A stretch of 64,000 bases of DNA from Dokdonia sp. GTDB lineage: Bacteria > Bacteroidota > Bacteroidia > Flavobacteriales > Flavobacteriaceae. Positions within the stretch are counted from its first letter, which is position 1; each line of letters opens with the position of its first letter. A program made the position numbers and the translations under genes. Shown here in pieces: positions 1-64,000 of the stretch. The notes beneath the pieces are model-generated. The model saw only the letters and a program-made list of their open reading frames with translations. It did not search any database and had not been told where the DNA came from. The stretch is taken from assembly GCA_020630915.1 (NCBI GenBank), contig JAHDIF010000004.1, positions 1 through 64,000 on the forward strand, in the 5' to 3' direction.

Positions 1-55
1 GGTGATGGGTGATGGGTGATGGGTGATGGGTGATGGGTGATGGGTGATGGGTGAT
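1..55. repeat. 7-bp tandem repeat at window edge
   Basis: Seven complete copies and six bases of an eighth of the unit GGTGATG run from the first base. The array probably continues left of the window. The unit is not a multiple of three and no ORF crosses it, so this looks like an intergenic simple repeat. Confidence 0.95.
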
Positions 56-202
56 AATGTAAATATTATACTTTAAACAATCAGTTTGTTCTCTTCTCTC
101 TAATTTCGTGTCTCGTGTCTCTTCTTTGTACTTCGTAGTTCCTACCTCGTACTTATCTAATCCCTAAATTTATGTACATTAGAACTTACAAATTCAATCC
201 AT
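56..202. other. intergenic, pyrimidine-rich low-complexity stretch
   Basis: After the tandem repeat comes an AT-rich stretch, then a pyrimidine-rich run at about 88-165 with short repeats such as TCTCGTG and variants of TACTTCGTA. It resembles the low-complexity stretch at about 25850-25998. I see no gene or clear promoter in it. Confidence 0.5.
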
Positions 203-1180
203 ATGAGTGATCCCGCTTTCGCGAAAGCGAATGTTTCCCCAAAAAAAATAGTTGTAGGCTTCTATAACCTAGAGAACCTTTTTGACACTAAAGACGATCC
301 AAGCAAATTAGATGATGATTTTACTCCAACAGGGTTCAAACAATGGAATGAAAAGCGCTATACAAAAAAGCTTAAGAAGTTAGGGAAAGTGATTTCTAAA
401 ATAGGCAAAAAGGAAACGGGCGACCCTCCTGCCCTTCTTGCCGTTGCCGAAATAGAAAACGCCAGTGTACTAGAAGATCTTATCAAAGTGAAAGCCCTTG
501 TAGAGCACGATTATGGCGTAGTACACTTTGACTCACCAGATGAGCGTGGTATTGATGTAGGACTTATATACAGAAAAGACTGTTTTACGGTGAGTACCGC
601 TGTAACGAAAACCGTTTGGCTAGAGACAGAAACAGGAGAAAGAGACTATACACGTGACATCTTGCACGTAACTGGTAATCTTATGGGCACAAAAATTCAT
701 TTGCTCATAAATCACTGGCCTTCTCGTCGCAAAGGAGCCAATGAAACTGCCCACAAACGAATTAAAGCTGCACAAGAAAACAGAAAAATAATTGAGTCTT
801 TACGTGAGAAAGAACCAGATGCACGAATTATGATTCTTGGGGACTTTAATGATGGGCCCTATGATGTGAGTGTAAAAGATCACCTGGTGCAAAAAGACCT
901 ATACAACCCAATGGTGTTTCTCAACACCAAGTATGAGGGAAGTTTGAACCATAATTTTGAGTGGTATCTCTTTGACCAGATTATTTTATCTACCAATTTT
1001 ATGCGTATCCACCAGAACAATTTTAAGTACTTATATTCTAACATTTACAATGAGAAATACCTTACAGAATTTAGAGGGAAATTTAAAGGAAACCCCTTTC
1101 GTACCTATGCGGGCAAACGCTATCTAGGGGGTTATAGTGATCATTTTCCTGTATACATTACTTTTAAGATACATAGTTAA
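203..1180 (+). CDS. endonuclease/exonuclease/phosphatase family protein (no signal peptide)
   Basis: A 325-residue protein of the EEP (DNase I-like, Mg-dependent) superfamily. Visible motifs are FYNLENLFDT (residues 20-29), catalytic-type AEIEN (82-86), NHWPSRR near 171, GDFND near 214 and the terminal GYSDHFPVYI with its SDH motif. It closely resembles the EEP protein at 13267-14313, so the two are paralogues. Unlike that one it has no signal peptide: the N-terminus reads MSDPAFAKANVSPKK, where PAFAKA is encoded by the palindrome at 215-228. The ATG at 203 is the only sensible start. Family members cleave nucleic acid or other phosphodiesters; the substrate cannot be read from sequence. A hairpin overlaps the stop codon. 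No co-directional partner lies close, so it is probably monocistronic. Confidence 0.9.
   Translation: MSDPAFAKANVSPKKIVVGFYNLENLFDTKDDPSKLDDDFTPTGFKQWNEKRYTKKLKKLGKVISKIGKKETGDPPALLAVAEIENASVLEDLIKVKALVEHDYGVVHFDSPDERGIDVGLIYRKDCFTVSTAVTKTVWLETETGERDYTRDILHVTGNLMGTKIHLLINHWPSRRKGANETAHKRIKAAQENRKIIESLREKEPDARIMILGDFNDGPYDVSVKDHLVQKDLYNPMVFLNTKYEGSLNHNFEWYLFDQIILSTNFMRIHQNNFKYLYSNIYNEKYLTEFRGKFKGNPFRTYAGKRYLGGYSDHFPVYITFKIHS
215..228. repeat. palindrome GCTTTCGCGAAAGC, copy 1
   Basis: Perfect copy, extended to CGCTTTCGCGAAAGCG. It is intragenic, read as AFAKA at the N-terminus of the EEP protein. Confidence 0.95.
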
Positions 1181-1200
1181 CATTGTAAATGTTAATTTTT
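1176..1200 (+). terminator. AT-rich hairpin plus T6, overlapping the EEP stop codon
   Basis: TTAACATT, a 3-base loop and AATGTTAA are followed directly by six T. The left arm contains the TAA stop at 1178-1180. The stem is weak because it is AT-only apart from one C-G pair, but the position is right. Confidence 0.5.
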
Positions 1201-1410
1201 TGCCAATCATCGGGTTTTTGAGGTATTATGTCTAAAACTTGATAGCATCCTTTGCAAACTTCTTTTTTTGTGTCAAATTCGTAAGATGGCATAAAACTAC
1301 TTCTACCAACCAAAAACTATATACAAAACCTATCCTAGGTCGATCTAGTTGTTGTCATTGAACTAATAAGTATCGAAGTGTGCTTATTAACCGCCTAATT
1401 CATTTACATT

Positions 1411-4400
1411 ATGACAGCTACACATAGCCCAATTAAAAAAATTGCCATTGTCTTATTATGGCTTATTCCTACACTCTCTTTTGCACAGATAACAGTTGAT
1501 ACGAGTATTACGACAGAGCAACTTGTTCAGGACGTACTTATTAACGGTACTTGTGCGGAAACATCCAATTTTTCTTCATTTACTGGAACTGCGGTTGGTA
1601 TTAATGGTATAGCAGCCTTTGATGCTAGTGGTACAAATTTTCCCTTTTCTGGAGGAGTAGTGCTTACCTCAGGAGATGTTAATACGGTACCCGGACCAAA
1701 CACAAATACAGCTGGTGGCGGCGGGTGGCCAGGAGATGCAGATCTTGAGGCTTTTACAGGGGCAACTGCAACAAATGACGCTTCTTGGATACAATTTGAT
1801 TTTGTCCCGCTTACAGAGCAATTAAGTTTTGATTTTATCATGGCTTCAGAAGAATACAATCAGAATTTTGAATGTACCTTTTCGGACGCATTTGCATTTA
1901 TACTCACTGATCAAACTACAGGAGTCTCGGAGAACCTAGCAGTTCTTCCTGGAACTACCACTCCTATCCAAGTTACTAACATAAGGCCTGAAGTTGTAGG
2001 TCAATGTGGCGCCGTGAACGAAGAGTTCTTTGGGCAATATAATTTTGCGCCTTTTAATGACGCAAACACCTCTCCTACCAATATGAATGGACAGACGGTG
2101 GAGCTCACAGCTACTTCTACTGTGGTTATCGGAAATACCTATACTATCAAATTAGTAGTAGCCGATTCTCAGGACACCGCCTTTAATATGGCAGTTTTTA
2201 TTGAAGCAGGTAGTTTTAACATTGGCTCTACTGATCTTGGTGAAAATCTATTGATTGCCTCTGGAAACGCTCCTTGTGAAGGAGATACCGTAACACTAGA
2301 TGCTACAGATCCAGATGCCACTTCGTATACGTGGTTTTTTAATGACGTTTTGATTGCTAGTGAAACAAACCCTACTCTAGACGTAACGGTAGCTGGAGAA
2401 TATGGTGTAGAAGTCACACTTGTAGATCTTGAAGATTGTGTGGTTAGAGATGATATCATTGTCGAATTTATAAATGGTGATGCTGTCAACCTTGGTGATG
2501 ATTTAGATGTTTGTGAGGGAGAGACAGAAACCCTATCTGTTGGACCATTTGGAGGAGATACCACCTACGTGTGGTTACTTGACGGAATGGAAATTGCAGG
2601 AGAGACAAATCCTACATTAGATGTTACAGCTGCTGGAAATTATACCGTGCAAGTAACATTCCCTGCGGGTTGTACATTCTCAGATGACGCGATGGCGACC
2701 ATTGTTCCTACTCCTACTCTAGATCTTGGAGAAGATCTTAATAGTTGTTTTGATGAGCCTGTCACTTTAGATGGAACTCCGGATAATGTGGATCCCGCGA
2801 TGGCAACCTATCAATGGTTCCTAGACGGATTTGCCATTGGTGGGGCGACAAATGTCACTTTTGACGCTACCCAAGCGGGTGTGTATACGGTAGAAGTAAC
2901 TCTTGGAGACTGTACTGGGTCTGATTCCTTAACCATAAACCAAGCAAATCCTGATGGCACAAGCTGTATTGCAAATGATCTTTGCTTTGATGCAGAGACT
3001 GTAGCTTGTGGAGATGTGATTACAGGAAGTACAGAGGGTGCGACTACAAACGATGCTCCTGGAACGTGTGGTACTACTGGAGGAGCTCCTGGAGTATGGT
3101 ATAGCTTTATAGGTACTGGAAATATAATAGAATTAGGATTATGTAATTCTAACTACGACACAAAACTTCAAGTTTTTGAAGGGGCTTGTGATGCTCTTGT
3201 TTGTGTAGATGGAAACGACGACTCCTGCGGATTACAATCTGAAGTGACCTTCTTATCTACCCCAGGTACAGAATATTTTATATATGTTTTTGGATTTGGA
3301 TCTTCCCAAGGAGATTATGAACTAACAGTAAACTGCGTTTGTGATCTTAGTGTAGATGCTGGACCCGATCAAGTGTTATGTCCAGGGGGCGACCCATTTG
3401 TACTTGAGGCTATCATTTCGGGAGAAACAGCAGCTAACCCTGTTTATGAATGGAGTACAGGTGAGACAACCAGTACGATAACGGTTTCTATGCCTGGGAC
3501 CTATACTGTTGAAGTAACTACCGATGGGGATTGTATTGCAACAGACGAAGTTATTATTGAAATGGGTAGTCCTGATGATCCAGAATGTAATATTCCTGAT
3601 GGGGATACTTGTGAAATAATAGATGCAGGTCCCGACCAAGAAGTTTCTTGTGACGATCCTTGTGTAGACTTAACAGCAGCCTTTTTTGGAATCCCTAATA
3701 TTACGAACACACTTCCTACCACAGAAACTAGTTCTTATACAGTAGGTATGGTAGATTGTCCGTTACCTCCAGTAGAAGGTGGAGATCCTACAAATATAAC
3801 AACTGATGATATTTGGAGTGGGGTTATAAATATTCCTTTTACTTTTTCATATTTTAATACTGATTATACGAGCCTAGTTGTGGGTGCAAACGGACAAATT
3901 TCATTTAACACCACCTTAGCTAATAATGCAAATGGATGGAGCTTTGAGCCTGATGAATTACTTCCATTTAATGACGAGGCAGCGGAGCCTGGCTTTGCAG
4001 AGTTTCCATTTAACACAATTTACGGAGCGTATCACGATATTAATCCTGGAACAAATGGAGACCCAAGCGCCATTAACTATTTTGTTTCTGGAACGGCCCC
4101 ATTTAGGACATTTGTTTTAAGTTTTAATGGAGTACCTCAATTTTCTTGTAGTGACTTGCTTACGACACAGCAAATCATTTTATATGAGACATTTAACGTA
4201 ATAGATGTCAATATTATTAACAAGCCAGTTTGCAGCACTTGGAATGATGGTCTTGCAGTTATAGGGCTCATGGGTAATAATTTGACTGAGTTTAGCGTTC
4301 CTCCTGGAAGAAATACTGGGGCTTGGGAAGCCTCAGATGAATCTTGGAGATTCTTGCCTGATGGTGAAACTACAGATCCAACTGTTGTATTTGAATGGAC

Positions 4401-5556
4401 AGACGAAGATGGAAATGTAATTAGCACAAACCCTACAGTGAATGTATGCCCTACGGAAGACACTGTTTATACAGCGACCATAAGCGTTTTAGATGATGCA
4501 GGCAATGTAATAGGCGGTGCTTCAGATACAGTAACAGTAACTGTAAATAGCACAGATGACTTTTCTGTAGATCTAGGTGAAGACCAATTATTCTGTGATG
4601 AAGACTCTTATGAAATTCAGGCAACATTAGAAGGGGACAATATTGCAAATGCTTCTATACTTTGGAGTACGGGAGAAACAACAGAAAGTATCACTGTTAC
4701 AGAAACTGGCACTTACGATATAGAAGTTACTTTAGACGGGTGTATAAGAACAGGAAGTGTATTTATCCAGCTAGGTCAAACTCCAATTTTTGATTTAGGG
4801 AGTGATTTGGCTGTTTGTTTTGACGTACCTACTATTTTAGATGCCTCACCAACAAATGTAGATCCTTCTTTAGCTACATACAGATGGTTTCAAGATGGTG
4901 TTGAACTTGCCGATGTAACAGCTACTCTGGAAGTGTTAGAATTAGGAACTTACGAGGTAATTGTAGAATTTGAAGACTGTGCAGCCTCTGATTCTATAGT
5001 AGTGAGTCAAGGAAGCATTGCTGTGAGTTTACAAGATGGTTTCCAAACCTGTCCAGATGAAACACAAACACTGGTTGCCACAACAGATGGGAATAATGTC
5101 ACATATGAATGGTCCTTAAATGGCACTATTATTTCTGGAGCTACCTCCTCTACACTGGACATCACGCTACCTCCTAACACTTTAGGTGAGCAATTATACC
5201 AAGTGCGCATCACTCAAGGTATTTGTGAAGGTTTTGCAACAGTTCCTGTTACCTTATACGATGTAGATAACTGTACCATAACACAAGGAATCTCTCCTTC
5301 TAATCTAGATGGTCTTAATGACACATTAGATCTCACATTCTTGGCTGATAGAACTGGTATAGAAAACCTTCAAATATTTAATAGACACGGACGTCTTGTT
5401 TTTGAACAAAGCAACTATATTGATCAATGGAGGGGACAAACTAATGAGGATGTTGATCTTCCAACTGGAACCTATTTCTATGTAATTAACTTTAGTGGAG
5501 AAGACCCTGAATACGGACGACAGTCTACAGGATGGATTTACTTAAATCAAGAATAA
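1411..5556 (+). CDS. T9SS type B sorting domain protein with choice-of-anchor L domain (large surface protein)
   Basis: A 1381-residue secreted protein. A signal peptide (about 1-26, ending in LSFAQ) is followed by a choice-of-anchor L domain (about 30-275, including IMASEEYNQNF). Then come several Ig/PKD-like modules of about 80 residues that repeat the pattern LGxDLxxC...TLD...WxxDG...GxYxVxVT. The C-terminal domain, about 75 residues (ISPSNLDGLNDT, IFNRHGRLVFE, LPTGTYFYVI), is of the gliding-motility/CHU_C type B class, which routes proteins to the cell surface through the type IX system. It is the first gene of an operon with a PorP/SprF protein (44-nt gap) and an OmpA-family protein; that trio typically belongs with SprB-like adhesins. 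Likely a surface adhesin or matrix protein; its ligand is unknown. It is Cys-rich for a flavobacterial adhesin. Confidence 0.92.
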   Translation: MTATHSPIKKIAIVLLWLIPTLSFAQITVDTSITTEQLVQDVLINGTCAETSNFSSFTGTAVGINGIAAFDASGTNFPFSGGVVLTSGDVNTVPGPNTNTAGGGGWPGDADLEAFTGATATNDASWIQFDFVPLTEQLSFDFIMASEEYNQNFECTFSDAFAFILTDQTTGVSENLAVLPGTTTPIQVTNIRPEVVGQCGAVNEEFFGQYNFAPFNDANTSPTNMNGQTVELTATSTVVIGNTYTIKLVVADSQDTAFNMAVFIEAGSFNIGSTDLGENLLIASGNAPCEGDTVTLDATDPDATSYTWFFNDVLIASETNPTLDVTVAGEYGVEVTLVDLEDCVVRDDIIVEFINGDAVNLGDDLDVCEGETETLSVGPFGGDTTYVWLLDGMEIAGETNPTLDVTAAGNYTVQVTFPAGCTFSDDAMATIVPTPTLDLGEDLNSCFDEPVTLDGTPDNVDPAMATYQWFLDGFAIGGATNVTFDATQAGVYTVEVTLGDCTGSDSLTINQANPDGTSCIANDLCFDAETVACGDVITGSTEGATTNDAPGTCGTTGGAPGVWYSFIGTGNIIELGLCNSNYDTKLQVFEGACDALVCVDGNDDSCGLQSEVTFLSTPGTEYFIYVFGFGSSQGDYELTVNCVCDLSVDAGPDQVLCPGGDPFVLEAIISGETAANPVYEWSTGETTSTITVSMPGTYTVEVTTDGDCIATDEVIIEMGSPDDPECNIPDGDTCEIIDAGPDQEVSCDDPCVDLTAAFFGIPNITNTLPTTETSSYTVGMVDCPLPPVEGGDPTNITTDDIWSGVINIPFTFSYFNTDYTSLVVGANGQISFNTTLANNANGWSFEPDELLPFNDEAAEPGFAEFPFNTIYGAYHDINPGTNGDPSAINYFVSGTAPFRTFVLSFNGVPQFSCSDLLTTQQIILYETFNVIDVNIINKPVCSTWNDGLAVIGLMGNNLTEFSVPPGRNTGAWEASDESWRFLPDGETTDPTVVFEWTDEDGNVISTNPTVNVCPTEDTVYTATISVLDDAGNVIGGASDTVTVTVNSTDDFSVDLGEDQLFCDEDSYEIQATLEGDNIANASILWSTGETTESITVTETGTYDIEVTLDGCIRTGSVFIQLGQTPIFDLGSDLAVCFDVPTILDASPTNVDPSLATYRWFQDGVELADVTATLEVLELGTYEVIVEFEDCAASDSIVVSQGSIAVSLQDGFQTCPDETQTLVATTDGNNVTYEWSLNGTIISGATSSTLDITLPPNTLGEQLYQVRITQGICEGFATVPVTLYDVDNCTITQGISPSNLDGLNDTLDLTFLADRTGIENLQIFNRHGRLVFEQSNYIDQWRGQTNEDVDLPTGTYFYVINFSGEDPEYGRQSTGWIYLNQE

Positions 5557-5600
5557 TCAATTCACTAAAGAGAAACTACTAACATAACAACCCAATTATA

Positions 5601-6515
5601 ATGAAAAGACTTGTTGTATTAACTTTTATTTGCTGTTTGCTTTGGGTAGATCAAGCCGAAGCCCAGCAAGACCCTCAGTACACCCAATATATGTATAATA
5701 TGAATGTGGTAAACCCAGCCTATGCGGGTCTTAAAGAAGGGCTGGCACTCAACCTATTATATAGAAACCAATGGTCTGCTCTTGACGGTGCTCCAGAAAC
5801 ATTTACACTGGCGGCACATACTCCTGTAGGCGAGAAAACTGGCTTAGGGCTCTCCATTATCCGAGATGAGTTAGGTCCAGTTCAAGAAACAAATGCATAT
5901 GCAGATTTTTCTTATACCATCTCAATAAGCAATAAATTTCAACTAGCCCTTGGGGTTAAGGCTGGAGCCACCTTTCATGACATAGGTCTCACAGGCCTGG
6001 AATTGCAAGATGAAGGAGATCCGTTTTTTGCTCAGAATGTAAATAGGACAAATCCCAATATAGGTACAGGTGCTTTTCTTTATAGTGACAACTTTTATGT
6101 AGGTGTCTCCGTACCTAACCTTTTAAACTCGGTACATCTCGATGAGAATGGCGTACGTTTTGGATCTGAAACCAATCATTACTTTGTAACTTCAGGATAT
6201 GTTTTTGAGCCTACAGAAAATCTTAAGTTAAAGCCTTCTGTTATGGTAAAATCATCTTTTGAGGCACCTACTTCTTTTGACGTGAATATGAATGCGCTCT
6301 TTCTAGAGAAATTTGAACTTGGTGTTTCCTATAGACTTGATGATTCTTTTAGCGGCCTTGTGGGATTCCAAGCCACTCCAGATTTTAGAATAGGCTATGC
6401 ATACGATGCAGTAACTTCTGAGATTAATAATGTGGCCCCAGCATCGCACGAGATTATTCTTACTTACAATTTAATATTTAACAAACGCGTACTTCGTTCA
6501 CCGAGATACTTCTAA
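5601..6515 (+). CDS. PorP/SprF family type IX secretion membrane protein
   Basis: A 304-residue outer-membrane protein. The signal peptide (1-21, ending AEAQ) is followed by the family hallmark QDPQYTQYMYNMNVVNPAYAG and a string of alternating beta-strand segments ending in LTYNLIFNKR. Proteins of this family are typically encoded just downstream of a type B surface protein; SprF in Flavobacterium johnsoniae is needed to export SprB. I infer the same chaperone or anchor role here for the 1381-residue protein upstream. It sits 44 nt after that gene and 18 nt before the OmpA-family gene, so one transcript is likely. Confidence 0.93.
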   Translation: MKRLVVLTFICCLLWVDQAEAQQDPQYTQYMYNMNVVNPAYAGLKEGLALNLLYRNQWSALDGAPETFTLAAHTPVGEKTGLGLSIIRDELGPVQETNAYADFSYTISISNKFQLALGVKAGATFHDIGLTGLELQDEGDPFFAQNVNRTNPNIGTGAFLYSDNFYVGVSVPNLLNSVHLDENGVRFGSETNHYFVTSGYVFEPTENLKLKPSVMVKSSFEAPTSFDVNMNALFLEKFELGVSYRLDDSFSGLVGFQATPDFRIGYAYDAVTSEINNVAPASHEIILTYNLIFNKRVLRSPRYF

Positions 6516-6533
6516 AATAAAACTAACTATACG

Positions 6534-8423
6534 ATGAAGAAGTTTTACCCATACATCTTGCTTTTTGGACTTTTTAGTACTGCAGCAAGCGCACAAAACA
6601 AGGACACTAAAAAAGCAGATAAACTTTTCGAAAATCTTGCTTATACAGATGCTATAAAAGCCTATACATCTCTCATTGAAAAAGGCAAAGCAGATACGTA
6701 CGTCTACACGCAACTTGCCAAAGGATACGCCTTTCTCAATGACACGAAACAAGCAGAATCTTTTTACAAAAGAGCCACCAAAGGAAAGAAAGTAGACCCT
6801 GAAGTAATTTACAACTATGCAGAAGTGTTAAAATCTAATGGTAAGGCAAGTGATTACACCTCTTGGATGCAAAAATTTTCACAAGCAAAACCTAATGATC
6901 CTAGAGCTAAAGCTTTTAAAGAAAATCCAGATTACCTAAGTGAACTTCTGTCTATGGAGCCAGCTTTTACAGTAGACAACGCAAAGGCACTCAATTCAAA
7001 ATTTGCAGATTTTGGCGCCTTTATAAAAGATAACCGTATCTATTTTGCTTCGGCAAGAAATACAAGTCGTAAAAATCACAATCTTAACGGCGAGCCATTT
7101 TTAGATATCTACTCCGCTACATTGGATGGGTCTTCAATGGGCGCTCCAGAAATTCTGGCTGGTGATGTAAATACTAAGTATCACGAAGGTACAGTTGCTA
7201 TTTCCCCAGATGGAAAGCGCATGTACTTTGACAGAAACGATTACTACAAAGGGGACTTAGATAAAAGTACTGCTGGAGTTAATCAGATTAATATGTACAC
7301 CGCAGAGAAAGTAGGAGCTAACTGGGAAAATATACAGTCTGTGCCTTTTAACGACGATAATTACTCTACGGGTCACCCAGCGTTAAGTCCTGATGGAAAA
7401 ATACTTTATTTCTCCAGTGATAAGCCTGGAGGCAAAGGAGGGTCAGACCTTTATATGGTAGCTGTAAAAGCAGATGGCTCTTTCGGTACGCCACAAGCAT
7501 TGTCAGGAGCTATTAATACTAGAGGAACAGAAGCATTTCCTTTTGTAGATAATAAAGGAACGCTTTACTTCTCAAGTGACGGACATCTTGGAATGGGCGG
7601 GTTGGATGCTTTTTCCGCTTTCGCGAAAGCGGGATCTTTCTCAACTCCAGAAAACCTAGGTCCAGGGGTAAATAGTGGGAGTGACGATTTTGCCATTTAT
7701 GTAAATCCTGATACGATGACAGGATATATATCTTCTAACCGTCAAGGTGGATCTGGTAGTGATGATATTTATATGCTAGGACAGGTACCTCCTTGTGATG
7801 TAGACGTTGCATTAACGGTAGAAGATGAAAGTGGAACAGGAATTAGTAATGCGCTCGTAGAGCTTGTAAATACTACAGAAGATACTACAGATTCTGACAC
7901 AGCAACCACTACTGGAAAATACCTATTCAGCTCAAAATGTAATAGAGCCTATACCGTAACGGTTAGTGCAGATGGGTATAAAACTAAAACACGTAATCTT
8001 ACTGTAGGAAAAGAAGGGTCTGACAATACAATTACGCTTGAAGCTATTGTGGAGGCGCCAGTAATTACTGAGACAGAGGTTATCTTAAACCCTATATATT
8101 TTGATTTTGACAAAGCCAACATCCGTCCAGATGCCGCGGCAGAGCTGGATCGCCTGGTGAATGTAATGAACACATACCCTACCATGGTCATTAGCGCAGA
8201 GAGTCATACAGATGTGCGTGGTCCCGAAAGTTATAATGAGCGTTTATCTCAACGCAGAGCAAACTCAATGAGTGATTATATCATAAGCAAAGGAATTGAT
8301 GCAAGTCGTATTTCCGGAGTAGGAAAAGGAGAATCAGAACCTGCTGTAACTTGTGGATCTAATTGTACAGAAGATGAACATCAACTTAACAGACGATGTG
8401 TATTTAAAATAGTGAGAAGATAA
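6534..8423 (+). CDS. OmpA family protein with TPR, PD40 and carboxypeptidase-regulatory domains
   Basis: A 629-residue protein. After a signal peptide (1-20, ending ASAQ) come TPR-like helices (about 25-125), WD40/PD40 beta-propeller repeats (about 145-415, with ISPDGKRMYF, LSPDGKILYFSS and DNKGTLYFSSDG), a carboxypeptidase-regulatory domain (about 425-505) and an OmpA/MotB peptidoglycan-binding domain (about 515-629, with YFDFDKANIRPDA and ESHTDVRGP). This is the architecture of the PorE-like partner encoded after PorP/SprF genes. It probably tethers the surface complex to peptidoglycan. A palindrome copy at 7617-7630 is translated as AFAKA inside the propeller, which indicates tolerance of the insertion. 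A strong terminator follows. Confidence 0.92.
   Translation: MKKFYPYILLFGLFSTAASAQNKDTKKADKLFENLAYTDAIKAYTSLIEKGKADTYVYTQLAKGYAFLNDTKQAESFYKRATKGKKVDPEVIYNYAEVLKSNGKASDYTSWMQKFSQAKPNDPRAKAFKENPDYLSELLSMEPAFTVDNAKALNSKFADFGAFIKDNRIYFASARNTSRKNHNLNGEPFLDIYSATLDGSSMGAPEILAGDVNTKYHEGTVAISPDGKRMYFDRNDYYKGDLDKSTAGVNQINMYTAEKVGANWENIQSVPFNDDNYSTGHPALSPDGKILYFSSDKPGGKGGSDLYMVAVKADGSFGTPQALSGAINTRGTEAFPFVDNKGTLYFSSDGHLGMGGLDAFSAFAKAGSFSTPENLGPGVNSGSDDFAIYVNPDTMTGYISSNRQGGSGSDDIYMLGQVPPCDVDVALTVEDESGTGISNALVELVNTTEDTTDSDTATTTGKYLFSSKCNRAYTVTVSADGYKTKTRNLTVGKEGSDNTITLEAIVEAPVITETEVILNPIYFDFDKANIRPDAAAELDRLVNVMNTYPTMVISAESHTDVRGPESYNERLSQRRANSMSDYIISKGIDASRISGVGKGESEPAVTCGSNCTEDEHQLNRRCVFKIVRR
7617..7630. 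repeat. palindrome GCTTTCGCGAAAGC, copy 2
   Basis: Perfect copy with C/G extension, read as AFAKA within the propeller of the OmpA-family protein. Confidence 0.95.
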
Positions 8424-8450
8424 ACTCCAACTAAAAATCAACCAAAAAAG

Positions 8451-8477
8451 AAGAGCCTCCTATTTAGGAGGCTTTTT
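8451..8477 (+). terminator. terminator of the T9SS surface operon
   Basis: AGCCTCCT and AGGAGGCT (8454-8461 and 8466-8473) form a perfect 8-bp stem with a 4-base loop. A-T pairs extend it and a T run follows. It lies 27 nt after the OmpA-family stop. Confidence 0.9.
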
Positions 8478-8804
8478 ATTTGAGGATCAAAACGAACTAG
8501 CTCCTCCTTATAATTATTAGAAAGTTTTAGGCCTTTTAAATATTTTGAAAGGCTTTTGTCTACTCAAATTTAATTAATACACATCCCTATTTAGAGCTTG
8601 TTAGGCAGATTAAAGTGACCCCTACTGCTTGATAAAATTGAAATATTCTCAATTATATCGCATAAAACTTCTAAAACTTAATAAGTCTCTTTATCATTAA
8701 CAAGAGTGCTAATTTTAAGTGCAACCATTTCCGATCTATACAACTTATAGGTTCTTACAAAAACTATTAATCTTTTTGTTAGCGCGGCAAAATAATTTTA
8801 AAAC
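8478..8804. other. intergenic region between convergent operons
   Basis: About 330 bases with no credible ORF. The only structure seen is a weak hairpin at 8531-8557 (GCCTTT and AAAGGC with an 11-base loop, then T4), perhaps a backup terminator for the plus-strand operon. Confidence 0.5.
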
Positions 8805-8839
8805 AAAAAAAATCCCGATACATATAACGTATCAGGATT
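8805..8839 (-). terminator. terminator of the DUF5689/TonB receptor operon
   Basis: AATCCCGATAC (8811-8821) and GTATCAGGATT (8829-8839) pair over 11 bp with one wobble. On the minus strand the stem is followed by a run of eight T. It lies 31 nt past the DUF5689 stop. Confidence 0.85.
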
Positions 8840-8869
8840 TGATTATTTATATAATACTTAATGCACTCT

Positions 8870-10276
8870 TTACTGAGCATTAATCTGTATTTCATCTAAT
8901 TCATACGTTCCATCAAAATCCGAATCTCCGCTTCCTATATACCTAAATCCTATGTATCCAGCACCTTCTATACAAGATAGATCTACAATACCAGAAGGGA
9001 TCCAGTCTCCAAAGAAATCATCATCTTGAACAAGCACTGCTGCCGGTAATACGTCCCAACTTGCTGTAGGGATATTTTCTGGCGTTCCGTCCCAATCGCT
9101 TGAGAAAAGTAATTCTAGCGTACTTCCATCTGAGAAACTATTAGATGTTTGAAATTGCAGCGTTTCTCCATCCTGCCCGTCAAAGTTGATTTGAGGTGTT
9201 ACTAACCAGGCAATAGACGAATCATCCCCAGACATAAACGACCCAACATTTGCAGAGATACCTAAAGAAGCATTTGTTCCTCCAGAAGTGTACGCTTCCC
9301 AAGCTTGCGTTCCTTCTTGCACAAAATTAGTCCATCCATTACCAGAGATTGGTTGATTGGTACTTTGTGTTTCAAAGAAATCTTCAAATAAAACCTGAGC
9401 TCCGGCACTATCAGCAACTCCACAATCTATTTCTACAGGATCACAACGCTCTGTGTTATCAAAGGAAATACCATCAAGGTCATTCAAGACTAAGTTAAAG
9501 GTGTCTCCAAAGAAATTTCGCGTAAGCACCCCTGTGACAGTTCCTCTTTCTACGGGTAGTGCTATAGATTTAAAATCTGCGAAAGTACTGGTAGCAAGAA
9601 TAACCGTCTGGTTGTTTGCACAAGCAATAAGAGTTCTCTCTCCATCAAACTGATCTAAAGGCTCTCCAGCAAACGTTAACGAAGCGTCTATAACTTCATC
9701 TTTTGCAAATTGCACATCAGTAAGACTTACCAATACATTCTCCAGATCTTCACTAAAATCACTAATACTTACTTCTAAAGGAATAATCTCTGCAACCTCT
9801 GTTGAACGCTCAACAAAGTCAAACTGTAAAGGTGCTGGTATTTTTTCTAGATTACTTGTAATACCTAACGTGAGAACTCCATTACTATCTCCTACGTGTA
9901 AGCCACCAAGTTTTACAAAAATCTTACGCCCCACCTCGTAGGTAGTAAATAAAGGACTATTGTCTATAAGCACCCTTAAACCAGCTGTAGGGTTACTCGG
10001 TGAATCTTGTATAATAAGCTCTTCAAACCAGTTACCAGATTCATCGCTACTTACTACATAACCTTCGACATAGGCGGTAGATTCTGTAAGGTCTACGGTT
10101 TCTCCTTCCTGTAAAAATAAATTTCTTAGCGCTGCAACAGAAATTACCTCTCCATCTATTTGAGGTTCTTCTATTGTAAGGTTTGGCAATGAAAAATCAT
10201 CATCGTTTACACATGACGTAATCGTTAGTAATGCTAATACCGCAACGACTACTTTTGTTAATTGTATTGTTTTCAT
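8870..10276 (-). CDS. DUF5689 domain lipoprotein with choice-of-anchor J-like domain
   Basis: A 468-residue predicted lipoprotein. The N-terminal hydrophobic segment ends in a lipobox-like LLTITSC with Cys at 22. The DUF5689 region (about 40-275) contains AYVEGYVVSSDESGNWFE and IIQDSPSNPTAGLRV, a pattern I read as OB-fold-like. From about 293 there is a jelly-roll like choice-of-anchor J domains (FEDFFET, NGWTNF, WLVTPQINF). It lies 30 nt after a TonB-dependent receptor gene on the same strand, opposite a divergent exported EEP enzyme. By analogy with SusC/SusD-type pairs it is likely a surface-exposed partner of the receptor that captures substrate. The substrate is unknown; nucleic acid or phosphoester is an inference from the neighbouring EEP gene. 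Confidence 0.85.
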   Translation of the reverse strand: MKTIQLTKVVVAVLALLTITSCVNDDDFSLPNLTIEEPQIDGEVISVAALRNLFLQEGETVDLTESTAYVEGYVVSSDESGNWFEELIIQDSPSNPTAGLRVLIDNSPLFTTYEVGRKIFVKLGGLHVGDSNGVLTLGITSNLEKIPAPLQFDFVERSTEVAEIIPLEVSISDFSEDLENVLVSLTDVQFAKDEVIDASLTFAGEPLDQFDGERTLIACANNQTVILATSTFADFKSIALPVERGTVTGVLTRNFFGDTFNLVLNDLDGISFDNTERCDPVEIDCGVADSAGAQVLFEDFFETQSTNQPISGNGWTNFVQEGTQAWEAYTSGGTNASLGISANVGSFMSGDDSSIAWLVTPQINFDGQDGETLQFQTSNSFSDGSTLELLFSSDWDGTPENIPTASWDVLPAAVLVQDDDFFGDWIPSGIVDLSCIEGAGYIGFRYIGSGDSDFDGTYELDEIQINAQ

Positions 10277-10306
10277 ATCTGTATTTATTCTATATTCTAA
10301 TTTTAT

Positions 10307-13132
10307 TTAAAAGCGTACATACAAGTTAACGTAGTACGTTGTCCCATTTCCAAAAAAGTAACGATTCCCAAATACTGGAGTGCCTCTTTGTTGTTCTTCT
10401 AACTGTGATCTATAGTTAGACCTCCTGCTGTCCTCAAATCCTCCGGTTACATATTCCTGATTTAAGACATTATTAATGGTAGCAAAAAAACCTATAAAGT
10501 AATCGTCTACTCTCCAGGATTTTCCTCCAGTGACATTTACTAGCATATAATCATCAAACTCTTCTTGTTTTAAAAGCTGTTCTGCTATTACTGGATCGAC
10601 ATCATTAAATGGAAGACCGCTGTCACTATCTATAAAAAAGTTGCCGGTTCTTCTTAAATTACTTGGATCTACATAAGCATTTGAAAAATAGTTTACAGTA
10701 AGTCCAAAGTTCCAGAATTCTGGATCACGATACTCAAACCCTAACTGATAAGCTCTTTCTGGACCACCTGCTACGTGAAGATTTTCTAAAGCCACTGTTC
10801 CATCTCCAGGTATAAAACCTACTCCCTCACCATCATTAGATTCGAAACCTGGATTAGGTGATGTGTAATAAATATTTGGATTGTTTGAGTAGGTATATTG
10901 TCCTACAGATGCTGCTGCTTTTAATTTTAGGGTAGGTAATACTTGTGCTTCTAGACCTATCTCTGCTCCAACATTTCTTCTTCCTACATTAGTCAAAACT
11001 TCTTGTACAAATGCCCCACTAGTAGCTCCTAATCCATTTTCCGTAAAGAAAAATGCAATATCGCTACCATTTTCAAAACCTGTATAAAATCCAGTTACTC
11101 TTGCTTTAAATAGTGGTGCTCTAAAAATATAGCTTGCATCTACAGATTGAACGGATTCACTCTCGAGGCCAAATACTACATCATTATTTTGACGCGCATT
11201 ACTAAAGCTATTACGTATACCTGGCGCTCTAGTAAAGTATCCTGTATTTACATCAATCAAGTGTCGTCCGGTTACCTTGTAAGTGGCACCAGCCTTTACC
11301 CCTCCATTAGAAAATGATAGCTCTTCACTCAAACCAAAAGACCCTGAACTTGAGCCATCATTAGGAAAGTTACCATTTTCATACAACCCATTGCGTTGAT
11401 ATGTCGTACTAGAAACATTAGCCCCAACGTAAAAATCTACCTTGTTATATACAAACTGTGCCTGTGCAAAGCCTGAGATCACATTTGCATCGATCTCATA
11501 ATTATACTTATAGCGATCTCCTACAGCAACAACTCTATTAGGATTACGAAGATCACTCTGAGCGAGTGCTCCACTCTGTCCATCTTGGCTTTCGCTTACT
11601 GCAAAATTATCTATATCAAGAAATCCTTGAGCCCCTAGTAGATCCTCTACTTCAGCATAATTTTCACTAGATAATCCTCGGTAGCTCACATTTCCATTAA
11701 TGGCAATGTTATCTGTAATTTGAGAATTTACAATCACGTTTGCATTAATCTGAGTGTCTTCTATAACATCATTTTGTAAAATAATTTTTCCTTGCTCTCG
11801 AGGTCCTGCAGATGTAATATTGCTCTCATAAGCTTTATTCCAATTAAACTGCCCATCCTCTAAAAATGCCTGCTGCAAAACAAAAGCATTTTGAAAATCA
11901 AAGGTTGTTGGGTTTAGATCTTGTAATGCAAAACTAGGTAACAACTGGTAGTAATTAGGAGCAGGATTACGCAATCTACCATTATCAATACGGCTATTTT
12001 TAATGGTACCTGTTTGATAAGAAAGGTTAGTATTTACGGTTGTTTTATCAGAAACCGTCCAGTAGTGATTTAACATAATTACTGGCTCCTCAATCTCTCT
12101 CGTCCTTGTATTACGTTGGCTTCCATTTTGAAAACCCCAGAAAGGATTATATCGTCTCCCCTTTAAATCAAATACTTCTTGAGTAATAGCTGTACTCCTA
12201 CCTCTTCTGTTAGGAGTAAAAAAAGAAGTTAGATTAATACTATGCTTATCATTAATTTTCTTTTCTACAGAGGCATAAAAAGAATTTGCATCATAAAAAG
12301 TGCCATCAATATAACCCTCATCTCCAAAACGTCTAGATGCTAGCACACTAAAGGCCCAACCATTTTCTGTAAGCCCTGTATGATAGCTTCCCATCAATCT
12401 TCCTTCATAGGATCTATTAGCAGAGGCAAAAGACACTCGACCTCCTTTACGTTCTTGTGAAGCTCTCATCACAAAGTTAGTGACACCTCCTGGTCCTCCA
12501 AAGGTATATTCATTTGCCTTAAGACCTTGAGTAAACTCTCTATTACGTTGCACGTCATTAAGTCCTCCCCAATTACCCCACTGCGGCCTTCCGTTAAACT
12601 GCTTGTTCATCTCTACGCCATTGATAAGAACTTTACCGTCTGCATTGTCTAGACCTCGAGGTCTAAAAAATGTAGCGCTCCAATCAAAAGAAGCAGCACT
12701 TGCAAACACATCACGTCCTGCAGATAATAATCCAGAAACGTTAGCACTGCCATCATCGTCATCTCCATTGAGATCATTGTCATTAAGCGTAATCAGGCTA
12801 ATGTTACGTTGCTCCTCAACGACATCTACAGCCAGACTAATCTCACCCATGTCTAAGGTAGCGCCTTCATTAATAATAATAGGCATACGTTTGGTTACAA
12901 ATCCGTTCTTAACTAGCACAAGAATTTGTTCTCCTACTGGAATATCTTGATTAAGAACGAATACACCCAAGGCATTAGTCTGCCTAGTAACTCCTGCACC
13001 CTCTACAGATACTGTAACATCTGGTAAACTCTCTGAAGTAATACCGTCTACTACAATTCCCTTTACCTGCGTTTGCGAAAACACAGGAAGTGCTGCAAAT
13101 ACAAGTAATAGTTTAAAAATAATATTCTTCAT
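10307..13132 (-). CDS. TonB-dependent receptor with carboxypeptidase-regulatory domain
   Basis: An outer-membrane TonB-dependent transporter of 941 residues from the chosen start. The ATG at 13132 gives MKNIIFKLLLVFAALPVFSQ, a clean signal peptide; an ATG three codons upstream (13141) is also possible. The regulatory beta-sandwich is at about 20-105 (VKGIVVDGITSESLPDVTVS) and the plug at about 120-225 (FFRPRGLDNADGKVLINGVE). The barrel ends in YVNLYVRF, with the terminal aromatic residue typical of outer-membrane barrels. It is co-transcribed with the downstream DUF5689 lipoprotein (30-nt gap). A divergent promoter pair at 13182-13217 separates it from the exported EEP enzyme. The substrate cannot be read from sequence. 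Confidence 0.9.
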   Translation of the reverse strand: MKNIIFKLLLVFAALPVFSQTQVKGIVVDGITSESLPDVTVSVEGAGVTRQTNALGVFVLNQDIPVGEQILVLVKNGFVTKRMPIIINEGATLDMGEISLAVDVVEEQRNISLITLNDNDLNGDDDDGSANVSGLLSAGRDVFASAASFDWSATFFRPRGLDNADGKVLINGVEMNKQFNGRPQWGNWGGLNDVQRNREFTQGLKANEYTFGGPGGVTNFVMRASQERKGGRVSFASANRSYEGRLMGSYHTGLTENGWAFSVLASRRFGDEGYIDGTFYDANSFYASVEKKINDKHSINLTSFFTPNRRGRSTAITQEVFDLKGRRYNPFWGFQNGSQRNTRTREIEEPVIMLNHYWTVSDKTTVNTNLSYQTGTIKNSRIDNGRLRNPAPNYYQLLPSFALQDLNPTTFDFQNAFVLQQAFLEDGQFNWNKAYESNITSAGPREQGKIILQNDVIEDTQINANVIVNSQITDNIAINGNVSYRGLSSENYAEVEDLLGAQGFLDIDNFAVSESQDGQSGALAQSDLRNPNRVVAVGDRYKYNYEIDANVISGFAQAQFVYNKVDFYVGANVSSTTYQRNGLYENGNFPNDGSSSGSFGLSEELSFSNGGVKAGATYKVTGRHLIDVNTGYFTRAPGIRNSFSNARQNNDVVFGLESESVQSVDASYIFRAPLFKARVTGFYTGFENGSDIAFFFTENGLGATSGAFVQEVLTNVGRRNVGAEIGLEAQVLPTLKLKAAASVGQYTYSNNPNIYYTSPNPGFESNDGEGVGFIPGDGTVALENLHVAGGPERAYQLGFEYRDPEFWNFGLTVNYFSNAYVDPSNLRRTGNFFIDSDSGLPFNDVDPVIAEQLLKQEEFDDYMLVNVTGGKSWRVDDYFIGFFATINNVLNQEYVTGGFEDSRRSNYRSQLEEQQRGTPVFGNRYFFGNGTTYYVNLYVRF

Positions 13133-13181
13133 TAAATACATAGTGTTTAGGCCTCTATTAAGAAACCGTTATTTCGCTGTG

Positions 13182-13189
13182 CAAAAGTA
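13182..13189 (-). promoter_or_regulatory. -7 box for the TonB receptor/DUF5689 operon
   Basis: On the minus strand this reads TACTTTTG, matching the Bacteroidota consensus TAnnTTTG, about 50 nt upstream of the receptor start. I found no clear TTG -33 element. Confidence 0.5.
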
Positions 13190-13209
13190 ATCTTTTTCTT
13201 TACATTCCC

Positions 13210-13217
13210 TACCTTTG
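13210..13217 (+). promoter_or_regulatory. -7 box for the exported EEP gene
   Basis: TACCTTTG matches TAnnTTTG, 49 nt upstream of the ATG at 13267. It faces away from the minus-strand box at 13182-13189. A 10-bp palindrome GGCACGTGCC (13222-13231) follows it and could be a regulatory site. Confidence 0.5.
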
Positions 13218-13266
13218 GCACGGCACGTGCCTATCTCTTTACGTAAAGTTAATATTAGTTAAAATT

Positions 13267-14313
13267 ATGAAAACCTATTTTTTAGCAATTCTTTGTTTGT
13301 GTTACGCTTTCGCGAAAGCGCAATCAGAAAAAACCTATAAAGTACATACCATCGCATTTTATAATGTAGAAAATCTTTTTGATACAGAAAATGACCCAGT
13401 AACTTTTGACGACGATAGAACACCAAATGGAAAAGACCACTGGACGGAAGAAATTTATCAAGACAAAGTAAAGAAAATGGCAGGCGTTATTGCCGAAATA
13501 GGTCAAGAGGTCGCAAATAATGCTCCTGCCCTAATAGGTCTGGCCGAAGTAGAAAACAGAAAGACTGTAGAGGATCTCGCAAATAACGCTCAATTACTGG
13601 ATAAAGATTATGGTATAGCTCATTTTGATTCTCCAGACAGAAGAGGAATAGACGTGGCGCTACTATATCAAAAAAGTTTATTTAAACCTACTAATATTAG
13701 CAAGCACGAACTTATTATTTACGACAATGAAGATCGTGACAAGCGAAGATTTACAAGAGATCAATTACTGGTTTCTGGCCTACTAGATGGAGAAAAAATT
13801 CACGTTATCGTAAATCACTGGCCCTCTAGAAGTGGTGGAGAAGCTCGCAGCAGAGCAAAACGTATCGCCGCAGCAGAGCTCAATATAAAACTCATAGATA
13901 GCCTCCAAAGTAATGATCCATATGCAAAGATTATAACAATGGGTGACCTCAATGATGATCCTACAAGCCCTAGTGTAAAAAAGACGATGAAGGCTCAAGG
14001 AAAAAGAGAGAAAGTAAAGGATCAAGGCCTTTTTAATCCTATGGAGTCTATGTACAAAAAGGGACTAGGCACCCTCGCCTATAGAGATGGCTGGAATCTT
14101 TTTGACCAGATTATCGTCTCTGAGCCTTTAATACGTAAAGACTTTAACTCCTACAGGTTCTATAAAGCGGGAATTCATAATAAAAATTACCTAAGTAATC
14201 CTAAAGGGAGATATAAGGGGTATCCTTATCGAAGTTTTGCAAATGGAGGGTATACAGGAGGGTATAGTGATCATTTTCCAGTCTATATCTATTTAATCAA
14301 AGAGGTAAAATAA
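13267..14313 (+). CDS. exported endonuclease/exonuclease/phosphatase family protein
   Basis: A 348-residue EEP superfamily enzyme with a signal peptide: MKTYFLAILCLCYAFAKAQ, with predicted cleavage after AKA. The palindrome at 13306-13319 encodes that AFAKA, so it supplies the AxA cleavage motif. Family motifs are FYNVENLFDT (about 32-41), AEVEN (about 94-98), RRGIDVALLY, NHWPSR (about 187), GDLNDDP (about 227) and GYSDHFPVYI near the end. It is a paralogue of the protein at 203-1180. It is divergent from the TonB receptor/DUF5689 pair, which suggests that the three handle one substrate: the enzyme would cleave extracellular or periplasmic phosphodiesters and the receptor would import products. 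That role is inferred. A strong terminator follows. Confidence 0.9.
   Translation: MKTYFLAILCLCYAFAKAQSEKTYKVHTIAFYNVENLFDTENDPVTFDDDRTPNGKDHWTEEIYQDKVKKMAGVIAEIGQEVANNAPALIGLAEVENRKTVEDLANNAQLLDKDYGIAHFDSPDRRGIDVALLYQKSLFKPTNISKHELIIYDNEDRDKRRFTRDQLLVSGLLDGEKIHVIVNHWPSRSGGEARSRAKRIAAAELNIKLIDSLQSNDPYAKIITMGDLNDDPTSPSVKKTMKAQGKREKVKDQGLFNPMESMYKKGLGTLAYRDGWNLFDQIIVSEPLIRKDFNSYRFYKAGIHNKNYLSNPKGRYKGYPYRSFANGGYTGGYSDHFPVYIYLIKEVK
13306..13319. repeat. palindrome GCTTTCGCGAAAGC, copy 3
   Basis: Perfect copy with C/G extension. It is read as AFAKA and forms the signal-peptidase site of the exported EEP protein. Confidence 0.95.
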
Positions 14314-14334
14314 TTGAAGTATTGATACAAAAAG

Positions 14335-14370
14335 AGAGCCCGTGACTTGTTATTCACGGGCTTTCTTTTT
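14335..14370 (+). terminator. terminator of the exported EEP gene
   Basis: AGCCCGTGA (14337-14345) and TCACGGGCT (14354-14362) form a perfect 9-bp stem followed by a T-rich run. On the other strand it could also serve the convergent membrane-protein gene ending at 14387. Confidence 0.9.
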
Positions 14371-14386
14371 TAATTTATCTATCACT

Positions 14387-14821
14387 CTAGAACCATTGGT
14401 TCCAAGGAATAATAGCTAATACCGCAAATAAAGCTATGGTATAAAAAATAGCTAGCTTCTTAAATTTAGGTGTAGAAAGACGTTGTTTTTTATGCTTAGA
14501 ATATCCTATAGTAACTAATACTACCGCTATAATCATAAGTGTCGGGTGTTCTACAGCAAGTTTACGAGCTGTGCTAGACAATCCCCCCATGCCATTGGTA
14601 GAAATTGCATTTAATCCATTAGGAGAGACAAAAAACAATACGAGGCCAATGAGCAATTGTATATGCATGGTAATCAAAGTAAATAACGCAAGTCGCATAT
14701 CTTTAGCACCATATTCTTTTTTCCCAAAGAAGCCTACAAGAGAATTAATAGTTGCAATTACTAAAACAACAAGAACTAGATACGCCCAAATAGAGTGTAC
14801 AAATTGAAATATAGAATACAT
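14387..14821 (-). CDS. four-helix membrane protein, possibly heme-binding
   Basis: A 144-residue protein with four predicted transmembrane helices at about 8-31, 43-66, 92-108 and 122-140. His residues sit in or near the helices (FVHSIW at 9, MHIQLL at 53, EHPTLM at 91). This pattern fits the small cytochrome-b-like membrane proteins found in flavobacteria, but no unambiguous heme motif is visible. It follows the Oar-like receptor gene on the same strand, with a terminator and its own -7 box between them, so it is probably expressed separately. Function unknown. Confidence 0.75.
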   Translation of the reverse strand: MYSIFQFVHSIWAYLVLVVLVIATINSLVGFFGKKEYGAKDMRLALFTLITMHIQLLIGLVLFFVSPNGLNAISTNGMGGLSSTARKLAVEHPTLMIIAVVLVTIGYSKHKKQRLSTPKFKKLAIFYTIALFAVLAIIPWNQWF

Positions 14822-14845
14822 AGAGAGTTACATTTTGTGAGTACT

Positions 14846-14853
14846 CAAAGATA
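14846..14853 (-). promoter_or_regulatory. -7 box for the four-helix membrane protein
   Basis: The minus strand reads TATCTTTG, matching TAnnTTTG, 25 nt upstream of the start at 14821. No convincing TTG -33 element was found. Confidence 0.45.
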
Positions 14854-14870
14854 GTTTATAAAATCAAAAA

Positions 14871-14896
14871 AACCGCCACTCAAAAGAGCAGCGGTT
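14871..14896 (-). terminator. terminator of the Oar-like receptor gene
   Basis: AACCGC and GCGGTT flank an inner CTC-AAAA-GAG hairpin. On the minus strand the stem runs into seven T. It lies 43 nt after the receptor stop. Confidence 0.8.
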
Positions 14897-14938
14897 TTTA
14901 TATATGCTAACAATATGTAGCTTTTCAGAATGTAGTTC

Positions 14939-17900
14939 TTAGTTAAAGATATAACGTAGCCCTACCTGTGCTTGCCATCTTGCAGACTGAAGACCAGAAT
15001 CATCAATAATTTCAATGTCATTGCCAATGATATTGCCATTATCATCAAATTCTAATAAATTACTTAAAAAGTTGAATTCTGGGTTTCCATCTGTCGTAGA
15101 TACTGTTTGTAATGGTCTTACATTAGAACTTACAAATCTTCTTTGACCCCACTCTTTATTTATAAAGTTTGTGAAGTTAAAAATGTCAAAAGATAATTGT
15201 AATGTATTCTTTTTGTCACCTGTTTTTACATAAATATCCTGCAATAATTTAAAATCTACAATATGGTTCCAAGGACCTCTAGAGCCATTGCGCTCTGCAT
15301 ATTTACCTCTTCTTGAACTTAAATACTCATCATTTTCAATAAACGCATTAAATTGTTCCCACTGCTGCTCTGGAGTCACTAACACATTATCGTCGTTATC
15401 TAGTATTGGTGCAAATGTTATCTCACCAGCATTAGCTGGCACATAAATCAAGGCATTATCCCTAGAGTCGTCATTTAATATATCTCGCCCATCTCTGTAA
15501 GTAAAACTATAAGGTCGCGATTGAGCACCTTCGTAAAACAAACCAATTGTCGTTTTTCCTCCGAACTCACCTCCATAAGATATCTCATAAGAGGCATTGG
15601 CAGAAATACGACTTCCTAATGCAAAGTCAGATCTAGATAATGGGGGGTTTGCATTCTTACCATTAACCGTTTGTATATTTCTCCACTGTGAGCTGTTTTG
15701 AGAAGAAGTACCATCAAAAATCTTATTAGATTCTCCATAAGCATAAGAAACCTGTCCTTGGAAACCATTGTCAAATGGTTTTCTTAAGGTAAAAGAGGCG
15801 TTGGTCGCATTTCCTTCACTAGTATTAGAAAGCAATATAATTCTACCATACGTATCATCTATCTCGTCTCCTCTATTATAAAAAGGACGGTTATCTGCTC
15901 CATTGTACGTTCCTATTGCGTCTTTAAGGTTTAAGTTTTCATAAAAAACATCTTGTAACACATCGGTATATTGAAAATCAAGTGAGGCGATTAATCCCCA
16001 GAACGGTAATTTCTGATCGATAGCAAGATTGTACTTAGCTACTTGTGGTAATTTAAAATCTTTAGCAATTAAATCAATATTTCCTCCAAGTCCTCCTGTT
16101 CCAGGAGTTACATCTTCAAACTGAGAATTTACATCAGGATTGAAAGCTGGTGGAGGATCCCCAAAGAAAGCACTTCTAAATGTAAACCCACCTGTGACTC
16201 CATTATTGTTATATGTTCCTCCAGGCCATACTAAAGGTAATCTAGACGTAAATACACCAACACCCCCTCTTACTTGTGTAGTATTATTATCGAATACATC
16301 CCAATTAAATCCAACACGAGGAGCAATCATTGCTACACCATTAAGTCCTTGACCTACTTTTGCTCCTTGAAGATCTTTTCCTTCGGCTTCTAATAAACGA
16401 GCCGTTGTATTATCAAATGCAGTATTTGTGGGACCGTCTTCAAAATACGGTAAATCTACACGTACACCTCCCGTCAACTTAAAGTTCTCAGCAATTTGAA
16501 CTTCGTCTTGCACATAAAATCCTGCTTGGAATGTACTAAAATCAGCTGAACCAGCAGACTCGTCTCCAACAACTCCATTCCCTACTAAAGAATATCCATG
16601 TTGATATTCAATAGGTAATGCTGGGTTAACTGGGTCTGCACTATTAAGAAAATCATTAAGGTTATCAAACTCATAAGAACCAAAGTTAAAGGCAAAGAAT
16701 AAATTCTTAGCACTTGCCCATTCTAAGTTAGTTCCTAATGTTACGGTATGACGACCTGCAAATATTTCAAAGTTATTATTTATTGTAAAAATATCTTGGT
16801 CTAATAAATTTGCCGTAGAAAAAGGTTCTGCACCAAATTGTATACCGCCTGCACCATCATTAATATTTACCGTAGGGAAAGGATTCCCTAATGGATCACG
16901 ATCATCACGCACGGCAGTGTAACCTACCTTAAGGTTATTTGCATACTTCTGTCCTATAGTAGAGTTCCACTCAAACGCACCAGAATATGTTTTTGTTACA
17001 AAAAACTCTGAACCGTTTAAAAATCCTATAGATCTATTTCCAGAGTTACGAGCCTCTAAGTTTTCTGCTTCAACTAGACCAAATCTTAGATATAATCTAT
17101 TATTTTCATTGGCATTCCAGTCTAAACGAAGGTTAATCTTGTCACTATCTAAAGTTCTTGTATTTGCATCAAAAATTCCAGTATCGTACCCGTAAGTAGA
17201 TTGTACAAAGTCTGACAATCCATTTATTTGTTCTAAACTTGAATCTCCTTGATAGTTACTAAACGTAAAAGGTTGCGGCGTCTCTTCTTCTTGTCTCTCG
17301 TAATTTGCAAAAAAGAATAATTTATCTTTTATAATTGGACCACCAATACGAACGCCGTAAGTAAGCGCGGTGAACTCATCGAGTTGCTCTCTATCATCAC
17401 CTTCATTAATCAAATCCGTTGGCGTTTTTCCAGCCAAGCTTTGATCTCTGTAAAAACCATAAGCACTTCCTTCCCAATCATTAGATCCAGAACGTGTTAC
17501 TGCATTAATAGATCCTCCCGAGAAACCTGACTGACGTACATCAAAAGGTGCAAGGTTAATCTGGAAAGACTCAATAGCATCTACAGAAAAAGGATTTACT
17601 CCTGTCTGCCCTCCGTTTGTGCCTGAACCCGCAAGTCCAAAAACGTCATTATTTACTGCGCCATCAATATAAACGGCATTATAACGGTTATTCTGACCTC
17701 CTAGAGAGATTGAGAAACCATCATTACCTTCGGTAAGCTGCGCTTGAGGTGTTACTCTGGCAAAATCTGCAATACTTCTAGAAACCGTAGGAAGCGTAGT
17801 AATATCTCTCTCAGAAATATTAGTCTCAGAACCAGTTTTGTTACTATTAAAAACCCCATTAGCCCCTTGAGCAGAGATTACAATCTCATCAAGAGCGTTA

Positions 17901-18238
17901 GAGCTCTCAGCCATAGTAGTACTAATTCTCTTAGACTCACCTAGGCTTAGTCTAAAACCATTCTCAGTAAAATCTTCAAAACCTACGTAAGAAATAGTCA
18001 CGTTATAAGGTCCTCCAGATTTCATGTTTGTAATACGGTAAAAACCGTCAAAGTCTGTAATGGCCCCGTAAATAGAACCTGTAGGCACGTGCGTTGCAAC
18101 AACATTAGCCCCTGGAAGAGGGTTTTCTGTGTTGTCTAAAACACGACCTGCGATCGAACTTGTAGTTACCCCTTGTGCAAATGACGTTGCTGTCATAAGA
18201 AAAAGAGCAATTACAGATAAAAAAGTAATTTTCTTCAT
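14939..18238 (-). CDS. Oar-like TonB-dependent outer-membrane receptor
   Basis: A 1099-residue outer-membrane protein. The signal peptide MKKITFLSVIALFLMTATSF ends just before AQ. A carboxypeptidase-regulatory domain follows (about 25-115, IAGRVLDNTENPLPGANVVA). The plug (about 125-255) carries YNAVYIDGAVNNDVFGL and the Oar-type block LAPFDVRQSGFSGGSINAVT. The rest is a long barrel ending WQAQVGLRYIFN. Oar proteins of this size occur in Myxococcus and Bacteroidota; some take part in contact signalling or protein secretion, and the substrate here is unknown. It appears monocistronic: a -7 box lies 30 nt upstream and a terminator just downstream. Confidence 0.92.
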   Translation of the reverse strand: MKKITFLSVIALFLMTATSFAQGVTTSSIAGRVLDNTENPLPGANVVATHVPTGSIYGAITDFDGFYRITNMKSGGPYNVTISYVGFEDFTENGFRLSLGESKRISTTMAESSNALDEIVISAQGANGVFNSNKTGSETNISERDITTLPTVSRSIADFARVTPQAQLTEGNDGFSISLGGQNNRYNAVYIDGAVNNDVFGLAGSGTNGGQTGVNPFSVDAIESFQINLAPFDVRQSGFSGGSINAVTRSGSNDWEGSAYGFYRDQSLAGKTPTDLINEGDDREQLDEFTALTYGVRIGGPIIKDKLFFFANYERQEEETPQPFTFSNYQGDSSLEQINGLSDFVQSTYGYDTGIFDANTRTLDSDKINLRLDWNANENNRLYLRFGLVEAENLEARNSGNRSIGFLNGSEFFVTKTYSGAFEWNSTIGQKYANNLKVGYTAVRDDRDPLGNPFPTVNINDGAGGIQFGAEPFSTANLLDQDIFTINNNFEIFAGRHTVTLGTNLEWASAKNLFFAFNFGSYEFDNLNDFLNSADPVNPALPIEYQHGYSLVGNGVVGDESAGSADFSTFQAGFYVQDEVQIAENFKLTGGVRVDLPYFEDGPTNTAFDNTTARLLEAEGKDLQGAKVGQGLNGVAMIAPRVGFNWDVFDNNTTQVRGGVGVFTSRLPLVWPGGTYNNNGVTGGFTFRSAFFGDPPPAFNPDVNSQFEDVTPGTGGLGGNIDLIAKDFKLPQVAKYNLAIDQKLPFWGLIASLDFQYTDVLQDVFYENLNLKDAIGTYNGADNRPFYNRGDEIDDTYGRIILLSNTSEGNATNASFTLRKPFDNGFQGQVSYAYGESNKIFDGTSSQNSSQWRNIQTVNGKNANPPLSRSDFALGSRISANASYEISYGGEFGGKTTIGLFYEGAQSRPYSFTYRDGRDILNDDSRDNALIYVPANAGEITFAPILDNDDNVLVTPEQQWEQFNAFIENDEYLSSRRGKYAERNGSRGPWNHIVDFKLLQDIYVKTGDKKNTLQLSFDIFNFTNFINKEWGQRRFVSSNVRPLQTVSTTDGNPEFNFLSNLLEFDDNGNIIGNDIEIIDDSGLQSARWQAQVGLRYIFN

Positions 18239-18267
18239 AATTAAATAGATTGAATTTAAGCTTGATG

Positions 18268-18275
18268 CAAAATTA
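18268..18275 (-). promoter_or_regulatory. -7 box for the Oar-like receptor
   Basis: The minus strand reads TAATTTTG, matching TAnnTTTG, 29 nt upstream of the ATG. Upstream of it lie the AT-rich repeats GTTAATGTTAATTAATTAAC. No TTG is seen at the usual spacing. Confidence 0.5.
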
Positions 18276-18413
18276 CGCCTTACAATCGCGTGCTAAGTTT
18301 ATGTTAATGTTAATTAATTAACACTTTTGCCGTTTTTGTAAACAATTAGCTAAAAATGAATTTTTTACAAGAAAAAAATTAAAATTTTACCATTTAAGAT
18401 GATAATTCCCCAA

Positions 18414-20030
18414 TTAATTAACGCTTTTGTAAGCAAGTATTAATTGTGATGTGGAGGCGTCATGATCCATAGCTGTTGTAGTATTAAAATCTGAAAGGAC
18501 CTTCTTTGCTAGCTGTTTTCCCAGCTCTACACCCCATTGGTCGTAACTAAAGATATTCCACACAACACCTTGTACAAATATTTTATGTTCATACATAGCT
18601 ACAAGTGACCCGAGAGAAGCGGGTGTAAGCTTGTCAATAAGTAGTGTTGTCGTAGGCTTATTTCCAGCAAATACTTTAAAGGGGATAAGTTGCTCTTTTT
18701 GCTTTCGCGAAAGCGTACTTTTCTCAAGTTCTCTTTCTACCTCCTCTGCAGTTTTACCATTCATTAAGGCCTCCGTCTGTGCAAAGAAGTTTGCCATTAA
18801 TTTATCTTGATGATCCTTATTACCATGAAGTGCCGTTTTAAACCCGATAAAATCTGCCGGAATGAGTTTTGTGCCCTGATGTATTAATTGAAAAAAAGCG
18901 TGTTGTGAGTTTGTACCTGGCTCTCCCCATATGATAGTACCAGTCTGGTAATTTACCTGATCTCCATTTCTATCTACGCTCTTCCCATTACTTTCCATAA
19001 TGGCCTGTTGCAAATATGCTGGAAGACGATGTAAGTATTGTGTATATGGGATTACCGCTTCACTCTCTGCTCCAAAGAAATTATTATACCACACACTTAA
19101 AAGTGCAGTAATTACGGGGATATTTTGATCAAAAGGAATTTCTTTAAAATGTGTATCCATCGCATGTGCACCAGATAGCATATCCTCAAAATTATCGTAT
19201 CCTACTGCGAGTGCGATCGACAAGCCTACAGAGCTCCATAGAGAGAATCGTCCTCCTACCCAGTTCCACATTGTGAATATATTGTCTGAGGCAATTCCAA
19301 AATTTTGAACCGCTTCAAGATTGGTAGAAACTGCCACAAAATGGTTTGCCACTGCTTCTTCACCTAAATGCTCCACAAACCACTTGCGCACGGTGGTCGC
19401 ATTACTCAAGGTTTCCTGTGTAGTGAAGGTTTTAGATACAATTACAAAAAGTGTAGTCTCAGGGTTCAATCCTTTAAGAGATTCCATCACGTGGTCTCCG
19501 TCTACATTAGATATAAATCGTGTATTGAGGTGATTTTTATAATACTGCAACGCCTCTACGATCATTACAGGACCTAAATCAGACCCTCCTATCCCTATGT
19601 TTACCACATCTGTAATGTTTTTTCCTGTAGCTCCTTTATGCTCGCCAGAAATTACTCGATGGGTAAAGTTTTTTATAGCCTGTTTAGATTTGCTTACTTC
19701 TGCTTTCGCGAAAGCGTGCTCACCCTCATCCCGCAACGCCGTATGCATCACAGCACGACCTTCTGTTGCATTAATAGGCTCTCCACCAAAATAGCTGTTA
19801 ATCGCTCCTTTGAGGTCTACTTCATTAGCCAGATCAACAAGTAGTTCTTTTGTGGTGGCATCTATTCGATGCTTGCTATAATCTACTAGAAAATCTTCCC
19901 AAGTGATTGTAAAATTACTCGCACGATCTTGATCTTTAAAAAGCGTCTTGAGATGTGTATCTTTAATTGTCTGGTAATGTGCCTTAAGGGATTTCCAGGC
20001 GTTTGTTGTGGTTGGGTTGATATTTTTCAA
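18414..20030 (-). CDS. pgi: glucose-6-phosphate isomerase
   Basis: Interconverts glucose-6-phosphate and fructose-6-phosphate in the cytoplasm. At 538 residues it has the usual length of the long bacterial form. Signatures are [12 protein letters not shown] (about 145), the sugar-isomerase block [13 protein letters not shown] (about 262), NGKSVDRNG, and the PGI signature [14 protein letters not shown] near 500. It is the last gene of a minus-strand operon, starting 6 nt after the M23 peptidase stop. Two copies of the 14-bp palindrome fall inside the gene and are read in different frames: AFAKA at 19702-19715 and LSRK at 18701-18714. Function confident; regulation not visible. Confidence 0.97.
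18701..18714. repeat. palindrome GCTTTCGCGAAAGC, copy 4
   Basis: Perfect copy inside pgi, read as LSRK on the minus strand. Confidence 0.95.
19702..19715. repeat. palindrome GCTTTCGCGAAAGC, copy 5
   Basis: Perfect copy inside pgi, read as AFAKA; about 1 kb from copy 4 in the same gene. Confidence 0.95.
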
Positions 20031-20036
20031 AGAGCG

Positions 20037-21329
20037 TTAGTTTTGAGTGATTGGTGTCGTTTCTTCCAGTTCTGATATGATATTTTCCTCTCCCTCTTTT
20101 GGGAATGAAATAGCTTCTAATTGTCGCCTAAGCGGTCGCATCACGCTATCAAAAACAGGCATAAGTTCGGTCGTTAAGGGCTCTGAGGCTGGTAAATCTT
20201 GTTTGTAAGGATCTACCTGTTTTCCGTTTTTCCAGAAACGATAGCATACGTGCGGACCTCCAGTATTTCCTGTCATTCCTATGGTGCCTATTACATCACC
20301 TTGACGCACAAAATCTCCCACCTTTGCTAGTCGTTTTTGCATATGTAAATACTGCGTTTCATACGTGCCGTTATGTCTAATCTTTACATAATTACCATTA
20401 CCACCGCGACGTTCTGATTTTGTAACGGTACCGTCTGCTGTTGCGAGAATGGGCGTGCCTACAGCCCCGGCATAATCCGTTCCTTTATGAGGTCTAATCT
20501 TATAGCCGTAATATTTGATACGTCGTTTAAGATTATATCTGGATGATATTCTGTTAAATTTTAAAGGTCCTTTTAAGAAAGCTCGTCGCAAGTTATTTCC
20601 ATCTTCTTCAAAATAATCGTAACCAGAAGGTAAGGAATCGTGCTCAAATCTATAGGTATTAATCTCTTTGCCTCTATGTTCAAAATGAGTAGCTTTTATC
20701 TTGCCTATTCCCGCATATACAGTATCGTTTACATACTTTTCTTCATAGATTACCTTAAATCTATCTCCCTCGTCCAATTTATAAAAATCAATAGTCCACG
20801 CATAAATATCTGCCATTTTATAAGCTACGAGCACACTCACTCCTAATTTTTCGAAGGTGGATGAAGGATTACCTGAAATTGCCCCAGATATTTCTTTTTC
20901 TACGTAGTTTATAGGGTGCGAACCTTCTTGGGCAATGGGTTTTTCCTTAAAGTCTACAACTACAAAGTCTTGCCTGTTTTTTTCATAAATAAATACTTGT
21001 GCCGCTTGTGTAGTGTCTTTAGCTTTTAAAAGCACATACGGCTTGCCTTCTTGTATACGCCTTGTGTCAAACACGTCTTTAACCGAATCAGAAATACTTT
21101 GAATCGTAGGATAATCTACATGGTTGTCAGATAATATTTTCCCAAAACTGTCTCCTTTTTGCACGGTATCCCTTTGTACAATATAATTATCCAGCACATA
21201 GCCGTATTGCTCTACAACAGGTTCTTCTACTGGTGCCAAGGTATTGACCTCTAATTTTGCCTGGCGGTCTTTACAAGCAATTAGTGACAATAGTAAAATA
21301 ATAAAGGTGGGTAGGTGATTAATCTTCAC
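20037..21329 (-). CDS. M23 family metallopeptidase (murein endopeptidase-like)
   Basis: A 430-residue lipoprotein-like or exported protein: the N-terminal hydrophobic stretch ends LLSLIAC (Cys about 19). A linker region is followed by an OapA/LysM-like region and a C-terminal LytM/M23 domain at about 265-375. Metal and catalytic motifs are HKGTD (about 281-285), QYLHM (about 330) and, where the family normally has HxH, PHVCY (about 359). The second His, usually a zinc ligand, is therefore Cys. Cys can bind zinc, so activity is possible but not assured. It is likely to act on cell-wall cross-links in the periplasm. The gene lies between tryptophan dioxygenase (27 nt upstream) and pgi (6 nt downstream) in one operon. 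Confidence 0.9.
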   Translation of the reverse strand: MKINHLPTFIILLLSLIACKDRQAKLEVNTLAPVEEPVVEQYGYVLDNYIVQRDTVQKGDSFGKILSDNHVDYPTIQSISDSVKDVFDTRRIQEGKPYVLLKAKDTTQAAQVFIYEKNRQDFVVVDFKEKPIAQEGSHPINYVEKEISGAISGNPSSTFEKLGVSVLVAYKMADIYAWTIDFYKLDEGDRFKVIYEEKYVNDTVYAGIGKIKATHFEHRGKEINTYRFEHDSLPSGYDYFEEDGNNLRRAFLKGPLKFNRISSRYNLKRRIKYYGYKIRPHKGTDYAGAVGTPILATADGTVTKSERRGGNGNYVKIRHNGTYETQYLHMQKRLAKVGDFVRQGDVIGTIGMTGNTGGPHVCYRFWKNGKQVDPYKQDLPASEPLTTELMPVFDSVMRPLRRQLEAISFPKEGEENIISELEETTPITQN

Positions 21330-21356
21330 GAGTTGGTTCTATTCTCTTTTCTCTTT

Positions 21357-22295
21357 TTATACATTATGTCCCCAAGTGTCTAATTCTTCTTGCGTCCAGA
21401 CATCTGGAAAAAATATACGACGTTGGTATTTAGGGTGCATATACTTTGTCCACTCACTACCTCCCGTAGCCTCTACAACTACTTTACCACTGTTTAAATA
21501 ATGGTTTGCAGCATGATAATGAGACATTACCCAAGTAACATTTACGGTATAGTCATAATGACGCATTGCTTTTAAAAGAGTAGGATTTTCCTGTGCTTTC
21601 TTAGGCAATTTCTTAAAGGTCGCGTACAAATTTATGGTATTATATTCTTTTGTGAAGGCTATAAATTCGTTTTTATACTTTTCTTCAAAAGCCGAAAGTA
21701 AGTATGACTTTTTCCCTGTATGATAGTCCTTTCCAGCAGCTTGCCAGTATAAATGTTCTAGCGCGTGCTCATAAGGAGTGTTGCGGTCTATGCTTTCGCG
21801 AAAGCGGGCATCTATCAAATTAATTAAGTCTGTGCTGGCAAACTCAATCTTGCGGTATTGCGCACTCTGAAAACCGCTTGCAGGAGTTAATGTTTTCCTA
21901 AACTTCATATACTGCTCGACGTCCATCCCATGCTGCATGATACTGAACGAGCTGGTTAACATATCAAAATACCGACTTATGCGATCTAATCTAGAACTAA
22001 AAAACTCTACCGTGAGATTGGGATGATGACATACCTGCTCTATCTCCCAAAGAACCATTTTAAAAAGGAGTTCATTGATTTGATGATACATGATAAACAC
22101 ATTCTCATCGGGCACATTTGTTCGGGGCTGTTGTAGACTGAGCAAAGCATCTGTGTGAATATAATCCCAATACGTAATGGGTTTACTCTGTAAAAGTCCT
22201 TCTAAGTGATCATCCAGATCTTGATCTATTTTTTCATACTTATCATCAAGGGCGTTAATGATTTTTTCTATGTCTGGTTGGATCTTTTTGGTCAT
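21357..22295 (-). CDS. tryptophan 2,3-dioxygenase family protein
   Basis: A 312-residue heme dioxygenase family protein predicted to open the indole ring of tryptophan to N-formylkynurenine, the first step of the kynurenine pathway. Signatures are DENVFIMYHQINELLFK (about 62-78, with the heme-side His), SGFQSAQYRKIE (about 138-149) and ATGGSEWTKYM near 281. The length fits bacterial TDO. No other kynurenine-pathway gene is in the window. The gene is the second of a four-gene minus operon (DUF3108, TDO, M23, pgi). The palindrome at 21792-21805 is read here as RFRES. Confidence 0.88.
   Translation of the reverse strand: MTKKIQPDIEKIINALDDKYEKIDQDLDDHLEGLLQSKPITYWDYIHTDALLSLQQPRTNVPDENVFIMYHQINELLFKMVLWEIEQVCHHPNLTVEFFSSRLDRISRYFDMLTSSFSIMQHGMDVEQYMKFRKTLTPASGFQSAQYRKIEFASTDLINLIDARFRESIDRNTPYEHALEHLYWQAAGKDYHTGKKSYLLSAFEEKYKNEFIAFTKEYNTINLYATFKKLPKKAQENPTLLKAMRHYDYTVNVTWVMSHYHAANHYLNSGKVVVEATGGSEWTKYMHPKYQRRIFFPDVWTQEELDTWGHNV
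21792..21805. repeat. palindrome GCTTTCGCGAAAGC, copy 6
   Basis: Perfect copy inside the tryptophan dioxygenase gene, read as RFRES. Confidence 0.95.
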
Positions 22296-22304
22296 AGTTG
22301 TCGG

Positions 22305-23156
22305 TTAATCCATCACAAGTTGAAAAGGATGTTTCAGCCCTTTATAGGCATCAAGATCTGCTTTTATAGAACCTACTGCTAGGCTCGCCTTGATCCGTAA
22401 TGGAATTTTATTATCGTCATCGCTCACCCATACGGTAAGACTTTCTTGTTCTTTAAAAACACGCCCCGCTAGAACCAAGGGCCTAAACATAAGTGCATCT
22501 GTCTTTCCAAACTTTGTTTTTATTTGTTCTTTCCCTAAATATCTTAACTTAAAAGGGTAATTTTTTTCGTCAAAAAACATGGTCACCTCTGTCTCATCAC
22601 CTTCTTTAAGATGGGTCGTATCTACTGCATTTCGTAGATAATAGAATGTGCTTACCATATCCTGTACATCACCTGGAGTTTTGATCTCGTGTTCTTTGTT
22701 TCTTTTCTTATCATGAACATATGCTACGCGAGCACTTTGATCAAAGTCAATCACCTTGTTCTTTGTATGACCTCCTTCATCTATTTTTCTTATAAACTGA
22801 TAGGGCAGAGCCGTTGTTTTATCAACCTTAGTTTCATAGTAATCTTCTACCTTAAAAAAGATTCTTGAAAACCCTGTAGTCTCCCCAAATCCTTTAATAT
22901 GATAAGCATCACTTTTAGTTTGATCTTGAGTCACCTCGAGCGTTGCATAACCAGCAGTTACCAGACCGTAATGTATTCTAAATTTAAACCATTCTCCTAC
23001 ATCAAAAGCTTTCTTTTTTAATTCAATTTCGGAGGTAGAAACGGTATCTCTAGAGGCACTAAAATCTTGCGCATGACTATCTGTTGGAGGTGTGACTCCA
23101 ACAAGCATAATCAAACCGATTAATAACTGTTTCATATTTACAATACCTGATACCAT
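22305..23156 (-). CDS. DUF3108 domain-containing exported protein
   Basis: A 283-residue protein with an N-terminal signal segment (MKQLLIGLIMLVGVTPPTDS after an eight-residue leader; the Met at residue 8 is an alternative start). The DUF3108 region covers most of the rest, with FKFRIHYGLVTAGYATLEV, TGFSRIFFKVEDYYETKVD and MVSTFYYLRN. Function is not established; the family is periplasmic or outer-membrane associated. It is the first gene of the operon and starts 9 nt before the dioxygenase, downstream of a TATTTTTG promoter element. Confidence 0.85.
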   Translation of the reverse strand: MVSGIVNMKQLLIGLIMLVGVTPPTDSHAQDFSASRDTVSTSEIELKKKAFDVGEWFKFRIHYGLVTAGYATLEVTQDQTKSDAYHIKGFGETTGFSRIFFKVEDYYETKVDKTTALPYQFIRKIDEGGHTKNKVIDFDQSARVAYVHDKKRNKEHEIKTPGDVQDMVSTFYYLRNAVDTTHLKEGDETEVTMFFDEKNYPFKLRYLGKEQIKTKFGKTDALMFRPLVLAGRVFKEQESLTVWVSDDDNKIPLRIKASLAVGSIKADLDAYKGLKHPFQLVMD

Positions 23157-23204
23157 AACTGTACTTTTTTGAGGTTAGTATACAGTTAATTACAATAGTT
23201 ATTC

Positions 23205-23212
23205 CAAAAATA
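23205..23212 (-). promoter_or_regulatory. -7 box for the DUF3108-TDO-M23-pgi operon
   Basis: The minus strand reads TATTTTTG, matching TAnnTTTG, 48 nt upstream of the first start codon. It lies just past the hppD terminator. Confidence 0.45.
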
Positions 23213-23220
23213 AGGAACCT

Positions 23221-23252
23221 AAAAAACTTCGCCTTATAAAGGACGAAGTTTT
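23221..23252 (-). terminator. terminator of the hmgA-hppD operon
   Basis: AACTTCG (23225-23231) and CGAAGTT (23244-23250) form a 7-bp stem with extra inner pairing. On the minus strand a T run follows. It lies 27 nt after hppD. Confidence 0.8.
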
Positions 23253-23276
23253 CATATAATTATTGTGTTAAGTCTA

Positions 23277-24437
23277 TTATAAAGTTCCGCGTTGCGCTTG
23301 TTCTCTTTCTATAGACTCAAACAAGGCCTTAAAATTTCCTGCACCAAAACCTTTTGCTCCCATACGCTGTATGATCTCAAAAAACAAGGTAGGTCTATCT
23401 TGCAAAGGTTTTGTAAAAATTTGCAGTAAATACCCGTCTTCATCTGCGTCTACTAAAATGGAGAGTTCTTGTAATTTTTCAATATCCTCCTTCATTACTT
23501 TCATATGCTCTCCCAATCGTTGTGGGATATCGTCGTAATAGGTTTGCGGTGGTGGTGGCAAAAACTCAATACCACGAGCTTTTAACTGCGCCACAGTTCT
23601 AATAATATCATCTGTTGCTAGCGCCAGATGCTGCACACCTGCTCCTTCGTAAAAATCCAGATACTCTTCTATTTGAGATTTTTTGGCCGCTTCTGCTGGT
23701 TCATTTATAGGGAACTTAATACGTCCATTCCCATTACTCATTACCTTACTCATTAATGCAGAATATTCTGTATGAATTTGCTTGTCATCAAAAGATAAAA
23801 AGTTTACAAAACCCATCACATCTTCATAAAACTTCACCCAAGTATTCATCTGGTTCCAGCCTACATTGCCAACCATATGGTCTATATATTTAAGACCTGT
23901 TGGTTCTGGGTTGTAGTCAGACTCCCAAGCTCTATACCCAGGTAAGAATACGCCATTATAGTTCTTGCGTTCTACAAACATATGTACCGTTTCTCCATAG
24001 GTGTAAATACCTGCGCGCACGGTCTCTCCGTCTTCATCTTTCTCTACAAACGGCTCGCAATACGATTTTGCACCACGCTTTGTAGTTTGTGCATAGGCGT
24101 CACGCGCATCATCAACCCATAAGGCAACTATTTTTACACCATCGCCGTGTTTTACAATATGTTCATTAATCTTAGACTGACTTCCTAGTGGAGAAGTTAA
24201 AACCAGTCTAATTTTATCCTGCTTAAGCACATAACTTACTTCATTTTTTGAACCTGTCTCTAGACCTCTATAGGCATAAGATTGAAAACCAAAAGCCGTC
24301 TTGTAAAAATGAGCTGCCTGTTTTGCATTGCCAACGTACAACTCTACATAATCTGTACCAAGAAGCGGAAGAAAATCCTGAGCTCCTTCAAATATTTTTT
24401 CTAGTCCGTAGTCTACGGATTTTAATTCATCTGCCAT
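23277..24437 (-). CDS. hppD: 4-hydroxyphenylpyruvate dioxygenase
   Basis: Converts 4-hydroxyphenylpyruvate to homogentisate in tyrosine catabolism, using non-heme Fe(II). The 386-residue length fits. Two VOC-fold halves are visible. Iron-ligand candidates are the His of YIDHMVGNV (about 186), the His of GVQHLALATDD (about 267) and the Glu of LFFEIIQRMG (about 350). The C-terminal gate block GFGAGNFKALFE is conserved. It follows hmgA on the same strand with a 44-nt gap that holds palindrome copy 7, so the two consecutive pathway enzymes share an operon. The next enzymes (maleylacetoacetate isomerase, fumarylacetoacetase) are not in the window. Confidence 0.95.
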   Translation of the reverse strand: MADELKSVDYGLEKIFEGAQDFLPLLGTDYVELYVGNAKQAAHFYKTAFGFQSYAYRGLETGSKNEVSYVLKQDKIRLVLTSPLGSQSKINEHIVKHGDGVKIVALWVDDARDAYAQTTKRGAKSYCEPFVEKDEDGETVRAGIYTYGETVHMFVERKNYNGVFLPGYRAWESDYNPEPTGLKYIDHMVGNVGWNQMNTWVKFYEDVMGFVNFLSFDDKQIHTEYSALMSKVMSNGNGRIKFPINEPAEAAKKSQIEEYLDFYEGAGVQHLALATDDIIRTVAQLKARGIEFLPPPPQTYYDDIPQRLGEHMKVMKEDIEKLQELSILVDADEDGYLLQIFTKPLQDRPTLFFEIIQRMGAKGFGAGNFKALFESIEREQAQRGTL

Positions 24438-24453
24438 ATTTATATATGTTTAC

Positions 24454-24467
24454 GCTTTCGCGAAAGC
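24454..24467. repeat. palindrome GCTTTCGCGAAAGC, copy 7
   Basis: Perfect copy with C/G extension, in the 44-nt gap between hmgA and hppD. With no T run it is unlikely to be a terminator. Confidence 0.95.
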
Positions 24468-24481
24468 GGTATTAGTTAATT

Positions 24482-25642
24482 TTAATGATCCAACCATGAC
24501 TGGTGGTACTTTTCATCTGCTATAGGCATCGCATCTTTACACACCTTTAAAGGTTTAAATGTATCTACCATAACTGCCAGCTCTTCTGTCTTTTCTTTCC
24601 CTATACTTTTCTCTACCGTTCCAGGATGTGGCCCGTGAGGAATTCCTGCTGGATGTAAACTTATGTGTCCTGCATCTATATCATTTCGACTCATAAAATC
24701 TCCATCTACATAATACAACACCTCATCACTATCTATATTACTATGATTGTAAGGAGCTGGAATACTCAAAGGATGATAGTCGTATTTACGAGGCACAAAA
24801 CTGCACACCACAAAGGCATCTGTCTCAAAAGTTTGATGGACTGGTGGTGGCTGGTGTATCCTACCTGTTATAGGTTCAAAATCGTGTATAGAAAATGCGT
24901 ATGGATAATTATACCCGTCATATCCAACGACATCAAATGGATGTGAGGCATACACCATCTCAAAAATATCGTCTTGCTTTTTTACTTTAATTAGAAAATC
25001 GCCTTTCTCATCATTAGTCTCTAGCTCGTATGGCTGTCGCAAATCTCGCTCACAATATGGAGAATGTTCTAACAATTGTCCAAACCAATTGCGATACCTT
25101 TTAGGCGTATAAATGGGTCTTCTAGACTCGACAATAAAAAGACGGTTATCCTCTGTATCAAAATCTATTTTATAAATCACTCCTCGAGGAATTAATAAAT
25201 AGTCTCCATATTTAAAATCCAGATTGCCTAAGTGCGTGCGCAATTTTCCAGAACCTTTATGGATAAAAAGCAACTCATCTGCATCTGTATTCTTATAAAA
25301 ATAATCTTGAGTACGCTCTTGCGGTGCCGCAAGTATAATCGTGCAATCACTGTTTGTTAATACTGGTTTTCTGCTCTGTAGCCAGTCTTTTTCTGGCGCT
25401 ACCTGGAAACCTCTAAAACGATACGACTTCATATTGTTTTCAATAGCTATCTCTGGTTTTACAGAGTACTGCTTACGTATTTCTTTTACCTGCGTAGGAC
25501 GATGCACGTGATAACTATTGGTACTCATCCCATCAAAACCTATGGTTCCAAAAAGTTGTTCTGAGTACAACTCACCATCTGGTTTACGAAATTGTGTATG
25601 ACGTTTAGGAGGAATTTCTCCTAGTTTATGATAAAAAGGCAT
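24482..25642 (-). CDS. hmgA: homogentisate 1,2-dioxygenase
   Basis: Opens the ring of homogentisate to maleylacetoacetate with Fe(II). The cupin-like protein is 386 residues, the short form common in Bacteroidota. Visible blocks are LIPRGVIYKIDF (about 150), HDFEPITGRIHQPPPVHQTF (about 255-274) and the C-terminal HPAGIPHGPHPGTVEKS (about 333), whose His residues and the Glu of KTEELAVM are candidate iron ligands. It is the first gene of the hmgA-hppD operon. An inverted repeat TAGATTGC/GCAATCTA spans its promoter region and may be an operator. Confidence 0.94.
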   Translation of the reverse strand: MPFYHKLGEIPPKRHTQFRKPDGELYSEQLFGTIGFDGMSTNSYHVHRPTQVKEIRKQYSVKPEIAIENNMKSYRFRGFQVAPEKDWLQSRKPVLTNSDCTIILAAPQERTQDYFYKNTDADELLFIHKGSGKLRTHLGNLDFKYGDYLLIPRGVIYKIDFDTEDNRLFIVESRRPIYTPKRYRNWFGQLLEHSPYCERDLRQPYELETNDEKGDFLIKVKKQDDIFEMVYASHPFDVVGYDGYNYPYAFSIHDFEPITGRIHQPPPVHQTFETDAFVVCSFVPRKYDYHPLSIPAPYNHSNIDSDEVLYYVDGDFMSRNDIDAGHISLHPAGIPHGPHPGTVEKSIGKEKTEELAVMVDTFKPLKVCKDAMPIADEKYHQSWLDH

Positions 25643-25652
25643 GTGTAAATTT

Positions 25653-25690
25653 TAGATTGCTTATAAAGTTAGTCAATAAAAGGCAATCTA
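25653..25690. promoter_or_regulatory. inverted repeat upstream of hmgA, candidate operator
   Basis: TAGATTGC and GCAATCTA are perfect 8-bp arms 22 nt apart (centres 30 bp apart), starting 11 nt upstream of hmgA. Between them the minus strand carries TAACTTTA, one base off the TAnnTTTG -7 consensus. The placement suits a repressor or activator of tyrosine catabolism. Confidence 0.4.
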
Positions 25691-25786
25691 GTCTCACTCA
25701 GGATTCCTCTTAATTAGGAATTTGAGTTTTAAAGGCAAGTATGTCCAGCTTTTGTCTGACATTGGGGTAAAAATAGGGTTTATTAT

Positions 25787-25800
25787 GCTTTCGCGAAAGC
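25787..25800. repeat. palindrome GCTTTCGCGAAAGC, copy 8
   Basis: Perfect 14-bp copy in the hmgA-dinB intergenic region, without the C/G extension. Confidence 0.95.
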
Positions 25801-25807
25801 TAAACTA

Positions 25808-25828
25808 GGGATTAGGGATTAGGGATTA
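25808..25828. repeat. 7-bp tandem repeat (GGGATTA)
   Basis: Three near-complete units of GGGATTA directly after palindrome copy 8. Like the repeat at the left edge of the window, it has a 7-bp unit next to pyrimidine-rich DNA. Confidence 0.8.
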
Positions 25829-25998
25829 AAATACTACTTACTTGAAACTTCTAGCTTCCGACTTCCATCTCCCAACTTTTCGGTAATCTCGATACGTTGC
25901 TTCCTACGTTCGCAACACTCGATCACCTTAGTCTTGCTTCGTGCTTCGTGCTTCTAAACTTCCAACTCCCAACTTCCAGCTTCGTACTCCCAACTCCC

Positions 25999-27111
25999 TC
26001 AAAACTCAATGCGCATTTGCACATCTATTTCTTCTTCCTTCTTGGGCTGGGTTTTGCCCTTATCTTCTGTATTCAAGTTAGATAAAGAGATGCCTAAAAG
26101 ACGAACACTGTTTTCTAGCTTTTCTTGATATAATAAATCCTTAGCTATTTCTAGAATAACCTCTTTAGAACGCACAAAGTAGTCTATAGTCTTTGATCTT
26201 GTTTTAAGTGTAAAGTCAGAATATTTGATTTTGAGCGTGATCGTTTTACCCGCCACTTGGCTCTTTTCTAGTCTTTTTGACACCTCCTCAGCAATATGGT
26301 CTAGCTTTTCTAGCATAAAAATCTCAGAAGTAATATTTTCTCTAAAAGTTCTTTCGGCGGCTAGCGATTTTCTGATGCGATTGGGTTTTACCTCGCTGTG
26401 TTGGACACCTCGTACAATATCGTAATAATAGGCGCCACTCTTGCCAAAATTATCAGACAACCATTCTCTGGTTTTAGTTTTTAAATCTGCTCCCGTAAAA
26501 ATGCCTTTGAGATACATTTTTTCTGCCGTTTTCTTCCCGATACCGTAAAATTTACGAATGTCTAGTTGCTCTAGAAATTCGATCACTTCTTCTGGCGGAA
26601 TTGTTTTCTGACCATTGGGTTTATTAATATCGCTGGCTACCTTCGCCACAAACTTATTAATACTAATACCTGCACTGGCATTAAGACCCGTACGCTCTTT
26701 GATCTTTTGGCGTATCCAAGTGGCGATTATAGTAGCGCTAGGCATTCCTACTTTGTTTTCGGTTACGTCTAGATAGGCTTCGTCCAAGGAGAGTGGCTCT
26801 ACAAGATCTGTATACTCATGAAAGACAGCTCGTATTTGATCGGACACTTCCCGATATCTATCAAAATTAGTGCGCACAAATATGAGTTCTGGGCACAACT
26901 TTCTAGCAAGCGCACCTGCCATTGCGCTACGCACCCCAAATTTACGCGCCTCATAACTAGCTGCACTTACCACACCTCGCTCTCCACCACCACCTACGGC
27001 AATTGCCTTTCCTCTCAGATCGGGATTATCCAATTGCTCTACAGAGGCATAAAAGGCATCCATATCTACGTGTATTATTTTTCTAATGGGTAGATCTGTC
27101 ATCGTACGCAA
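25999..27111 (-). CDS. dinB: DNA polymerase IV (Y family)
   Basis: A translesion, error-prone DNA polymerase of 370 residues. Palm-domain acidic motifs are HVDMDAFYASVEQ (about 14-26) and SLDEAYLDVTEN (about 107-118). The Y-family thumb helix-hairpin-helix block is KFYGIGKKTAEKMY (about 187-200) and the little-finger domain spans about 240-345. The C-terminus ends VQMRIEF, which resembles a beta-clamp binding peptide (Q-x-x-hydrophobic-x-F). Met4 is a possible alternative start. It is divergent from the VOC-CYTH gene with a 47-nt gap. No LexA-type site was recognised. Confidence 0.95.
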   Translation of the reverse strand: MRTMTDLPIRKIIHVDMDAFYASVEQLDNPDLRGKAIAVGGGGERGVVSAASYEARKFGVRSAMAGALARKLCPELIFVRTNFDRYREVSDQIRAVFHEYTDLVEPLSLDEAYLDVTENKVGMPSATIIATWIRQKIKERTGLNASAGISINKFVAKVASDINKPNGQKTIPPEEVIEFLEQLDIRKFYGIGKKTAEKMYLKGIFTGADLKTKTREWLSDNFGKSGAYYYDIVRGVQHSEVKPNRIRKSLAAERTFRENITSEIFMLEKLDHIAEEVSKRLEKSQVAGKTITLKIKYSDFTLKTRSKTIDYFVRSKEVILEIAKDLLYQEKLENSVRLLGISLSNLNTEDKGKTQPKKEEEIDVQMRIEF

Positions 27112-27158
27112 GGTACATATTTCAATAATCGGTATCTTTAAATTAATATAATTACCTG

Positions 27159-28052
27159 ATGAACCTCAACCAAGTTACAATTCCCTCTTTAGATGTTGCA
27201 AAAAGTATTGCTTTTTACAAACTATTGGGTTTACAATTAATCGTGCATACCCACGACGCCTATGCTCGTTTTGAATGTCCTGACGGAGATGCGACATTCT
27301 CCATCCATCAAGTTGCAACATTACCCGAAGGAGAAGGAACGATAGTCTATTTTGAAACTAAACAGCTAGATGCAGAAGTATCTCGCTTACGCGAAAAAGG
27401 GATACATTTTAACCTCTTACCAACAGATCAATCCTGGCTATGGAGAGAAGCGAGACTCCAAGACCCAGATGGAAACCAAGTCATATTGTATTATGCAGGA
27501 GATAATCGTAAAAATCCGCCTTGGCGTATTACAGATGAGGAAAATTTCGAAGATTCCCGCTTACGCGGAAATGAAAACGAAACACTAGAAATAGAACGCA
27601 AATTCTTAGTGCTCAGTGATGCATATAAGCACAAAGCTCATAAAAGCACACGCATCACTCAAGGCTACCTCAGTACAGATCCAGAACGTACTGTACGTGT
27701 TAGAATAAAAGGAGACCAAGCCTTTCTTACAATAAAAGGGAAGTCCAACAAAAGTGGTACAACACGTGTCGAAATAGAAGAAGAAATTGCTATAGATAAA
27801 GCAAAGACATTACTTGACCTATGCCTTCGGGGAATTATAGACAAAACTCGCTACGAAATAGCCTTGGGCAATCACACTTGGGAAATAGATGAGTTTTATG
27901 GAGATAATCAAGGACTCATTCTTGCCGAGATAGAACTTACATCAGAATTAGAAACCTTCTTAAAACCGGATTGGATAGGGCAAGAAGTAACTGGTGATAA
28001 AAAATATTATAACTCACAGTTGAGTGAGCGTCCATTTAAAGACTGGAAATAA
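27159..28052 (+). CDS. fusion of a VOC (glyoxalase-like) domain and a CYTH domain
   Basis: A 297-residue two-domain protein. Residues 1 to about 120 form a glyoxalase/bleomycin-resistance VOC domain (IPSLDVAKSIAFYKLLGLQL, LQDPDGNQVILYY). From about 143 a complete CYTH domain begins with the family signature LEIERKFLV and continues with RVRIKGDQAFLTIKGK, EIEEEI, DKTRYEI, WEIDEFYG and EIELTSE; this resembles the short bacterial triphosphate tunnel enzymes (inorganic triphosphatase or adenylate-cyclase-like). The linker (about 132-138, DSRLRGN) is encoded by a hairpin repeat of the ATTTCCGC family (27553-27572). The fusion may therefore have arisen when the repeat joined two genes. Each domain is confident; the reactions are not. 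Another repeat copy follows the stop. Confidence 0.85.
   Translation: MNLNQVTIPSLDVAKSIAFYKLLGLQLIVHTHDAYARFECPDGDATFSIHQVATLPEGEGTIVYFETKQLDAEVSRLREKGIHFNLLPTDQSWLWREARLQDPDGNQVILYYAGDNRKNPPWRITDEENFEDSRLRGNENETLEIERKFLVLSDAYKHKAHKSTRITQGYLSTDPERTVRVRIKGDQAFLTIKGKSNKSGTTRVEIEEEIAIDKAKTLLDLCLRGIIDKTRYEIALGNHTWEIDEFYGDNQGLILAEIELTSELETFLKPDWIGQEVTGDKKYYNSQLSERPFKDWK
27553..27572. repeat. hairpin repeat B, in the VOC-CYTH linker
   Basis: ATTCCCGC-TTAC-GCGGAAAT, one mismatch from the family form ATTTCCGC-N4-GCGGAAAT. It is translated as DSRLRGN between the two domains. Confidence 0.8.
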
Positions 28053-28059
28053 CAATGAG

Positions 28060-28079
28060 ATTTCCGCCTTCGCGGAAAT
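28060..28079. repeat. hairpin repeat B, intergenic
   Basis: ATTTCCGC-CTTC-GCGGAAAT with perfect 8-bp arms, between the VOC-CYTH stop and the YciI-type lipoprotein. It has no T run after it. Confidence 0.85.
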
Positions 28080-28096
28080 ATGATGAATAGTAAACA

Positions 28097-28618
28097 ATGA
28101 AAAGCAAAAGAACACTTCTAACAAAAATGATAGGTACAAGTCTATGTTGTATCACAGCCTTTCTAATTCTAAGTTGTCAATCACAAAAAGAAAAACAAAA
28201 CAAATGGGTTGAGCAAGACACTCATCCTTCTAAAGCGCAAGAGATCGCGCGTCTAAAAGCAAATGATTTTGAAATATTCGATTATTACGATGAAGAGATT
28301 AACGACACGGTCATTATGCAAAAGTACTTTGTGGCTTTTCTCATGAATGGTCCTAATCGTGATCATCCCAAAGAAATTGCAGATAGTTTACAAATACTAC
28401 ATCAAGCACACTTAGGAAGAATGTATAATGAGGGGTATGCAGATCTTTCAGGGCCTTTTGAAGACCCGGAAGGAGAAACAAGAGGTATCACTATTTATAA
28501 TGTTCCAACATTAAAAATGGCAGACAGTTTAGCACACTTAGACCCTATGGTAAAAGCTGGACGTCTCAAGATTCATATAAAACCTTGGTGGGCCGGAAAA
28601 GGATATGGGTTGCGATAA
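28097..28618 (+). CDS. YciI-like domain lipoprotein
   Basis: A 173-residue predicted lipoprotein. The signal segment ends in the lipobox-like FLILSC (Cys about 27). The C-terminal 100 residues resemble the YciI/YCII fold (LHQAHLGRMYNEGYADLSGP, GITIYNVPTLKMADSLAHLD, VKAGRLKIHIKPWW). Family members are small ferredoxin-like proteins of unclear enzymatic role; a secreted lipidated version is less common. It lies 44 nt after VOC-CYTH on the same strand with hairpin repeat B between. Its stop abuts the convergent pbpC stop with no base between them. Confidence 0.75.
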   Translation: MKSKRTLLTKMIGTSLCCITAFLILSCQSQKEKQNKWVEQDTHPSKAQEIARLKANDFEIFDYYDEEINDTVIMQKYFVAFLMNGPNRDHPKEIADSLQILHQAHLGRMYNEGYADLSGPFEDPEGETRGITIYNVPTLKMADSLAHLDPMVKAGRLKIHIKPWWAGKGYGLR

Positions 28619-30991
28619 TCAGCCTCTAGAAACAGCAATTTTTTTCTTTACTTCATATCCATCTTCATCAACAATTGTAAGAACATATTCTCCCTCTTTG
28701 GGAGCGATTGCTAACTCATGAAACGTTTCTGTCTGACCCACGTATTCCTTATTTAGATACCAAAACACTTTAGAATCGGGATTGCGATGGGCAATTTTAA
28801 AAATCACATCATTAATCTCAGAGTCAAAATCTTTGGGTAAAATAACACCTTCGTTATCCTTAGGATATATAAATGCCATCGGCATTTCGCCTATAAAACT
28901 ACAATCTGGATGAAAAGGTGGAGGCTGCATATAATCGGGATGTTTTGAAGCATAGTAATACTCAATTGTAGGCGGAAGCACAAAACGCGTTTCGGCCTTC
29001 ATCATATCTAATTCATAACAATCAGAATTTACTTGATACTCCTCATTCTGGGTCACATAAAGCTGTTTATGAAACGCGCAAGAATGACTTTTAAAACCTG
29101 CTGCAGGCACCAATTGTGTTTCGGAAACTGGGCAAAAGGCACTCGCTTTTTTTCCACTTTTGAGACATACGTGCACAGCTACCAAATCGTCGTGAGGCAT
29201 CTCAAACCAGCTCCCATCAGTAGGTAAACTACGCAAAACATCAAAAAACAAAGGCGCTGCCGCTTGTATACCGGTAATCCCAGGTCGTCCTTCGCCATCT
29301 GCATTTCCTACCCAAACTCCTATGGCATATTGAGGCGTCACACCTACAGACCACGCATCTTTAAAACCAAAACTTGTTCCTGTTTTCCAAGCAATGGGCT
29401 GGGCATCTTCATAAAATTGCCAGTTTTCATCTCCATTCGGTCTATTAACTGTTCGTAAGGTTTCCAGCGTACTATATATAGCTCCTGCCGAAAAAACAGT
29501 TGGATCGTGTTCTAAAAGTTGATCTTCATTCAATTTCCGCGTAGGCGGAAATCTCAACAAGTAATTGTAGTCCTCAAAAGAATCTGTTACGTACTCACTA
29601 GACGTTTTAGTAAACGTATTGAGTGTATGTGCCATACCTGCATAGGTTTTGGTTAACTCCCACAAGCTACTCTCTGCGCCTCCTAATACCATGGCTAGAC
29701 CGTAATGGCTAGAAGGTTTATTAATCCCTCCAAGGTTCATTTCTTTTAAATCACCATAAAACTTATCCAGTCCATACTGTCGTAACATCCTAACCGCAGG
29801 AACATTTAATGATTGAGCAAGTGCCTTACCAGCAGGAACCACACCTTGGTATTCATTATCAAAATTTTGAGGTTGATATCCATTAATACTGGTGGGAATA
29901 TCTGGAACAAGCGTGTGTGGCAGTATCAATCCTTCATCAAGCATTCCCGCATATAAAAAAGGTTTCAAGGTGCTTCCTGTACTGCGAGATTTAGAAACAA
30001 TATCTACATCTTTATGATGTGCTGCATCTGTAGGTGCATTCCCCACATACCCCAACACTTCCTTAGTCTGCACATCCATCACGACCATAGCAAGATTGTA
30101 AATTTCATTTTGTTTTAACTGCCCATAATGTTCTCTCGCCAGTCTATTTAACTCCTGTTGTACAGATTTATTAACCGTTGTTTGCACACGTTTTCCTTCA
30201 TCTGTCTTCTTGATACGCTCTACCAGGTGAGGAGCAATCTGAGGTAAAGGATATGGTTTTCCAGGTAAGTCTTCTAGTAGTGCTAGCTTATATGACGTCT
30301 CATCTATTTCTCCTGTTTCCCAGAGTTTTTTAAGCAGTTGGTTACGCTTTCGCGAAAGCGTACTTACATTTCTTCCTGGACGCACCATACTAGGATTATT
30401 AGGTAGCACAGCCAGTGCGGCCATTTGTCCCCAACTGAGCTGCGTAGCAGGCACTCCATAATATCTCCAAGAGGCCGTTTCTAGTCCTACCACATTTCCT
30501 CCAAAAGGTGCATAGGTTGCATACATATTTAAAATCTGGGCTTTAGAATATCCTACTTCTAAGCGTGTGGCTTTAATGAGCTCTATAAATTTTTCGCCAT
30601 AGGTACGCTTACTTCCTTTTCTAGAAAGCCTGATTACTTGTTGGGTGATGGTACTTCCGCCACGGCGCTTATCTGTGGTAAGATTTCCATACAATGCCTT
30701 ACTCATTGCCACGGGATTGAATCCGGGATGCTTATAAAAATACTCGTCTTCAAAAAGAAGAATACATTTCTCAAATTTATAAGGTACACTGTCCAGTGCA
30801 GGAAAACGCCATTGTCCATCACGAGCAATTCTGGCTCCAAGCAACTCTCCTTCTACACTCTCTACCACTGTGGCGTGTGGCACTTTAAACAACTGAGATG
30901 GCAGACAAAAGAGCCAATACAAAAGCCCTATCAAACCAATAACAGTTTTAAATTTATGCTTGTTTAATATGTCTAAAATTCTTTTACCCAC
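28619..30991 (-). CDS. pbpC: penicillin-binding protein 1C
   Basis: A bifunctional peptidoglycan glycosyltransferase/transpeptidase-type protein of 790 residues. It has one N-terminal membrane segment (about 14-32), a GT51 domain (about 55-230; LLFEDEYFYKHPGF with the catalytic-type Glu, RRGGSTITQQ), a transpeptidase domain (about 300-590; STLKPF with the active-site Ser, KTGTS near 540) and a C-terminal PBP1C domain. It starts with GTG at 30991, and that G is shared with the TAG stop of the alpha-2-macroglobulin gene, so the two are translationally coupled. This pairing matches the yfhM-pbpC arrangement of enterobacteria. Inserted elements are a palindrome read as LSRK (30346-30359) and a hairpin repeat B read as RFPPTRKL (29533-29552). 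Confidence 0.95.
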   Translation of the reverse strand: MGKRILDILNKHKFKTVIGLIGLLYWLFCLPSQLFKVPHATVVESVEGELLGARIARDGQWRFPALDSVPYKFEKCILLFEDEYFYKHPGFNPVAMSKALYGNLTTDKRRGGSTITQQVIRLSRKGSKRTYGEKFIELIKATRLEVGYSKAQILNMYATYAPFGGNVVGLETASWRYYGVPATQLSWGQMAALAVLPNNPSMVRPGRNVSTLSRKRNQLLKKLWETGEIDETSYKLALLEDLPGKPYPLPQIAPHLVERIKKTDEGKRVQTTVNKSVQQELNRLAREHYGQLKQNEIYNLAMVVMDVQTKEVLGYVGNAPTDAAHHKDVDIVSKSRSTGSTLKPFLYAGMLDEGLILPHTLVPDIPTSINGYQPQNFDNEYQGVVPAGKALAQSLNVPAVRMLRQYGLDKFYGDLKEMNLGGINKPSSHYGLAMVLGGAESSLWELTKTYAGMAHTLNTFTKTSSEYVTDSFEDYNYLLRFPPTRKLNEDQLLEHDPTVFSAGAIYSTLETLRTVNRPNGDENWQFYEDAQPIAWKTGTSFGFKDAWSVGVTPQYAIGVWVGNADGEGRPGITGIQAAAPLFFDVLRSLPTDGSWFEMPHDDLVAVHVCLKSGKKASAFCPVSETQLVPAAGFKSHSCAFHKQLYVTQNEEYQVNSDCYELDMMKAETRFVLPPTIEYYYASKHPDYMQPPPFHPDCSFIGEMPMAFIYPKDNEGVILPKDFDSEINDVIFKIAHRNPDSKVFWYLNKEYVGQTETFHELAIAPKEGEYVLTIVDEDGYEVKKKIAVSRG
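29533..29552. repeat. hairpin repeat B, inside pbpC
   Basis: ATTTCCGC-GTAG-GCGGAAAT with perfect arms. It is read on the minus strand as RFPPTRKL between the transpeptidase motifs. Confidence 0.85.
30346..30359. repeat. palindrome GCTTTCGCGAAAGC, copy 9
   Basis: Perfect copy with C/G extension inside pbpC, read as LSRK. Confidence 0.95.
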
Positions 30992-33900
30992 TACTTTTCA
31001 ATGCTTATCCACTCACCTTTACTGCGAGCATAATAATTGTTGTCATACATGGCCTCTACTTGAGTACCCGGCAAATAATAGTTGCCTTGATAACTTGCGT
31101 TTAATCGCACCGTAAAGGTCTTTGTACTTGCCTTATTGAGATCAAAGTAAAAGTTCACTCTATCATCTCGAATATCGGTATAGCGCGCAGCACCTTGCGT
31201 TCCTCCAGCAGCTTCTGTAAATCGTGTATTTACAATCTCCCAACCGCTCGGAAAAATTTGAGTTAGTGCGATATTATCAATAAAGTCACGACTATCATTA
31301 CTTACCCTAATCTTGGCTATAAACTCTGTCCCTTGTCGCAAGTTGGCCACATTAACAGGTTTACCATTACTGTCTACAAAAGCGGTGGTCACCTTTACAT
31401 TCTTTTGCTCTGCAAGCTCTTGACCTAAAGGTAGTTTGCCACTTTGGACAAGGCGTACAAAGACTACATTTCCTTTTGTGTTGGAAAGGGTAATTTGGTT
31501 CTTTCCATATTGGGTAGTCAGGTCTCTTAAGGCAATGGCTTGTCGCGTATCAATAATAGTCTCGTTACCATCCTTTGTGAAGGACAGTTTCATTTCTTTT
31601 CCGCCATTCTTCACAACCATTTTTGCCATTCCTAAAAGTGCATAACTGGTTTCTTGCGTGCTCAACCATCTGCTCGAAGAAAGTGTTTTTGCCACTGAAA
31701 CAGCTAACTCCTTTTGTTTCTGATCGCCTAGTACAACCGCCGTTTCTAATGCCATCGCGCGGTTTCTGAATACCGATCCATACGTATGATACGAGTAGCT
31801 GCGTGCTTTAAAGTCTATGTTTGCAGTAGCGCTCAGTTCTCTAGCTACTTTATCCTGACCAGCTAGAGCATAGGCTGCTGCTAGTCGCCATTTACTCTCG
31901 TTGGTAAGGTCTTGATTTTCGCGCAAGCGGTTCATAGCCGCAAGATCAGGTTGTCCTGCAAGCGCTAGCGTATAGAGGCGATATGCTTGTATCAAAGACG
32001 AGTTATAACGATGCTGTCCCGATCGCCACTCTCGCGCAGATTTTTTCTGAAAGCGAAGCCAGTTACTCATAAACGTAAGTGGCAAAGCATATCCCTTTTT
32101 TTGAGCTTCTATCATAAAGTGACCTGCATAAGTAGTTCCCCAAGCATCTGCTCGCGACTCTCCTTGCCAGTATCCTAAACCACCATCTGCATTTTGAAAA
32201 TTACCAAGCTTGCTTATCCCTTGCTTGATGTTTTCTTGTGCCTCCTTCTTTTGCTCATAAGTGAGGTCAAAAATATCATCTAAAAATAACTGAGGAAATA
32301 CACTAGAGGTTGTTTGCTCTACACAGCCGTGAGGATAGCGTATGAGATACTGCATGCGCTTTGCAAAATCCATAGGTGGCAGTGTCGAGAATTCTAAAGC
32401 GCTCTCATTGCTTCCTGGCTCTCCAAAGGTGTTGTAATCTATCGTGAGAGTTCCATTGACCGTTAACTCATAGTCTGTGACTTTTTGAGTAATTGGATTC
32501 GGGTTTTCTACATCTATTTCTACATCATAGGTAGTACGCTCTCCGTGACCTTCGGCTATGATTTGTAGGGTTTGCACTCCTGATGCTGCTTGCATATCAA
32601 ACTCAAACGGAACAATTTTTTCTCCCACATTCGTGAAATTTACCGTTTTCGTATTTCCACCTATCGCCTTAAAAGCATTAGAAGTTTTGACCGTAATTTG
32701 AGCCTGTTTGATAGTAGGCTCCATGGCAAAAACAGTCACAGGTAAGGTTACTTTTTCTCCCGGCGACAGTTTTCGCGGAAGCGATCCCAAAACCATTAAC
32801 GGTTTCCTTACGGGTACGGTTTTTTCTGCTTTGCCGTAGGCACTTTTTGTATGATCACCAGCAATTACCATCGCTCTTACAGAGCCTACATAGTTAGGCA
32901 TCTTAATGGTATGTGTTTGTGTTTCATTTTCGCCTAAAGCAAAAGGCCCCAAGTAGGTAACAACAGGTTTAAAACGCTCTGCCTTTCTGTTTTTTGCTGC
33001 GCCTGCTGCATCTCCTCCACCTACAGCATACACATTATCTACACTTCCAGAATACGCACCAATAACATAGTCGTACATATCAAAAGACTTGACACCTAGT
33101 GCTTCTCTGCTATAAAAATGTTTATGAATGGCAGGCGTTTTAAAACGAGTGAGATCTAATAGTCCCTCATCTACCACGGCAATTGTATAGGTCATTGCCT
33201 TGCTATTTTTCTCACTTACCTTTACGGTATAAGACTCCTCTGGTTTTAGTACATCTGGCATAGTGATCTGAGGTTCTAAAACGGTATTCTGATCTTCTAC
33301 CATAAGCGGTATCACACCGTACAGTCTTATGGGCAAATCATTTTTAGACTGCTCGTGAGGTTGCAATAGCGCTATGTTTACATACACATTAGGCGCCATA
33401 GCCGCAGTAACTGGAATAGAAACCGCTGTCTCTCCTTTTTGGGCATCTACCCACCAACTATCTAATACACTCGTACCATTTTCTATACTTATTAGGGCAC
33501 GTCCAGTCGCACTAGATGGAAAAGTGACTACAGCGTTTTCTCCTACGGTATACTTGTCTTTATCTGCAGTAAACAATAGCATTTTTGCACTTTCGGGATC
33601 ACTTTGCAATCCGCTCCAGTTACGGTAGAAATAGGCTATGCGTCCAGTAGCATGACCGCTCTCAGGATCCATCACTCTAATGAGGTAACGGCCGTTTTCT
33701 TTGTCAGGAATATTTACATTAAAACTGGTTTTTCCGTTAGCAGATGTAGTTATTTGAAAGTCTTTTACAGGCGTGTGCACCGTACTACTCTCATAACTAG
33801 AATAGTTATCTCTGCTGCGGTTCCACCACCAGCGCCATGACATTTTGTATACCTTAACTTGGAGCTTTCTATTTGCTGCTGCCTTGCCTTGAGCATCTGT

Positions 33901-36645
33901 TGTTGCAACGTCAAACTCTGTTTCTTGGTCTGTATAATAGCTGCCGTATGCTCTACTTTTTGGGGAGCGCAATCCCACAAAGTGATCAAAAGGAGCAACA
34001 TCTTTAGTCACTACATCCAAGGAGAAATCTCCTCCACCTTCATAAGCTTTGGTCACAAAAGTTGCGGTAAGCATTCCAGGAGCTCGCTTGCTCAGTTCTA
34101 ATTTTTTATTGATGGTTATGTTCCCTTCATTATCTAATTGACCATCCAGAATATTAAGATCTACTTGATTAAAACTTCTTATAGGATCGTAAAAGTTGTA
34201 GGTGCTAAAATCTGTAAACCCACCATACGAACTTCTTATAGTAGCGTCTGTTTTTATTGTAAGATTTCTGGCAGGCGCTCCGTGCAACCATTGTACGCTT
34301 GCAGACGCTTCTAGTTTTCCAGTTGCAGATATTACGGCATCCTTAAAATCTAGATTTACCTTTAGACGATTGGGCTTTATGGTTTCTACTTTGAGCGCTT
34401 TAGAATAAGTAGCACCGCCTACACTTACTACGGCATTCCAATTACCTGTAGGAGCTGTAGCTTGAGTTGCAATAGGGAAATAAAAAACGTTGTTTAGACT
34501 ATGCTCACTGTTACGGGACATCCCTCCCCTAGTCCCTCCCTTCAAAGGGAGTGGATTGATAGTATTCTTAAGTACTTTACGATAGGTAAGTTTGCCACGT
34601 GCATCTGTAACCTCTAACTTAACGGGATGCCCTTTAGGCAATGGATTTGCCTTATCATTTAATACAAATGTATAATGGATTGTATCACCTGGACGATGGA
34701 CGCCTCTTTCTGTATAACTAAATCCTTTTAACCCTTTTTCCAGTTGTTTTCCGGAAATATCAAACTTAGACATGGATAGAGAATTACCGTCTTCTAATTT
34801 GAGATAGGCATAATTATTTCCTTTTTGTGCTACGGCAAAAACAGGTTGTCCTTCTGGAGTAACGCGGGCAATTCCCGTTGCATCTGTAGACACAGATCCA
34901 ATAGACTGCTTTTGATAGTTATAGAGCGTAACTTTTGTATTCGCCTCTGGAGTAGTCGTAACTATATCTGCTGCTGCAAAAACATAGCTATTATCCTTTC
35001 CTTTCTTAACTATCACCCCAAGATCAGAGCCTAAAATATTACTGTTTATAAACCTATTTTCTTGATAATAGGCTTGATGGCACGGGTTATCTTCTTGTTT
35101 CCAGTTATATACCTGACGACGCCAACTATAAATTCTATTATCCCAGTATTGCTCTTCGCGGGCATCTTCATCTTCACTTTGTGCTTCTGTATAGTCGTTT
35201 TCATAATACTCGTCTTCATAGTACTCCTCATAAGAGTCTTCTTCTATATTCTGGTCGTCATTATCTGTGCATTCGTATAATGCGTAGTCTTTTTTATAGC
35301 TTATTTCTATGCGATATAAAGCTCCCGGATCTGCCTTAAATATTTCTGACAGATCGACACCGTGTGCTTTCCACTGACCAGTGTCTAGATCTTGTTTTTG
35401 GGTAAGCGGAATGGTTTTCTTTGCCACCCTTCTTCCTACTTTTTTTAGATTGTAGGTATTTTGGTTATTGATATTGGTACTTTGCAGATATTCTAGAACA
35501 TTGCTTTCATAAATCTTAATGATACGCACATCTACATGGCTTAGATTTACAGCCTCAAAATAAAAAGGGGTACTACTGGCATTAGGCAAGATAACGCCGT
35601 TTGTAATGGCTCGGACCGCTGGTTTGAGTTGCTCAAATGAGACGGTTTCAGAAAATTGCTGCTTGAGTTTATACCCATCTGTGCTTTTTATGCCTTGAAA
35701 AACCTCAACAAGGGCATTGCCTACAATCCTATTTTCTGGAAAGACGTTCAGCACATTACCATCTACTTCAAAGCGTACATTGCCTGCTCGCTGTACAGAG
35801 ACCAATCCTGCAAAATTTTGTTTTTCTTGTAAAGGGTCAGAAAAATTAATAGAGAGCGAGGCATTTGCTCCTCGTGTTTGATCGATCGCAATAATTTTAA
35901 AGTTATTTCTACCAGGTATTGCTAGGGTATTATTTCCTTTTGTATCCTCCGCATTAATAGGATCCCCATCCCAAGAGATTTTAATTGTTGTATCATCTTC
36001 AGACCGCATAATGCTGTCTATTCTAAAAGGGTGATACTTTGCGAGCGGCTCTTTATTAAGCCACTTGATCGCTAGATTTTGATCTTTTTGAGTGGCACTT
36101 ATGAGTTGTTGCGCTTTCGCGAAAGCGATCACATCACTACTTTCTATCTGCCCATCTACATATTGATAGTTTTTGTTATATGACTGCAGCGCACGCAGAT
36201 CTACTTTAAAATCGGGAGTGATAGTTTTAAAGCTAAACTGAAATTGCTCCATCTCACGATCAAGATCATCATACAACTCTTTAAGTTGTACCGTTACAAC
36301 ATATTGGGTGTCCGGCTGCAAGGGTTCTGCTGGTATGAACTCTAATAATCGCTGATTTACCACTCTCAAGACGCCTGCTGTTTTTGGACTTACACGCACA
36401 ATATCACTGGGTATGTCTTGGTCTATCTCAAACTGGGTGAGTGCCTTTGCCATTTCTACCCTTATAGGTGTTTGGATAGACTGCACACCACTGGTGGTGT
36501 AGGATATGTATTCCTTAAACTTAAACAGATTATCTGTTTCTGATGGTTTTTCTTTGCAAGAAAAGATTACAACAATTGCAAATAACGTAGTGATTTTGAA
36601 AAGGAGATTTCCGCCTTCGCGGAAATTAGATGAAGTGATGCGCAT
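30991..36645 (-). CDS. alpha-2-macroglobulin family lipoprotein
   Basis: An 1884-residue bacterial alpha-2-macroglobulin, thought to trap proteases in the periplasm while PBP1C repairs peptidoglycan. The N-terminal signal segment ends VVIFSC (Cys about 30, lipobox-like). MG-type beta domains follow. The thioester site is intact: GCVEQ near residue 1438, inside the helical thioester-containing region (about 1400-1660), followed by a C-terminal receptor-binding-like domain. Three mobile-looking elements are translated within it: hairpin repeat B in the signal n-region (SNFREGGN, 36607-36626), palindrome copy 10 (AFAKA), and a PLKGGTRGG segment near residue 700 encoded by a different repeat (34517-34553). 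An acidic Asp/Glu/Tyr-rich stretch (EEDSYEEYYEDEYYENDY) lies near 475. It overlaps pbpC by one base. Confidence 0.95.
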   Translation of the reverse strand: MRITSSNFREGGNLLFKITTLFAIVVIFSCKEKPSETDNLFKFKEYISYTTSGVQSIQTPIRVEMAKALTQFEIDQDIPSDIVRVSPKTAGVLRVVNQRLLEFIPAEPLQPDTQYVVTVQLKELYDDLDREMEQFQFSFKTITPDFKVDLRALQSYNKNYQYVDGQIESSDVIAFAKAQQLISATQKDQNLAIKWLNKEPLAKYHPFRIDSIMRSEDDTTIKISWDGDPINAEDTKGNNTLAIPGRNNFKIIAIDQTRGANASLSINFSDPLQEKQNFAGLVSVQRAGNVRFEVDGNVLNVFPENRIVGNALVEVFQGIKSTDGYKLKQQFSETVSFEQLKPAVRAITNGVILPNASSTPFYFEAVNLSHVDVRIIKIYESNVLEYLQSTNINNQNTYNLKKVGRRVAKKTIPLTQKQDLDTGQWKAHGVDLSEIFKADPGALYRIEISYKKDYALYECTDNDDQNIEEDSYEEYYEDEYYENDYTEAQSEDEDAREEQYWDNRIYSWRRQVYNWKQEDNPCHQAYYQENRFINSNILGSDLGVIVKKGKDNSYVFAAADIVTTTPEANTKVTLYNYQKQSIGSVSTDATGIARVTPEGQPVFAVAQKGNNYAYLKLEDGNSLSMSKFDISGKQLEKGLKGFSYTERGVHRPGDTIHYTFVLNDKANPLPKGHPVKLEVTDARGKLTYRKVLKNTINPLPLKGGTRGGMSRNSEHSLNNVFYFPIATQATAPTGNWNAVVSVGGATYSKALKVETIKPNRLKVNLDFKDAVISATGKLEASASVQWLHGAPARNLTIKTDATIRSSYGGFTDFSTYNFYDPIRSFNQVDLNILDGQLDNEGNITINKKLELSKRAPGMLTATFVTKAYEGGGDFSLDVVTKDVAPFDHFVGLRSPKSRAYGSYYTDQETEFDVATTDAQGKAAANRKLQVKVYKMSWRWWWNRSRDNYSSYESSTVHTPVKDFQITTSANGKTSFNVNIPDKENGRYLIRVMDPESGHATGRIAYFYRNWSGLQSDPESAKMLLFTADKDKYTVGENAVVTFPSSATGRALISIENGTSVLDSWWVDAQKGETAVSIPVTAAMAPNVYVNIALLQPHEQSKNDLPIRLYGVIPLMVEDQNTVLEPQITMPDVLKPEESYTVKVSEKNSKAMTYTIAVVDEGLLDLTRFKTPAIHKHFYSREALGVKSFDMYDYVIGAYSGSVDNVYAVGGGDAAGAAKNRKAERFKPVVTYLGPFALGENETQTHTIKMPNYVGSVRAMVIAGDHTKSAYGKAEKTVPVRKPLMVLGSLPRKLSPGEKVTLPVTVFAMEPTIKQAQITVKTSNAFKAIGGNTKTVNFTNVGEKIVPFEFDMQAASGVQTLQIIAEGHGERTTYDVEIDVENPNPITQKVTDYELTVNGTLTIDYNTFGEPGSNESALEFSTLPPMDFAKRMQYLIRYPHGCVEQTTSSVFPQLFLDDIFDLTYEQKKEAQENIKQGISKLGNFQNADGGLGYWQGESRADAWGTTYAGHFMIEAQKKGYALPLTFMSNWLRFQKKSAREWRSGQHRYNSSLIQAYRLYTLALAGQPDLAAMNRLRENQDLTNESKWRLAAAYALAGQDKVARELSATANIDFKARSYSYHTYGSVFRNRAMALETAVVLGDQKQKELAVSVAKTLSSSRWLSTQETSYALLGMAKMVVKNGGKEMKLSFTKDGNETIIDTRQAIALRDLTTQYGKNQITLSNTKGNVVFVRLVQSGKLPLGQELAEQKNVKVTTAFVDSNGKPVNVANLRQGTEFIAKIRVSNDSRDFIDNIALTQIFPSGWEIVNTRFTEAAGGTQGAARYTDIRDDRVNFYFDLNKASTKTFTVRLNASYQGNYYLPGTQVEAMYDNNYYARSKGEWISIEK
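34517..34553. repeat. third repeat type inside the macroglobulin gene
   Basis: The plus strand shows CCCTCCC twice around CTAGT, with CTCCCTTCAAAGGGAG forming a hairpin (arms CTCCCTT/AAGGGAG). The minus strand translates it as PLKGGTRGG, which does not look like the surrounding domain. It keeps the frame. Confidence 0.6.
36113..36126. repeat. palindrome GCTTTCGCGAAAGC, copy 10
   Basis: Perfect copy with C/G extension inside the macroglobulin gene, read as AFAKA. Confidence 0.95.
36607..36626. repeat. hairpin repeat B, at the macroglobulin N-terminus
   Basis: ATTTCCGC-CTTC-GCGGAAAT with perfect arms, translated as SNFREGGN before the hydrophobic signal core. Confidence 0.85.
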
Positions 36646-36955
36646 TGTGATGATGGTGTTAGCCCCTTTCCCAACAGAAAGGTGCTGTTAGGATATAGGT
36701 GGTTCTAGTCAGTCTAAAGTTAGCTGATTTTGAACAGATTAATTACTGATTGAAATAGAAAAAAAATGGAACTGGTTGTAAGTTAAACGAAACTGTTAAA
36801 ATGAATCGTATTCTCATTTTAACATTTGGCAGATTTTTAACTTTTATACTCAAAATTAGTATCCTAATTAAATAATTATAAAGAATTACTTGCCATCACA
36901 AAACCTTTAGGTGAACTCTGTTTTAAAACATACCTTTATACTCTAATATTATCTT
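36646..36955. other. intergenic region between divergent genes, with an inverted repeat
   Basis: 310 bases with no ORF between the divergent macroglobulin and endonuclease I genes. The main structure is a perfect 10-bp inverted repeat at 36795-36823 (described separately). I could not place a full promoter for either gene. Confidence 0.5.
36795..36823. promoter_or_regulatory. 10-bp inverted repeat, candidate operator upstream of the secreted nuclease
   Basis: GTTAAAATGA (36795-36804) and TCATTTTAAC (36814-36823) are perfect arms with a 9-nt spacer, 132 nt upstream of the nuclease start. CATTTGG follows directly and could belong to a -7 element. No T run is present, so a terminator is less likely. 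Confidence 0.45.
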
Positions 36956-38923
36956 ATGCGTCATCTTTACTTTCTTTTATTACTAGTATTGCTTGGTCTT
37001 GGACTTCACGCGCAGGTCGTCATAAACGAGATAGATGTAGACTCTCCTAGTACAGACACTATGGAGTTTATAGAATTGCTTACAGCTGCTCCTGAACAAT
37101 CACTTAACGGGTATGTTTTAGTACTCTTTAATGGGTCTAATAATGGTGGTGACAGTAGTTATTTTGCCTTAGATTTGGATGGCCTTACGAGCGATATCAA
37201 TGGCTTAGTACTCATTGCAAATCAAGATGTCTCCCCCGTAGGCGATTTTATTCTCTTTGATAATACCATACAAAATGGTGCAGATGCAGTTGCTATTTAC
37301 CAAGCAAATGATACTGATTTTCCTGAAGGCACTCTAGCCACTACAGGAGATCTTGTAGATGCTATTGTTTATGATACTAACGATCCAGATGACACTGGTT
37401 TACTAGGTCTACTTGGCCTTACAGAGCAGGTTAATGAAGGAGTCAATGGTAACTCTGGCACAGAATCAATCCAAAGAGACACAGATGGTAGTTACTTTGT
37501 TACAACCCCTACACCTGGAGTGCTCAATGATGGATCGGGAGTTCAATTTAATGGGGTGTCTTATTCAGTCTCAAATGATATGTATACCGAGGGAGACACT
37601 TTTACCATAACTTTTACTACTCAAGAGATCGTAACAGACAACCTACAGTTTGAACTTACTTTGAATAACGGCACTTTCACCACAGCAGATTTTAATGCAG
37701 ATTTACAAATTACCATCCCTTCGGGTGCAAATACGACAGATTTATCTGTAACTATACTCGATGATGAAGAGGATGAAGGTGATGAAGTGATGAAAATTAC
37801 TTTTGGAGAACTACCTGACGGCTATAATAGACTTAATGATAATCTAGAAGTACGCATTGTAGATAACGACTTTACCTCTGCCGCTTGGGGAACTCCTTTA
37901 GACCCCACTTACGATCAAGTAGAAAGCACACAACCAGAAGATTATTATGCTCCTATAGATGGTCTAGCCGGAGATGAGTTAAGACAGGCATTGCAAGATA
38001 TTATTGCAGATCAAGATGTGGTAAGAATGCAGACCTACACAGATGTAATAGATATTTTAAATGCCGCAGATCAAAGTCCGCTCAATAGTAATCAAGTGTG
38101 GCTGCTTTATACCGAACAGCAGCGTCCAAAATTGGATTTTCAAACCTCAGGAGGAAGCAACATAGGGCTATGGAATAGAGAACACACCTACCCAAGATCA
38201 AGAGGAGGCTTTAACAGTATAGACCTAGATGATATTGCAGATGGTATAGATGTATTTGTAGAGACCAATGCTGACTCGCTACGTCATGCAAATAGTGACG
38301 CACACGGTTTAAGGGCCACAGACGGCCCCGAAAATAGTAGTCGCGGAAATCAAGATTATGGGGAGTACATTGGCCCTGCGGGAAATGCAGGGAGCTGGCA
38401 AGGAGATGTCGCAAGAGCTGTAATGTTTCTGGCCGTCAGATATAATGATCTCGCGTTAGTATCAGGTGATCCGGACAATAGTACCGTGGGAGAATTAGGT
38501 GATCTTGATATCTTATTGCAATGGCACGAAAATGATCCTCCAGATGATTTTGAGATGAACCGCAATAACATTGTATACACCTGGCAGTTTAATAGAAACC
38601 CATTTATAGATCAGCCAGATCTCGCGGCGTATATATGGGGAGAAAATGTGGGAGAACCTTATTCTAACCCTCTTTCTCTAGAAGATTTTAATTCTCAGAG
38701 CACAACTTTTTATCCTAATCCAGCGATAAACAATATTACTGTAAAGAGCGTTGAAATACTTCAAGAAGTTCGTATTTATAGTAGTACAGGACAGCGTCTA
38801 AAGACAGTAAAGATGCATTCTAAAAATGAACGCATAGACTTTAACTTTTCTGCTGGATTATACATCTTACAAACAATATCTCAGGATGGAAAGAGTGAAC
38901 GTCATAAACTTCTGGTGCGGTAA
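36956..38923 (+). CDS. secreted endonuclease I family protein with T9SS type A sorting domain
   Basis: A 655-residue secreted nuclease. The signal peptide (1-19, ending LHAQ) is followed by a lamin-tail-like domain (about 20-195, VVINEIDVDSPSTDTMEFIE) and a Calx-beta-like module (about 200-305). The endonuclease I catalytic domain (about 320-560) carries NREHTYPRSRGG with the catalytic-type His, and the metal-binding block SDAHGLRATDGPENSSRGN. The C-terminal 75 residues (FYPNPAINNITVKS, YSSTGQRL, LSAGLY-like FSAGLYIL) form a type A sorting domain, so export by type IX secretion is expected. Likely role: degrading extracellular DNA or RNA for nutrients. It has a long upstream region with an inverted repeat. 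Confidence 0.93.
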   Translation: MRHLYFLLLLVLLGLGLHAQVVINEIDVDSPSTDTMEFIELLTAAPEQSLNGYVLVLFNGSNNGGDSSYFALDLDGLTSDINGLVLIANQDVSPVGDFILFDNTIQNGADAVAIYQANDTDFPEGTLATTGDLVDAIVYDTNDPDDTGLLGLLGLTEQVNEGVNGNSGTESIQRDTDGSYFVTTPTPGVLNDGSGVQFNGVSYSVSNDMYTEGDTFTITFTTQEIVTDNLQFELTLNNGTFTTADFNADLQITIPSGANTTDLSVTILDDEEDEGDEVMKITFGELPDGYNRLNDNLEVRIVDNDFTSAAWGTPLDPTYDQVESTQPEDYYAPIDGLAGDELRQALQDIIADQDVVRMQTYTDVIDILNAADQSPLNSNQVWLLYTEQQRPKLDFQTSGGSNIGLWNREHTYPRSRGGFNSIDLDDIADGIDVFVETNADSLRHANSDAHGLRATDGPENSSRGNQDYGEYIGPAGNAGSWQGDVARAVMFLAVRYNDLALVSGDPDNSTVGELGDLDILLQWHENDPPDDFEMNRNNIVYTWQFNRNPFIDQPDLAAYIWGENVGEPYSNPLSLEDFNSQSTTFYPNPAINNITVKSVEILQEVRIYSSTGQRLKTVKMHSKNERIDFNFSAGLYILQTISQDGKSERHKLLVR

Positions 38924-38978
38924 TTAAGCCTTTCCTTATCTAGGTTATTTTTAAGAATAATGTGCCTTACAGGCTCAC

Positions 38979-38992
38979 GCTTTCGCGAAAGC
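38979..38992. repeat. palindrome GCTTTCGCGAAAGC, copy 11
   Basis: Perfect copy with C/G extension between the convergent nuclease and ABM genes, 5 nt from the ABM stop. It might be mistaken for a terminator but has no T run. Confidence 0.95.
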
Positions 38993-38997
38993 GTAAA

Positions 38998-39312
38998 TCA
39001 CTTCTCAAAAGAATAATCTCGCTCTACTTTACAAATACGTACTGTATAGCTTTCGTACCAAGCCTCTTTTCCCATGCGTTGCGCTCCTTGATGTTCTGCC
39101 TGCGCTTTCCAGCGTGCAATGTCTTCAAGTGTTTCCCAATAAGAAACCGTAATGCCCACTTTATCGCCTTCTGAATTACGGGCACCTTCTATGCCTAAAT
39201 ACCCAGGCATTTCTTGAGCAAGTTCTTCCATAAGGTGCGCAGCTTGTTTATAGCCTCTTGTCTGACTCGTTTGTGTAGAAGTAAAAATAACTGCGTAATA
39301 GGGTGGTTTCAT
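38998..39312 (-). CDS. antibiotic biosynthesis monooxygenase (ABM) family protein
   Basis: A 104-residue ferredoxin-like fold protein. The pattern is typical of ABM/YgiN-type proteins: an N-terminal strand (YYAVIFTSTQTS), a helix (AAHLMEELAQEMPGYLGIEG) and the block VSYWETLEDIARWKAQAEH. Members act as cofactor-free monooxygenases or heme-related enzymes, and many have no known substrate. It stands alone on the minus strand. Confidence 0.8.
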   Translation of the reverse strand: MKPPYYAVIFTSTQTSQTRGYKQAAHLMEELAQEMPGYLGIEGARNSEGDKVGITVSYWETLEDIARWKAQAEHQGAQRMGKEAWYESYTVRICKVERDYSFEK

Positions 39313-39396
39313 AGTAAAAAATTACTGGACTCTTTGTGAAAACACTACCAAATAAACAATAGTATTTTTCTCAAAAATAGTAACTTCTTAGCACTA

Positions 39397-40932
39397 TTAC
39401 TCCTGTTCTACCTCAAAAGCCCGAATAGCAGCATTAGGCTCCATAATCGTATATCCTTTCCAAAAACTTGGATCATATGCTGGTAGATAGGTCGCTACTG
39501 CCTCATTACTTTCTAGTGCATTTGTGTATCCATCTTCTGAAATCACGTGAGAATTAAATACGACCAATTCTGATTTTGTAATCGCTGTTGTTCCCATATC
39601 TATGTTTAAAGAAAGTTCGTTTTGTTTGCGCCTTCCTTTTACATTTTTATTTTTCTCTATTACTTTTAAAGGTCTGTCAACCCCAAATTGTACTCCTTCT
39701 TCCAGCTCCATAAAACGCACTGAATATCCTCCATTCTCGTCTTTAGCAAAGAGACACTTACCACGGTTAATTGTTTCCCTATAGCTTATTCCTAGGAGTT
39801 TGATACCATACAGCTTTTTTACATTTGCATATTCTAGACGCATCACGGCATAGTCTTCGGTATTCACATACATGGTACCTGCAAAATCTTTACTTCCTTT
39901 AGGTTCGAAAGCTATTACATAATTTACAGCATCATCTATGGTTACGAAACCCGTAATGTCGAACTTGTACCTATTGGATTTATCAAATATATCCAACTTT
40001 GCGTTTTCTTGAAAAAAGAGCGCTGCATACAATTCATTAATATCATCTTTTACACCGCTTGTGATGTCTTGAGTTGTAGGATCTTCTCCAACTTTCACTT
40101 GAACTGGACCGCCGCCCTCTTCTCCCTCAGGAGTTTCATCAGAATCTATTTCGTCCAACTCCAATTTCGTTCCAAACAATCCGGACTTAATTTTTAAATA
40201 CGAATCTGACTTCACGTTTTCTTTAAAAATTTTTTCAAGCCGTTTGCCCAATCCATCTGCAGAGACATCTTTGTTTTTGTCATATAATTTTGCAGCTCTT
40301 TCTACATTGAGTTTTTGTTTATTATAATTGCCAGAAAGAGTCGCGACAGACTCGCTATAATAATCAGATTTTCTTGGTATTAAATTTACCACGCTATCTA
40401 TGAGCTCCTTGTCCAACTCTTTTATGGTAGATTTTTTAGTCTCTATATCCATTTTATTCATGGTATTATGCAAAGACTGTCTAAAAAAGATCTTCTTTTG
40501 AGTTAAAGAATTTGGATAATTTGTGGCAATATTTTCTTTTACACGCTCAATTATTTCTTCTGGCTGTAATGGGTTATTGGTAAGAAACACACTTGCTAAT
40601 TCATTAGTCTCTGCTTTGAGTAGTACCACTCCGTCTACCACCATATTAGGGAGAATTCCTTTTTTACCATATCCCATTGAAGAAATATAGATAGAATCAT
40701 TTTCAGGTATATTCTCTTCTAAGATTACAGAAAATACACCCTCTGTATTAGTTATAGTCCCTTTATTTTTTGCGGTTTGTACCGTCGCAAACGGTATAGG
40801 CTCTTGTGTCTTTGCGTCTAGAACCGTAGCCGAAAATGTTTGAGGATCTTCTGGTGTTGTTTGCCCTTGAGCATAATGGATAACGCTCGTACTCGCAAGT
40901 AACGCAAGAATGTACTTGATTAATGTGGTCAT
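39397..40932 (-). CDS. carboxypeptidase-like regulatory domain protein (exported)
   Basis: A 511-residue exported protein. The signal peptide ends near HYAQGQ (about 24). A carboxypeptidase-regulatory beta-sandwich follows (about 30-115; FSATVLDAKTQEPIPFATVQ, ISSMGYGKK). The remaining 390 residues contain helical segments and beta-rich stretches (FDITGFVTIDDAVNYVIAFE, DYAVMRLEYANVKKLYGIKL). Proteins of this architecture are common and uncharacterised in flavobacteria. It lies 98 nt after a small lysine-rich gene on the same strand. Function unknown. Confidence 0.75.
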   Translation of the reverse strand: MTTLIKYILALLASTSVIHYAQGQTTPEDPQTFSATVLDAKTQEPIPFATVQTAKNKGTITNTEGVFSVILEENIPENDSIYISSMGYGKKGILPNMVVDGVVLLKAETNELASVFLTNNPLQPEEIIERVKENIATNYPNSLTQKKIFFRQSLHNTMNKMDIETKKSTIKELDKELIDSVVNLIPRKSDYYSESVATLSGNYNKQKLNVERAAKLYDKNKDVSADGLGKRLEKIFKENVKSDSYLKIKSGLFGTKLELDEIDSDETPEGEEGGGPVQVKVGEDPTTQDITSGVKDDINELYAALFFQENAKLDIFDKSNRYKFDITGFVTIDDAVNYVIAFEPKGSKDFAGTMYVNTEDYAVMRLEYANVKKLYGIKLLGISYRETINRGKCLFAKDENGGYSVRFMELEEGVQFGVDRPLKVIEKNKNVKGRRKQNELSLNIDMGTTAITKSELVVFNSHVISEDGYTNALESNEAVATYLPAYDPSFWKGYTIMEPNAAIRAFEVEQE

Positions 40933-41030
40933 AAGATTGGATGTTTCTATAAGAGACGCCTAAAAATAACAGATGGTTGCCTGGCCTCTTCTACTTTTAT
41001 GACGATTTTAAGGGAAAGATGTTACTCGTT

Positions 41031-41189
41031 CTACTGCTTAGTCTTAAGCTCCTTCATCTTTTCTTTTAGAGCAGCTAGCTTCGCTTTAGTAGCTTCTTTT
41101 TTCTCTCGCTCCTTTTTTTTCTTACGGTCCATTAACTTGGCGTGTTTTGCCTTATTCTTGGTGTTTTTTTCTGAGCCACGTTTTGCCAT
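41031..41189 (-). CDS. very small lysine-rich protein (52 residues)
   Basis: I read a 52-residue ORF starting MAKRGSEKNTKNKAKH and ending MKELKTKQ. It is extremely basic and helical, with the middle dominated by Lys, Arg, Glu and Ala; roughly 40 percent of residues are Lys. It starts 19 nt after the ThiE-like stop on the same strand, which suggests it is the tail of the acs-thioredoxin-thiE transcript. The composition fits a nucleic-acid or ribosome-associated peptide, but no family was recognised. The clean ATG, stop and operon spacing favour a real gene. Confidence 0.6.
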   Translation of the reverse strand: MAKRGSEKNTKNKAKHAKLMDRKKKKEREKKEATKAKLAALKEKMKELKTKQ

Positions 41190-41208
41190 AATACAAATAT
41201 AGTAAAGC

Positions 41209-41820
41209 TTACAAGGGTTCTTGCTCGAAAGCGTCTTTCATCTCCATAAATGCTTCAACAGGCTTCTCAGCATTCCAAACACCTCCTAAGGCGCCTACTC
41301 CTTTAAAACCTAAACGCAGTGCTTCTGGCGTAGTCTTTGCGTTAATGCCTCCCATTCCTACCACAAACTTATTGATATGCCGTACATCAAAACCGCGTCC
41401 TTGCATCTCACTTTTAGAAATCGCAGCAAAAACGGGGCTCAAGATCGTATAGTCAAAAACAACAGATTGTGCTTCCAAATCCTCTGGTTCGTGGTAAGAA
41501 GAAGAAACGGCTTTTTCTGCTTTCGCGAAAGAAGACACATACTTCTGCAAATTCCCACCTTGCCCGCGCCACTTTGCTTCTTCCAGATGGATGCCCTTTA
41601 AATCAAACTGTTCACACAACTCTGTATGGAAATTATGTGTCATAATATGATTGTGATATCTAGGATCTACTTGATCTAAATAGGCAATATGCGTTTCTAA
41701 ACTCGCAGCAGGTTTTCTAAAATGAAAATGAGTTAATCCTGCTTCAAACAGCTTGTGCAAGATTGGTATTTCTGATACTGAAGTTTCTTCTGGAGAAATC
41801 AATAATATCATACTAGGCAC
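41209..41820 (-). CDS. ThiE/TenI-like thiamine phosphate synthase family protein
   Basis: A 203-residue TIM-barrel protein resembling ThiE: HFHFRKPAASLETH (about 32-45), GIHLEEAKW (about 76), YTILSPVFA (about 124) and the C-terminal phosphate-binding-like GMGGINAKTTPEALRLGFKG split over about 155-176. ThiE joins the pyrimidine and thiazole moieties of thiamine phosphate, whereas TenI-type relatives do not. No other thi gene is in the window, so which it is remains open. It overlaps the thioredoxin gene by 8 nt. A near-copy of the palindrome (41519-41532) is read as FAKA. Confidence 0.75.
   Translation of the reverse strand: MPSMILLISPEETSVSEIPILHKLFEAGLTHFHFRKPAASLETHIAYLDQVDPRYHNHIMTHNFHTELCEQFDLKGIHLEEAKWRGQGGNLQKYVSSFAKAEKAVSSSYHEPEDLEAQSVVFDYTILSPVFAAISKSEMQGRGFDVRHINKFVVGMGGINAKTTPEALRLGFKGVGALGGVWNAEKPVEAFMEMKDAFEQEPL
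41519..41532. repeat. near-copy of the 14-bp palindrome (one mismatch)
   Basis: GCTTTCGCGAAAGA, inside the ThiE-like gene. Confidence 0.7.
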
Positions 41821-42109
41821 TTTTAATTTTTTGGACTAAGTCTTCTTTCTGCACCACACCAGACTGTCTCCATACCTGCTTCCCTTCTTTATACAAAATC
41901 ATCGTAGGCACTCCACGCACTTGATACTTATTTGCAAGTGGCTGATTTTTATCTACGTCTATCTTGATGATTTTTACGGCATCGCCCATCTCATCTTTTA
42001 CCTGCTCAAGTATAGGTCCCAAGGTTTTACAAGGCCCGCACCAAGTGGCAAAGAAGTCAATGAGCACTTTGGGATGCGAGTTTAAAATTTGAGAAAATGA
42101 AGATTTCAT
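41813..42109 (-). CDS. thioredoxin family protein
   Basis: A 98-residue thioredoxin fold protein with the redox motif WCGPC (about 23-27), the cis-Pro block RGVPTMILYKEG (about 66) and FFATW upstream of the active site. It lacks a signal peptide, so it is cytoplasmic and a likely general disulfide reductant. It lies 21 nt after acs and overlaps the ThiE-like gene by 8 nt, so all three are probably co-transcribed. Confidence 0.92.
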   Translation of the reverse strand: MKSSFSQILNSHPKVLIDFFATWCGPCKTLGPILEQVKDEMGDAVKIIKIDVDKNQPLANKYQVRGVPTMILYKEGKQVWRQSGVVQKEDLVQKIKSA

Positions 42110-42130
42110 AAGTTGTTTCTTTACTTGGTC

Positions 42131-44044
42131 TTACAAAGATACACTTCCTTGCTTGACCGCTTCTACCACCTCTGGATTCAACAAGGTACTAATATCTCCT
42201 AATTGGTCTCCTTCTCCAGTAGCAATCTTGCGCAGGATCCGTCGCATAATTTTGCCTGATCTAGTTTTAGGTAATCCTTTTGTAAATTGGATTTTATCCA
42301 GCTTAGCGATAGGTCCAATTTTTTCAGTAATGAGCTGGTTTATTTCCTTGCGCAAATTATCTTGATCTCTTCCTTCTCCAGTTTCTTTGAGGGTCACGTA
42401 TCCATACAGTGCGTTCCCTTTAATATCATGTGGGAAACCTACAATGGCACTTTCGGCAACAGCCGGATGTTCATTTATCGCATCTTCTATGGGAGCCGTC
42501 CCTAGGTTATGTCCAGACACGATAATTACATCATCTACGCGGCCTGTAATTCTGTAATATCCAGTAGCATCTCGTAAAGCGCCGTCTCCTGTGAAGTACT
42601 TTTTCGCGAAAGCGGTAAAATACGTCTCTCTATACCGTTTATGATCTCCCCATATAGTGCGCGCAATGCTAGGCCACGGAAACTTAATACACAAACGTCC
42701 AGAAACTTGATTGCCCCTAATTTCCTTGCCTTCTTCATCCATCAAACAAGGCTGAATGCCTGGTATAGGCAGCGTGGCAAACGTAGGGATTGTAGGCGTT
42801 GCAAATGGAATAGGGCTAATCATAATGCCGCCATTTTCTGTCTGAAACCAGCTGTCTACAATCGGGCAGTTTTTCTTCCCAATATTATCGTTATACCAAT
42901 GCCACGCCTCTTCATTAATAGGTTCTCCCACGGTTCCTAGAACTTTGAGAGACGATAAGTCATACTTCTCTACATACGAGAGATTTTCTTTGGCGAGTGC
43001 ACGTATGGCAGTAGGTGCTGTATAAAATTGGTTTACTTGATGCTTGTCTACCACTTCCCAAAAACGCCCCCAATCGGGAAAACTAGGCACTCCTTCAAAG
43101 AGTACAGAAGTCGCACCGTTTGCCAGCGGCCCGTACACAATATAACTATGCCCAGTGATCCACCCAATATCTGCACTGCACCAGAATACATCTTCTTCTC
43201 GATACTGGAATACATTTTTAAACGTGTACGAGCTATACACCATATATCCTGCCGTGGTATGCAACATTCCCTTAGGCATTCCTGTAGATCCAGAAGTATA
43301 TAGAATAAACAAAGGGTCTTCTGCCTCCATAGTTTCGGCAGGACAGTTGGGAGACGCTTGCTCAAGTAGTGGAGCTATCCAATGGTCGCGCTCTTCTTGC
43401 ATATGTACCTTAGAGTAAATACGTTTTACCACAAGCACGTTTTCAACACTAGGTGTGTCTTGACAGGCTTCATCTACAATGCCTTTAAGGTCTATAGTTT
43501 TGCTTCCGCGAAAGGAACCATCGCTCGTTATCACCATTTTACAGCTAGCATCATTTATACGTGTTCTTAATGCAGTACTAGAAAATCCTGCAAATACCAC
43601 CGAATGTATCGCGCCTATACGAGCACAAGCGAGCATAGAAACAGCAAGTTCTGGAATCATGGGAACGTAAATGCACACGCGATCTCCTCTTTTGATTCCT
43701 TTGTCTTTAAGGACATTTGCAAACCTACACACACGTTCATGTAAATCTTTATAGGTAATGTGTTCTGATGGATCTTTAGGATCGTTAGGTTCAAAAATAA
43801 GAGCTGTTTTATCACCTCTGTGATACAGATGGCGGTCTAAGCAGTTTTCTGTAATATTAAGTTGGGCGCCCTCAAACCACTTTACTTCTGGCTTCTCAAA
43901 ATCCCACTCTAAAACAGTATCCCATCGCTTGCGCCACACGAAGTTTTCTTCGGCGATTTCTTCCCAAAATTGTTCGGGATTATCGACAGATTTACGATAT
44001 ACTTGAAAGTATTCTTCTAAGCCTTTTATATGATAATTGCTCAT
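42131..44044 (-). CDS. acs: acetate-CoA ligase (acetyl-CoA synthetase)
   Basis: Activates acetate to acetyl-CoA with ATP through acetyl-AMP. The length of 637 residues is standard. Signatures are the P-loop-like ILYTSGSTGMPKG (about 252-264), SWFQTENGG (about 402), YRITGRVDDVIIVSGHNLGT (about 511-530) and the C-terminal TRSGKIMRRILRK (about 594), whose Lys is the usual acetylation site. It lies downstream of DUF4212-actP on the same strand, so uptake and activation of acetate are clustered. Two degenerate palindrome copies occur in it (about 42601 and 43502). The region 44045-44220 upstream holds another near-copy. Confidence 0.97.
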   Translation of the reverse strand: MSNYHIKGLEEYFQVYRKSVDNPEQFWEEIAEENFVWRKRWDTVLEWDFEKPEVKWFEGAQLNITENCLDRHLYHRGDKTALIFEPNDPKDPSEHITYKDLHERVCRFANVLKDKGIKRGDRVCIYVPMIPELAVSMLACARIGAIHSVVFAGFSSTALRTRINDASCKMVITSDGSFRGSKTIDLKGIVDEACQDTPSVENVLVVKRIYSKVHMQEERDHWIAPLLEQASPNCPAETMEAEDPLFILYTSGSTGMPKGMLHTTAGYMVYSSYTFKNVFQYREEDVFWCSADIGWITGHSYIVYGPLANGATSVLFEGVPSFPDWGRFWEVVDKHQVNQFYTAPTAIRALAKENLSYVEKYDLSSLKVLGTVGEPINEEAWHWYNDNIGKKNCPIVDSWFQTENGGIMISPIPFATPTIPTFATLPIPGIQPCLMDEEGKEIRGNQVSGRLCIKFPWPSIARTIWGDHKRYRETYFTAFAKKYFTGDGALRDATGYYRITGRVDDVIIVSGHNLGTAPIEDAINEHPAVAESAIVGFPHDIKGNALYGYVTLKETGEGRDQDNLRKEINQLITEKIGPIAKLDKIQFTKGLPKTRSGKIMRRILRKIATGEGDQLGDISTLLNPEVVEAVKQGSVSL

Positions 44045-44194
44045 AACTCCTATTTATGGAGAAAAGGTAGGAAGGAAATAAGAATTATGGAAATAGTTTT
44101 GGTTTAGGTTTACTTATTTGCCTTGTTAGGTAGTGCACTTTACTAGTTCTCTTTAACGTTTTGCTTTTCCTGTGGTTGTGAACCTCACGAGTTT

Positions 44195-44208
44195 GCTTTC
44201 GCGTAAGC
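44195..44208. repeat. near-copy of the 14-bp palindrome (one mismatch)
   Basis: GCTTTCGCGTAAGC, intergenic, just downstream of the regulatory-domain gene that ends at 44221. Confidence 0.7.
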
Positions 44209-44220
44209 GTATTTACTATC

Positions 44221-45207
44221 TTATAATCCGTAATCCAGTGGCAATGCATCTCCCAGACGTTCAAAACCCATCATACCCATAAAAATAAGGGAGTTTGCTT
44301 TATGATTCCCGTAGCCGTCAATGGTAAAATAATCTGTAAGTTGCCGCATACTGGATTGCTCATTATCACTATACATAATGACCACCTCGTCTTTAAAAAC
44401 TACTTTTTTGAGACCGTTTTCATTGGTAACGGTAAAAATGTCAAATGGGTCGACCTGTCTTCCTTTTGAGAAAAATTTATAGGATTTTGCGCCAAAATCT
44501 TCTTTAGCTATCGTGCGCATTAATTCTAATGTCGAGCCTTTGTAAGCCCTTCGCCTTCTTCTAGTATATTTTTTTACTCCAAGCTGTAGATCACGATAAA
44601 AACTCGTGCCTGCAAAATACGACTGCTTCTCATCTGACGGACTGATGGATTTTTTAAAGAAATCTACTTGAAATTTATACAAGTTGTATCTAATCTCGTA
44701 GCCTAAATAGGTGTTTTTAATAATTAAACTCTCGTCTGCGTTTGCTGTGAGCGAATTTGTATCTGTATCATAATAAAAGTAAAGCGCATCTTCATTTTCA
44801 ATGGTGCAGGACCTACCTGCCGTAGTCTGGCCTAAAAACTGCTGTTTAAAAGCTTGTATCATTTCTTTTCTTGAGAAAGGTAAATTCCCTTGAATAATTA
44901 CCTCTCCTAAACTCTCTAACTTAGGTTTAAGATAGACTTTTACAATGTCTGATTGATAAGGAATAATCTGATCTTGATATCCCAGATAACTTACAACGAT
45001 ATTACTTGTACTACGCTCTGTTAGGTCTATTATAAACTTACCATTATCATTTGTGATTGTACCAAAGGTTGTTCCTTCGTAGTATACCGCAGCACCCATT
45101 AGAGGTTCTTTACTAGTGTGATCATACACAAAGCCTTCAAAATGTTGCTGTGCACTTGCCCATCCCGATATAAAAAAAATTAAGAATATGTATTTTTTCA
45201 CGAGCAT
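44221..45207 (-). CDS. carboxypeptidase-like regulatory domain protein (exported)
   Basis: A 328-residue exported protein with a signal peptide ending SGWASAQ (about 20). A carboxypeptidase-regulatory domain follows (about 22-105; FEGFVYDHTSKEPLMGAAVY, IVVSYLGYQD). The C-terminal part has strands and a basic run (KKYTRRRRRAYKG near 212). Related proteins of unknown function are widespread in flavobacteria. It sits between actP (77 nt upstream) and acs on the same strand, but nothing in it points to acetate. Confidence 0.75.
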   Translation of the reverse strand: MLVKKYIFLIFFISGWASAQQHFEGFVYDHTSKEPLMGAAVYYEGTTFGTITNDNGKFIIDLTERSTSNIVVSYLGYQDQIIPYQSDIVKVYLKPKLESLGEVIIQGNLPFSRKEMIQAFKQQFLGQTTAGRSCTIENEDALYFYYDTDTNSLTANADESLIIKNTYLGYEIRYNLYKFQVDFFKKSISPSDEKQSYFAGTSFYRDLQLGVKKYTRRRRRAYKGSTLELMRTIAKEDFGAKSYKFFSKGRQVDPFDIFTVTNENGLKKVVFKDEVVIMYSDNEQSSMRQLTDYFTIDGYGNHKANSLIFMGMMGFERLGDALPLDYGL

Positions 45208-45284
45208 GCGCTTTTAATCAAATGTAAAGAATAAAAGACTTACAAGGTAGCACTTGTAGACTCTTTACTAATAGAACAAATAGC

Positions 45285-46997
45285 CTAATGATTATGAGCT
45301 TTACTCGCTCCACTAGGTATTCTAATATTCTCTACGATTTCCTGTACTTCCTCTGGAGGTTCTGGCGTAAAAAAGTTAACCACAATGGCTACTATAAAGT
45401 TTACGATCATGGCTATACTACCAAATCCTTCTGGAGAAATCCCAAACCACCAATCTTCTTGAAGACCTGATACTGCCTCTTTACCTCCATCAAAAATGCC
45501 AAATTTAAACTTGAGCATATAAAAAATCATTAAAAGAATCCCGACTACCATACCCGAAACCGCTCCTTCTTTATTCATTTTTTTATAAAAAATTCCAAGA
45601 ACAATTGCTGGGAAAAAAGAAGCGGCTGCGAGTCCAAAAGCTAGAGCCACCACCGCAGCGACAAATCCCGGAGGATTAATACCAAAATATCCTGCAATAA
45701 CAACGGCTACAGTTGCGGCTCCTCGAGCTATCCATAACTCCTGCTTCTCATTAATATCTGGTCTAAATGTCTTTTTTATAAGATCGTGCGAGACCGAAGA
45801 CGATATCACTAGTAATAAACCCGCCGCAGTAGAAAGTGCAGCCGCGAGTCCACCTGCAGCAACAAGAGCAATCACCCAGGCTGGAAGATTGGCTATTTCA
45901 GGATTAGCGAGTACCATGATGTCCCGATCTACAGTAAGTTCATTTTCTTTCGCGGAAGCTTTATAGGTAATAACCCCATCTTTATTTTTATCATCAAAGG
46001 TAATGAGCCCGGTCTTCTCCCAGTTAGAAAACCACGCAGGCATACTATCATAAGGTTGCTCACTTACGGTGCTAATTAAATTTGTACGAGCAAATACTGC
46101 CACTGCAGGGGCGGTAGTATATAAAATAGCTATTAATAGGAGTGCAATTCCTGCAGACTTACGAGCATCTCTTACTCGTTTTACTGTAAAAAACCGAACG
46201 ATCACGTGAGGCAATCCGGCTGTCCCCACCATTAAGGCGAGTGTGATCATAAATACATCTATGGTAGATTTTGTTCCATTTGTATATTCTGCAAAGCCTA
46301 ACTCTGTAGAGAGACCGTTAAGTTTGTCTAATAGGTATAGGCCAGAACCATCACTTACGGTACTCCCCATTCCTAACTGAGGGATTGCATTTCCTGTCAT
46401 TTGTATAGAGATAAAAATTGCAGGAACCATAAAAGCAAAAATGAGCACGCAATACTGAGCAACCTGTGTATAAGTGATTCCTTTCATCCCTCCCAGAACT
46501 GCATAAAACAATACAATAGCCATCCCTATAACCACTCCGGTGTTTATATCTACTTCAAGAAAACGTGAGAACACAACACCTACTCCTCGCATTTGTCCAG
46601 CAACATAGGTGAAGGAAACAAGCAACGCACAAATCACTGCTACAACACGAGCTGTTTGAGAATAATAACGATCACCTATAAAATCAGGTACCGTAAACTT
46701 GCCGAACTTTCTCAAATAAGGCGCTAGAAGTAAAGCCAGGAGTACATAACCGCCTGTCCAACCCATTAAGTAAACAGAACCATCATATCCTCCAAAAGAG
46801 ATAATACCCGCCATAGATATAAAAGAAGCAGCACTCATCCAGTCTGCTGCCGTAGCCATTCCATTTGCAAGTGGAGAAACGCCACCGCCAGCTACATAAA
46901 ATTCTTTTGTAGATCCAGCACGTGACCAGATGGCAATACCAATGTAAAGTGCAAATGTTACACCTACCAGTATATAAGTCCAAGTTTGTACAGTCAT
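45285..46997 (-). CDS. actP: sodium:solute symporter, acetate permease-like
   Basis: A 570-residue inner-membrane transporter of the SSS family with about 13 predicted transmembrane helices. Blocks include WSRAGSTKEFYVAGGGVSPL (about 25-44), ADWMSAASFISMAG (about 51-64), GGMKGITYTQVAQYCVLIFA (about 169-188) and SSSVSHDLIKK near 399. ActP proteins couple Na+ to uptake of acetate and similar short acids. The small DUF4212 protein encoded 72 nt upstream is the usual partner subunit, and acs lies downstream, so acetate or a related monocarboxylate is the likely substrate. The gene contains a degenerate palindrome near 45945. Confidence 0.93.
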   Translation of the reverse strand: MTVQTWTYILVGVTFALYIGIAIWSRAGSTKEFYVAGGGVSPLANGMATAADWMSAASFISMAGIISFGGYDGSVYLMGWTGGYVLLALLLAPYLRKFGKFTVPDFIGDRYYSQTARVVAVICALLVSFTYVAGQMRGVGVVFSRFLEVDINTGVVIGMAIVLFYAVLGGMKGITYTQVAQYCVLIFAFMVPAIFISIQMTGNAIPQLGMGSTVSDGSGLYLLDKLNGLSTELGFAEYTNGTKSTIDVFMITLALMVGTAGLPHVIVRFFTVKRVRDARKSAGIALLLIAILYTTAPAVAVFARTNLISTVSEQPYDSMPAWFSNWEKTGLITFDDKNKDGVITYKASAKENELTVDRDIMVLANPEIANLPAWVIALVAAGGLAAALSTAAGLLLVISSSVSHDLIKKTFRPDINEKQELWIARGAATVAVVIAGYFGINPPGFVAAVVALAFGLAAASFFPAIVLGIFYKKMNKEGAVSGMVVGILLMIFYMLKFKFGIFDGGKEAVSGLQEDWWFGISPEGFGSIAMIVNFIVAIVVNFFTPEPPEEVQEIVENIRIPSGASKAHNH

Positions 46998-47049
46998 TTT
47001 TTAACGTAATAAATTAATAGTTGAGTGTAATAATGAGGTTGATAATTAC

Positions 47050-47063
47050 GCTTTCGCGAAAGC
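47050..47063. repeat. palindrome GCTTTCGCGAAAGC, copy 12
   Basis: Perfect copy with C/G extension, in the gap between the DUF4212 gene and actP. Confidence 0.95.
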
Positions 47064-47069
47064 GTACTC

Positions 47070-47330
47070 CTACTCATCATAACCATATTTTTTATCCAGC
47101 TTATTCATGAGAAAGACATAGACAAAAATGAGAATGACAAAGACGTATATAGAGCCCTGCTGTGCAAACCAAAATCCAAGTGGGAAACCTCCTATTTTAA
47201 TAGTATCTAATGCCTCTTTGAAAAGGATACCTGCTCCGTAAGAAACGACAAACCAAATAAGTAAAAGAATAAGAAGATATTTAAGATTCTGGCGCCAGTA
47301 AGCCCGTGCCGAAGGAGAGACTTTTTTCAC
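47070..47330 (-). CDS. DUF4212 protein, small subunit of a sodium symporter
   Basis: An 86-residue membrane protein with two transmembrane helices (about 17-37 and 58-76) and the family pattern YWRQNLKYLLILLLIWFVVS followed by PLGFWFAQQGSIYVFVILIF. DUF4212 proteins are encoded next to SSS transporters of the acetate class and are thought to be a small subunit. It is the first gene of the acetate cluster, 72 nt ahead of actP. Confidence 0.92.
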   Translation of the reverse strand: MKKVSPSARAYWRQNLKYLLILLLIWFVVSYGAGILFKEALDTIKIGGFPLGFWFAQQGSIYVFVILIFVYVFLMNKLDKKYGYDE

Positions 47331-47614
47331 AAAAGTTAAATTAAACAGTTAGTATGCTTCAAATTACAACAAAATTGGGGAATGACATTAAGAGAATTAA
47401 AAACCTATATATCAATATTTTATAATCGTTTACAAACGACTACAAACGTTTGTAAACGATTATAAACGAAAGTAAGTGCTTAAAAGTCGGTTATTATTTG
47501 CAAGTCATCTCATATTTGCACTGTTCAAATGAACAACGATTTTCTCGGGAACAACTCGAGAAAGTATTTAAAACAAGTTGGTAGGCATATCCTACTCAAG
47601 TAAAACACATTAAC
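47331..47614. other. divergent regulatory region between DUF4212/actP and ssb
   Basis: 284 bases with no ORF. It contains the 18-bp inverted repeat with an internal LacI-like palindrome (47421-47464), a GTTCA-AA-TGAAC dyad (47523-47534) and a TTTCTCG/CGAGAAA hairpin (47541-47563). No clear TAnnTTTG box was found; CATATTTG near 47511 is one base off. Confidence 0.6.
47421..47464. promoter_or_regulatory. operator-like array: 18-bp inverted repeat around TACAAACGTTTGTA
   Basis: TATAATCGTTTACAAACG (47421-47438) and its exact reverse complement (47447-47464) are separated by 8 nt. The perfect 14-bp palindrome TACAAACGTTTGTA (47441-47454) overlaps the right arm, and TACAAACG recurs with a 10-bp period (47431 and 47441). 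The AAACGTTT core resembles LacI/PurR-family operators. It could control the acetate genes, ssb, or both. Confidence 0.6.
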
Positions 47615-47953
47615 ATGAACGCTTTAAGAAACAAAGTACAATTAATCGGACGATTAGGACAAGAACCAGAAATCACCACCTTCCCAGATGGAAACAAAAT
47701 GGCCAAATTTTCTATGGCAACAGATGACTCTTACAAAGACAAAAATGGGCAAAAAGTAGAGCGTGCTTACTGGCACAATGTAGTTGTGAGAGGAGGCCTC
47801 GTTAAGGTGGTAGAAAGTTATGTGCAGAAAGGGCAAGAAATCGCCATAGAGGGAAAACTTACCAATCGCTCGTGGGAAGACAAAGACGGCAACAAAAGAT
47901 ATGTTACAGAGATCTTGTGTAATGAACTTCTTATGTTAAGTAAAAACAACTAA
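47615..47953 (+). CDS. ssb: single-stranded DNA-binding protein, short form without acidic tail
   Basis: A 112-residue OB-fold protein with SSB signatures: NKVQLIGRLGQEPE (about 6-19), FSMATDDSYKDKNG (about 32-45), YWHNVVVRGGLVKVVESYVQ (about 53-72) and GQEIAIEGKLTNRSW (about 75). It ends MLSKNN just after the OB fold. Standard SSBs are longer and end in an acidic DDxIPF-like tip that recruits partner proteins, and that tail is absent here. It may be an accessory paralogue, perhaps used in recombination or DNA uptake. A terminator follows, so it is monocistronic, upstream of recQ. Confidence 0.92.
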   Translation: MNALRNKVQLIGRLGQEPEITTFPDGNKMAKFSMATDDSYKDKNGQKVERAYWHNVVVRGGLVKVVESYVQKGQEIAIEGKLTNRSWEDKDGNKRYVTEILCNELLMLSKNN

Positions 47954-47970
47954 TATCTGTAATTACTACA

Positions 47971-48004
47971 AAAGAGACGCCCTTATGAGCGTCTCTTTTT
48001 GTTT
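47971..48004 (+). terminator. terminator of ssb
   Basis: AGAGACGC (47973-47980) and GCGTCTCT (47989-47996) form a perfect 8-bp stem followed by T5. Confidence 0.9.
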
Positions 48005-48025
48005 TGGTATTAATAACTTTGCGAT

Positions 48026-50110
48026 ATGCTCACAACGCCAAGATTACAAGAATTACTCAAAACCCACTTTGGTTACGACCACTTCCGTCCTAATCAAGGT
48101 GAAATTATAAATGCTATTTGCAATGGCGAAGATGCGTTAGTTATTATGCCTACGGGGGGTGGTAAATCTATGTGTTTTCAATTACCCGCTTTGGCATTAG
48201 AAGGAGTTGCTCTTGTGATATCTCCTCTTATCGCCCTTATGAAAGATCAGGTAGACGCACTACGAGCAAATGGCATTAAAGCTGCTTACTACAATAGCAC
48301 ACAACCGCCCGAAGAAACACAGCAAGTACTACAAGACCTAAGTGACAATACATTAGATCTCATCTATGTAGCACCAGAGAGTCTAGCGTTATTAGACAAC
48401 GTTCTTTCTACTACAAAACTAAGTCTCATAGCCGTAGATGAAGCGCACTGCATCTCCTCTTGGGGTCATGATTTTAGACCCGCTTACACACAACTAGGCT
48501 ATCTTAAAAAACGCTTTTTTGACACTCCGCTGGTTGCCCTTACCGCAACTGCAGACAGATCTACACAAGATGATATTGCAGAACAGCTAGGTATAGCTAA
48601 CGCAAAAAAATATATTTCTTCCTTTGATCGCCCCAATCTGTATTTAGATGTGCGCCCTGGTCAAAAACGCAATGAACAAATTCTAGCCTTTCTTGAAAAA
48701 CATCCTTTTGAAAGTGGTATCATATATTGCCTCTCTAGAAAAAGTACTGAAGCACTCGCACTCAAGTTGCAATCTAAGGGGCATACAGCAGCAGCCTATC
48801 ACGCTGGAATGACCACCCAAGAAAGAACCCAAGTACAAGAAGACTTTATAAATGATACGACCCCAATAATATGCGCCACTATTGCCTTTGGGATGGGCAT
48901 AGACAAAAGCAATGTGCGCTGGGTGATCCATTATAATATGCCTAAAAACCTTGAAGGCTACTACCAGGAGATTGGCCGTGCCGGACGGGATGGCCTACCT
49001 GCACATACCCTTCTCTTTTATAGCTATGCAGACACCATACAACTGCGCAAATTTATAGACGGCACGCAAAATGAAACCTACCAAATTGCTAAGCTAGAAC
49101 GCATGCAACAATATGCTGAGGCCTTGAGCTGCCGCCGTAAAGTGTTGATTAACTACTTCGGAGAATTTCTATCCCAAGATTGTGGCAATTGTGACATTTG
49201 CAAGAATGCTCCAGCATATTTTGACGGCACTTTACTAGCCCAGAAAGTTCTTTCGGGTGTCACGCGTCTTAAAGAGCAAGAAGCTATGGGAATGGTAATA
49301 GACGTTCTTAGAGGCTCTCAAAACGCACAGGTGTATGACAAAGGGTATCAGCATATCAAAACATTTGGCGCCGCACGGGATGTAGCTTGGAGAGATCTTC
49401 AGCAATACCTGATCCAAATGATTAATCAAGGATTATTAGAAATACGCTTTCGCGAAAGCGGACGTCTCCTATTAACACCTCTATCTAGAGAAGTATTATT
49501 TGAAGGTAAGCAAATACAATTTGCAAACCTTACCCAGCCCAAAGCTGAACCTATTACTAAAGAACGTAAACCTAAAAAGCCTAAAGGCACGCTCTTTGAA
49601 AAGCTTCGTGAATTACGTGCAGAACTCGCAAGAGAGGCAAACGTACCTGCCTATATTGTATTTTCTGATGCCTCTTTAAAAAATATGGAAGATCAAGAAC
49701 CGCAATCCTTAGAAGAATTTCTGGGTATCCAAGGAGTTGGACAAGCAAAAATGGAGAAGTACGGTGCAGATTTTCTTAAAGTAATTAAAGAACATCTCAA
49801 AACGACCACTGTGCAAAAGTCTGGAAAAACTGTGGAAGAAACTCGTACTCTCATAGAGCAGGGTCTATCGATAGAAGAAATAGCAGAAGCCCGAAACCTT
49901 ACTGTAAGCTCTATTTACAATCACCTTATAAAACTACACGAGAATGGGATGGACATAGATTTTGATAAGTTTATTCAACAAGTTGAAATCCGGCAAATAA
50001 GGACTGCACGTAGTAAAATAGACAATCCAGATAAACTCAAATCGTATTTTGAATACTTTAAAGAAGAGTTTCCTTATTGGAAGATTAAACTGGGCTTGTA
50101 CTTATCGTAG
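48026..50110 (+). CDS. recQ: RecQ family ATP-dependent DNA helicase
   Basis: A 3'-5' DNA helicase of 694 residues. Helicase motifs are NQGEIINAI, MPTGGGKSMCFQLPAL (Walker A, about 43-58), DEAHCISSWGHDFRP (about 139-153) and the arginine-finger block YYQEIGRAGRDGLP (about 312). The zinc site is CRRKVLINYFGE with CGNCDIC (about 372-395), followed by a winged-helix RQC domain. An HRDC domain (about 530-595, IQGVGQAKMEKYG) and a C-terminal helix-turn-helix region (about 605-660, LSIEEIAEARNLTVSSIYNH) complete it. Involved in recombination and fork repair. Palindrome copy 13 is read as RFRES. Confidence 0.96.
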   Translation: MLTTPRLQELLKTHFGYDHFRPNQGEIINAICNGEDALVIMPTGGGKSMCFQLPALALEGVALVISPLIALMKDQVDALRANGIKAAYYNSTQPPEETQQVLQDLSDNTLDLIYVAPESLALLDNVLSTTKLSLIAVDEAHCISSWGHDFRPAYTQLGYLKKRFFDTPLVALTATADRSTQDDIAEQLGIANAKKYISSFDRPNLYLDVRPGQKRNEQILAFLEKHPFESGIIYCLSRKSTEALALKLQSKGHTAAAYHAGMTTQERTQVQEDFINDTTPIICATIAFGMGIDKSNVRWVIHYNMPKNLEGYYQEIGRAGRDGLPAHTLLFYSYADTIQLRKFIDGTQNETYQIAKLERMQQYAEALSCRRKVLINYFGEFLSQDCGNCDICKNAPAYFDGTLLAQKVLSGVTRLKEQEAMGMVIDVLRGSQNAQVYDKGYQHIKTFGAARDVAWRDLQQYLIQMINQGLLEIRFRESGRLLLTPLSREVLFEGKQIQFANLTQPKAEPITKERKPKKPKGTLFEKLRELRAELAREANVPAYIVFSDASLKNMEDQEPQSLEEFLGIQGVGQAKMEKYGADFLKVIKEHLKTTTVQKSGKTVEETRTLIEQGLSIEEIAEARNLTVSSIYNHLIKLHENGMDIDFDKFIQQVEIRQIRTARSKIDNPDKLKSYFEYFKEEFPYWKIKLGLYLS
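49446..49459. repeat. palindrome GCTTTCGCGAAAGC, copy 13
   Basis: Perfect copy with C/G extension inside recQ, read as RFRES. Confidence 0.95.
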
Positions 50111-50198
50111 TCGTAGGTTTTACGATGAAGATAAAATAATTGATGATTAAATTTTAGTCCGAACCAACTCTCCTTTCTTTTTGCTATTTTTAAATCTG

Positions 50199-51641
50199 AT
50201 GAAAAAATTTGCTCGATCAAAAAAATTAGGATTTATTGCTGGTCCATTATTTTGTGTGATCCTTCTATTATTTCGCGGAAGCTTTTTCAATACAGAAATT
50301 GACACCGTAATCGCAATTGCTTCTTGGATGATTATCTGGTGGATTACAGAGGCTGTGTCTATTTCTGTAACCGCTCTTATTCCTCTGGCGCTCTTTCCAT
50401 TAGTAGGCATTGGGTCCATAAGAGATGTAGCTAGTAATTATGCAAACCCTATTGTCTATCTGTTTTTTGGAGGTTTTGTCATTGCACTCGCATTAGAAAA
50501 AGTCCAGCTACATAAGCGTATCGCGCTCTCCATACTAAAAATAACAGGCACTAAAGCTAACGGCATCGTACTAGGTTTTATGATCGCGACGGCATTAATG
50601 AGTATGTGGATTTCTAATACCGCAAGTACTGTGGTCATGCTCCCCATAGCCGTATCTGTTATTAACCTTCTCATAGATGACGCTGACGGCTTTACAAAAA
50701 ACGATCAAAATTTTGCCTTGAGTATTATGCTGGGTATTGCTTTTAGTGCCAATATAGGCGGTATGTCTACCCTTATAGGTACTCCCCCTAATTCTGTCAT
50801 GCTAGCTTTTCTTAATGAGAGTTACAATATAGACATCGGTTTTTTTCAATGGATGCAGATGGGTGTGCCGTTTGCGATTATAATGCTAGCTATTACCTAC
50901 TTTGCTATCACTCGGTTATTTTTCCCCAATGGTCTTGGTAACATAGGGTCTTCTGGTGCTATCATACAACAAGAATTAGATAAATTGGGTAAAATGTCTA
51001 AAGGTGAAAAAACGGTTTTAGTGATTTTCATACTCACCGCGATTGCCTGGATACTCAGAAGCTATCTTAATGCCTTATTACCTAATATATCGCTTACAGA
51101 TACAACCATTGCAGTGATTGCTGCCCTGCTCATGTTTATTGTCCCTTTAGATTTTAAAAATGGTAGTTTTCCTTTAGACTGGAAGGATACCTCTAGACTG
51201 CCTTGGGGAATTCTTATCCTTTTTGGTGGTGGATTAGCGCTAGCATCAGGTTTAAAAGATGCTGGGTTTATACGTATGATAGGAGATTATATTTCTAATC
51301 AAGAAAGCTGGAGTATGTGGCTTGTGACAGCAATCCTCATCTTCTTAATGCTATTTATGACTGAGCTAATGAGTAATGTTGCCTTAGTAACTATACTCGT
51401 GCCGCTCGTTGTGGGTATCGCTATGGGTATGGATGTGCCTATTTTACAAATGGTGATTCCGGTTACACTTGCCTCTAGTTGCGCTTTTATGTTGCCTATG
51501 GCAACGCCACCTAATGCTATTGTTTTTGCTAGTGGTCACGTGCGGGTAGATCAAATGGCGCGCATTGGGATTGTACTTAATTTTATTTCAGTTGGGTTAT
51601 TATTTGTAATAGCCTATTATATTGTGCCCTTACTTTTTTAA
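50199..51641 (+). CDS. SLC13/DASS family sodium:anion symporter
   Basis: An inner-membrane transporter, 480 residues from the ATG at 50199 (a TTG six codons upstream is in frame but overlaps a TATTTTTA promoter-like element). It has about 12 transmembrane helices. Family signatures are WWITEAVSISVTALIPLALF (about 44-63), SNTASTVVMLPIAVSV (about 140) and the sodium/substrate SNT-like block TELMSNVALVTILVPLV (about 393), with ATPPNAIVF near 443. DASS members move dicarboxylates, citrate or sulfate with Na+; the substrate is not predictable here. Its 3' end overlaps the convergent methyltransferase gene by 12 nt. Confidence 0.92.
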   Translation: MKKFARSKKLGFIAGPLFCVILLLFRGSFFNTEIDTVIAIASWMIIWWITEAVSISVTALIPLALFPLVGIGSIRDVASNYANPIVYLFFGGFVIALALEKVQLHKRIALSILKITGTKANGIVLGFMIATALMSMWISNTASTVVMLPIAVSVINLLIDDADGFTKNDQNFALSIMLGIAFSANIGGMSTLIGTPPNSVMLAFLNESYNIDIGFFQWMQMGVPFAIIMLAITYFAITRLFFPNGLGNIGSSGAIIQQELDKLGKMSKGEKTVLVIFILTAIAWILRSYLNALLPNISLTDTTIAVIAALLMFIVPLDFKNGSFPLDWKDTSRLPWGILILFGGGLALASGLKDAGFIRMIGDYISNQESWSMWLVTAILIFLMLFMTELMSNVALVTILVPLVVGIAMGMDVPILQMVIPVTLASSCAFMLPMATPPNAIVFASGHVRVDQMARIGIVLNFISVGLLFVIAYYIVPLLF

Positions 51642-52229
51642 GAAAACCCCAAACAGTTCTTTCCCTAGTCTAGGTAGAATAGAATTATAAGATCGTTCAA
51701 ATAGTTTTGTTTCAAAATAGGGAGAAAAATACGTCAAATACTCCTCACGAGTCCCACCAAAGGGTCTCTTCTCCATATCTCCTGTAAGTGGAAAATCAAA
51801 CCACAATCCTACCAGCTTGCCATATGGTTTGAGTAATTGAGACATTTTTTTTGCATACATCTTTCTATTTTCGGCTAACGGCACGAAGGAACAAAAAAAC
51901 GTCTGCTCTATTATGAGATCATACTGACCCTCGTGTTCAAAAAAATTACCTTGTACTATGTTTGCTTTCGCGAAAGCGGGATTCCGTTTTTTAAAAGCCT
52001 TGAGTGGCTCTTGTGAAATATCCAAAACATGCACGTTTTTAAACCCACGCTCCCACAAATAGCTCGCCTCATACCCGTTACCTGCGCCAGGAATTAAGAT
52101 TTTTACTTCCTTATCTTGGAGTTGATCTATATACTCCTTGAGGGGTCTAGACGGGTTTCCTATGTCCCATCCAGTACGCCTCTCCTGATAGCGTTGCGTC
52201 CAATACGCATTTTCTTTTTTTGAATTCAT
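51630..52229 (-). CDS. TPMT-like SAM-dependent methyltransferase
   Basis: A 199-residue methyltransferase of the thiopurine S-methyltransferase type. The N-terminal block YWTQRYQERRTGWDIGNPSR (about 9-28) and the SAM-binding loop ILIPGAGNGYEASYLW (about 44-59) are clear. VHVLDIS (about 66) and YDLIIEQTFFCSF (about 104) follow, then the C-terminal GGTREEYLTYF. The physiological substrate is unknown; related enzymes methylate thiols, selenium or tellurium compounds. Palindrome copy 14 is read as AFAKA near residue 85. It overlaps the end of the SLC13 gene by 12 nt. Confidence 0.88.
   Translation of the reverse strand: MNSKKENAYWTQRYQERRTGWDIGNPSRPLKEYIDQLQDKEVKILIPGAGNGYEASYLWERGFKNVHVLDISQEPLKAFKKRNPAFAKANIVQGNFFEHEGQYDLIIEQTFFCSFVPLAENRKMYAKKMSQLLKPYGKLVGLWFDFPLTGDMEKRPFGGTREEYLTYFSPYFETKLFERSYNSILPRLGKELFGVFLKK
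51964..51977. repeat. palindrome GCTTTCGCGAAAGC, copy 14
   Basis: Perfect copy inside the methyltransferase gene, read as AFAKA. Confidence 0.95.
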
Positions 52230-52336
52230 TTGTTTCTCCTAAACCTAAAATTACAAATTAAAAGGTTCATTTTCTTTGAACAGTATATACACTTAAAGAT
52301 TATCCAAAAATTAAATCTCGTTTCTCCTATATATAC

Positions 52337-52344
52337 TATTTTTG
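52337..52344 (+). promoter_or_regulatory. -7 box for the small outer-membrane protein
   Basis: TATTTTTG matches TAnnTTTG, 18 nt upstream of the ATG at 52363, which implies a very short leader. Confidence 0.5.
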
Positions 52345-52362
52345 TAATCTAAAATCCATCTT

Positions 52363-52902
52363 ATGAAAGCTATTTTTACACTGGTTGCATTATTCGCTTG
52401 TACAACAATATATGCTCAGGCATATCAAGGACAAGGAGATACAAAATTTCAAGTAGGAGCAAATTTTCAAAGTGAAGGAACGGGTATCACTTCTACACTC
52501 GATTATGGAATAGGAGAAAATATTTCTTTAGGGGTAAAAGGTATTTACTTACTAGGAGTTGAAGATTATAATGAGGGTCTGCCACAAGACGCAAGTGCAT
52601 TTGAGAATCCAGAATTTGGTGATCGCTTTGATCTAAGAGTGCGGTTTAATGCACATTTAGGTAATGTAATTAATATAGACGAGAATTTTGACCTCTATCC
52701 AGGTCTAGACTTAGGACTTAAAAACTTTGGGGGACATCTAGGCGCACGTTATTTCTTTAGTGAAGGTTTTGGAGTGTTTACAGAACTAAACGTCCCTTTT
52801 GCAAACTACACAGCAGACGAAGATTTTAGTATATCAGAATTCCCAAGACAACAATTAAACAATCAGTTTACTATATCCTTTGGAGCGAGTTTTAATTTGT
52901 AG
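52363..52902 (+). CDS. DUF6646-like small outer-membrane beta-barrel protein
   Basis: A 179-residue exported protein with a signal peptide ending TIYAQA (about 20). It consists mostly of alternating beta strands with aromatic girdle residues: GDTKFQVGANFQSEGTGI (about 25-42), ISLGVKGIYLLG, FDLRVRFNAHLG and FGGHLGARYFF. The end, FTISFGASFNL, is a beta-signal-like C-terminus. It fits a small barrel of the DUF6646 type by my recollection of that family; the function is unknown. It is monocistronic with its own -7 box. Confidence 0.75.
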   Translation: MKAIFTLVALFACTTIYAQAYQGQGDTKFQVGANFQSEGTGITSTLDYGIGENISLGVKGIYLLGVEDYNEGLPQDASAFENPEFGDRFDLRVRFNAHLGNVINIDENFDLYPGLDLGLKNFGGHLGARYFFSEGFGVFTELNVPFANYTADEDFSISEFPRQQLNNQFTISFGASFNL

Positions 52903-53083
52903 TAACAGATTACATTTTAAAGAAGATCTGGTTATTCTTTAAGGAAGTTTGAAGAAATACTATTTGGGGCATGCTCTTATCAAGGTTTCAATCCTTCTAA
53001 TCTCTATATCTTGTTAGGTAATAACAGTGGTATTGTGAGCCTACTCAAGAAACTAGTTACCTCTGGCAAAAGCTTAAACTTAT

Positions 53084-53122
53084 AAAACGTCAGGAATTTC
53101 CTAATGTTTTATCTTTTTTTTT
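53084..53122 (+). terminator. possible terminator downstream of the outer-membrane protein
   Basis: AAAACGTCAGGAA and TTCCTAATGTTTT (53084-53110) pair with one wobble and one mismatch, followed by a long T run. It is 180 nt past the stop, so the assignment is tentative. Confidence 0.5.
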
Positions 53123-53123
53123 T

Positions 53124-53137
53124 GCTTTCGCAAAAGC
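53124..53137. repeat. near-copy of the 14-bp palindrome (one mismatch)
   Basis: GCTTTCGCAAAAGC, intergenic, upstream of the haloperoxidase-like gene. Confidence 0.7.
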
Positions 53138-53142
53138 ATAAC

Positions 53143-53173
53143 TTGCACAGAATCATATTAAAAGATAATTTTA
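53143..53173 (+). promoter_or_regulatory. candidate promoter of the haloperoxidase-like gene
   Basis: TTG (53143-53145), then 20 nt, then TAATTTTA (53166-53173), one base off TAnnTTTG, 21 nt upstream of the ATG. Confidence 0.4.
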
Positions 53174-53194
53174 GCCCTACTAAAAATCAATCTA

Positions 53195-55372
53195 ATGCTC
53201 CGAAGACTATTCTTAATAATACCATTCGTTTTATTTTCTTTGGTGATTTATTCTCAAGAGCACTCTGTCGCTAGAGAATGGAATGAAGAATTGCTGGAAG
53301 CTATCCGAAATGATTTTGCCAGACCAACGGTGCACGCTCGCAATTTATTTCACACGTCTGTTCTTATGTATGATGCTTGGGCTGTTTTTGATGATACAGC
53401 ACAAACCATTTTTCTTGGAAGATCTTTTGGAGGTTTTGAAGTCCCTTTTGACGGAATTGCTGCGCCAGATGATCTTGATGCGGCAACCGAAGAGATTTTA
53501 AGTTATTCTGTTTACAGATTATTGAATCATCGTTTTGCATCATCCCCAGGAGTAGATGAAACCATTGCCTCATTACAGTTAGAACTTGAGGAACTAGGTT
53601 TCGATCCCGATTTTACAAGTACCGATTATTCTAACGGCTCGTATGCCGCTCTTGGTAATTATCTTGCAGAACAAATGATTGCTTTTGGTTTACAAGACGG
53701 TGCAAATGAAGTAAATGGGTATGAAAATGAGTTTTATCAAGCCAATAATGAGCCATTAATACTAGAGCTATACGAAGATAACACAGCGATCAATCCTAAT
53801 ATATGGCAACCTCTAGCTTTTGATGTTTTTATAGATCAATCTGGCAACCCCATTGCAGATGCTGTACCTGAGTTTTTAAGTCCCGAATGGGGACAAGTAA
53901 TACCCTTTGCACTCGACCAAAATAACTTGGACATTTTTGAAATAGATGGGTTTGATTATTTAGTATATAACAATCCTGGAGAACCATCACTTATAGAAGA
54001 TTCTAATGGTAATGGAATAGATGACCCCTATAAATGGGGATTTTCGTTGGTTACGTCGTGGTCCAAGCATTTGGATCCTAACGACAATGTAATGATTGAT
54101 ATCTCACCAGCGAGTATTGGGAACATCCAGAGCTACCCTACTACGTTTGAAGAGTATCAAGAATTTTATGATTTTGAAAACGGAGGTGATGCCAGCGTTG
54201 GACATGCTGTAAACCCATTCACAGGATCTCCGTATCCTGCTCAAATGGTACCCAGAGGTGATTATGCACGCGTATTAGCAGAGTTTTGGGCAGACGGGCC
54301 AGACTCAGAAACTCCTCCAGGACACTGGTTTACTATATTGAATTATGTAAGTGATCATCCAGAACTAGAGAAAAGACTAGGTGGTGAAGGCGATATTTTA
54401 AGTGATCTAGAGTGGGACATAAAACTGTATTTACTTCTTGGAGCAGCGATGCACGATAGTGCGGTAAATACTTGGGGAATTAAAGGATATTACGATTATA
54501 TTAGACCTATATCTGCACTACGTTATATGGCCGGAAAAGGACAAAGTACGGATACTGCAGCTTCCAATTTTGACCCCCATGGATTGCCTCTTATCCCTGG
54601 ATTAATAGAGACTATTGAACTAGGTGACCCTCTGGCTGGAGATATGGATGAATTTGTAGGAGAACTCAAAGTAAATACTTGGAAAGGCCCAGATTACATT
54701 ACAGATCCAACAAGCGAAATAGCCGGAGTAGATTGGATTCTAGCAGAAAGATGGTGGCCATATCAAAGGCCTACTTTTGTAACACCTCCTTTTGCAGGAT
54801 ATATCTCAGGGCACTCGACCTTTTCTAGTGCCGCCGCCGAAATTCTTACGCTTGCAACTGGAGACCCTTTTTTTCCAGGTGGCGTGGGTATTTTCGATGT
54901 ACCTCAAAATGACTTTTTAGTTTTTGAACAAGGACCCAGTGTCGATATGCAATTACAATGGGCTACTTACAAAGACGCTTCAGATCAGACGAGTTTATCT
55001 CGTATATGGGGAGGTATCCATCCACCTATAGACGATATTCCTGGAAGACTTTTAGGAACTACAATAGGTATTGATGCCTATAATAAGGGCGTTGCCTATT
55101 TTGATGGAACTCTCTCAGCAAATGATGTTATAATTTCTAGCTCCATATACCCTAATCCGTTTAAAGAGATATTTACAATCTCAGCAGGTTCTAATATTTC
55201 TAAAATCGATATTTTATCATTAGATGGAAGACTTGTTCATTCGATTACGTCAGAAAATCAAGATTCTCAAATGACAATCAGAGCAGAACAATTGAGCGCT
55301 GGAATGTATTTTATTAAACTATTTGATGTTTCCTCTAAAGCTATTGCTACTCACAAAGTAATAAAGCTCTAA
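53195..55372 (+). CDS. vanadium-dependent haloperoxidase-like protein with T9SS type A sorting domain
   Basis: A 725-residue secreted protein. The signal peptide (1-20, ending LVIYSQ) precedes a helical PAP2/vanadium haloperoxidase-like region. Candidate vanadate-site motifs are RPISALRYM (about 430), WWPYQRPTF (about 525), GYISGHSTFSSAAAEIL (about 535-551) and RIWGGIHPPIDDIPGR (about 606). The C-terminal 75 residues (IYPNPFKEIFTIS, LSLDGRLVHS, LSAGMYFIKL) are a type A sorting domain. Such enzymes oxidise halides or act as acid phosphatases; which applies is not decidable by eye. Its stop lies 3 nt from the convergent JmjC-like gene. Confidence 0.88.
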   Translation: MLRRLFLIIPFVLFSLVIYSQEHSVAREWNEELLEAIRNDFARPTVHARNLFHTSVLMYDAWAVFDDTAQTIFLGRSFGGFEVPFDGIAAPDDLDAATEEILSYSVYRLLNHRFASSPGVDETIASLQLELEELGFDPDFTSTDYSNGSYAALGNYLAEQMIAFGLQDGANEVNGYENEFYQANNEPLILELYEDNTAINPNIWQPLAFDVFIDQSGNPIADAVPEFLSPEWGQVIPFALDQNNLDIFEIDGFDYLVYNNPGEPSLIEDSNGNGIDDPYKWGFSLVTSWSKHLDPNDNVMIDISPASIGNIQSYPTTFEEYQEFYDFENGGDASVGHAVNPFTGSPYPAQMVPRGDYARVLAEFWADGPDSETPPGHWFTILNYVSDHPELEKRLGGEGDILSDLEWDIKLYLLLGAAMHDSAVNTWGIKGYYDYIRPISALRYMAGKGQSTDTAASNFDPHGLPLIPGLIETIELGDPLAGDMDEFVGELKVNTWKGPDYITDPTSEIAGVDWILAERWWPYQRPTFVTPPFAGYISGHSTFSSAAAEILTLATGDPFFPGGVGIFDVPQNDFLVFEQGPSVDMQLQWATYKDASDQTSLSRIWGGIHPPIDDIPGRLLGTTIGIDAYNKGVAYFDGTLSANDVIISSSIYPNPFKEIFTISAGSNISKIDILSLDGRLVHSITSENQDSQMTIRAEQLSAGMYFIKLFDVSSKAIATHKVIKL

Positions 55373-55375
55373 AAC

Positions 55376-56239
55376 TTATTTTAAATTTAAGTGGCTATGT
55401 GTTGTTAATATGGCCTTTTCATTTTTCTCATCTATCCATTTCTGTCCTTTACGTCTGCGCATAAAATTATCGTAGTAACGCATTACAAAAACATTGTATA
55501 AGGCATATCTAAGGTGCTTAAATTTTTGCGGTAGCGCTCGTAAACTCATACTAAAACCAGGTGTGATATACTTCATATAATGCCAGTAACCTTCTGGCAT
55601 GTATAAGGTTTCCCCATGATTGAGGTGACAGATATATCCCTTAGTATTTTTTAAGGCTGGAAATTTTTTAAAATCTGGATTGTCAAAATCTATATCCTCA
55701 CGCGTTATAAGACTATGCGGTACTTTATAAAGATATTTTGTTTCGCTTGGCGCGAAAAGTATACATTGCTTCTTTCCTTCAAAATGAAAGTGGAGGATAT
55801 TAGCCCAATCGATATCATGATGCATAAAAACGGTGCTTCCTTCTCCCCCAAAGAACAACATTGGGATTTGCTTTAATAATCGGAGTCCAATCTTTGGAAA
55901 TTTAAAATCATTTTTAAGAGCGGGAACTTCTTTCATTAGATTATATAAGAAGATTCTATAATTAGTGGGTTCTCGTTTTAAAAGATCTACATATTCCTTC
56001 ATTTTCATGGTTGCATGAGCTTGGTTAAAACCTTCGTCATGCTTTACAGGGCGATCATCATACAACGGAACTTGTTTTTCTCCTGCTATTTCCTTTATGT
56101 AATTAAGATTCCACTTTGTATATGCCGGCCAATCTTGCGTAAGCTTTTCTATAACCACGGGCTTCTGAGCTCGGACATATCTGGCGATAAATTCCTTTTT
56201 TGAAATAGATGAGACTCTTTCTATTGTATTAAGCTTCAT
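55376..56239 (-). CDS. cupin-like/JmjC-type Fe(II) oxygenase
   Basis: A 287-residue protein with a JmjC/cupin-8-like core. QKPVVIEKLTQDWPAYTKWN (about 30-49) is typical of the family N-terminus. GSTVFMHHDIDWANILHFHF (about 139-158) provides the HxD iron ligands and GETLYMPEGYWHYM (about 215) the distal His, so the facial triad looks complete. Family members are 2-oxoglutarate-dependent hydroxylases of protein or RNA; the substrate is unknown. The C-terminal 50 residues are basic. It is monocistronic. Confidence 0.85.
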   Translation of the reverse strand: MKLNTIERVSSISKKEFIARYVRAQKPVVIEKLTQDWPAYTKWNLNYIKEIAGEKQVPLYDDRPVKHDEGFNQAHATMKMKEYVDLLKREPTNYRIFLYNLMKEVPALKNDFKFPKIGLRLLKQIPMLFFGGEGSTVFMHHDIDWANILHFHFEGKKQCILFAPSETKYLYKVPHSLITREDIDFDNPDFKKFPALKNTKGYICHLNHGETLYMPEGYWHYMKYITPGFSMSLRALPQKFKHLRYALYNVFVMRYYDNFMRRRKGQKWIDEKNEKAILTTHSHLNLK

Positions 56240-56273
56240 ATAAATAACTAGATAGAATTCTTAAAGATAGGAA

Positions 56274-56302
56274 AAGCCCATTTTCTCTCAAAAATGGGCT
56301 TT
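56274..56302 (-). terminator. terminator of bioB
   Basis: AGCCCATTTT and AAAATGGGCT form a perfect 10-bp stem with a short loop. On the minus strand T4 follows. It lies 20 nt after the bioB stop. Confidence 0.85.
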
Positions 56303-56321
56303 ATTAGGTCTATTTATGTTT

Positions 56322-57413
56322 TTAACTATTTTTTCTCGCTAGCTTTGCGGCTTCATTACGTTCAATCTTATGCTCTGGACGAGTCCACTTAGGCTTTTCA
56401 CCTAAGGATTGGTACTGGGAATCTGTAGCTTCTACCGTTGCTGGTTGTGCTTTCTTCACAAAAGGTTTTTGAGGATTTAATCCAAGTAGCTCAAACATTT
56501 TCATGTCTTCATTCACGTCTGGATTAGGTGTAGTAAGTAATTTATCTCCTGCAAAAATAGAGTTAGCTCCTGCAAAGAAACACATCGCTTGTCCTTCTCT
56601 ACTCATCTCAGTACGCCCTGCAGAAAGTCGCACTTGCGTTTGTGGCATTACAATTCTAGTGGTAGCTACCATTCTTATCATCTCCCAGATAGAGATAGGC
56701 TCTATGTCTTCCATGGGGGTTCCTGGTACCGCCACAAGTGCATTAATAGGAACACTTTCTGGCTGTGGATCTAATGTCGCCAGTGCAACGAGCATTCCTG
56801 CACGATCTTCTACCGCCTCACCCATTCCTATAATTCCTCCAGAACAAACCGTTACGTTTGTTTTCCTCACATTAGAAATTGTGTCTAATCGATCTTCAAA
56901 AGCACGTGTAGATATTACATCTTTATAGTAATCTTCAGAAGTATCCAGATTATGATTATAGGCATATAATCCAGCTTCTGCTAGACGTTGTGCTTGATTT
57001 TCTGTTACCATACCTAAGGTACAGCATACTTCCATATCGAGTTTATTAATGGTACGTACCATTTCTAATACATTATCAAACTCAGGACCATCTTTTACAT
57101 TACGCCAAGCCGCTCCCATACAAACACGACTGCTTCCAGAAGATTTTGCTCGCAGAGCTTGAGCTTTTACCTGCTGCACAGACATCAAATCATTACCTTC
57201 TATGTCTGTATGATATCGCGCTGCTTGAGGACAATACCCACAATCTTCTGGACATCCTCCTGTTTTGATAGAAAGTAATGTAGACACTTGTACCGTATTA
57301 GGATCGTGATGCTCACGATGTATTGTCGCCGCATCATACAATAATTCCATCATAGGTTTATTATAGATAGCAAGTATCTCTTCCTTGGTCCAGTTGTGTC
57401 TGATTTCTGTCAT
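56322..57413 (-). CDS. bioB: biotin synthase
   Basis: A radical-SAM enzyme that inserts sulfur into dethiobiotin, the last step of biotin synthesis. The length is 363 residues. The [4Fe-4S] motif is CPEDCGYC (Cys 54, 58, 61). Cys residues for the second cluster lie in SSRVCMGAAW, MEVCCTLGM and TVCSGGIIGMGE, and the Arg ligand in VRLSAGRTEM. It has a basic C-terminal tail typical of Bacteroidota forms. It follows a ketosynthase gene (74-nt gap with palindrome copy 15) and ends at a terminator, so it is the last gene of the biotin cluster. Confidence 0.97.
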   Translation of the reverse strand: MTEIRHNWTKEEILAIYNKPMMELLYDAATIHREHHDPNTVQVSTLLSIKTGGCPEDCGYCPQAARYHTDIEGNDLMSVQQVKAQALRAKSSGSSRVCMGAAWRNVKDGPEFDNVLEMVRTINKLDMEVCCTLGMVTENQAQRLAEAGLYAYNHNLDTSEDYYKDVISTRAFEDRLDTISNVRKTNVTVCSGGIIGMGEAVEDRAGMLVALATLDPQPESVPINALVAVPGTPMEDIEPISIWEMIRMVATTRIVMPQTQVRLSAGRTEMSREGQAMCFFAGANSIFAGDKLLTTPNPDVNEDMKMFELLGLNPQKPFVKKAQPATVEATDSQYQSLGEKPKWTRPEHKIERNEAAKLARKNS

Positions 57414-57442
57414 AATTCAAAAATAATAAAAAGGAGGTATTT

Positions 57443-57456
57443 GCTTTCGCGAAAGC
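57443..57456. repeat. palindrome GCTTTCGCGAAAGC, copy 15
   Basis: Perfect 14-bp copy between the ketosynthase gene and bioB, without the C/G extension. Confidence 0.95.
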
Positions 57457-57487
57457 AAAAAAACAATTAATTAGTTATGTCATTAAA

Positions 57488-58642
57488 CTAAGCTTTAGAT
57501 ACAAGAACACTCACCGCATTCCCTCCAAAACCTACAGCATTTATAAGAATATTTTTTAGTTTTTTAGACCCAGTAGGCTCTTTTAGATAAGATACTCCAA
57601 TAAAAGTTTGCTCTTGTAACATGTGCACAGCAAGCTCTAGGCTTAACATGCCGCTTGCACCAAAGGTATGACCCACCTTCCATTTATTAGTCGTTAATAA
57701 AGGCAGTTCTTCCCCAAAAATTGTTTTTACCGCTTCCATTTCTGCAATGTCTCCTTTTATTGTGCCTGGTGCGTGCATCACAATAGCATCAATATCTTTT
57801 AGTGAAGTGTTACCTAGCGCCATTTTCATAGACTTCTGAAAACATATACCATCGTCTGATAATGATACGGCGTGGTCCAACTCTTCTGTAGCATATCCTA
57901 TCCCTGTTATGTATGCAAGTGCTTTTTTATTTGTGCCTAATTCAAGGCAAGCCATACCCGCTCCTTCTCCTAGAACCATGGTGTTTTTCTTTTTGAAAAG
58001 ATTTAAGGCTTGCGAGGGGTACGCAGAGGCTGTCTCTTCTTGCGGTGTGAGCTTCATAGCACGCATTTGTGCAATAGTAAAAGGTGTAAGCGCCGCCTCA
58101 GAACCTCCTACAAGAAATTTATCTACCATACCTGATTGCAACCAAGCTACACCATTAAGTAATGCGTGCAAAGAAGTACTACACGTAATAGAATGTGAGA
58201 TATCTGGTCCAGAATTTTTAAGATCCTGAGCTAACCATGATGATATATTCCCCAGTGTTGTAGACGGTGATGTTTGGGTAGGTACGATCTTACGTTTTGT
58301 AAACGCTTCGTAGTATTTTTCAAATAATTGTGTGGCTCCTCTGGATGACCCCACATTAATACCAAAGTCTCCATCACTCCACCCTGCTTGCTCTACAGCC
58401 ATTCTTCCTGCCACTATTGCATAAAGTACAGAAGGATCTAGCCGTTCATACTTAGCATTCTCTTTACGAAGTTTATTTGCTAGATCTTTGCCTTTGGAAG
58501 TTAATGGCGCCGTGTATGCCTCTAGATCTTCATCCCAAGATAGATAGGTTTTCTTTTCTAAGTATACTTTCCATTGTTCTGCGGGTGTTGTCCCTAATGG
58601 AGAAATGGAACCAAGTCCCGTAATAGCGATAGGTGTTTTCAA
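57488..58642 (-). CDS. beta-ketoacyl synthase (FabF-like) in the biotin cluster
   Basis: A 384-residue condensing enzyme from a TTG start at 58642, giving MKTPIAITGLGSISPLG; the ORF is open a further 16 codons to another TTG, but that extension is encoded by palindrome copy 16. No ATG is available upstream. The catalytic triad is complete: Cys 154 in SITCSTSLH, His 290 in VMHAPGTIKGD and His 325 in KVGHTFGASG. The first His block departs from the usual HGTxTxxGD. It lies between bioA and bioB on the same strand. A role in making the pimeloyl precursor is inferred from context, because no bioC or bioH gene is seen here. Confidence 0.85.
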   Translation of the reverse strand: MKTPIAITGLGSISPLGTTPAEQWKVYLEKKTYLSWDEDLEAYTAPLTSKGKDLANKLRKENAKYERLDPSVLYAIVAGRMAVEQAGWSDGDFGINVGSSRGATQLFEKYYEAFTKRKIVPTQTSPSTTLGNISSWLAQDLKNSGPDISHSITCSTSLHALLNGVAWLQSGMVDKFLVGGSEAALTPFTIAQMRAMKLTPQEETASAYPSQALNLFKKKNTMVLGEGAGMACLELGTNKKALAYITGIGYATEELDHAVSLSDDGICFQKSMKMALGNTSLKDIDAIVMHAPGTIKGDIAEMEAVKTIFGEELPLLTTNKWKVGHTFGASGMLSLELAVHMLQEQTFIGVSYLKEPTGSKKLKNILINAVGFGGNAVSVLVSKA

Positions 58643-58670
58643 AAGTGTTGAAGTGTTTGCACAAAAATAA

Positions 58671-58684
58671 GCTTTCGCGAAAGC
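58671..58684. repeat. palindrome GCTTTCGCGAAAGC, copy 16
   Basis: Perfect copy just upstream of the ketosynthase start, readable as AFAKA if a more distal TTG start is used. Confidence 0.95.
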
Positions 58685-58770
58685 GTACAAAATGAAATTC
58701 CCCTTTTTTATCTAAAGAAATCGTAACTTCTTTCATTTACAAACTACTTATAGTAACTCATAACATCACT

Positions 58771-59220
58771 ATGGAAGATCAAATACATCAAAGCTGGTGG
58801 AAACGCAACTGGAAATGGGCGGTGCCCGTAGGTGGATGCCTTACGATTATTGTCTTGTGTATAGCTCTAGCTGGAAGTATAGTTTTTGGGGTTTCAAAAA
58901 TGTTTTCAGGTTCAGAACCATATGCTACGGCACTAGAAAAAACATTATCTAATGAACAGGTAATGGAGCTTCTAGGTGAACCTATTGAAACTGATGGACT
59001 CATGCAAGGCAGCATAAACTATAAAAATGATGATGCCGAAGCAGATTTTAGTATTCCTATAAAAGGCCCTAAAGGCAATGGAAAAATTTATGTGGTAGGC
59101 ACAAAACACAATGATGTTTGGTCGTACTCAGAAATGGAAGTCCGTATTTATAAAAACAACGAGATCATTAATCTGCTAGATGAAAATATGGATGGTTTTG
59201 AAGACACAACCAACTTCTAG
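58771..59220 (+). CDS. Coa1-family membrane protein
   Basis: A 149-residue protein with one N-terminal transmembrane helix (about 17-40, WAVPVGGCLTIIVLCIALAG). A soluble domain follows that resembles cytochrome c oxidase assembly factor Coa1 (ALEKTLSNEQVMELLGEPIE, GSINYKNDDAEADFSIPIKG, KGNGKIYVVGT). Many bacterial members are annotated from this domain without a proven role. It lies on the strand opposite the biotin genes, between bioA and the ketosynthase. Its stop and the bioA stop share the palindrome CTAG, a 4-nt tail overlap. Confidence 0.8.
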   Translation: MEDQIHQSWWKRNWKWAVPVGGCLTIIVLCIALAGSIVFGVSKMFSGSEPYATALEKTLSNEQVMELLGEPIETDGLMQGSINYKNDDAEADFSIPIKGPKGNGKIYVVGTKHNDVWSYSEMEVRIYKNNEIINLLDENMDGFEDTTNF

Positions 59221-60482
59221 AAAACCGACAATGCCTCTTCTATCACCTGGTATGTAATATCCAATTGGGCGTTTGTAGTTACCAGTGGAGGCAATACATA
59301 TACCGTATTGCCCAGTGGCCTAAGGCACACACCTCTATCCATAAAGAAGTTATAGAGTTGTTTGCGTAGCTCTCCATACCGTTCCATCGCGGTATCTATT
59401 TCTAGAGCGAGAATGATTCCTTTAACACGTATATTTAAGGCTTTTGGGTTTTGAGATAACGCTTTCGCGAAAGCGGTATGCTTCTCATAAATACGTTGCT
59501 TATTGCTTTCCATTTCCTGAGAGATAAGTAAGTCTATGCTCGCCTGCGCAGCAGCGCACGCCAGCGGATTTGCACTATACGTATGCGAATGCATAAACCC
59601 TTTGTGCACCTCATCATCATAAAAAGCATCATAAATTTTCTGGGAACAAGTGGTAAGACTCATAGGCAATAATCCTGCTGTGAGGGCCTTACTCAAACAC
59701 ATCATATCGGGTAATGTCTCTACTTGTAATGAAGCAAAATGAGTCCCTGTTTTTCCAAAACCCGTCATCACCTCATCTGCAATGGTGATAATATCGTGGG
59801 CTCGACACTTCTTGAGAATGGCATCTAATCCTGCGGCACTATGCATTTTCATTCCTGCGGCACCTTGCACTAAGGGCTCATACACAAAAGCGGCGCAATC
59901 GTGATTGGCAATAATAGCATCTAAGCGCGCACGAACCTCTTCTAGATTGTCTTGTTGCGGCACAGGAATGCGCTGTACTTTAAGTAAATGCTCTTCAAAA
60001 GGACCGTTGTATACTGATAGTCCGCTGGCAGACATGGCTCCAAAAGTATCACCGTGAAATCCATCTTCAAAAGCAATAAGCACATTGCGTTTTTGGTGCT
60101 TGTTATGATGGTATTGTAAAGCCATTTTTATGGCTGCCTCTACCGCTGTAGAGCCATTGTCGTTAAAAAACATTTTAGCTTGATTCTTAGGCAGAATCTT
60201 AAAAAGCTTTTCGGCAAGATCTGTCGCAGGTTTGTGCGTAAAACCAGTAAAAACTACTTGATCCAGTTGTTGCATTTGAGTACTTACCTTCTCTAGAATA
60301 TACGGATGACAATGTCCAAAAATAGCCGTGTACCAAGAGGCAATTCCGTCAATATACTCCTTGCCATCTTCACCATAAAGTACAGCTCCTTTTGCACTGG
60401 AAATAGCAATAGGCTCATCACTCGTTTTGTGTTGAGTTAAGGGGTGCCAGATGTATTTTTTGTCTAGATGCGAGGTATTCAT
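59217..60482 (-). CDS. bioA: adenosylmethionine-8-amino-7-oxononanoate aminotransferase
   Basis: A PLP enzyme transferring an amino group from S-adenosylmethionine to KAPA to give DAPA. The length is 421 residues. Motifs are KKYIWHPLTQHKT (about 8-20), DGIASWYTAIFGHCHP (about 46-61), FNDNGSTAVEAAIKMA (about 105), ITIADEVMTGFGKTGTHF (about 234) and the PLP Lys in CLSKALTAG (about 268). It lies 97 nt after bioD. Palindrome copy 17 is read as AFAKA. Confidence 0.96.
   Translation of the reverse strand: MNTSHLDKKYIWHPLTQHKTSDEPIAISSAKGAVLYGEDGKEYIDGIASWYTAIFGHCHPYILEKVSTQMQQLDQVVFTGFTHKPATDLAEKLFKILPKNQAKMFFNDNGSTAVEAAIKMALQYHHNKHQKRNVLIAFEDGFHGDTFGAMSASGLSVYNGPFEEHLLKVQRIPVPQQDNLEEVRARLDAIIANHDCAAFVYEPLVQGAAGMKMHSAAGLDAILKKCRAHDIITIADEVMTGFGKTGTHFASLQVETLPDMMCLSKALTAGLLPMSLTTCSQKIYDAFYDDEVHKGFMHSHTYSANPLACAAAQASIDLLISQEMESNKQRIYEKHTAFAKALSQNPKALNIRVKGIILALEIDTAMERYGELRKQLYNFFMDRGVCLRPLGNTVYVLPPLVTTNAQLDITYQVIEEALSVF
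59461..59474. repeat. palindrome GCTTTCGCGAAAGC, copy 17
   Basis: Perfect copy with C/G extension inside bioA, read as AFAKA. Confidence 0.95.
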
Positions 60483-60565
60483 AGTTTTAACGTAGCTTCA
60501 TATGTTTTGATTAAAGGTTGTTATTTCTAGCAAATTTAAAACTTATGGACTGAGTTATATGTGAG

Positions 60566-60586
60566 ATTCTGAATCAAGTTCAGAAT
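60566..60586. repeat. hairpin repeat containing the bioD stop codon
   Basis: ATTCTGAA-TCAAG-TTCAGAAT, with perfect 8-bp arms. On the minus strand the right arm supplies the last Phe codon and the TGA stop of bioD. The motif resembles dispersed hairpins I recall from Bacteroidota genomes. Confidence 0.7.
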
Positions 60587-61203
60587 GACGTAAGATTTTC
60601 TCTAAATCTATCTGCATATTCTCGTACTACGTTCTGGTCAAAATAAGGTTCTTCATCTATACGGCCTAGGATAGTTACGCCTGCCATTTTTGTAATAACG
60701 GCCTCAGTAGTAGCGTGCTCTTCTCCAGAAAATATAATGGCAATATTTTCTAGACCTTTTTGCTTTAAGGTTTCTATAGTCATAAGCGTATGATTAATGC
60801 TGCCTAGGTAATGTCTAGAAACCACAATAATCTTATCATCTGGATAAATGAGGTCTTGTATCGTTTCTGTATCGTTAAGCGGTACGAGCAATCCGCCAGC
60901 GCCTTCTATTACCAAGGTGTTCTTTGTTTTGGGTCTTTGTATATCAGAAAGGGTTATTTCAACCCCATCTATTGCCGCCGCCGCATGCGGACTCATAGGT
61001 GTTGCTAATGCATAAGAATTATCGTGATATTGCGATATCTCATTAGATGCTAAATTATTTACTTTATTTGTATCACAATTATCGAGTTCTCCGGCTTGCA
61101 CAGGCTTCCAGTAGTCGGCTTGTAAGGCCTCTGTAACAATGGCTGCGGCGACTGTTTTACCTACTTCTGTAGAGATGCCTGTAATGAAATACGTTTTACT
61201 CAT
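60580..61203 (-). CDS. bioD: dethiobiotin synthase
   Basis: An ATP-dependent ureido-ring closure of DAPA. The length is 207 residues. Its P-loop is FITGISTEVGKTVAAAIV (about 6-23), with KPVQAGELDN (about 33) and the BioD motif VIEGAGGLLVPL (about 98-109). It overlaps the bioF stop by 4 nt (ATGA), so translation is coupled. The C-terminus, LTSF, ends inside a hairpin repeat, which suggests that the repeat set the present stop. Confidence 0.96.
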   Translation of the reverse strand: MSKTYFITGISTEVGKTVAAAIVTEALQADYWKPVQAGELDNCDTNKVNNLASNEISQYHDNSYALATPMSPHAAAAIDGVEITLSDIQRPKTKNTLVIEGAGGLLVPLNDTETIQDLIYPDDKIIVVSRHYLGSINHTLMTIETLKQKGLENIAIIFSGEEHATTEAVITKMAGVTILGRIDEEPYFDQNVVREYADRFRENLTSF

Positions 61204-62372
61204 AAGCCAAGTTCAGTTTGTAATAATTCCAATACCTCATGTAATTGTTCCTTTTTATTATAACTATGGATACAAAAGCGCAGTCTTTCGGCCCCCTCAG
61301 GAACCGTAGGTGATAGGATAGGTTTTACATCGTAGCCGTGCTCTTTTAGCTTTCGCGAAAGCGCCTTTACCCTATCTACACCAGGAATAATGGCACATTG
61401 TATTGCAGAAACGCTGGGAACAAAATAGGTATCCATACCCGTTCTTGGGATGTGGCTTTTAAAGATATTTATATTCTTTTTAAGTCTTCTTACATTCTCT
61501 ACCATATGCGAGGTTTCCATCTTATCGAGCATCTGGTAAAATGCCAAAATACTGGCAACGGTATGAGGTGGCAATGCTGTTGTATAGATAAAGGATCTGG
61601 CAAAATTAATGAGGTACTGCTTGAGTTCTATACTTCCTACAACGGCAGCTCCGTGAGAACCACCAGCCTTCCCAAAGGTTACAATTCGTGCAAATACACT
61701 TTCTGAAAGTCCGTACAATTGTACTAATCCTTGTCCTTTTATCCCCAAGACTCCCATTGCGTGCGCCTCATCTACAACCAGACGCACTCCGTAGGTCTGG
61801 CATAGTTGGGCCATCGCCACAAGATCTGGAGAATCGCCGTCCATAGAGAATACGGATTCTGTGACTACGTATACTTCAGTAGTTCCCGTCTGTTTATGCT
61901 TAAAGAGCTTTTGACTTAAATCTGCGAGTTCGTTATGGGTAAACTTATAGGCTTTTGCATCACTCATTTTAATACCATCTCGTATGCTCGCGTGACTGTA
62001 CTCGTCATATAATATCACATCTCCTCTTTGCGGCACGCTTTGAAAGAATCCAAGATTTGCTGTATACCCACTATTGAAAATAAGGGCGCTCTCACTTTCG
62101 TGAAAACGTGCTATCAAACTTTCTGTCTCGTCATAAAGTGGATAATTACCCGTAAGTAACCTACTTCCTGTTGCTCCAGAAATGCCTTGCGCGACTTCTT
62201 TTAAAATCTTACGTGTGGCGGTTTGTAATACTCTTGCTAGTGCTGGATGATTGACAGCCCCCAAATAGTCATTAGATGAAAAATCTATCGCACCTTGAGA
62301 AGAAGGTAATTTCCTGACAGAATTAGTAGCCTGTCTTGCCTTAAGTTTTTGATGTAGTTTATCTGGTAACAC
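61200..62372 (-). CDS. bioF: 8-amino-7-oxononanoate synthase
   Basis: A PLP enzyme condensing pimeloyl thioester with alanine to KAPA. The length is 390 residues with a GTG start at 62372. Motifs are FSSNDYLG (about 31-38), GATGSRLLTGNYPLYDETE (about 65-83), VVDEAHAMGVLG (about 200-211) and the PLP Lys region TFGKAGGSHGAAVVG (about 233-247). It is the first gene of bioF-bioD-bioA. A -7-like TATCTTTG ends only 5 nt before the start, so the mRNA could be nearly leaderless. Palindrome copy 18 is read as LSRK. Confidence 0.96.
   Translation of the reverse strand: MLPDKLHQKLKARQATNSVRKLPSSQGAIDFSSNDYLGAVNHPALARVLQTATRKILKEVAQGISGATGSRLLTGNYPLYDETESLIARFHESESALIFNSGYTANLGFFQSVPQRGDVILYDEYSHASIRDGIKMSDAKAYKFTHNELADLSQKLFKHKQTGTTEVYVVTESVFSMDGDSPDLVAMAQLCQTYGVRLVVDEAHAMGVLGIKGQGLVQLYGLSESVFARIVTFGKAGGSHGAAVVGSIELKQYLINFARSFIYTTALPPHTVASILAFYQMLDKMETSHMVENVRRLKKNINIFKSHIPRTGMDTYFVPSVSAIQCAIIPGVDRVKALSRKLKEHGYDVKPILSPTVPEGAERLRFCIHSYNKKEQLHEVLELLQTELGL
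61349..61362. repeat. palindrome GCTTTCGCGAAAGC, copy 18
   Basis: Perfect copy inside bioF, read as LSRK. Confidence 0.95.
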
Positions 62373-62376
62373 AGGA

Positions 62377-62384
62377 CAAAGATA
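62377..62384 (-). promoter_or_regulatory. -7-like box immediately upstream of bioF
   Basis: The minus strand reads TATCTTTG (TAnnTTTG), 4 nt from the GTG start. If used, the transcript would begin at or near the start codon. No TTG at -33 was seen. Confidence 0.3.
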
Positions 62385-62469
62385 GGCAAGTGAGGAAAGT
62401 TTTTGATGAAAATAGAGGTTCTAAAATGTCATATATGTATAGAGATACGAAATGAGAAAATATTATTTT

Positions 62470-62518
62470 ATTATTGTTTTTCAATAATTTTTATATATTT
62501 GTTATTGTTAAACAATAA
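62470..62518 (+). promoter_or_regulatory. promoter with twin operators for the DUF2975-HTH operon
   Basis: The -33 TTG (62474-62476), a 17-nt spacer and the -7 TATATTTG (62494-62501) fit the Bacteroidota promoter well. Two inverted repeats of identical design flank the -7 box: ATTATTG-N5-CAATAAT (62470-62488, covering the -33) and TTATTG-N5-CAATAA (62502-62518, covering the start site). Their centres are 31 bp apart, about three helical turns. They are probably bound by the small HTH protein encoded in this operon. Confidence 0.7.
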
Positions 62519-62523
62519 TTATT

Positions 62524-63030
62524 ATGAAAACATCTTCATTTAAATATGCTATTAAGGCGCTTCAAATCTTCATTGCCATAACTCTCGTTATTGGAATAGC
62601 TATTGTAGTACATTTATTGTATACAGGTAGGGTTTATTCTTTTATCACCGCTCCAGCACTCATGAAAGATAATTTTGAGATCAAATCTGGCATACTTGTT
62701 CTACTTAATTTAGCTTTTTTAATACCCTTACTTATAGGAATTAATTCTTTAGTTAAGACAATTCCGTATTTTGAGAAACAAAATTATTTTGCTCCAGTAA
62801 TTTCAAAAAAATTTAAGTTAAGCTCAAAAGCCTTTATATTTTCTGGCATAGCAGCTCTTATCTTACAATTTATTAGTCCGCTTATTGAAAACTCAAGAGT
62901 CGTAGTTGGTTTGGGTATGAAAAGTCTGTTGTATCTTTTTATTCTAGTTGTTGGCTTCTTTTTTGGGTTTTTAGCTCAAGTTTTTACGAAAGCACGTGCT
63001 ATGGAACAAGAAAACGACTTAACCATTTAA
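62524..63030 (+). CDS. DUF2975 membrane protein
   Basis: A 168-residue protein with four predicted transmembrane helices at about 14-36, 57-78, 98-118 and 136-157. The family pattern is SLVKTIPYFEKQNYFAPVIS in the central loop, then LIVVGFFFGFLAQVF-like hydrophobic sequence and a charged tail. DUF2975 proteins are regularly encoded just before a small YozG/HTH_26-type regulator, as here (3-nt gap). Function unknown; a membrane sensor or a target controlled by the regulator is possible. Confidence 0.88.
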   Translation: MKTSSFKYAIKALQIFIAITLVIGIAIVVHLLYTGRVYSFITAPALMKDNFEIKSGILVLLNLAFLIPLLIGINSLVKTIPYFEKQNYFAPVISKKFKLSSKAFIFSGIAALILQFISPLIENSRVVVGLGMKSLLYLFILVVGFFFGFLAQVFTKARAMEQENDLTI

Positions 63031-63033
63031 ACT

Positions 63034-63240
63034 ATGCCTATACTCATAAACCTAGATGTCGTACTTGCAGAACGTAAAATGAAAAGTAAGGAGCTAGCAG
63101 AAATAATAGGCATTACCACAGCTAATCTTTCTATTCTCAAATCTGGCAAGGCAAAAGCAGTACGTTTCTCTACCCTAGAAGCAATCTGCAAGGCGTTAGA
63201 TTGTCAGCCAGGAGATATATTGGAATTTGTTCAAGATTGA
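63034..63240 (+). CDS. small XRE/YozG-like helix-turn-helix regulator
   Basis: A 68-residue DNA-binding protein consisting almost entirely of an HTH_26-type domain: LDVVLAERKMKSKELAEIIG (about 6-25), TTANLSILKSGKAKAVRFST (about 28-47, recognition helix region) and LEAICKALDCQPGDILEF. It starts 3 nt after the DUF2975 stop, so the two are co-expressed. It is the best candidate to bind the twin TTATTG-N5-CAATAA operators at 62470-62518, which would make the operon self-controlled. Confidence 0.92.
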   Translation: MPILINLDVVLAERKMKSKELAEIIGITTANLSILKSGKAKAVRFSTLEAICKALDCQPGDILEFVQD

Positions 63241-63270
63241 TCAAGATCGCCGTCCTCAGTCCATTCTAAA

Positions 63271-63308
63271 TAAAAAATCCCAAACTCCTTTCAGAATTTG
63301 GGATTGCT
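63271..63308 (-). terminator. terminator of the atp operon
   Basis: AATCCCAAA (63276-63284) and TTTGGGATT (63297-63305) form a perfect 9-bp stem. On the minus strand T6 follows. It lies 22 nt after atpC. Confidence 0.85.
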
Positions 63309-63327
63309 ATTTTGAAAATTGCCCAGC

Positions 63328-63606
63328 TTAATCCGCTAAGACGATTGCTTTATTATTATTCATTTCTAGTGTACCACTCGTAATTTCTAACGACCAGCTT
63401 CCGTCACTTTCTTTTACGAACTTATCTTCAAAGCCTTCGGCAATTGTTGGTGCTCCCTCAAATTTTACCTTACCCTCTACGAGAAGAGACACTACTGCGG
63501 CGTGATTACTCAACATCTGGAATTCTCCATTCACCCCTGGTACTGTAAGTGATTTTACTTCACCACTTACTAAAGATGCTTCTGGAGTAACTATTTCTAA
63601 ATGCAT
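63328..63606 (-). CDS. atpC: ATP synthase F1 subunit epsilon
   Basis: A 92-residue subunit of the F1 central stalk, containing the N-terminal beta-sandwich (LEIVTPEASLVSGEVKSLTV, GVNGEFQMLSNHAAVVSLL) but without the usual C-terminal helical hairpin. Short epsilon forms like this occur in Bacteroidota. It lies 48 nt after atpD with palindrome copy 19 between them. Confidence 0.95.
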   Translation of the reverse strand: MHLEIVTPEASLVSGEVKSLTVPGVNGEFQMLSNHAAVVSLLVEGKVKFEGAPTIAEGFEDKFVKESDGSWSLEITSGTLEMNNNKAIVLAD

Positions 63607-63625
63607 AGTTGTTATTTTTGAGTAC

Positions 63626-63639
63626 GCTTTCGCGAAAGC
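63626..63639. repeat. palindrome GCTTTCGCGAAAGC, copy 19
   Basis: Perfect copy with C/G extension between atpD and atpC. Confidence 0.95.
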
Positions 63640-63654
63640 GTAATTATAAGTCTA

Positions 63655-64000
<346 letters not shown>

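Follow-up and report, generated by a model that had tools for sequence, protein, structure and literature searches.

Which process could place one perfect palindrome, GCTTTCGCGAAAGC, over and over in the DNA of a marine flavobacterium, and what might that palindrome do? The question arose from a 64-kb stretch of Dokdonia DNA (the window), for which an initial annotation had reported 19 exact copies and had proposed four roles: an uptake tag, a site for a chromosome-organising protein, a methylation target or a self-spreading repeat. It had also set the motif apart, rightly as it turned out, from cyanobacterial HIP1 and from known uptake sequences.

The palindrome in the window and in related genomes

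All 19 exact copies were recovered at the positions reported. Eleven extend to the 16-bp form CGCTTTCGCGAAAGCG, the one-mismatch copies at 41519, 44195 and 53124 are present, and a search allowing up to two mismatches returned 26 matches in the window with respect to 0.16 expected. The chance expectation for the exact motif is about zero, and 100 dinucleotide-preserving shuffles of the window contained none. GCTTTCGCGAAAGC is the sole 14-base palindrome, and its 12-base core the sole 12-base palindrome, to occur more than once in the window. The hexamer TCGCGA occurs 25 times there, 21 of them inside TTTCGCGAAA. The sites are the following (strand. for every one).

215..228, exact site early in ORF 203-1180 (Exo_endo_phos_3), codons AFAKA
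7617..7630, exact site within ORF 6534-8423 (PD40/OmpA)
13306..13319, exact site in ORF 13267-14313 (Exo_endo_phos_3), encoding AFAKA at the end of an apparent signal peptide (by eye)
18701..18714, exact site within ORF 18414-20030 (phosphoglucose isomerase)
19702..19715, exact site within the same ORF 18414-20030
21792..21805, exact site within ORF 21357-22295 (Trp_dioxygenase)
24454..24467, exact site in the narrow space that separates ORF 23277-24437 from ORF 24482-25642
25787..25800, exact site in the gap between ORFs 24482-25642 and 25999-27111
30346..30359, exact site within ORF 28619-30991 (Transgly/Transpeptidase, penicillin-binding protein)
36113..36126, exact site within ORF 30991-36645 (1884 aa, no annotation made)
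38979..38992, exact site in the gap between ORFs 36956-38923 and 38998-39312
41519..41532, one-mismatch site GCTTTCGCGAAAGA
42600..42613, two-mismatch site TTTTTCGCGAAAGC of the "one arm lost" type, membership uncertain
44195..44208, one-mismatch site GCTTTCGCGTAAGC
47050..47063, exact site flanked by ORFs 45285-46997 and 47070-47330
49446..49459, exact site at codon 474 of RecQ-like ORF 48026-50110, a codon shared by 7/8 Dokdonia orthologues found
51964..51977, exact site falling on codon 85 of ORF 51630-52229 (TPMT-like), shared by 1/6 orthologues found
53124..53137, one-mismatch site GCTTTCGCAAAAGC
57443..57456, exact site flanked by ORFs 56322-57413 and 57488-58690
58671..58684, exact site on the 5' margin of ORF 57488-58690 (ketoacyl synthase), a position shared by 1/10 orthologues
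59461..59474, exact site falling on codon 337 of ORF 59217-60482 (aminotransferase III), shared by 3/10 orthologues found
61349..61362, exact site falling on codon 337 of ORF 61200-62372 (aminotransferase I/II), at approximate codons 334-344 in 8/10 orthologues found
63626..63639, exact site between ATP-synthase ORFs 63328-63606 and 63655-63957, beside the former in 7/9 orthologues found

For ORF 57488-58690, 6/10 orthologues carry a site at most about 25 codons beyond their end.

The proposal of a genome-wide palindrome in a flavobacterium holds: the whole genome contains 685 copies, as against 0 for a reversed-pattern control, and all 18 sampled Dokdonia genomes carry 369-905, so that the count is neither at background nor confined to the window. 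The seven named genomes of the Nonlabens group hold 487-701 copies and the one genome of a third genus 408, while none of the rest of the 397 Flavobacteriaceae searched exceeded 19 and none of the 395 Bacteroidota searched exceeded 6. Within Dokdonia, copy number does not track genome size, with 903 copies at 5.5 Mb and 899 at 3.3 Mb. The three genera fall in at least two branches with motif-poor genera between them, and the identical 14-mer on either side suggests that the system was transferred between lineages or repeatedly lost. Trees of RpoB and of ParB (18 rows) each require three trait changes, two of them forced, and so fit loss and transfer alike and do not support a single origin.

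Relics of a lost lattice were sought in 400 kb of Leeuwenhoekiella, which yielded no exact or one-mismatch site and 5 two-mismatch sites (two-mismatch controls: mean 0.82, maximum 16, with 1.7% reaching 5). A similar slight excess of words at three to five mismatches is found in other motif-poor genera, so there is no clear relic signal in Leeuwenhoekiella; the comparison set comprised 14 of 20 pieces, after exclusion of three all-N pieces, one picked for its sites, one from a 17-site genome and the Leeuwenhoekiella piece, which formed its own set. A hairpin in the Leeuwenhoekiella rpoBC spacer resembles a three-mismatch relic, which is suggestive only. The samples from other genera revealed no different palindrome lattice, and, GCTTTCGCGAAAGC apart, every 12- or 14-base palindrome was limited to at most three occurrences per piece. 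Dokdonia and Nonlabens have few sites in common, rpoB-rpoC excepted: this spacer holds the motif in 10/10 motif-rich genomes, and many motif-poor genomes show other inverted repeats there (by eye). DNA that has moved out of these genera might also be followed by means of the motif, one example being a metal-efflux-like cassette in other genera.

Architecture, spacing and conservation of the sites

The 14-mer is the centre of an approximately 50-bp two-fold-symmetric element, whose outward strands are G-poor to about +18. Pooled G content on these strands is 2-5% at +4 to +7, 14% at +8 and 4-10% at +9 to +18, with a background of 19%. Once duplicate flanks and sites near gene ends were removed, the rule was valid at intergenic and coding sites, and it is visible even at third codon positions, on both sides and for either transcription direction. 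The 3' flank is A-rich with C, and C is scarce in the 5' flank of either strand. Comparison of the flanks revealed a base-composition rule only, with no longer repeated sequence around the sites, and palindromic pairing at +4 to +6 is below expectation. The core can form a hairpin, with modest energies (z -1.1 to -2.3 in the 4 of 19 window sites folded).

Near-copies are rare. Loci picked for holding an exact site give biased mismatch ratios. A sample not selected by sites contained 189 exact, 23 one-mismatch and 41 two-mismatch copies (not all independent, since orthologous blocks are included); its shuffled control gave 1.65 exact copies, because shuffling can regenerate the motif. The drop from exact to one-mismatch copies is about 345-fold per sequence (189 vs 23/42), and 13 of the 23 one-mismatch changes lie at the two outer positions.

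The sites also keep apart from each other. Mean spacing is 3.3-4.3 kb, and intervals below 1 kb numbered 4/128 (about 31 expected), 5/164 in a further set (about 37 expected) and 6/103, for which 2000 random placements preserving the intergenic share averaged 31.1 and never fell below 18. One-mismatch copies keep the lattice spacing: of 23 such copies 4% have an exact site less than 1 kb away, vs 9% of 188 exact sites and 54% of random positions. The distribution relative to origin and terminus, a check raised by the initial annotation, was even in the G001 chromosome, where 20/20 evenly placed samples held 2-8 sites per 20 kb (origin and terminus judged from GC-skew signs alone); these samples by themselves gave 105/14/19 sites with 0/1/2 mismatches. 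About half of the sites (59/124) lie inside genes and an intergenic preference is present, the gene calls being those of a simple script of which two versions placed 64 and 60 of the 124 sites between genes. Co-directional, divergent and convergent gaps hold 40/12/11 of 63 intergenic sites vs 39/16/8 expected; there is no gene-orientation preference and no marked convergent excess. A terminator or promoter reading was rejected for want of a marked orientation bias.

Conservation at orthologous positions, likewise suggested earlier, was evident between two species at 77% identity: 35/45 aligned sites are unchanged with respect to 7.8% of aligned 14-mers, and 8 of the 10 differing sites are off by one or two letters. 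The 22% of the DNA that is unalignable holds 16/61 sites, which are therefore not scarcer there. In 71 kb from two related phages with a Nonlabens-group host, there are 0 sites at up to two mismatches. At least 120 stretches of viral contigs have a match, with mostly one copy and some 2-3 among the matches listed, so phage avoidance is a statement about those two phages.

Site repulsion with even density around one chromosome, the symmetric element, rare near-copies that respect the spacing at one mismatch, in-place conservation and absence from two phages are new here. With 14/14 letters, hundreds of copies, few near-copies, regular spacing and flank rules visible at third codon positions, GCTTTCGCGAAAGC is to our knowledge among the strictest genome-wide bacterial motifs, and its carriers are culturable marine bacteria that are not known as pathogens.

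Candidate roles of the lattice

Regular, often place-conserved palindromes point to a putative DNA-recognising system. We tentatively favour, at a little under an even chance, chromosome organisation by way of a maintained lattice that a symmetric protein binds; among the four roles first proposed this is the one we prefer, with the uptake tag kept behind it. Each copy would be the core of a double-stranded site read inside the cell by a putative homodimeric or higher-order sequence-specific protein, and the roughly 700 sites would form a maintained, mutually repelling, chromosome-wide lattice with few members closer than about 1 kb, whose most likely job would be to anchor or nucleate a nucleoid or segregation protein at intervals. 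A stronger form, possible if doubtful, is a chromosome-wide "ruler" in which a hypothetical dimeric protein system would hold about 700 such 50-bp anchors mostly 1 kb or more from one another, and these would define few-kb domains; if true, it would be a previously undescribed system partitioning the chromosomes of Dokdonia, Nonlabens and the third genus. A nucleoid system that forms a lattice and imposes an exclusion distance would itself be new. Our search found no cognate protein, and the eight motif-rich panel genomes have one ParB each and no extra ParB. It is not obvious how selection holds each of about 700 sites at 14/14 letters, and presence in just three genera is patchy for a structural role. 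A canonical parS/ParB site was rejected, as the TTTCACGTGAAA core differs in sequence, the motif is evenly distributed and ParB is single. The parS core occurs 0-2 times per genome, with 0 exact matches in 5/9 motif-rich and 8/9 other genomes, so this rejection is weaker than it appears. The 3.3-kb parB locus holds a motif copy in 7/8 motif-rich genomes, unsurprisingly at such density. Noc, SlmA and matS-type sites have a distribution biased to origin or terminus, and a function of this type was rejected on the even density in the G001 samples.

Uptake-driven accumulation could likewise yield a mutually exclusive lattice: a surface receptor would prefer palindrome-bearing DNA, and transformation-driven molecular drive would accumulate sites and keep them perfect. 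We consider this somewhat unlikely; if true, a palindromic uptake signal in Bacteroidota would be new. An enriched, evenly spaced motif with non-coding excess is what the available text of PMC1939737 reports, with significant even spacing, for Haemophilus and Neisseria uptake sequences; in the accessible parts of the respective sources, AT-tracts adjoin the USS core (PMC7811141), and Riemerella is competent, R. columbina preferring its own DNA (PMC7965970). ComEC is found in 18/18 panel genomes, the two phages lack the site and copy number is unrelated to genome size. However, the available text of PMC1939737 describes uptake sequences as non-palindromic and less evenly spaced than a compaction role requires, whereas our core is palindromic with flanks alike on both sides. 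ComEC is equally universal among motif-poor genomes, and the pilus/secretion ATPase (PF00437 over cut-off) is present in 3/8 motif-rich and 1/10 other genomes. Pilus-based uptake as a shared trait is disfavoured, since the ATPase is missing in 5/8 motif-rich genomes; flavobacterial uptake may use other machinery. The reported over-representation of DUES drops 92- and 82-fold from 0 to 1 mismatch, vs about 345-fold here (the measures are roughly comparable). Two further points speak against uptake: the 14-mer is identical in branches with motif-poor genera between them, and sites are no less frequent in unaligned DNA.

The density of about one site per 4 kb resembles that of E. coli Chi, and a palindromic, two-way Chi-like signal switching the mode of a RecBCD/AddAB-type enzyme, with C-poor 5' flanks on both strands that may favour RecA loading, would also fit the two phages without a site. 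We consider it improbable, as Chi sites are short, asymmetric and orientation-biased, unlike a strict 14-base palindrome, which has no orientation. An RNA-level element (terminator, attenuator or mRNA-stability hairpin) is very unlikely. The foldable core and the rpoB-rpoC spacer, with its other inverted repeats in many motif-poor genomes, are in its favour; against it are the sites inside genes, flank rules closely similar on both sides in either transcription direction, the lack of a marked excess in convergent gaps, the deficit of flank pairing and the modest hairpin energies. Intrinsic terminators lie downstream of genes and are followed by a T-run; this class was rejected because about half of the sites are in genes, convergent excess is not marked and the 3' flank is A-rich with C. 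Least probable of all is a mobile, self-copying REP/MITE-like repeat, to which high copy number and intergenic preference could be ascribed. The initial proposal of self-spreading is disfavoured since aligned sites mostly stay put, the differing ones mostly changing one or two letters, sites exclude each other at short range and no longer repeated sequence surrounds them. A highly improbable origin, standing between the Chi-like and RNA readings, is a side product, as in HIP1, of mismatch repair acting with a DNA methyltransferase, the scenario put forward for cyanobacteria. HIP1 and alternative HIPs occur together with methyltransferases that recognise their cores, and the model puts saturation near one site per 1000 nt (PMC4390886, in its available text). 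Here, 4/8 motif-rich panel genomes (G008, G016, G258 and G207) lack any match to PF00145, the C5 methyltransferase family, which counts against a methylation-driven origin within the C5 class only. Outside the motif TCGCGA is scarce, and a 14-base core with flank rules would exceed such an enzyme's need.

Relation to known systems

The sites parS, Noc box, SlmA and matS are palindromes of about 13-16 bp, highly conserved and read by dimeric proteins. GCTTTCGCGAAAGC is like them as a highly conserved palindrome of similar length with a putative dimeric reader; they number few to tens and are ori/ter-biased, whereas it occurs evenly in hundreds. REP/BIME of enterobacteria are likewise repeated palindromes, many copies being extragenic in both cases, but their units are longer, imperfect and extragenic and form no lattice; the REP/RAYT class, extragenic with a larger unit, was rejected on the sites in genes and the lack of a repeated flank. 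With USS (Pasteurellaceae) and DUS (Neisseriaceae), as the available texts of PMC1939737, PMC3630211 and PMC7811141 present them, GCTTTCGCGAAAGC shares hundreds of near-perfect copies, non-coding excess, even spacing and flanks belonging to the motif. It differs in being a two-fold-symmetric palindrome of lower density, with the same 14-mer in all three genera and no pilus ATPase in 5/8 motif-rich genomes, and its uptake role is putative. HIP1 (GCGATCGC) and alternative HIPs are similar as perfect, genome-wide, lineage-restricted palindromes with one-mismatch forms biased to outer positions (available text of PMC4390886), whereas GCTTTCGCGAAAGC has 14 rather than 8 bases, about one site per 4 kb rather than per 1 kb, spacing exclusion, symmetric G-poor flanks and no shared C5 methyltransferase. 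The 18-nt palindrome nAACCGTTnnAACGGTTn of Caldithrix abyssi, which the available text of PMC5317091 describes as having 38 exact copies, judged outside real genes, with strand-biased centre bases, is similarly unexplained, genome-spread and without a larger repeat around it; GCTTTCGCGAAAGC, in contrast, has 685 copies, lies about half in genes and is perfectly symmetric.

Abundance and distribution of the palindrome

All 19 exact copies of the 14-base palindrome that the initial annotation had placed in the window were recovered at their positions, and 11 of them indeed extend to 16 bp; the shuffled window sequence yields 0 copies. Allowing up to two mismatches, the window holds 26 matches (0.16 expected). 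The genome-wide count that had been proposed as a check gave 685 copies in 2,967,236 bases, compared with 0 for the pattern read backwards, used as control. Within Dokdonia, 18 of 18 genomes carry 369-905 copies each (903 in D. pacifica and 857 in D. sinensis). A survey of 397 genomes of the family showed that hundreds of copies are restricted to three genera, here called motif-rich: Dokdonia (g1), Nonlabens (g11; 578-664 copies in 3 genomes) and a third genus, g191 (408 copies in one genome). All remaining genomes have at most 19 copies. Named Nonlabens-group genomes carry 487-701 copies in 7 of 7 cases, and in a survey of 395 genomes of the phylum any match was found in 22, with a maximum of 6 apart from the window's own genome. 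An RpoB tree built from 30 genomes places Dokdonia and g191 in a group that also contains the motif-poor Leeuwenhoekiella (support 97/96), with Nonlabens elsewhere; two changes of the trait are forced by well-supported branches, and the most parsimonious number is three.

Outside the motif-rich genera, motif pairs spaced by exactly 933 bp repeat across several genomes. Aquimarina and two further sampled genomes (G231 and G177) share identical spacings of 933, 10754 and 3991 bp, and the 933-bp pair is additionally present in G095, G104 and Altibacter. By translation, the Aquimarina and Altibacter pairs may be read as sitting in a metal-efflux cassette with CusA/TolC-like and multicopper-oxidase-like genes, at these loci:
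L248/L249, Aquimarina, efflux-like cassette
L250, Altibacter, efflux-like cassette
We infer that the clustered sites of other genera probably arrived on imported DNA, which may have been exported from a motif-rich genus. A scan of 84,980 species genomes showed, among the matches listed, single copies in unrelated bacteria, as chance would give across so much DNA.

Neither of two phages with a Nonlabens-group host has any copy, even at two mismatches; the two closely resemble each other in gene order. In a scan of viral contigs at least 120 stretches had a copy and a few had two or three; the latter, which include L132, L146, L163, L197, L218, L221 and L224, may belong to phages or prophages whose hosts are motif-rich.

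Spacing, placement and conservation of the sites

Sites rarely lie close together. Among the matches listed, covering a part of each genome, intervals below 1 kb numbered 4 of 99 in the motif-rich genome G001 (22.9 expected; CV 0.74) and 1 of 65 in G000 (14.0 expected; CV 0.54). With respect to 2000 random placements keeping the intergenic share, 6 of 103 intervals were below 1 kb, compared with a mean of 31.1 and a minimum of 18, and the index of dispersion was 0.26, compared with 1.13. Taking the window together with 200 kb each of G001 and of a further genome, G004, 4 of 128 intervals were that short. One-mismatch copies follow the same lattice of mutually repelling sites: 4% of them (n = 23) have an exact site less than 1 kb away, as do 9% of exact copies (n = 188), 17% of two-mismatch copies (n = 29) and 54% of random positions. 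Samples of 20 kb taken every 165 kb along the G001 chromosome contain 2-8 sites each, with no trend matching the GC-skew signs across them. The longest gaps among the first 100 G001 sites (16.7 and 16.8 kb) are adjacent to each other, and the first coincides with an ORF of about 4,430 codons (L295, 2426-15721).

In a 464 kb sample, the 124 sites were distributed as 59 inside genes, 64 intergenic and 1 straddling. As intergenic DNA makes up 12% of the sample, this corresponds to an about 8-fold higher density of sites there. The A-F-A-K-A frame is chosen in 34 of the 59 genic sites, several of which, judged by eye, fall where signal peptides end; the site thus seems fitted into the signal-peptidase region at the DNA level. 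AFAKA(Q) is often encoded at apparent signal-peptide ends in the window (13267-14313) and in G001 (L254, L260 and L292). Two Exo_endo_phos_3 genes of the window, at 203-1180 and 13267-14313, about 13 kb apart, each have a site near the 5' end. Three tandem TAGGGAT units (25806-25826) lie a few bases from the site at 25787.

G001 and G004 are 77.1% identical across 158 kb of collinear DNA. Of the aligned G001 sites, 35 of 45 are exact in G004, compared with 1,664 of 21,233 sampled 14-mers (7.8%); eight of the ten inexact sites are one or two letters off, and two are five or seven off. Taking G004 as the starting point, 40 sites align and 34 of them are exact in G001; among the remaining six, a single letter differs in one and more than one in the others. 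Unaligned DNA holds 16 of 61 G001 sites and 11 of 51 G004 sites. In the block corresponding to the window, many Dokdonia species use the same codon or gap (RecQ codon 474 in 7 of 8), and other sites are common to few orthologues (1 of 6, 3 of 10). The rpoB-rpoC spacer has a site in 10 of 10 motif-rich genomes and in 0 of 20 motif-poor ones; outside this spacer, most of the sites compared are not common to Dokdonia and Nonlabens. By eye, many motif-poor flavobacteria have other inverted repeats in this spacer (loci L342-L371), and in two genomes of the Leeuwenhoekiella clade it contains GCTTCTGYGGAAGC-GTAA.

A symmetric element around the palindrome

In 694.5 kb of Dokdonia DNA we counted 189 exact copies, 23 with one mismatch and 41 with two; control palindromes made by shuffling its bases average 0.3 copies in the one-mismatch and 1.85 in the two-mismatch class. 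Of the 41 copies with two mismatches, no fewer than 28 retain TTTCGCGAAA and have one GC arm altered. The bases just outside the 14-mer, read outward, are G at +1 (85%), T at +2 (63%) and A at +3 and +4 (75% and 62%). Outward-strand G then stays at 2-5% from +4 to +7, 14% at +8 and 4-10% from +9 to +18, and climbs through 11% at +19 to 18% at +20, the background being 19%; in the window alone it is 59 of 646 (9.1%) at +2 to +18, compared with 19.5%. This rule is valid at both 106 intergenic and 118 coding sites. At coding sites in the AFAKA frame (n = 68), the uncorrected frequency of G at third codon positions from +4 to +16 is 0-6% on either side; elsewhere in the codon it reaches up to 34% in places, +2 and +8 among them. 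Both flanks of these sites look much alike in either direction of transcription. Despite the constrained composition, flank identity between G001 and G004 is ordinary (76-83%). We conclude that the palindrome belongs to a symmetric unit of double-stranded DNA spanning about 50 bp.

Candidate readers and interpretation

The symmetry of the element points to a dimeric reader of double-stranded DNA, and the independence of the flanks from transcription argues against an RNA role. Protein families were searched in a panel of 18 genomes, 8 motif-rich and 10 others. ComEC is found in all 18 and is therefore uninformative as a candidate; a pilus/secretion ATPase family is above the cut-off in 3 of the 8 motif-rich genomes, and 4 of these 8 lack any match to C5 methyltransferases. 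ParB is present once per genome in all 8, and exact matches to the canonical ParB-site core number 0-2 per genome, 0 in most.

A mobile repeat is opposed by the exclusion spacing together with the in-place conservation, and systems tied to ori/ter by the even site density. We favour a chromosome-wide architectural system. Recognition of DNA during uptake and a recombination signal remain as alternatives to this architectural role, and spacing alone cannot separate the three. Open-access PubMed Central listings covering the 14-mer, its 12- and 10-base cores, highly iterated palindromes, and palindromes in Dokdonia or Nonlabens contain no description of this motif. Passages of PMC1939737 set out both Karlin's view, in which even spacing signals a function in replication, repair or compaction, and the molecular-drive account of uptake sequences, two positions that have been debated on similar data.
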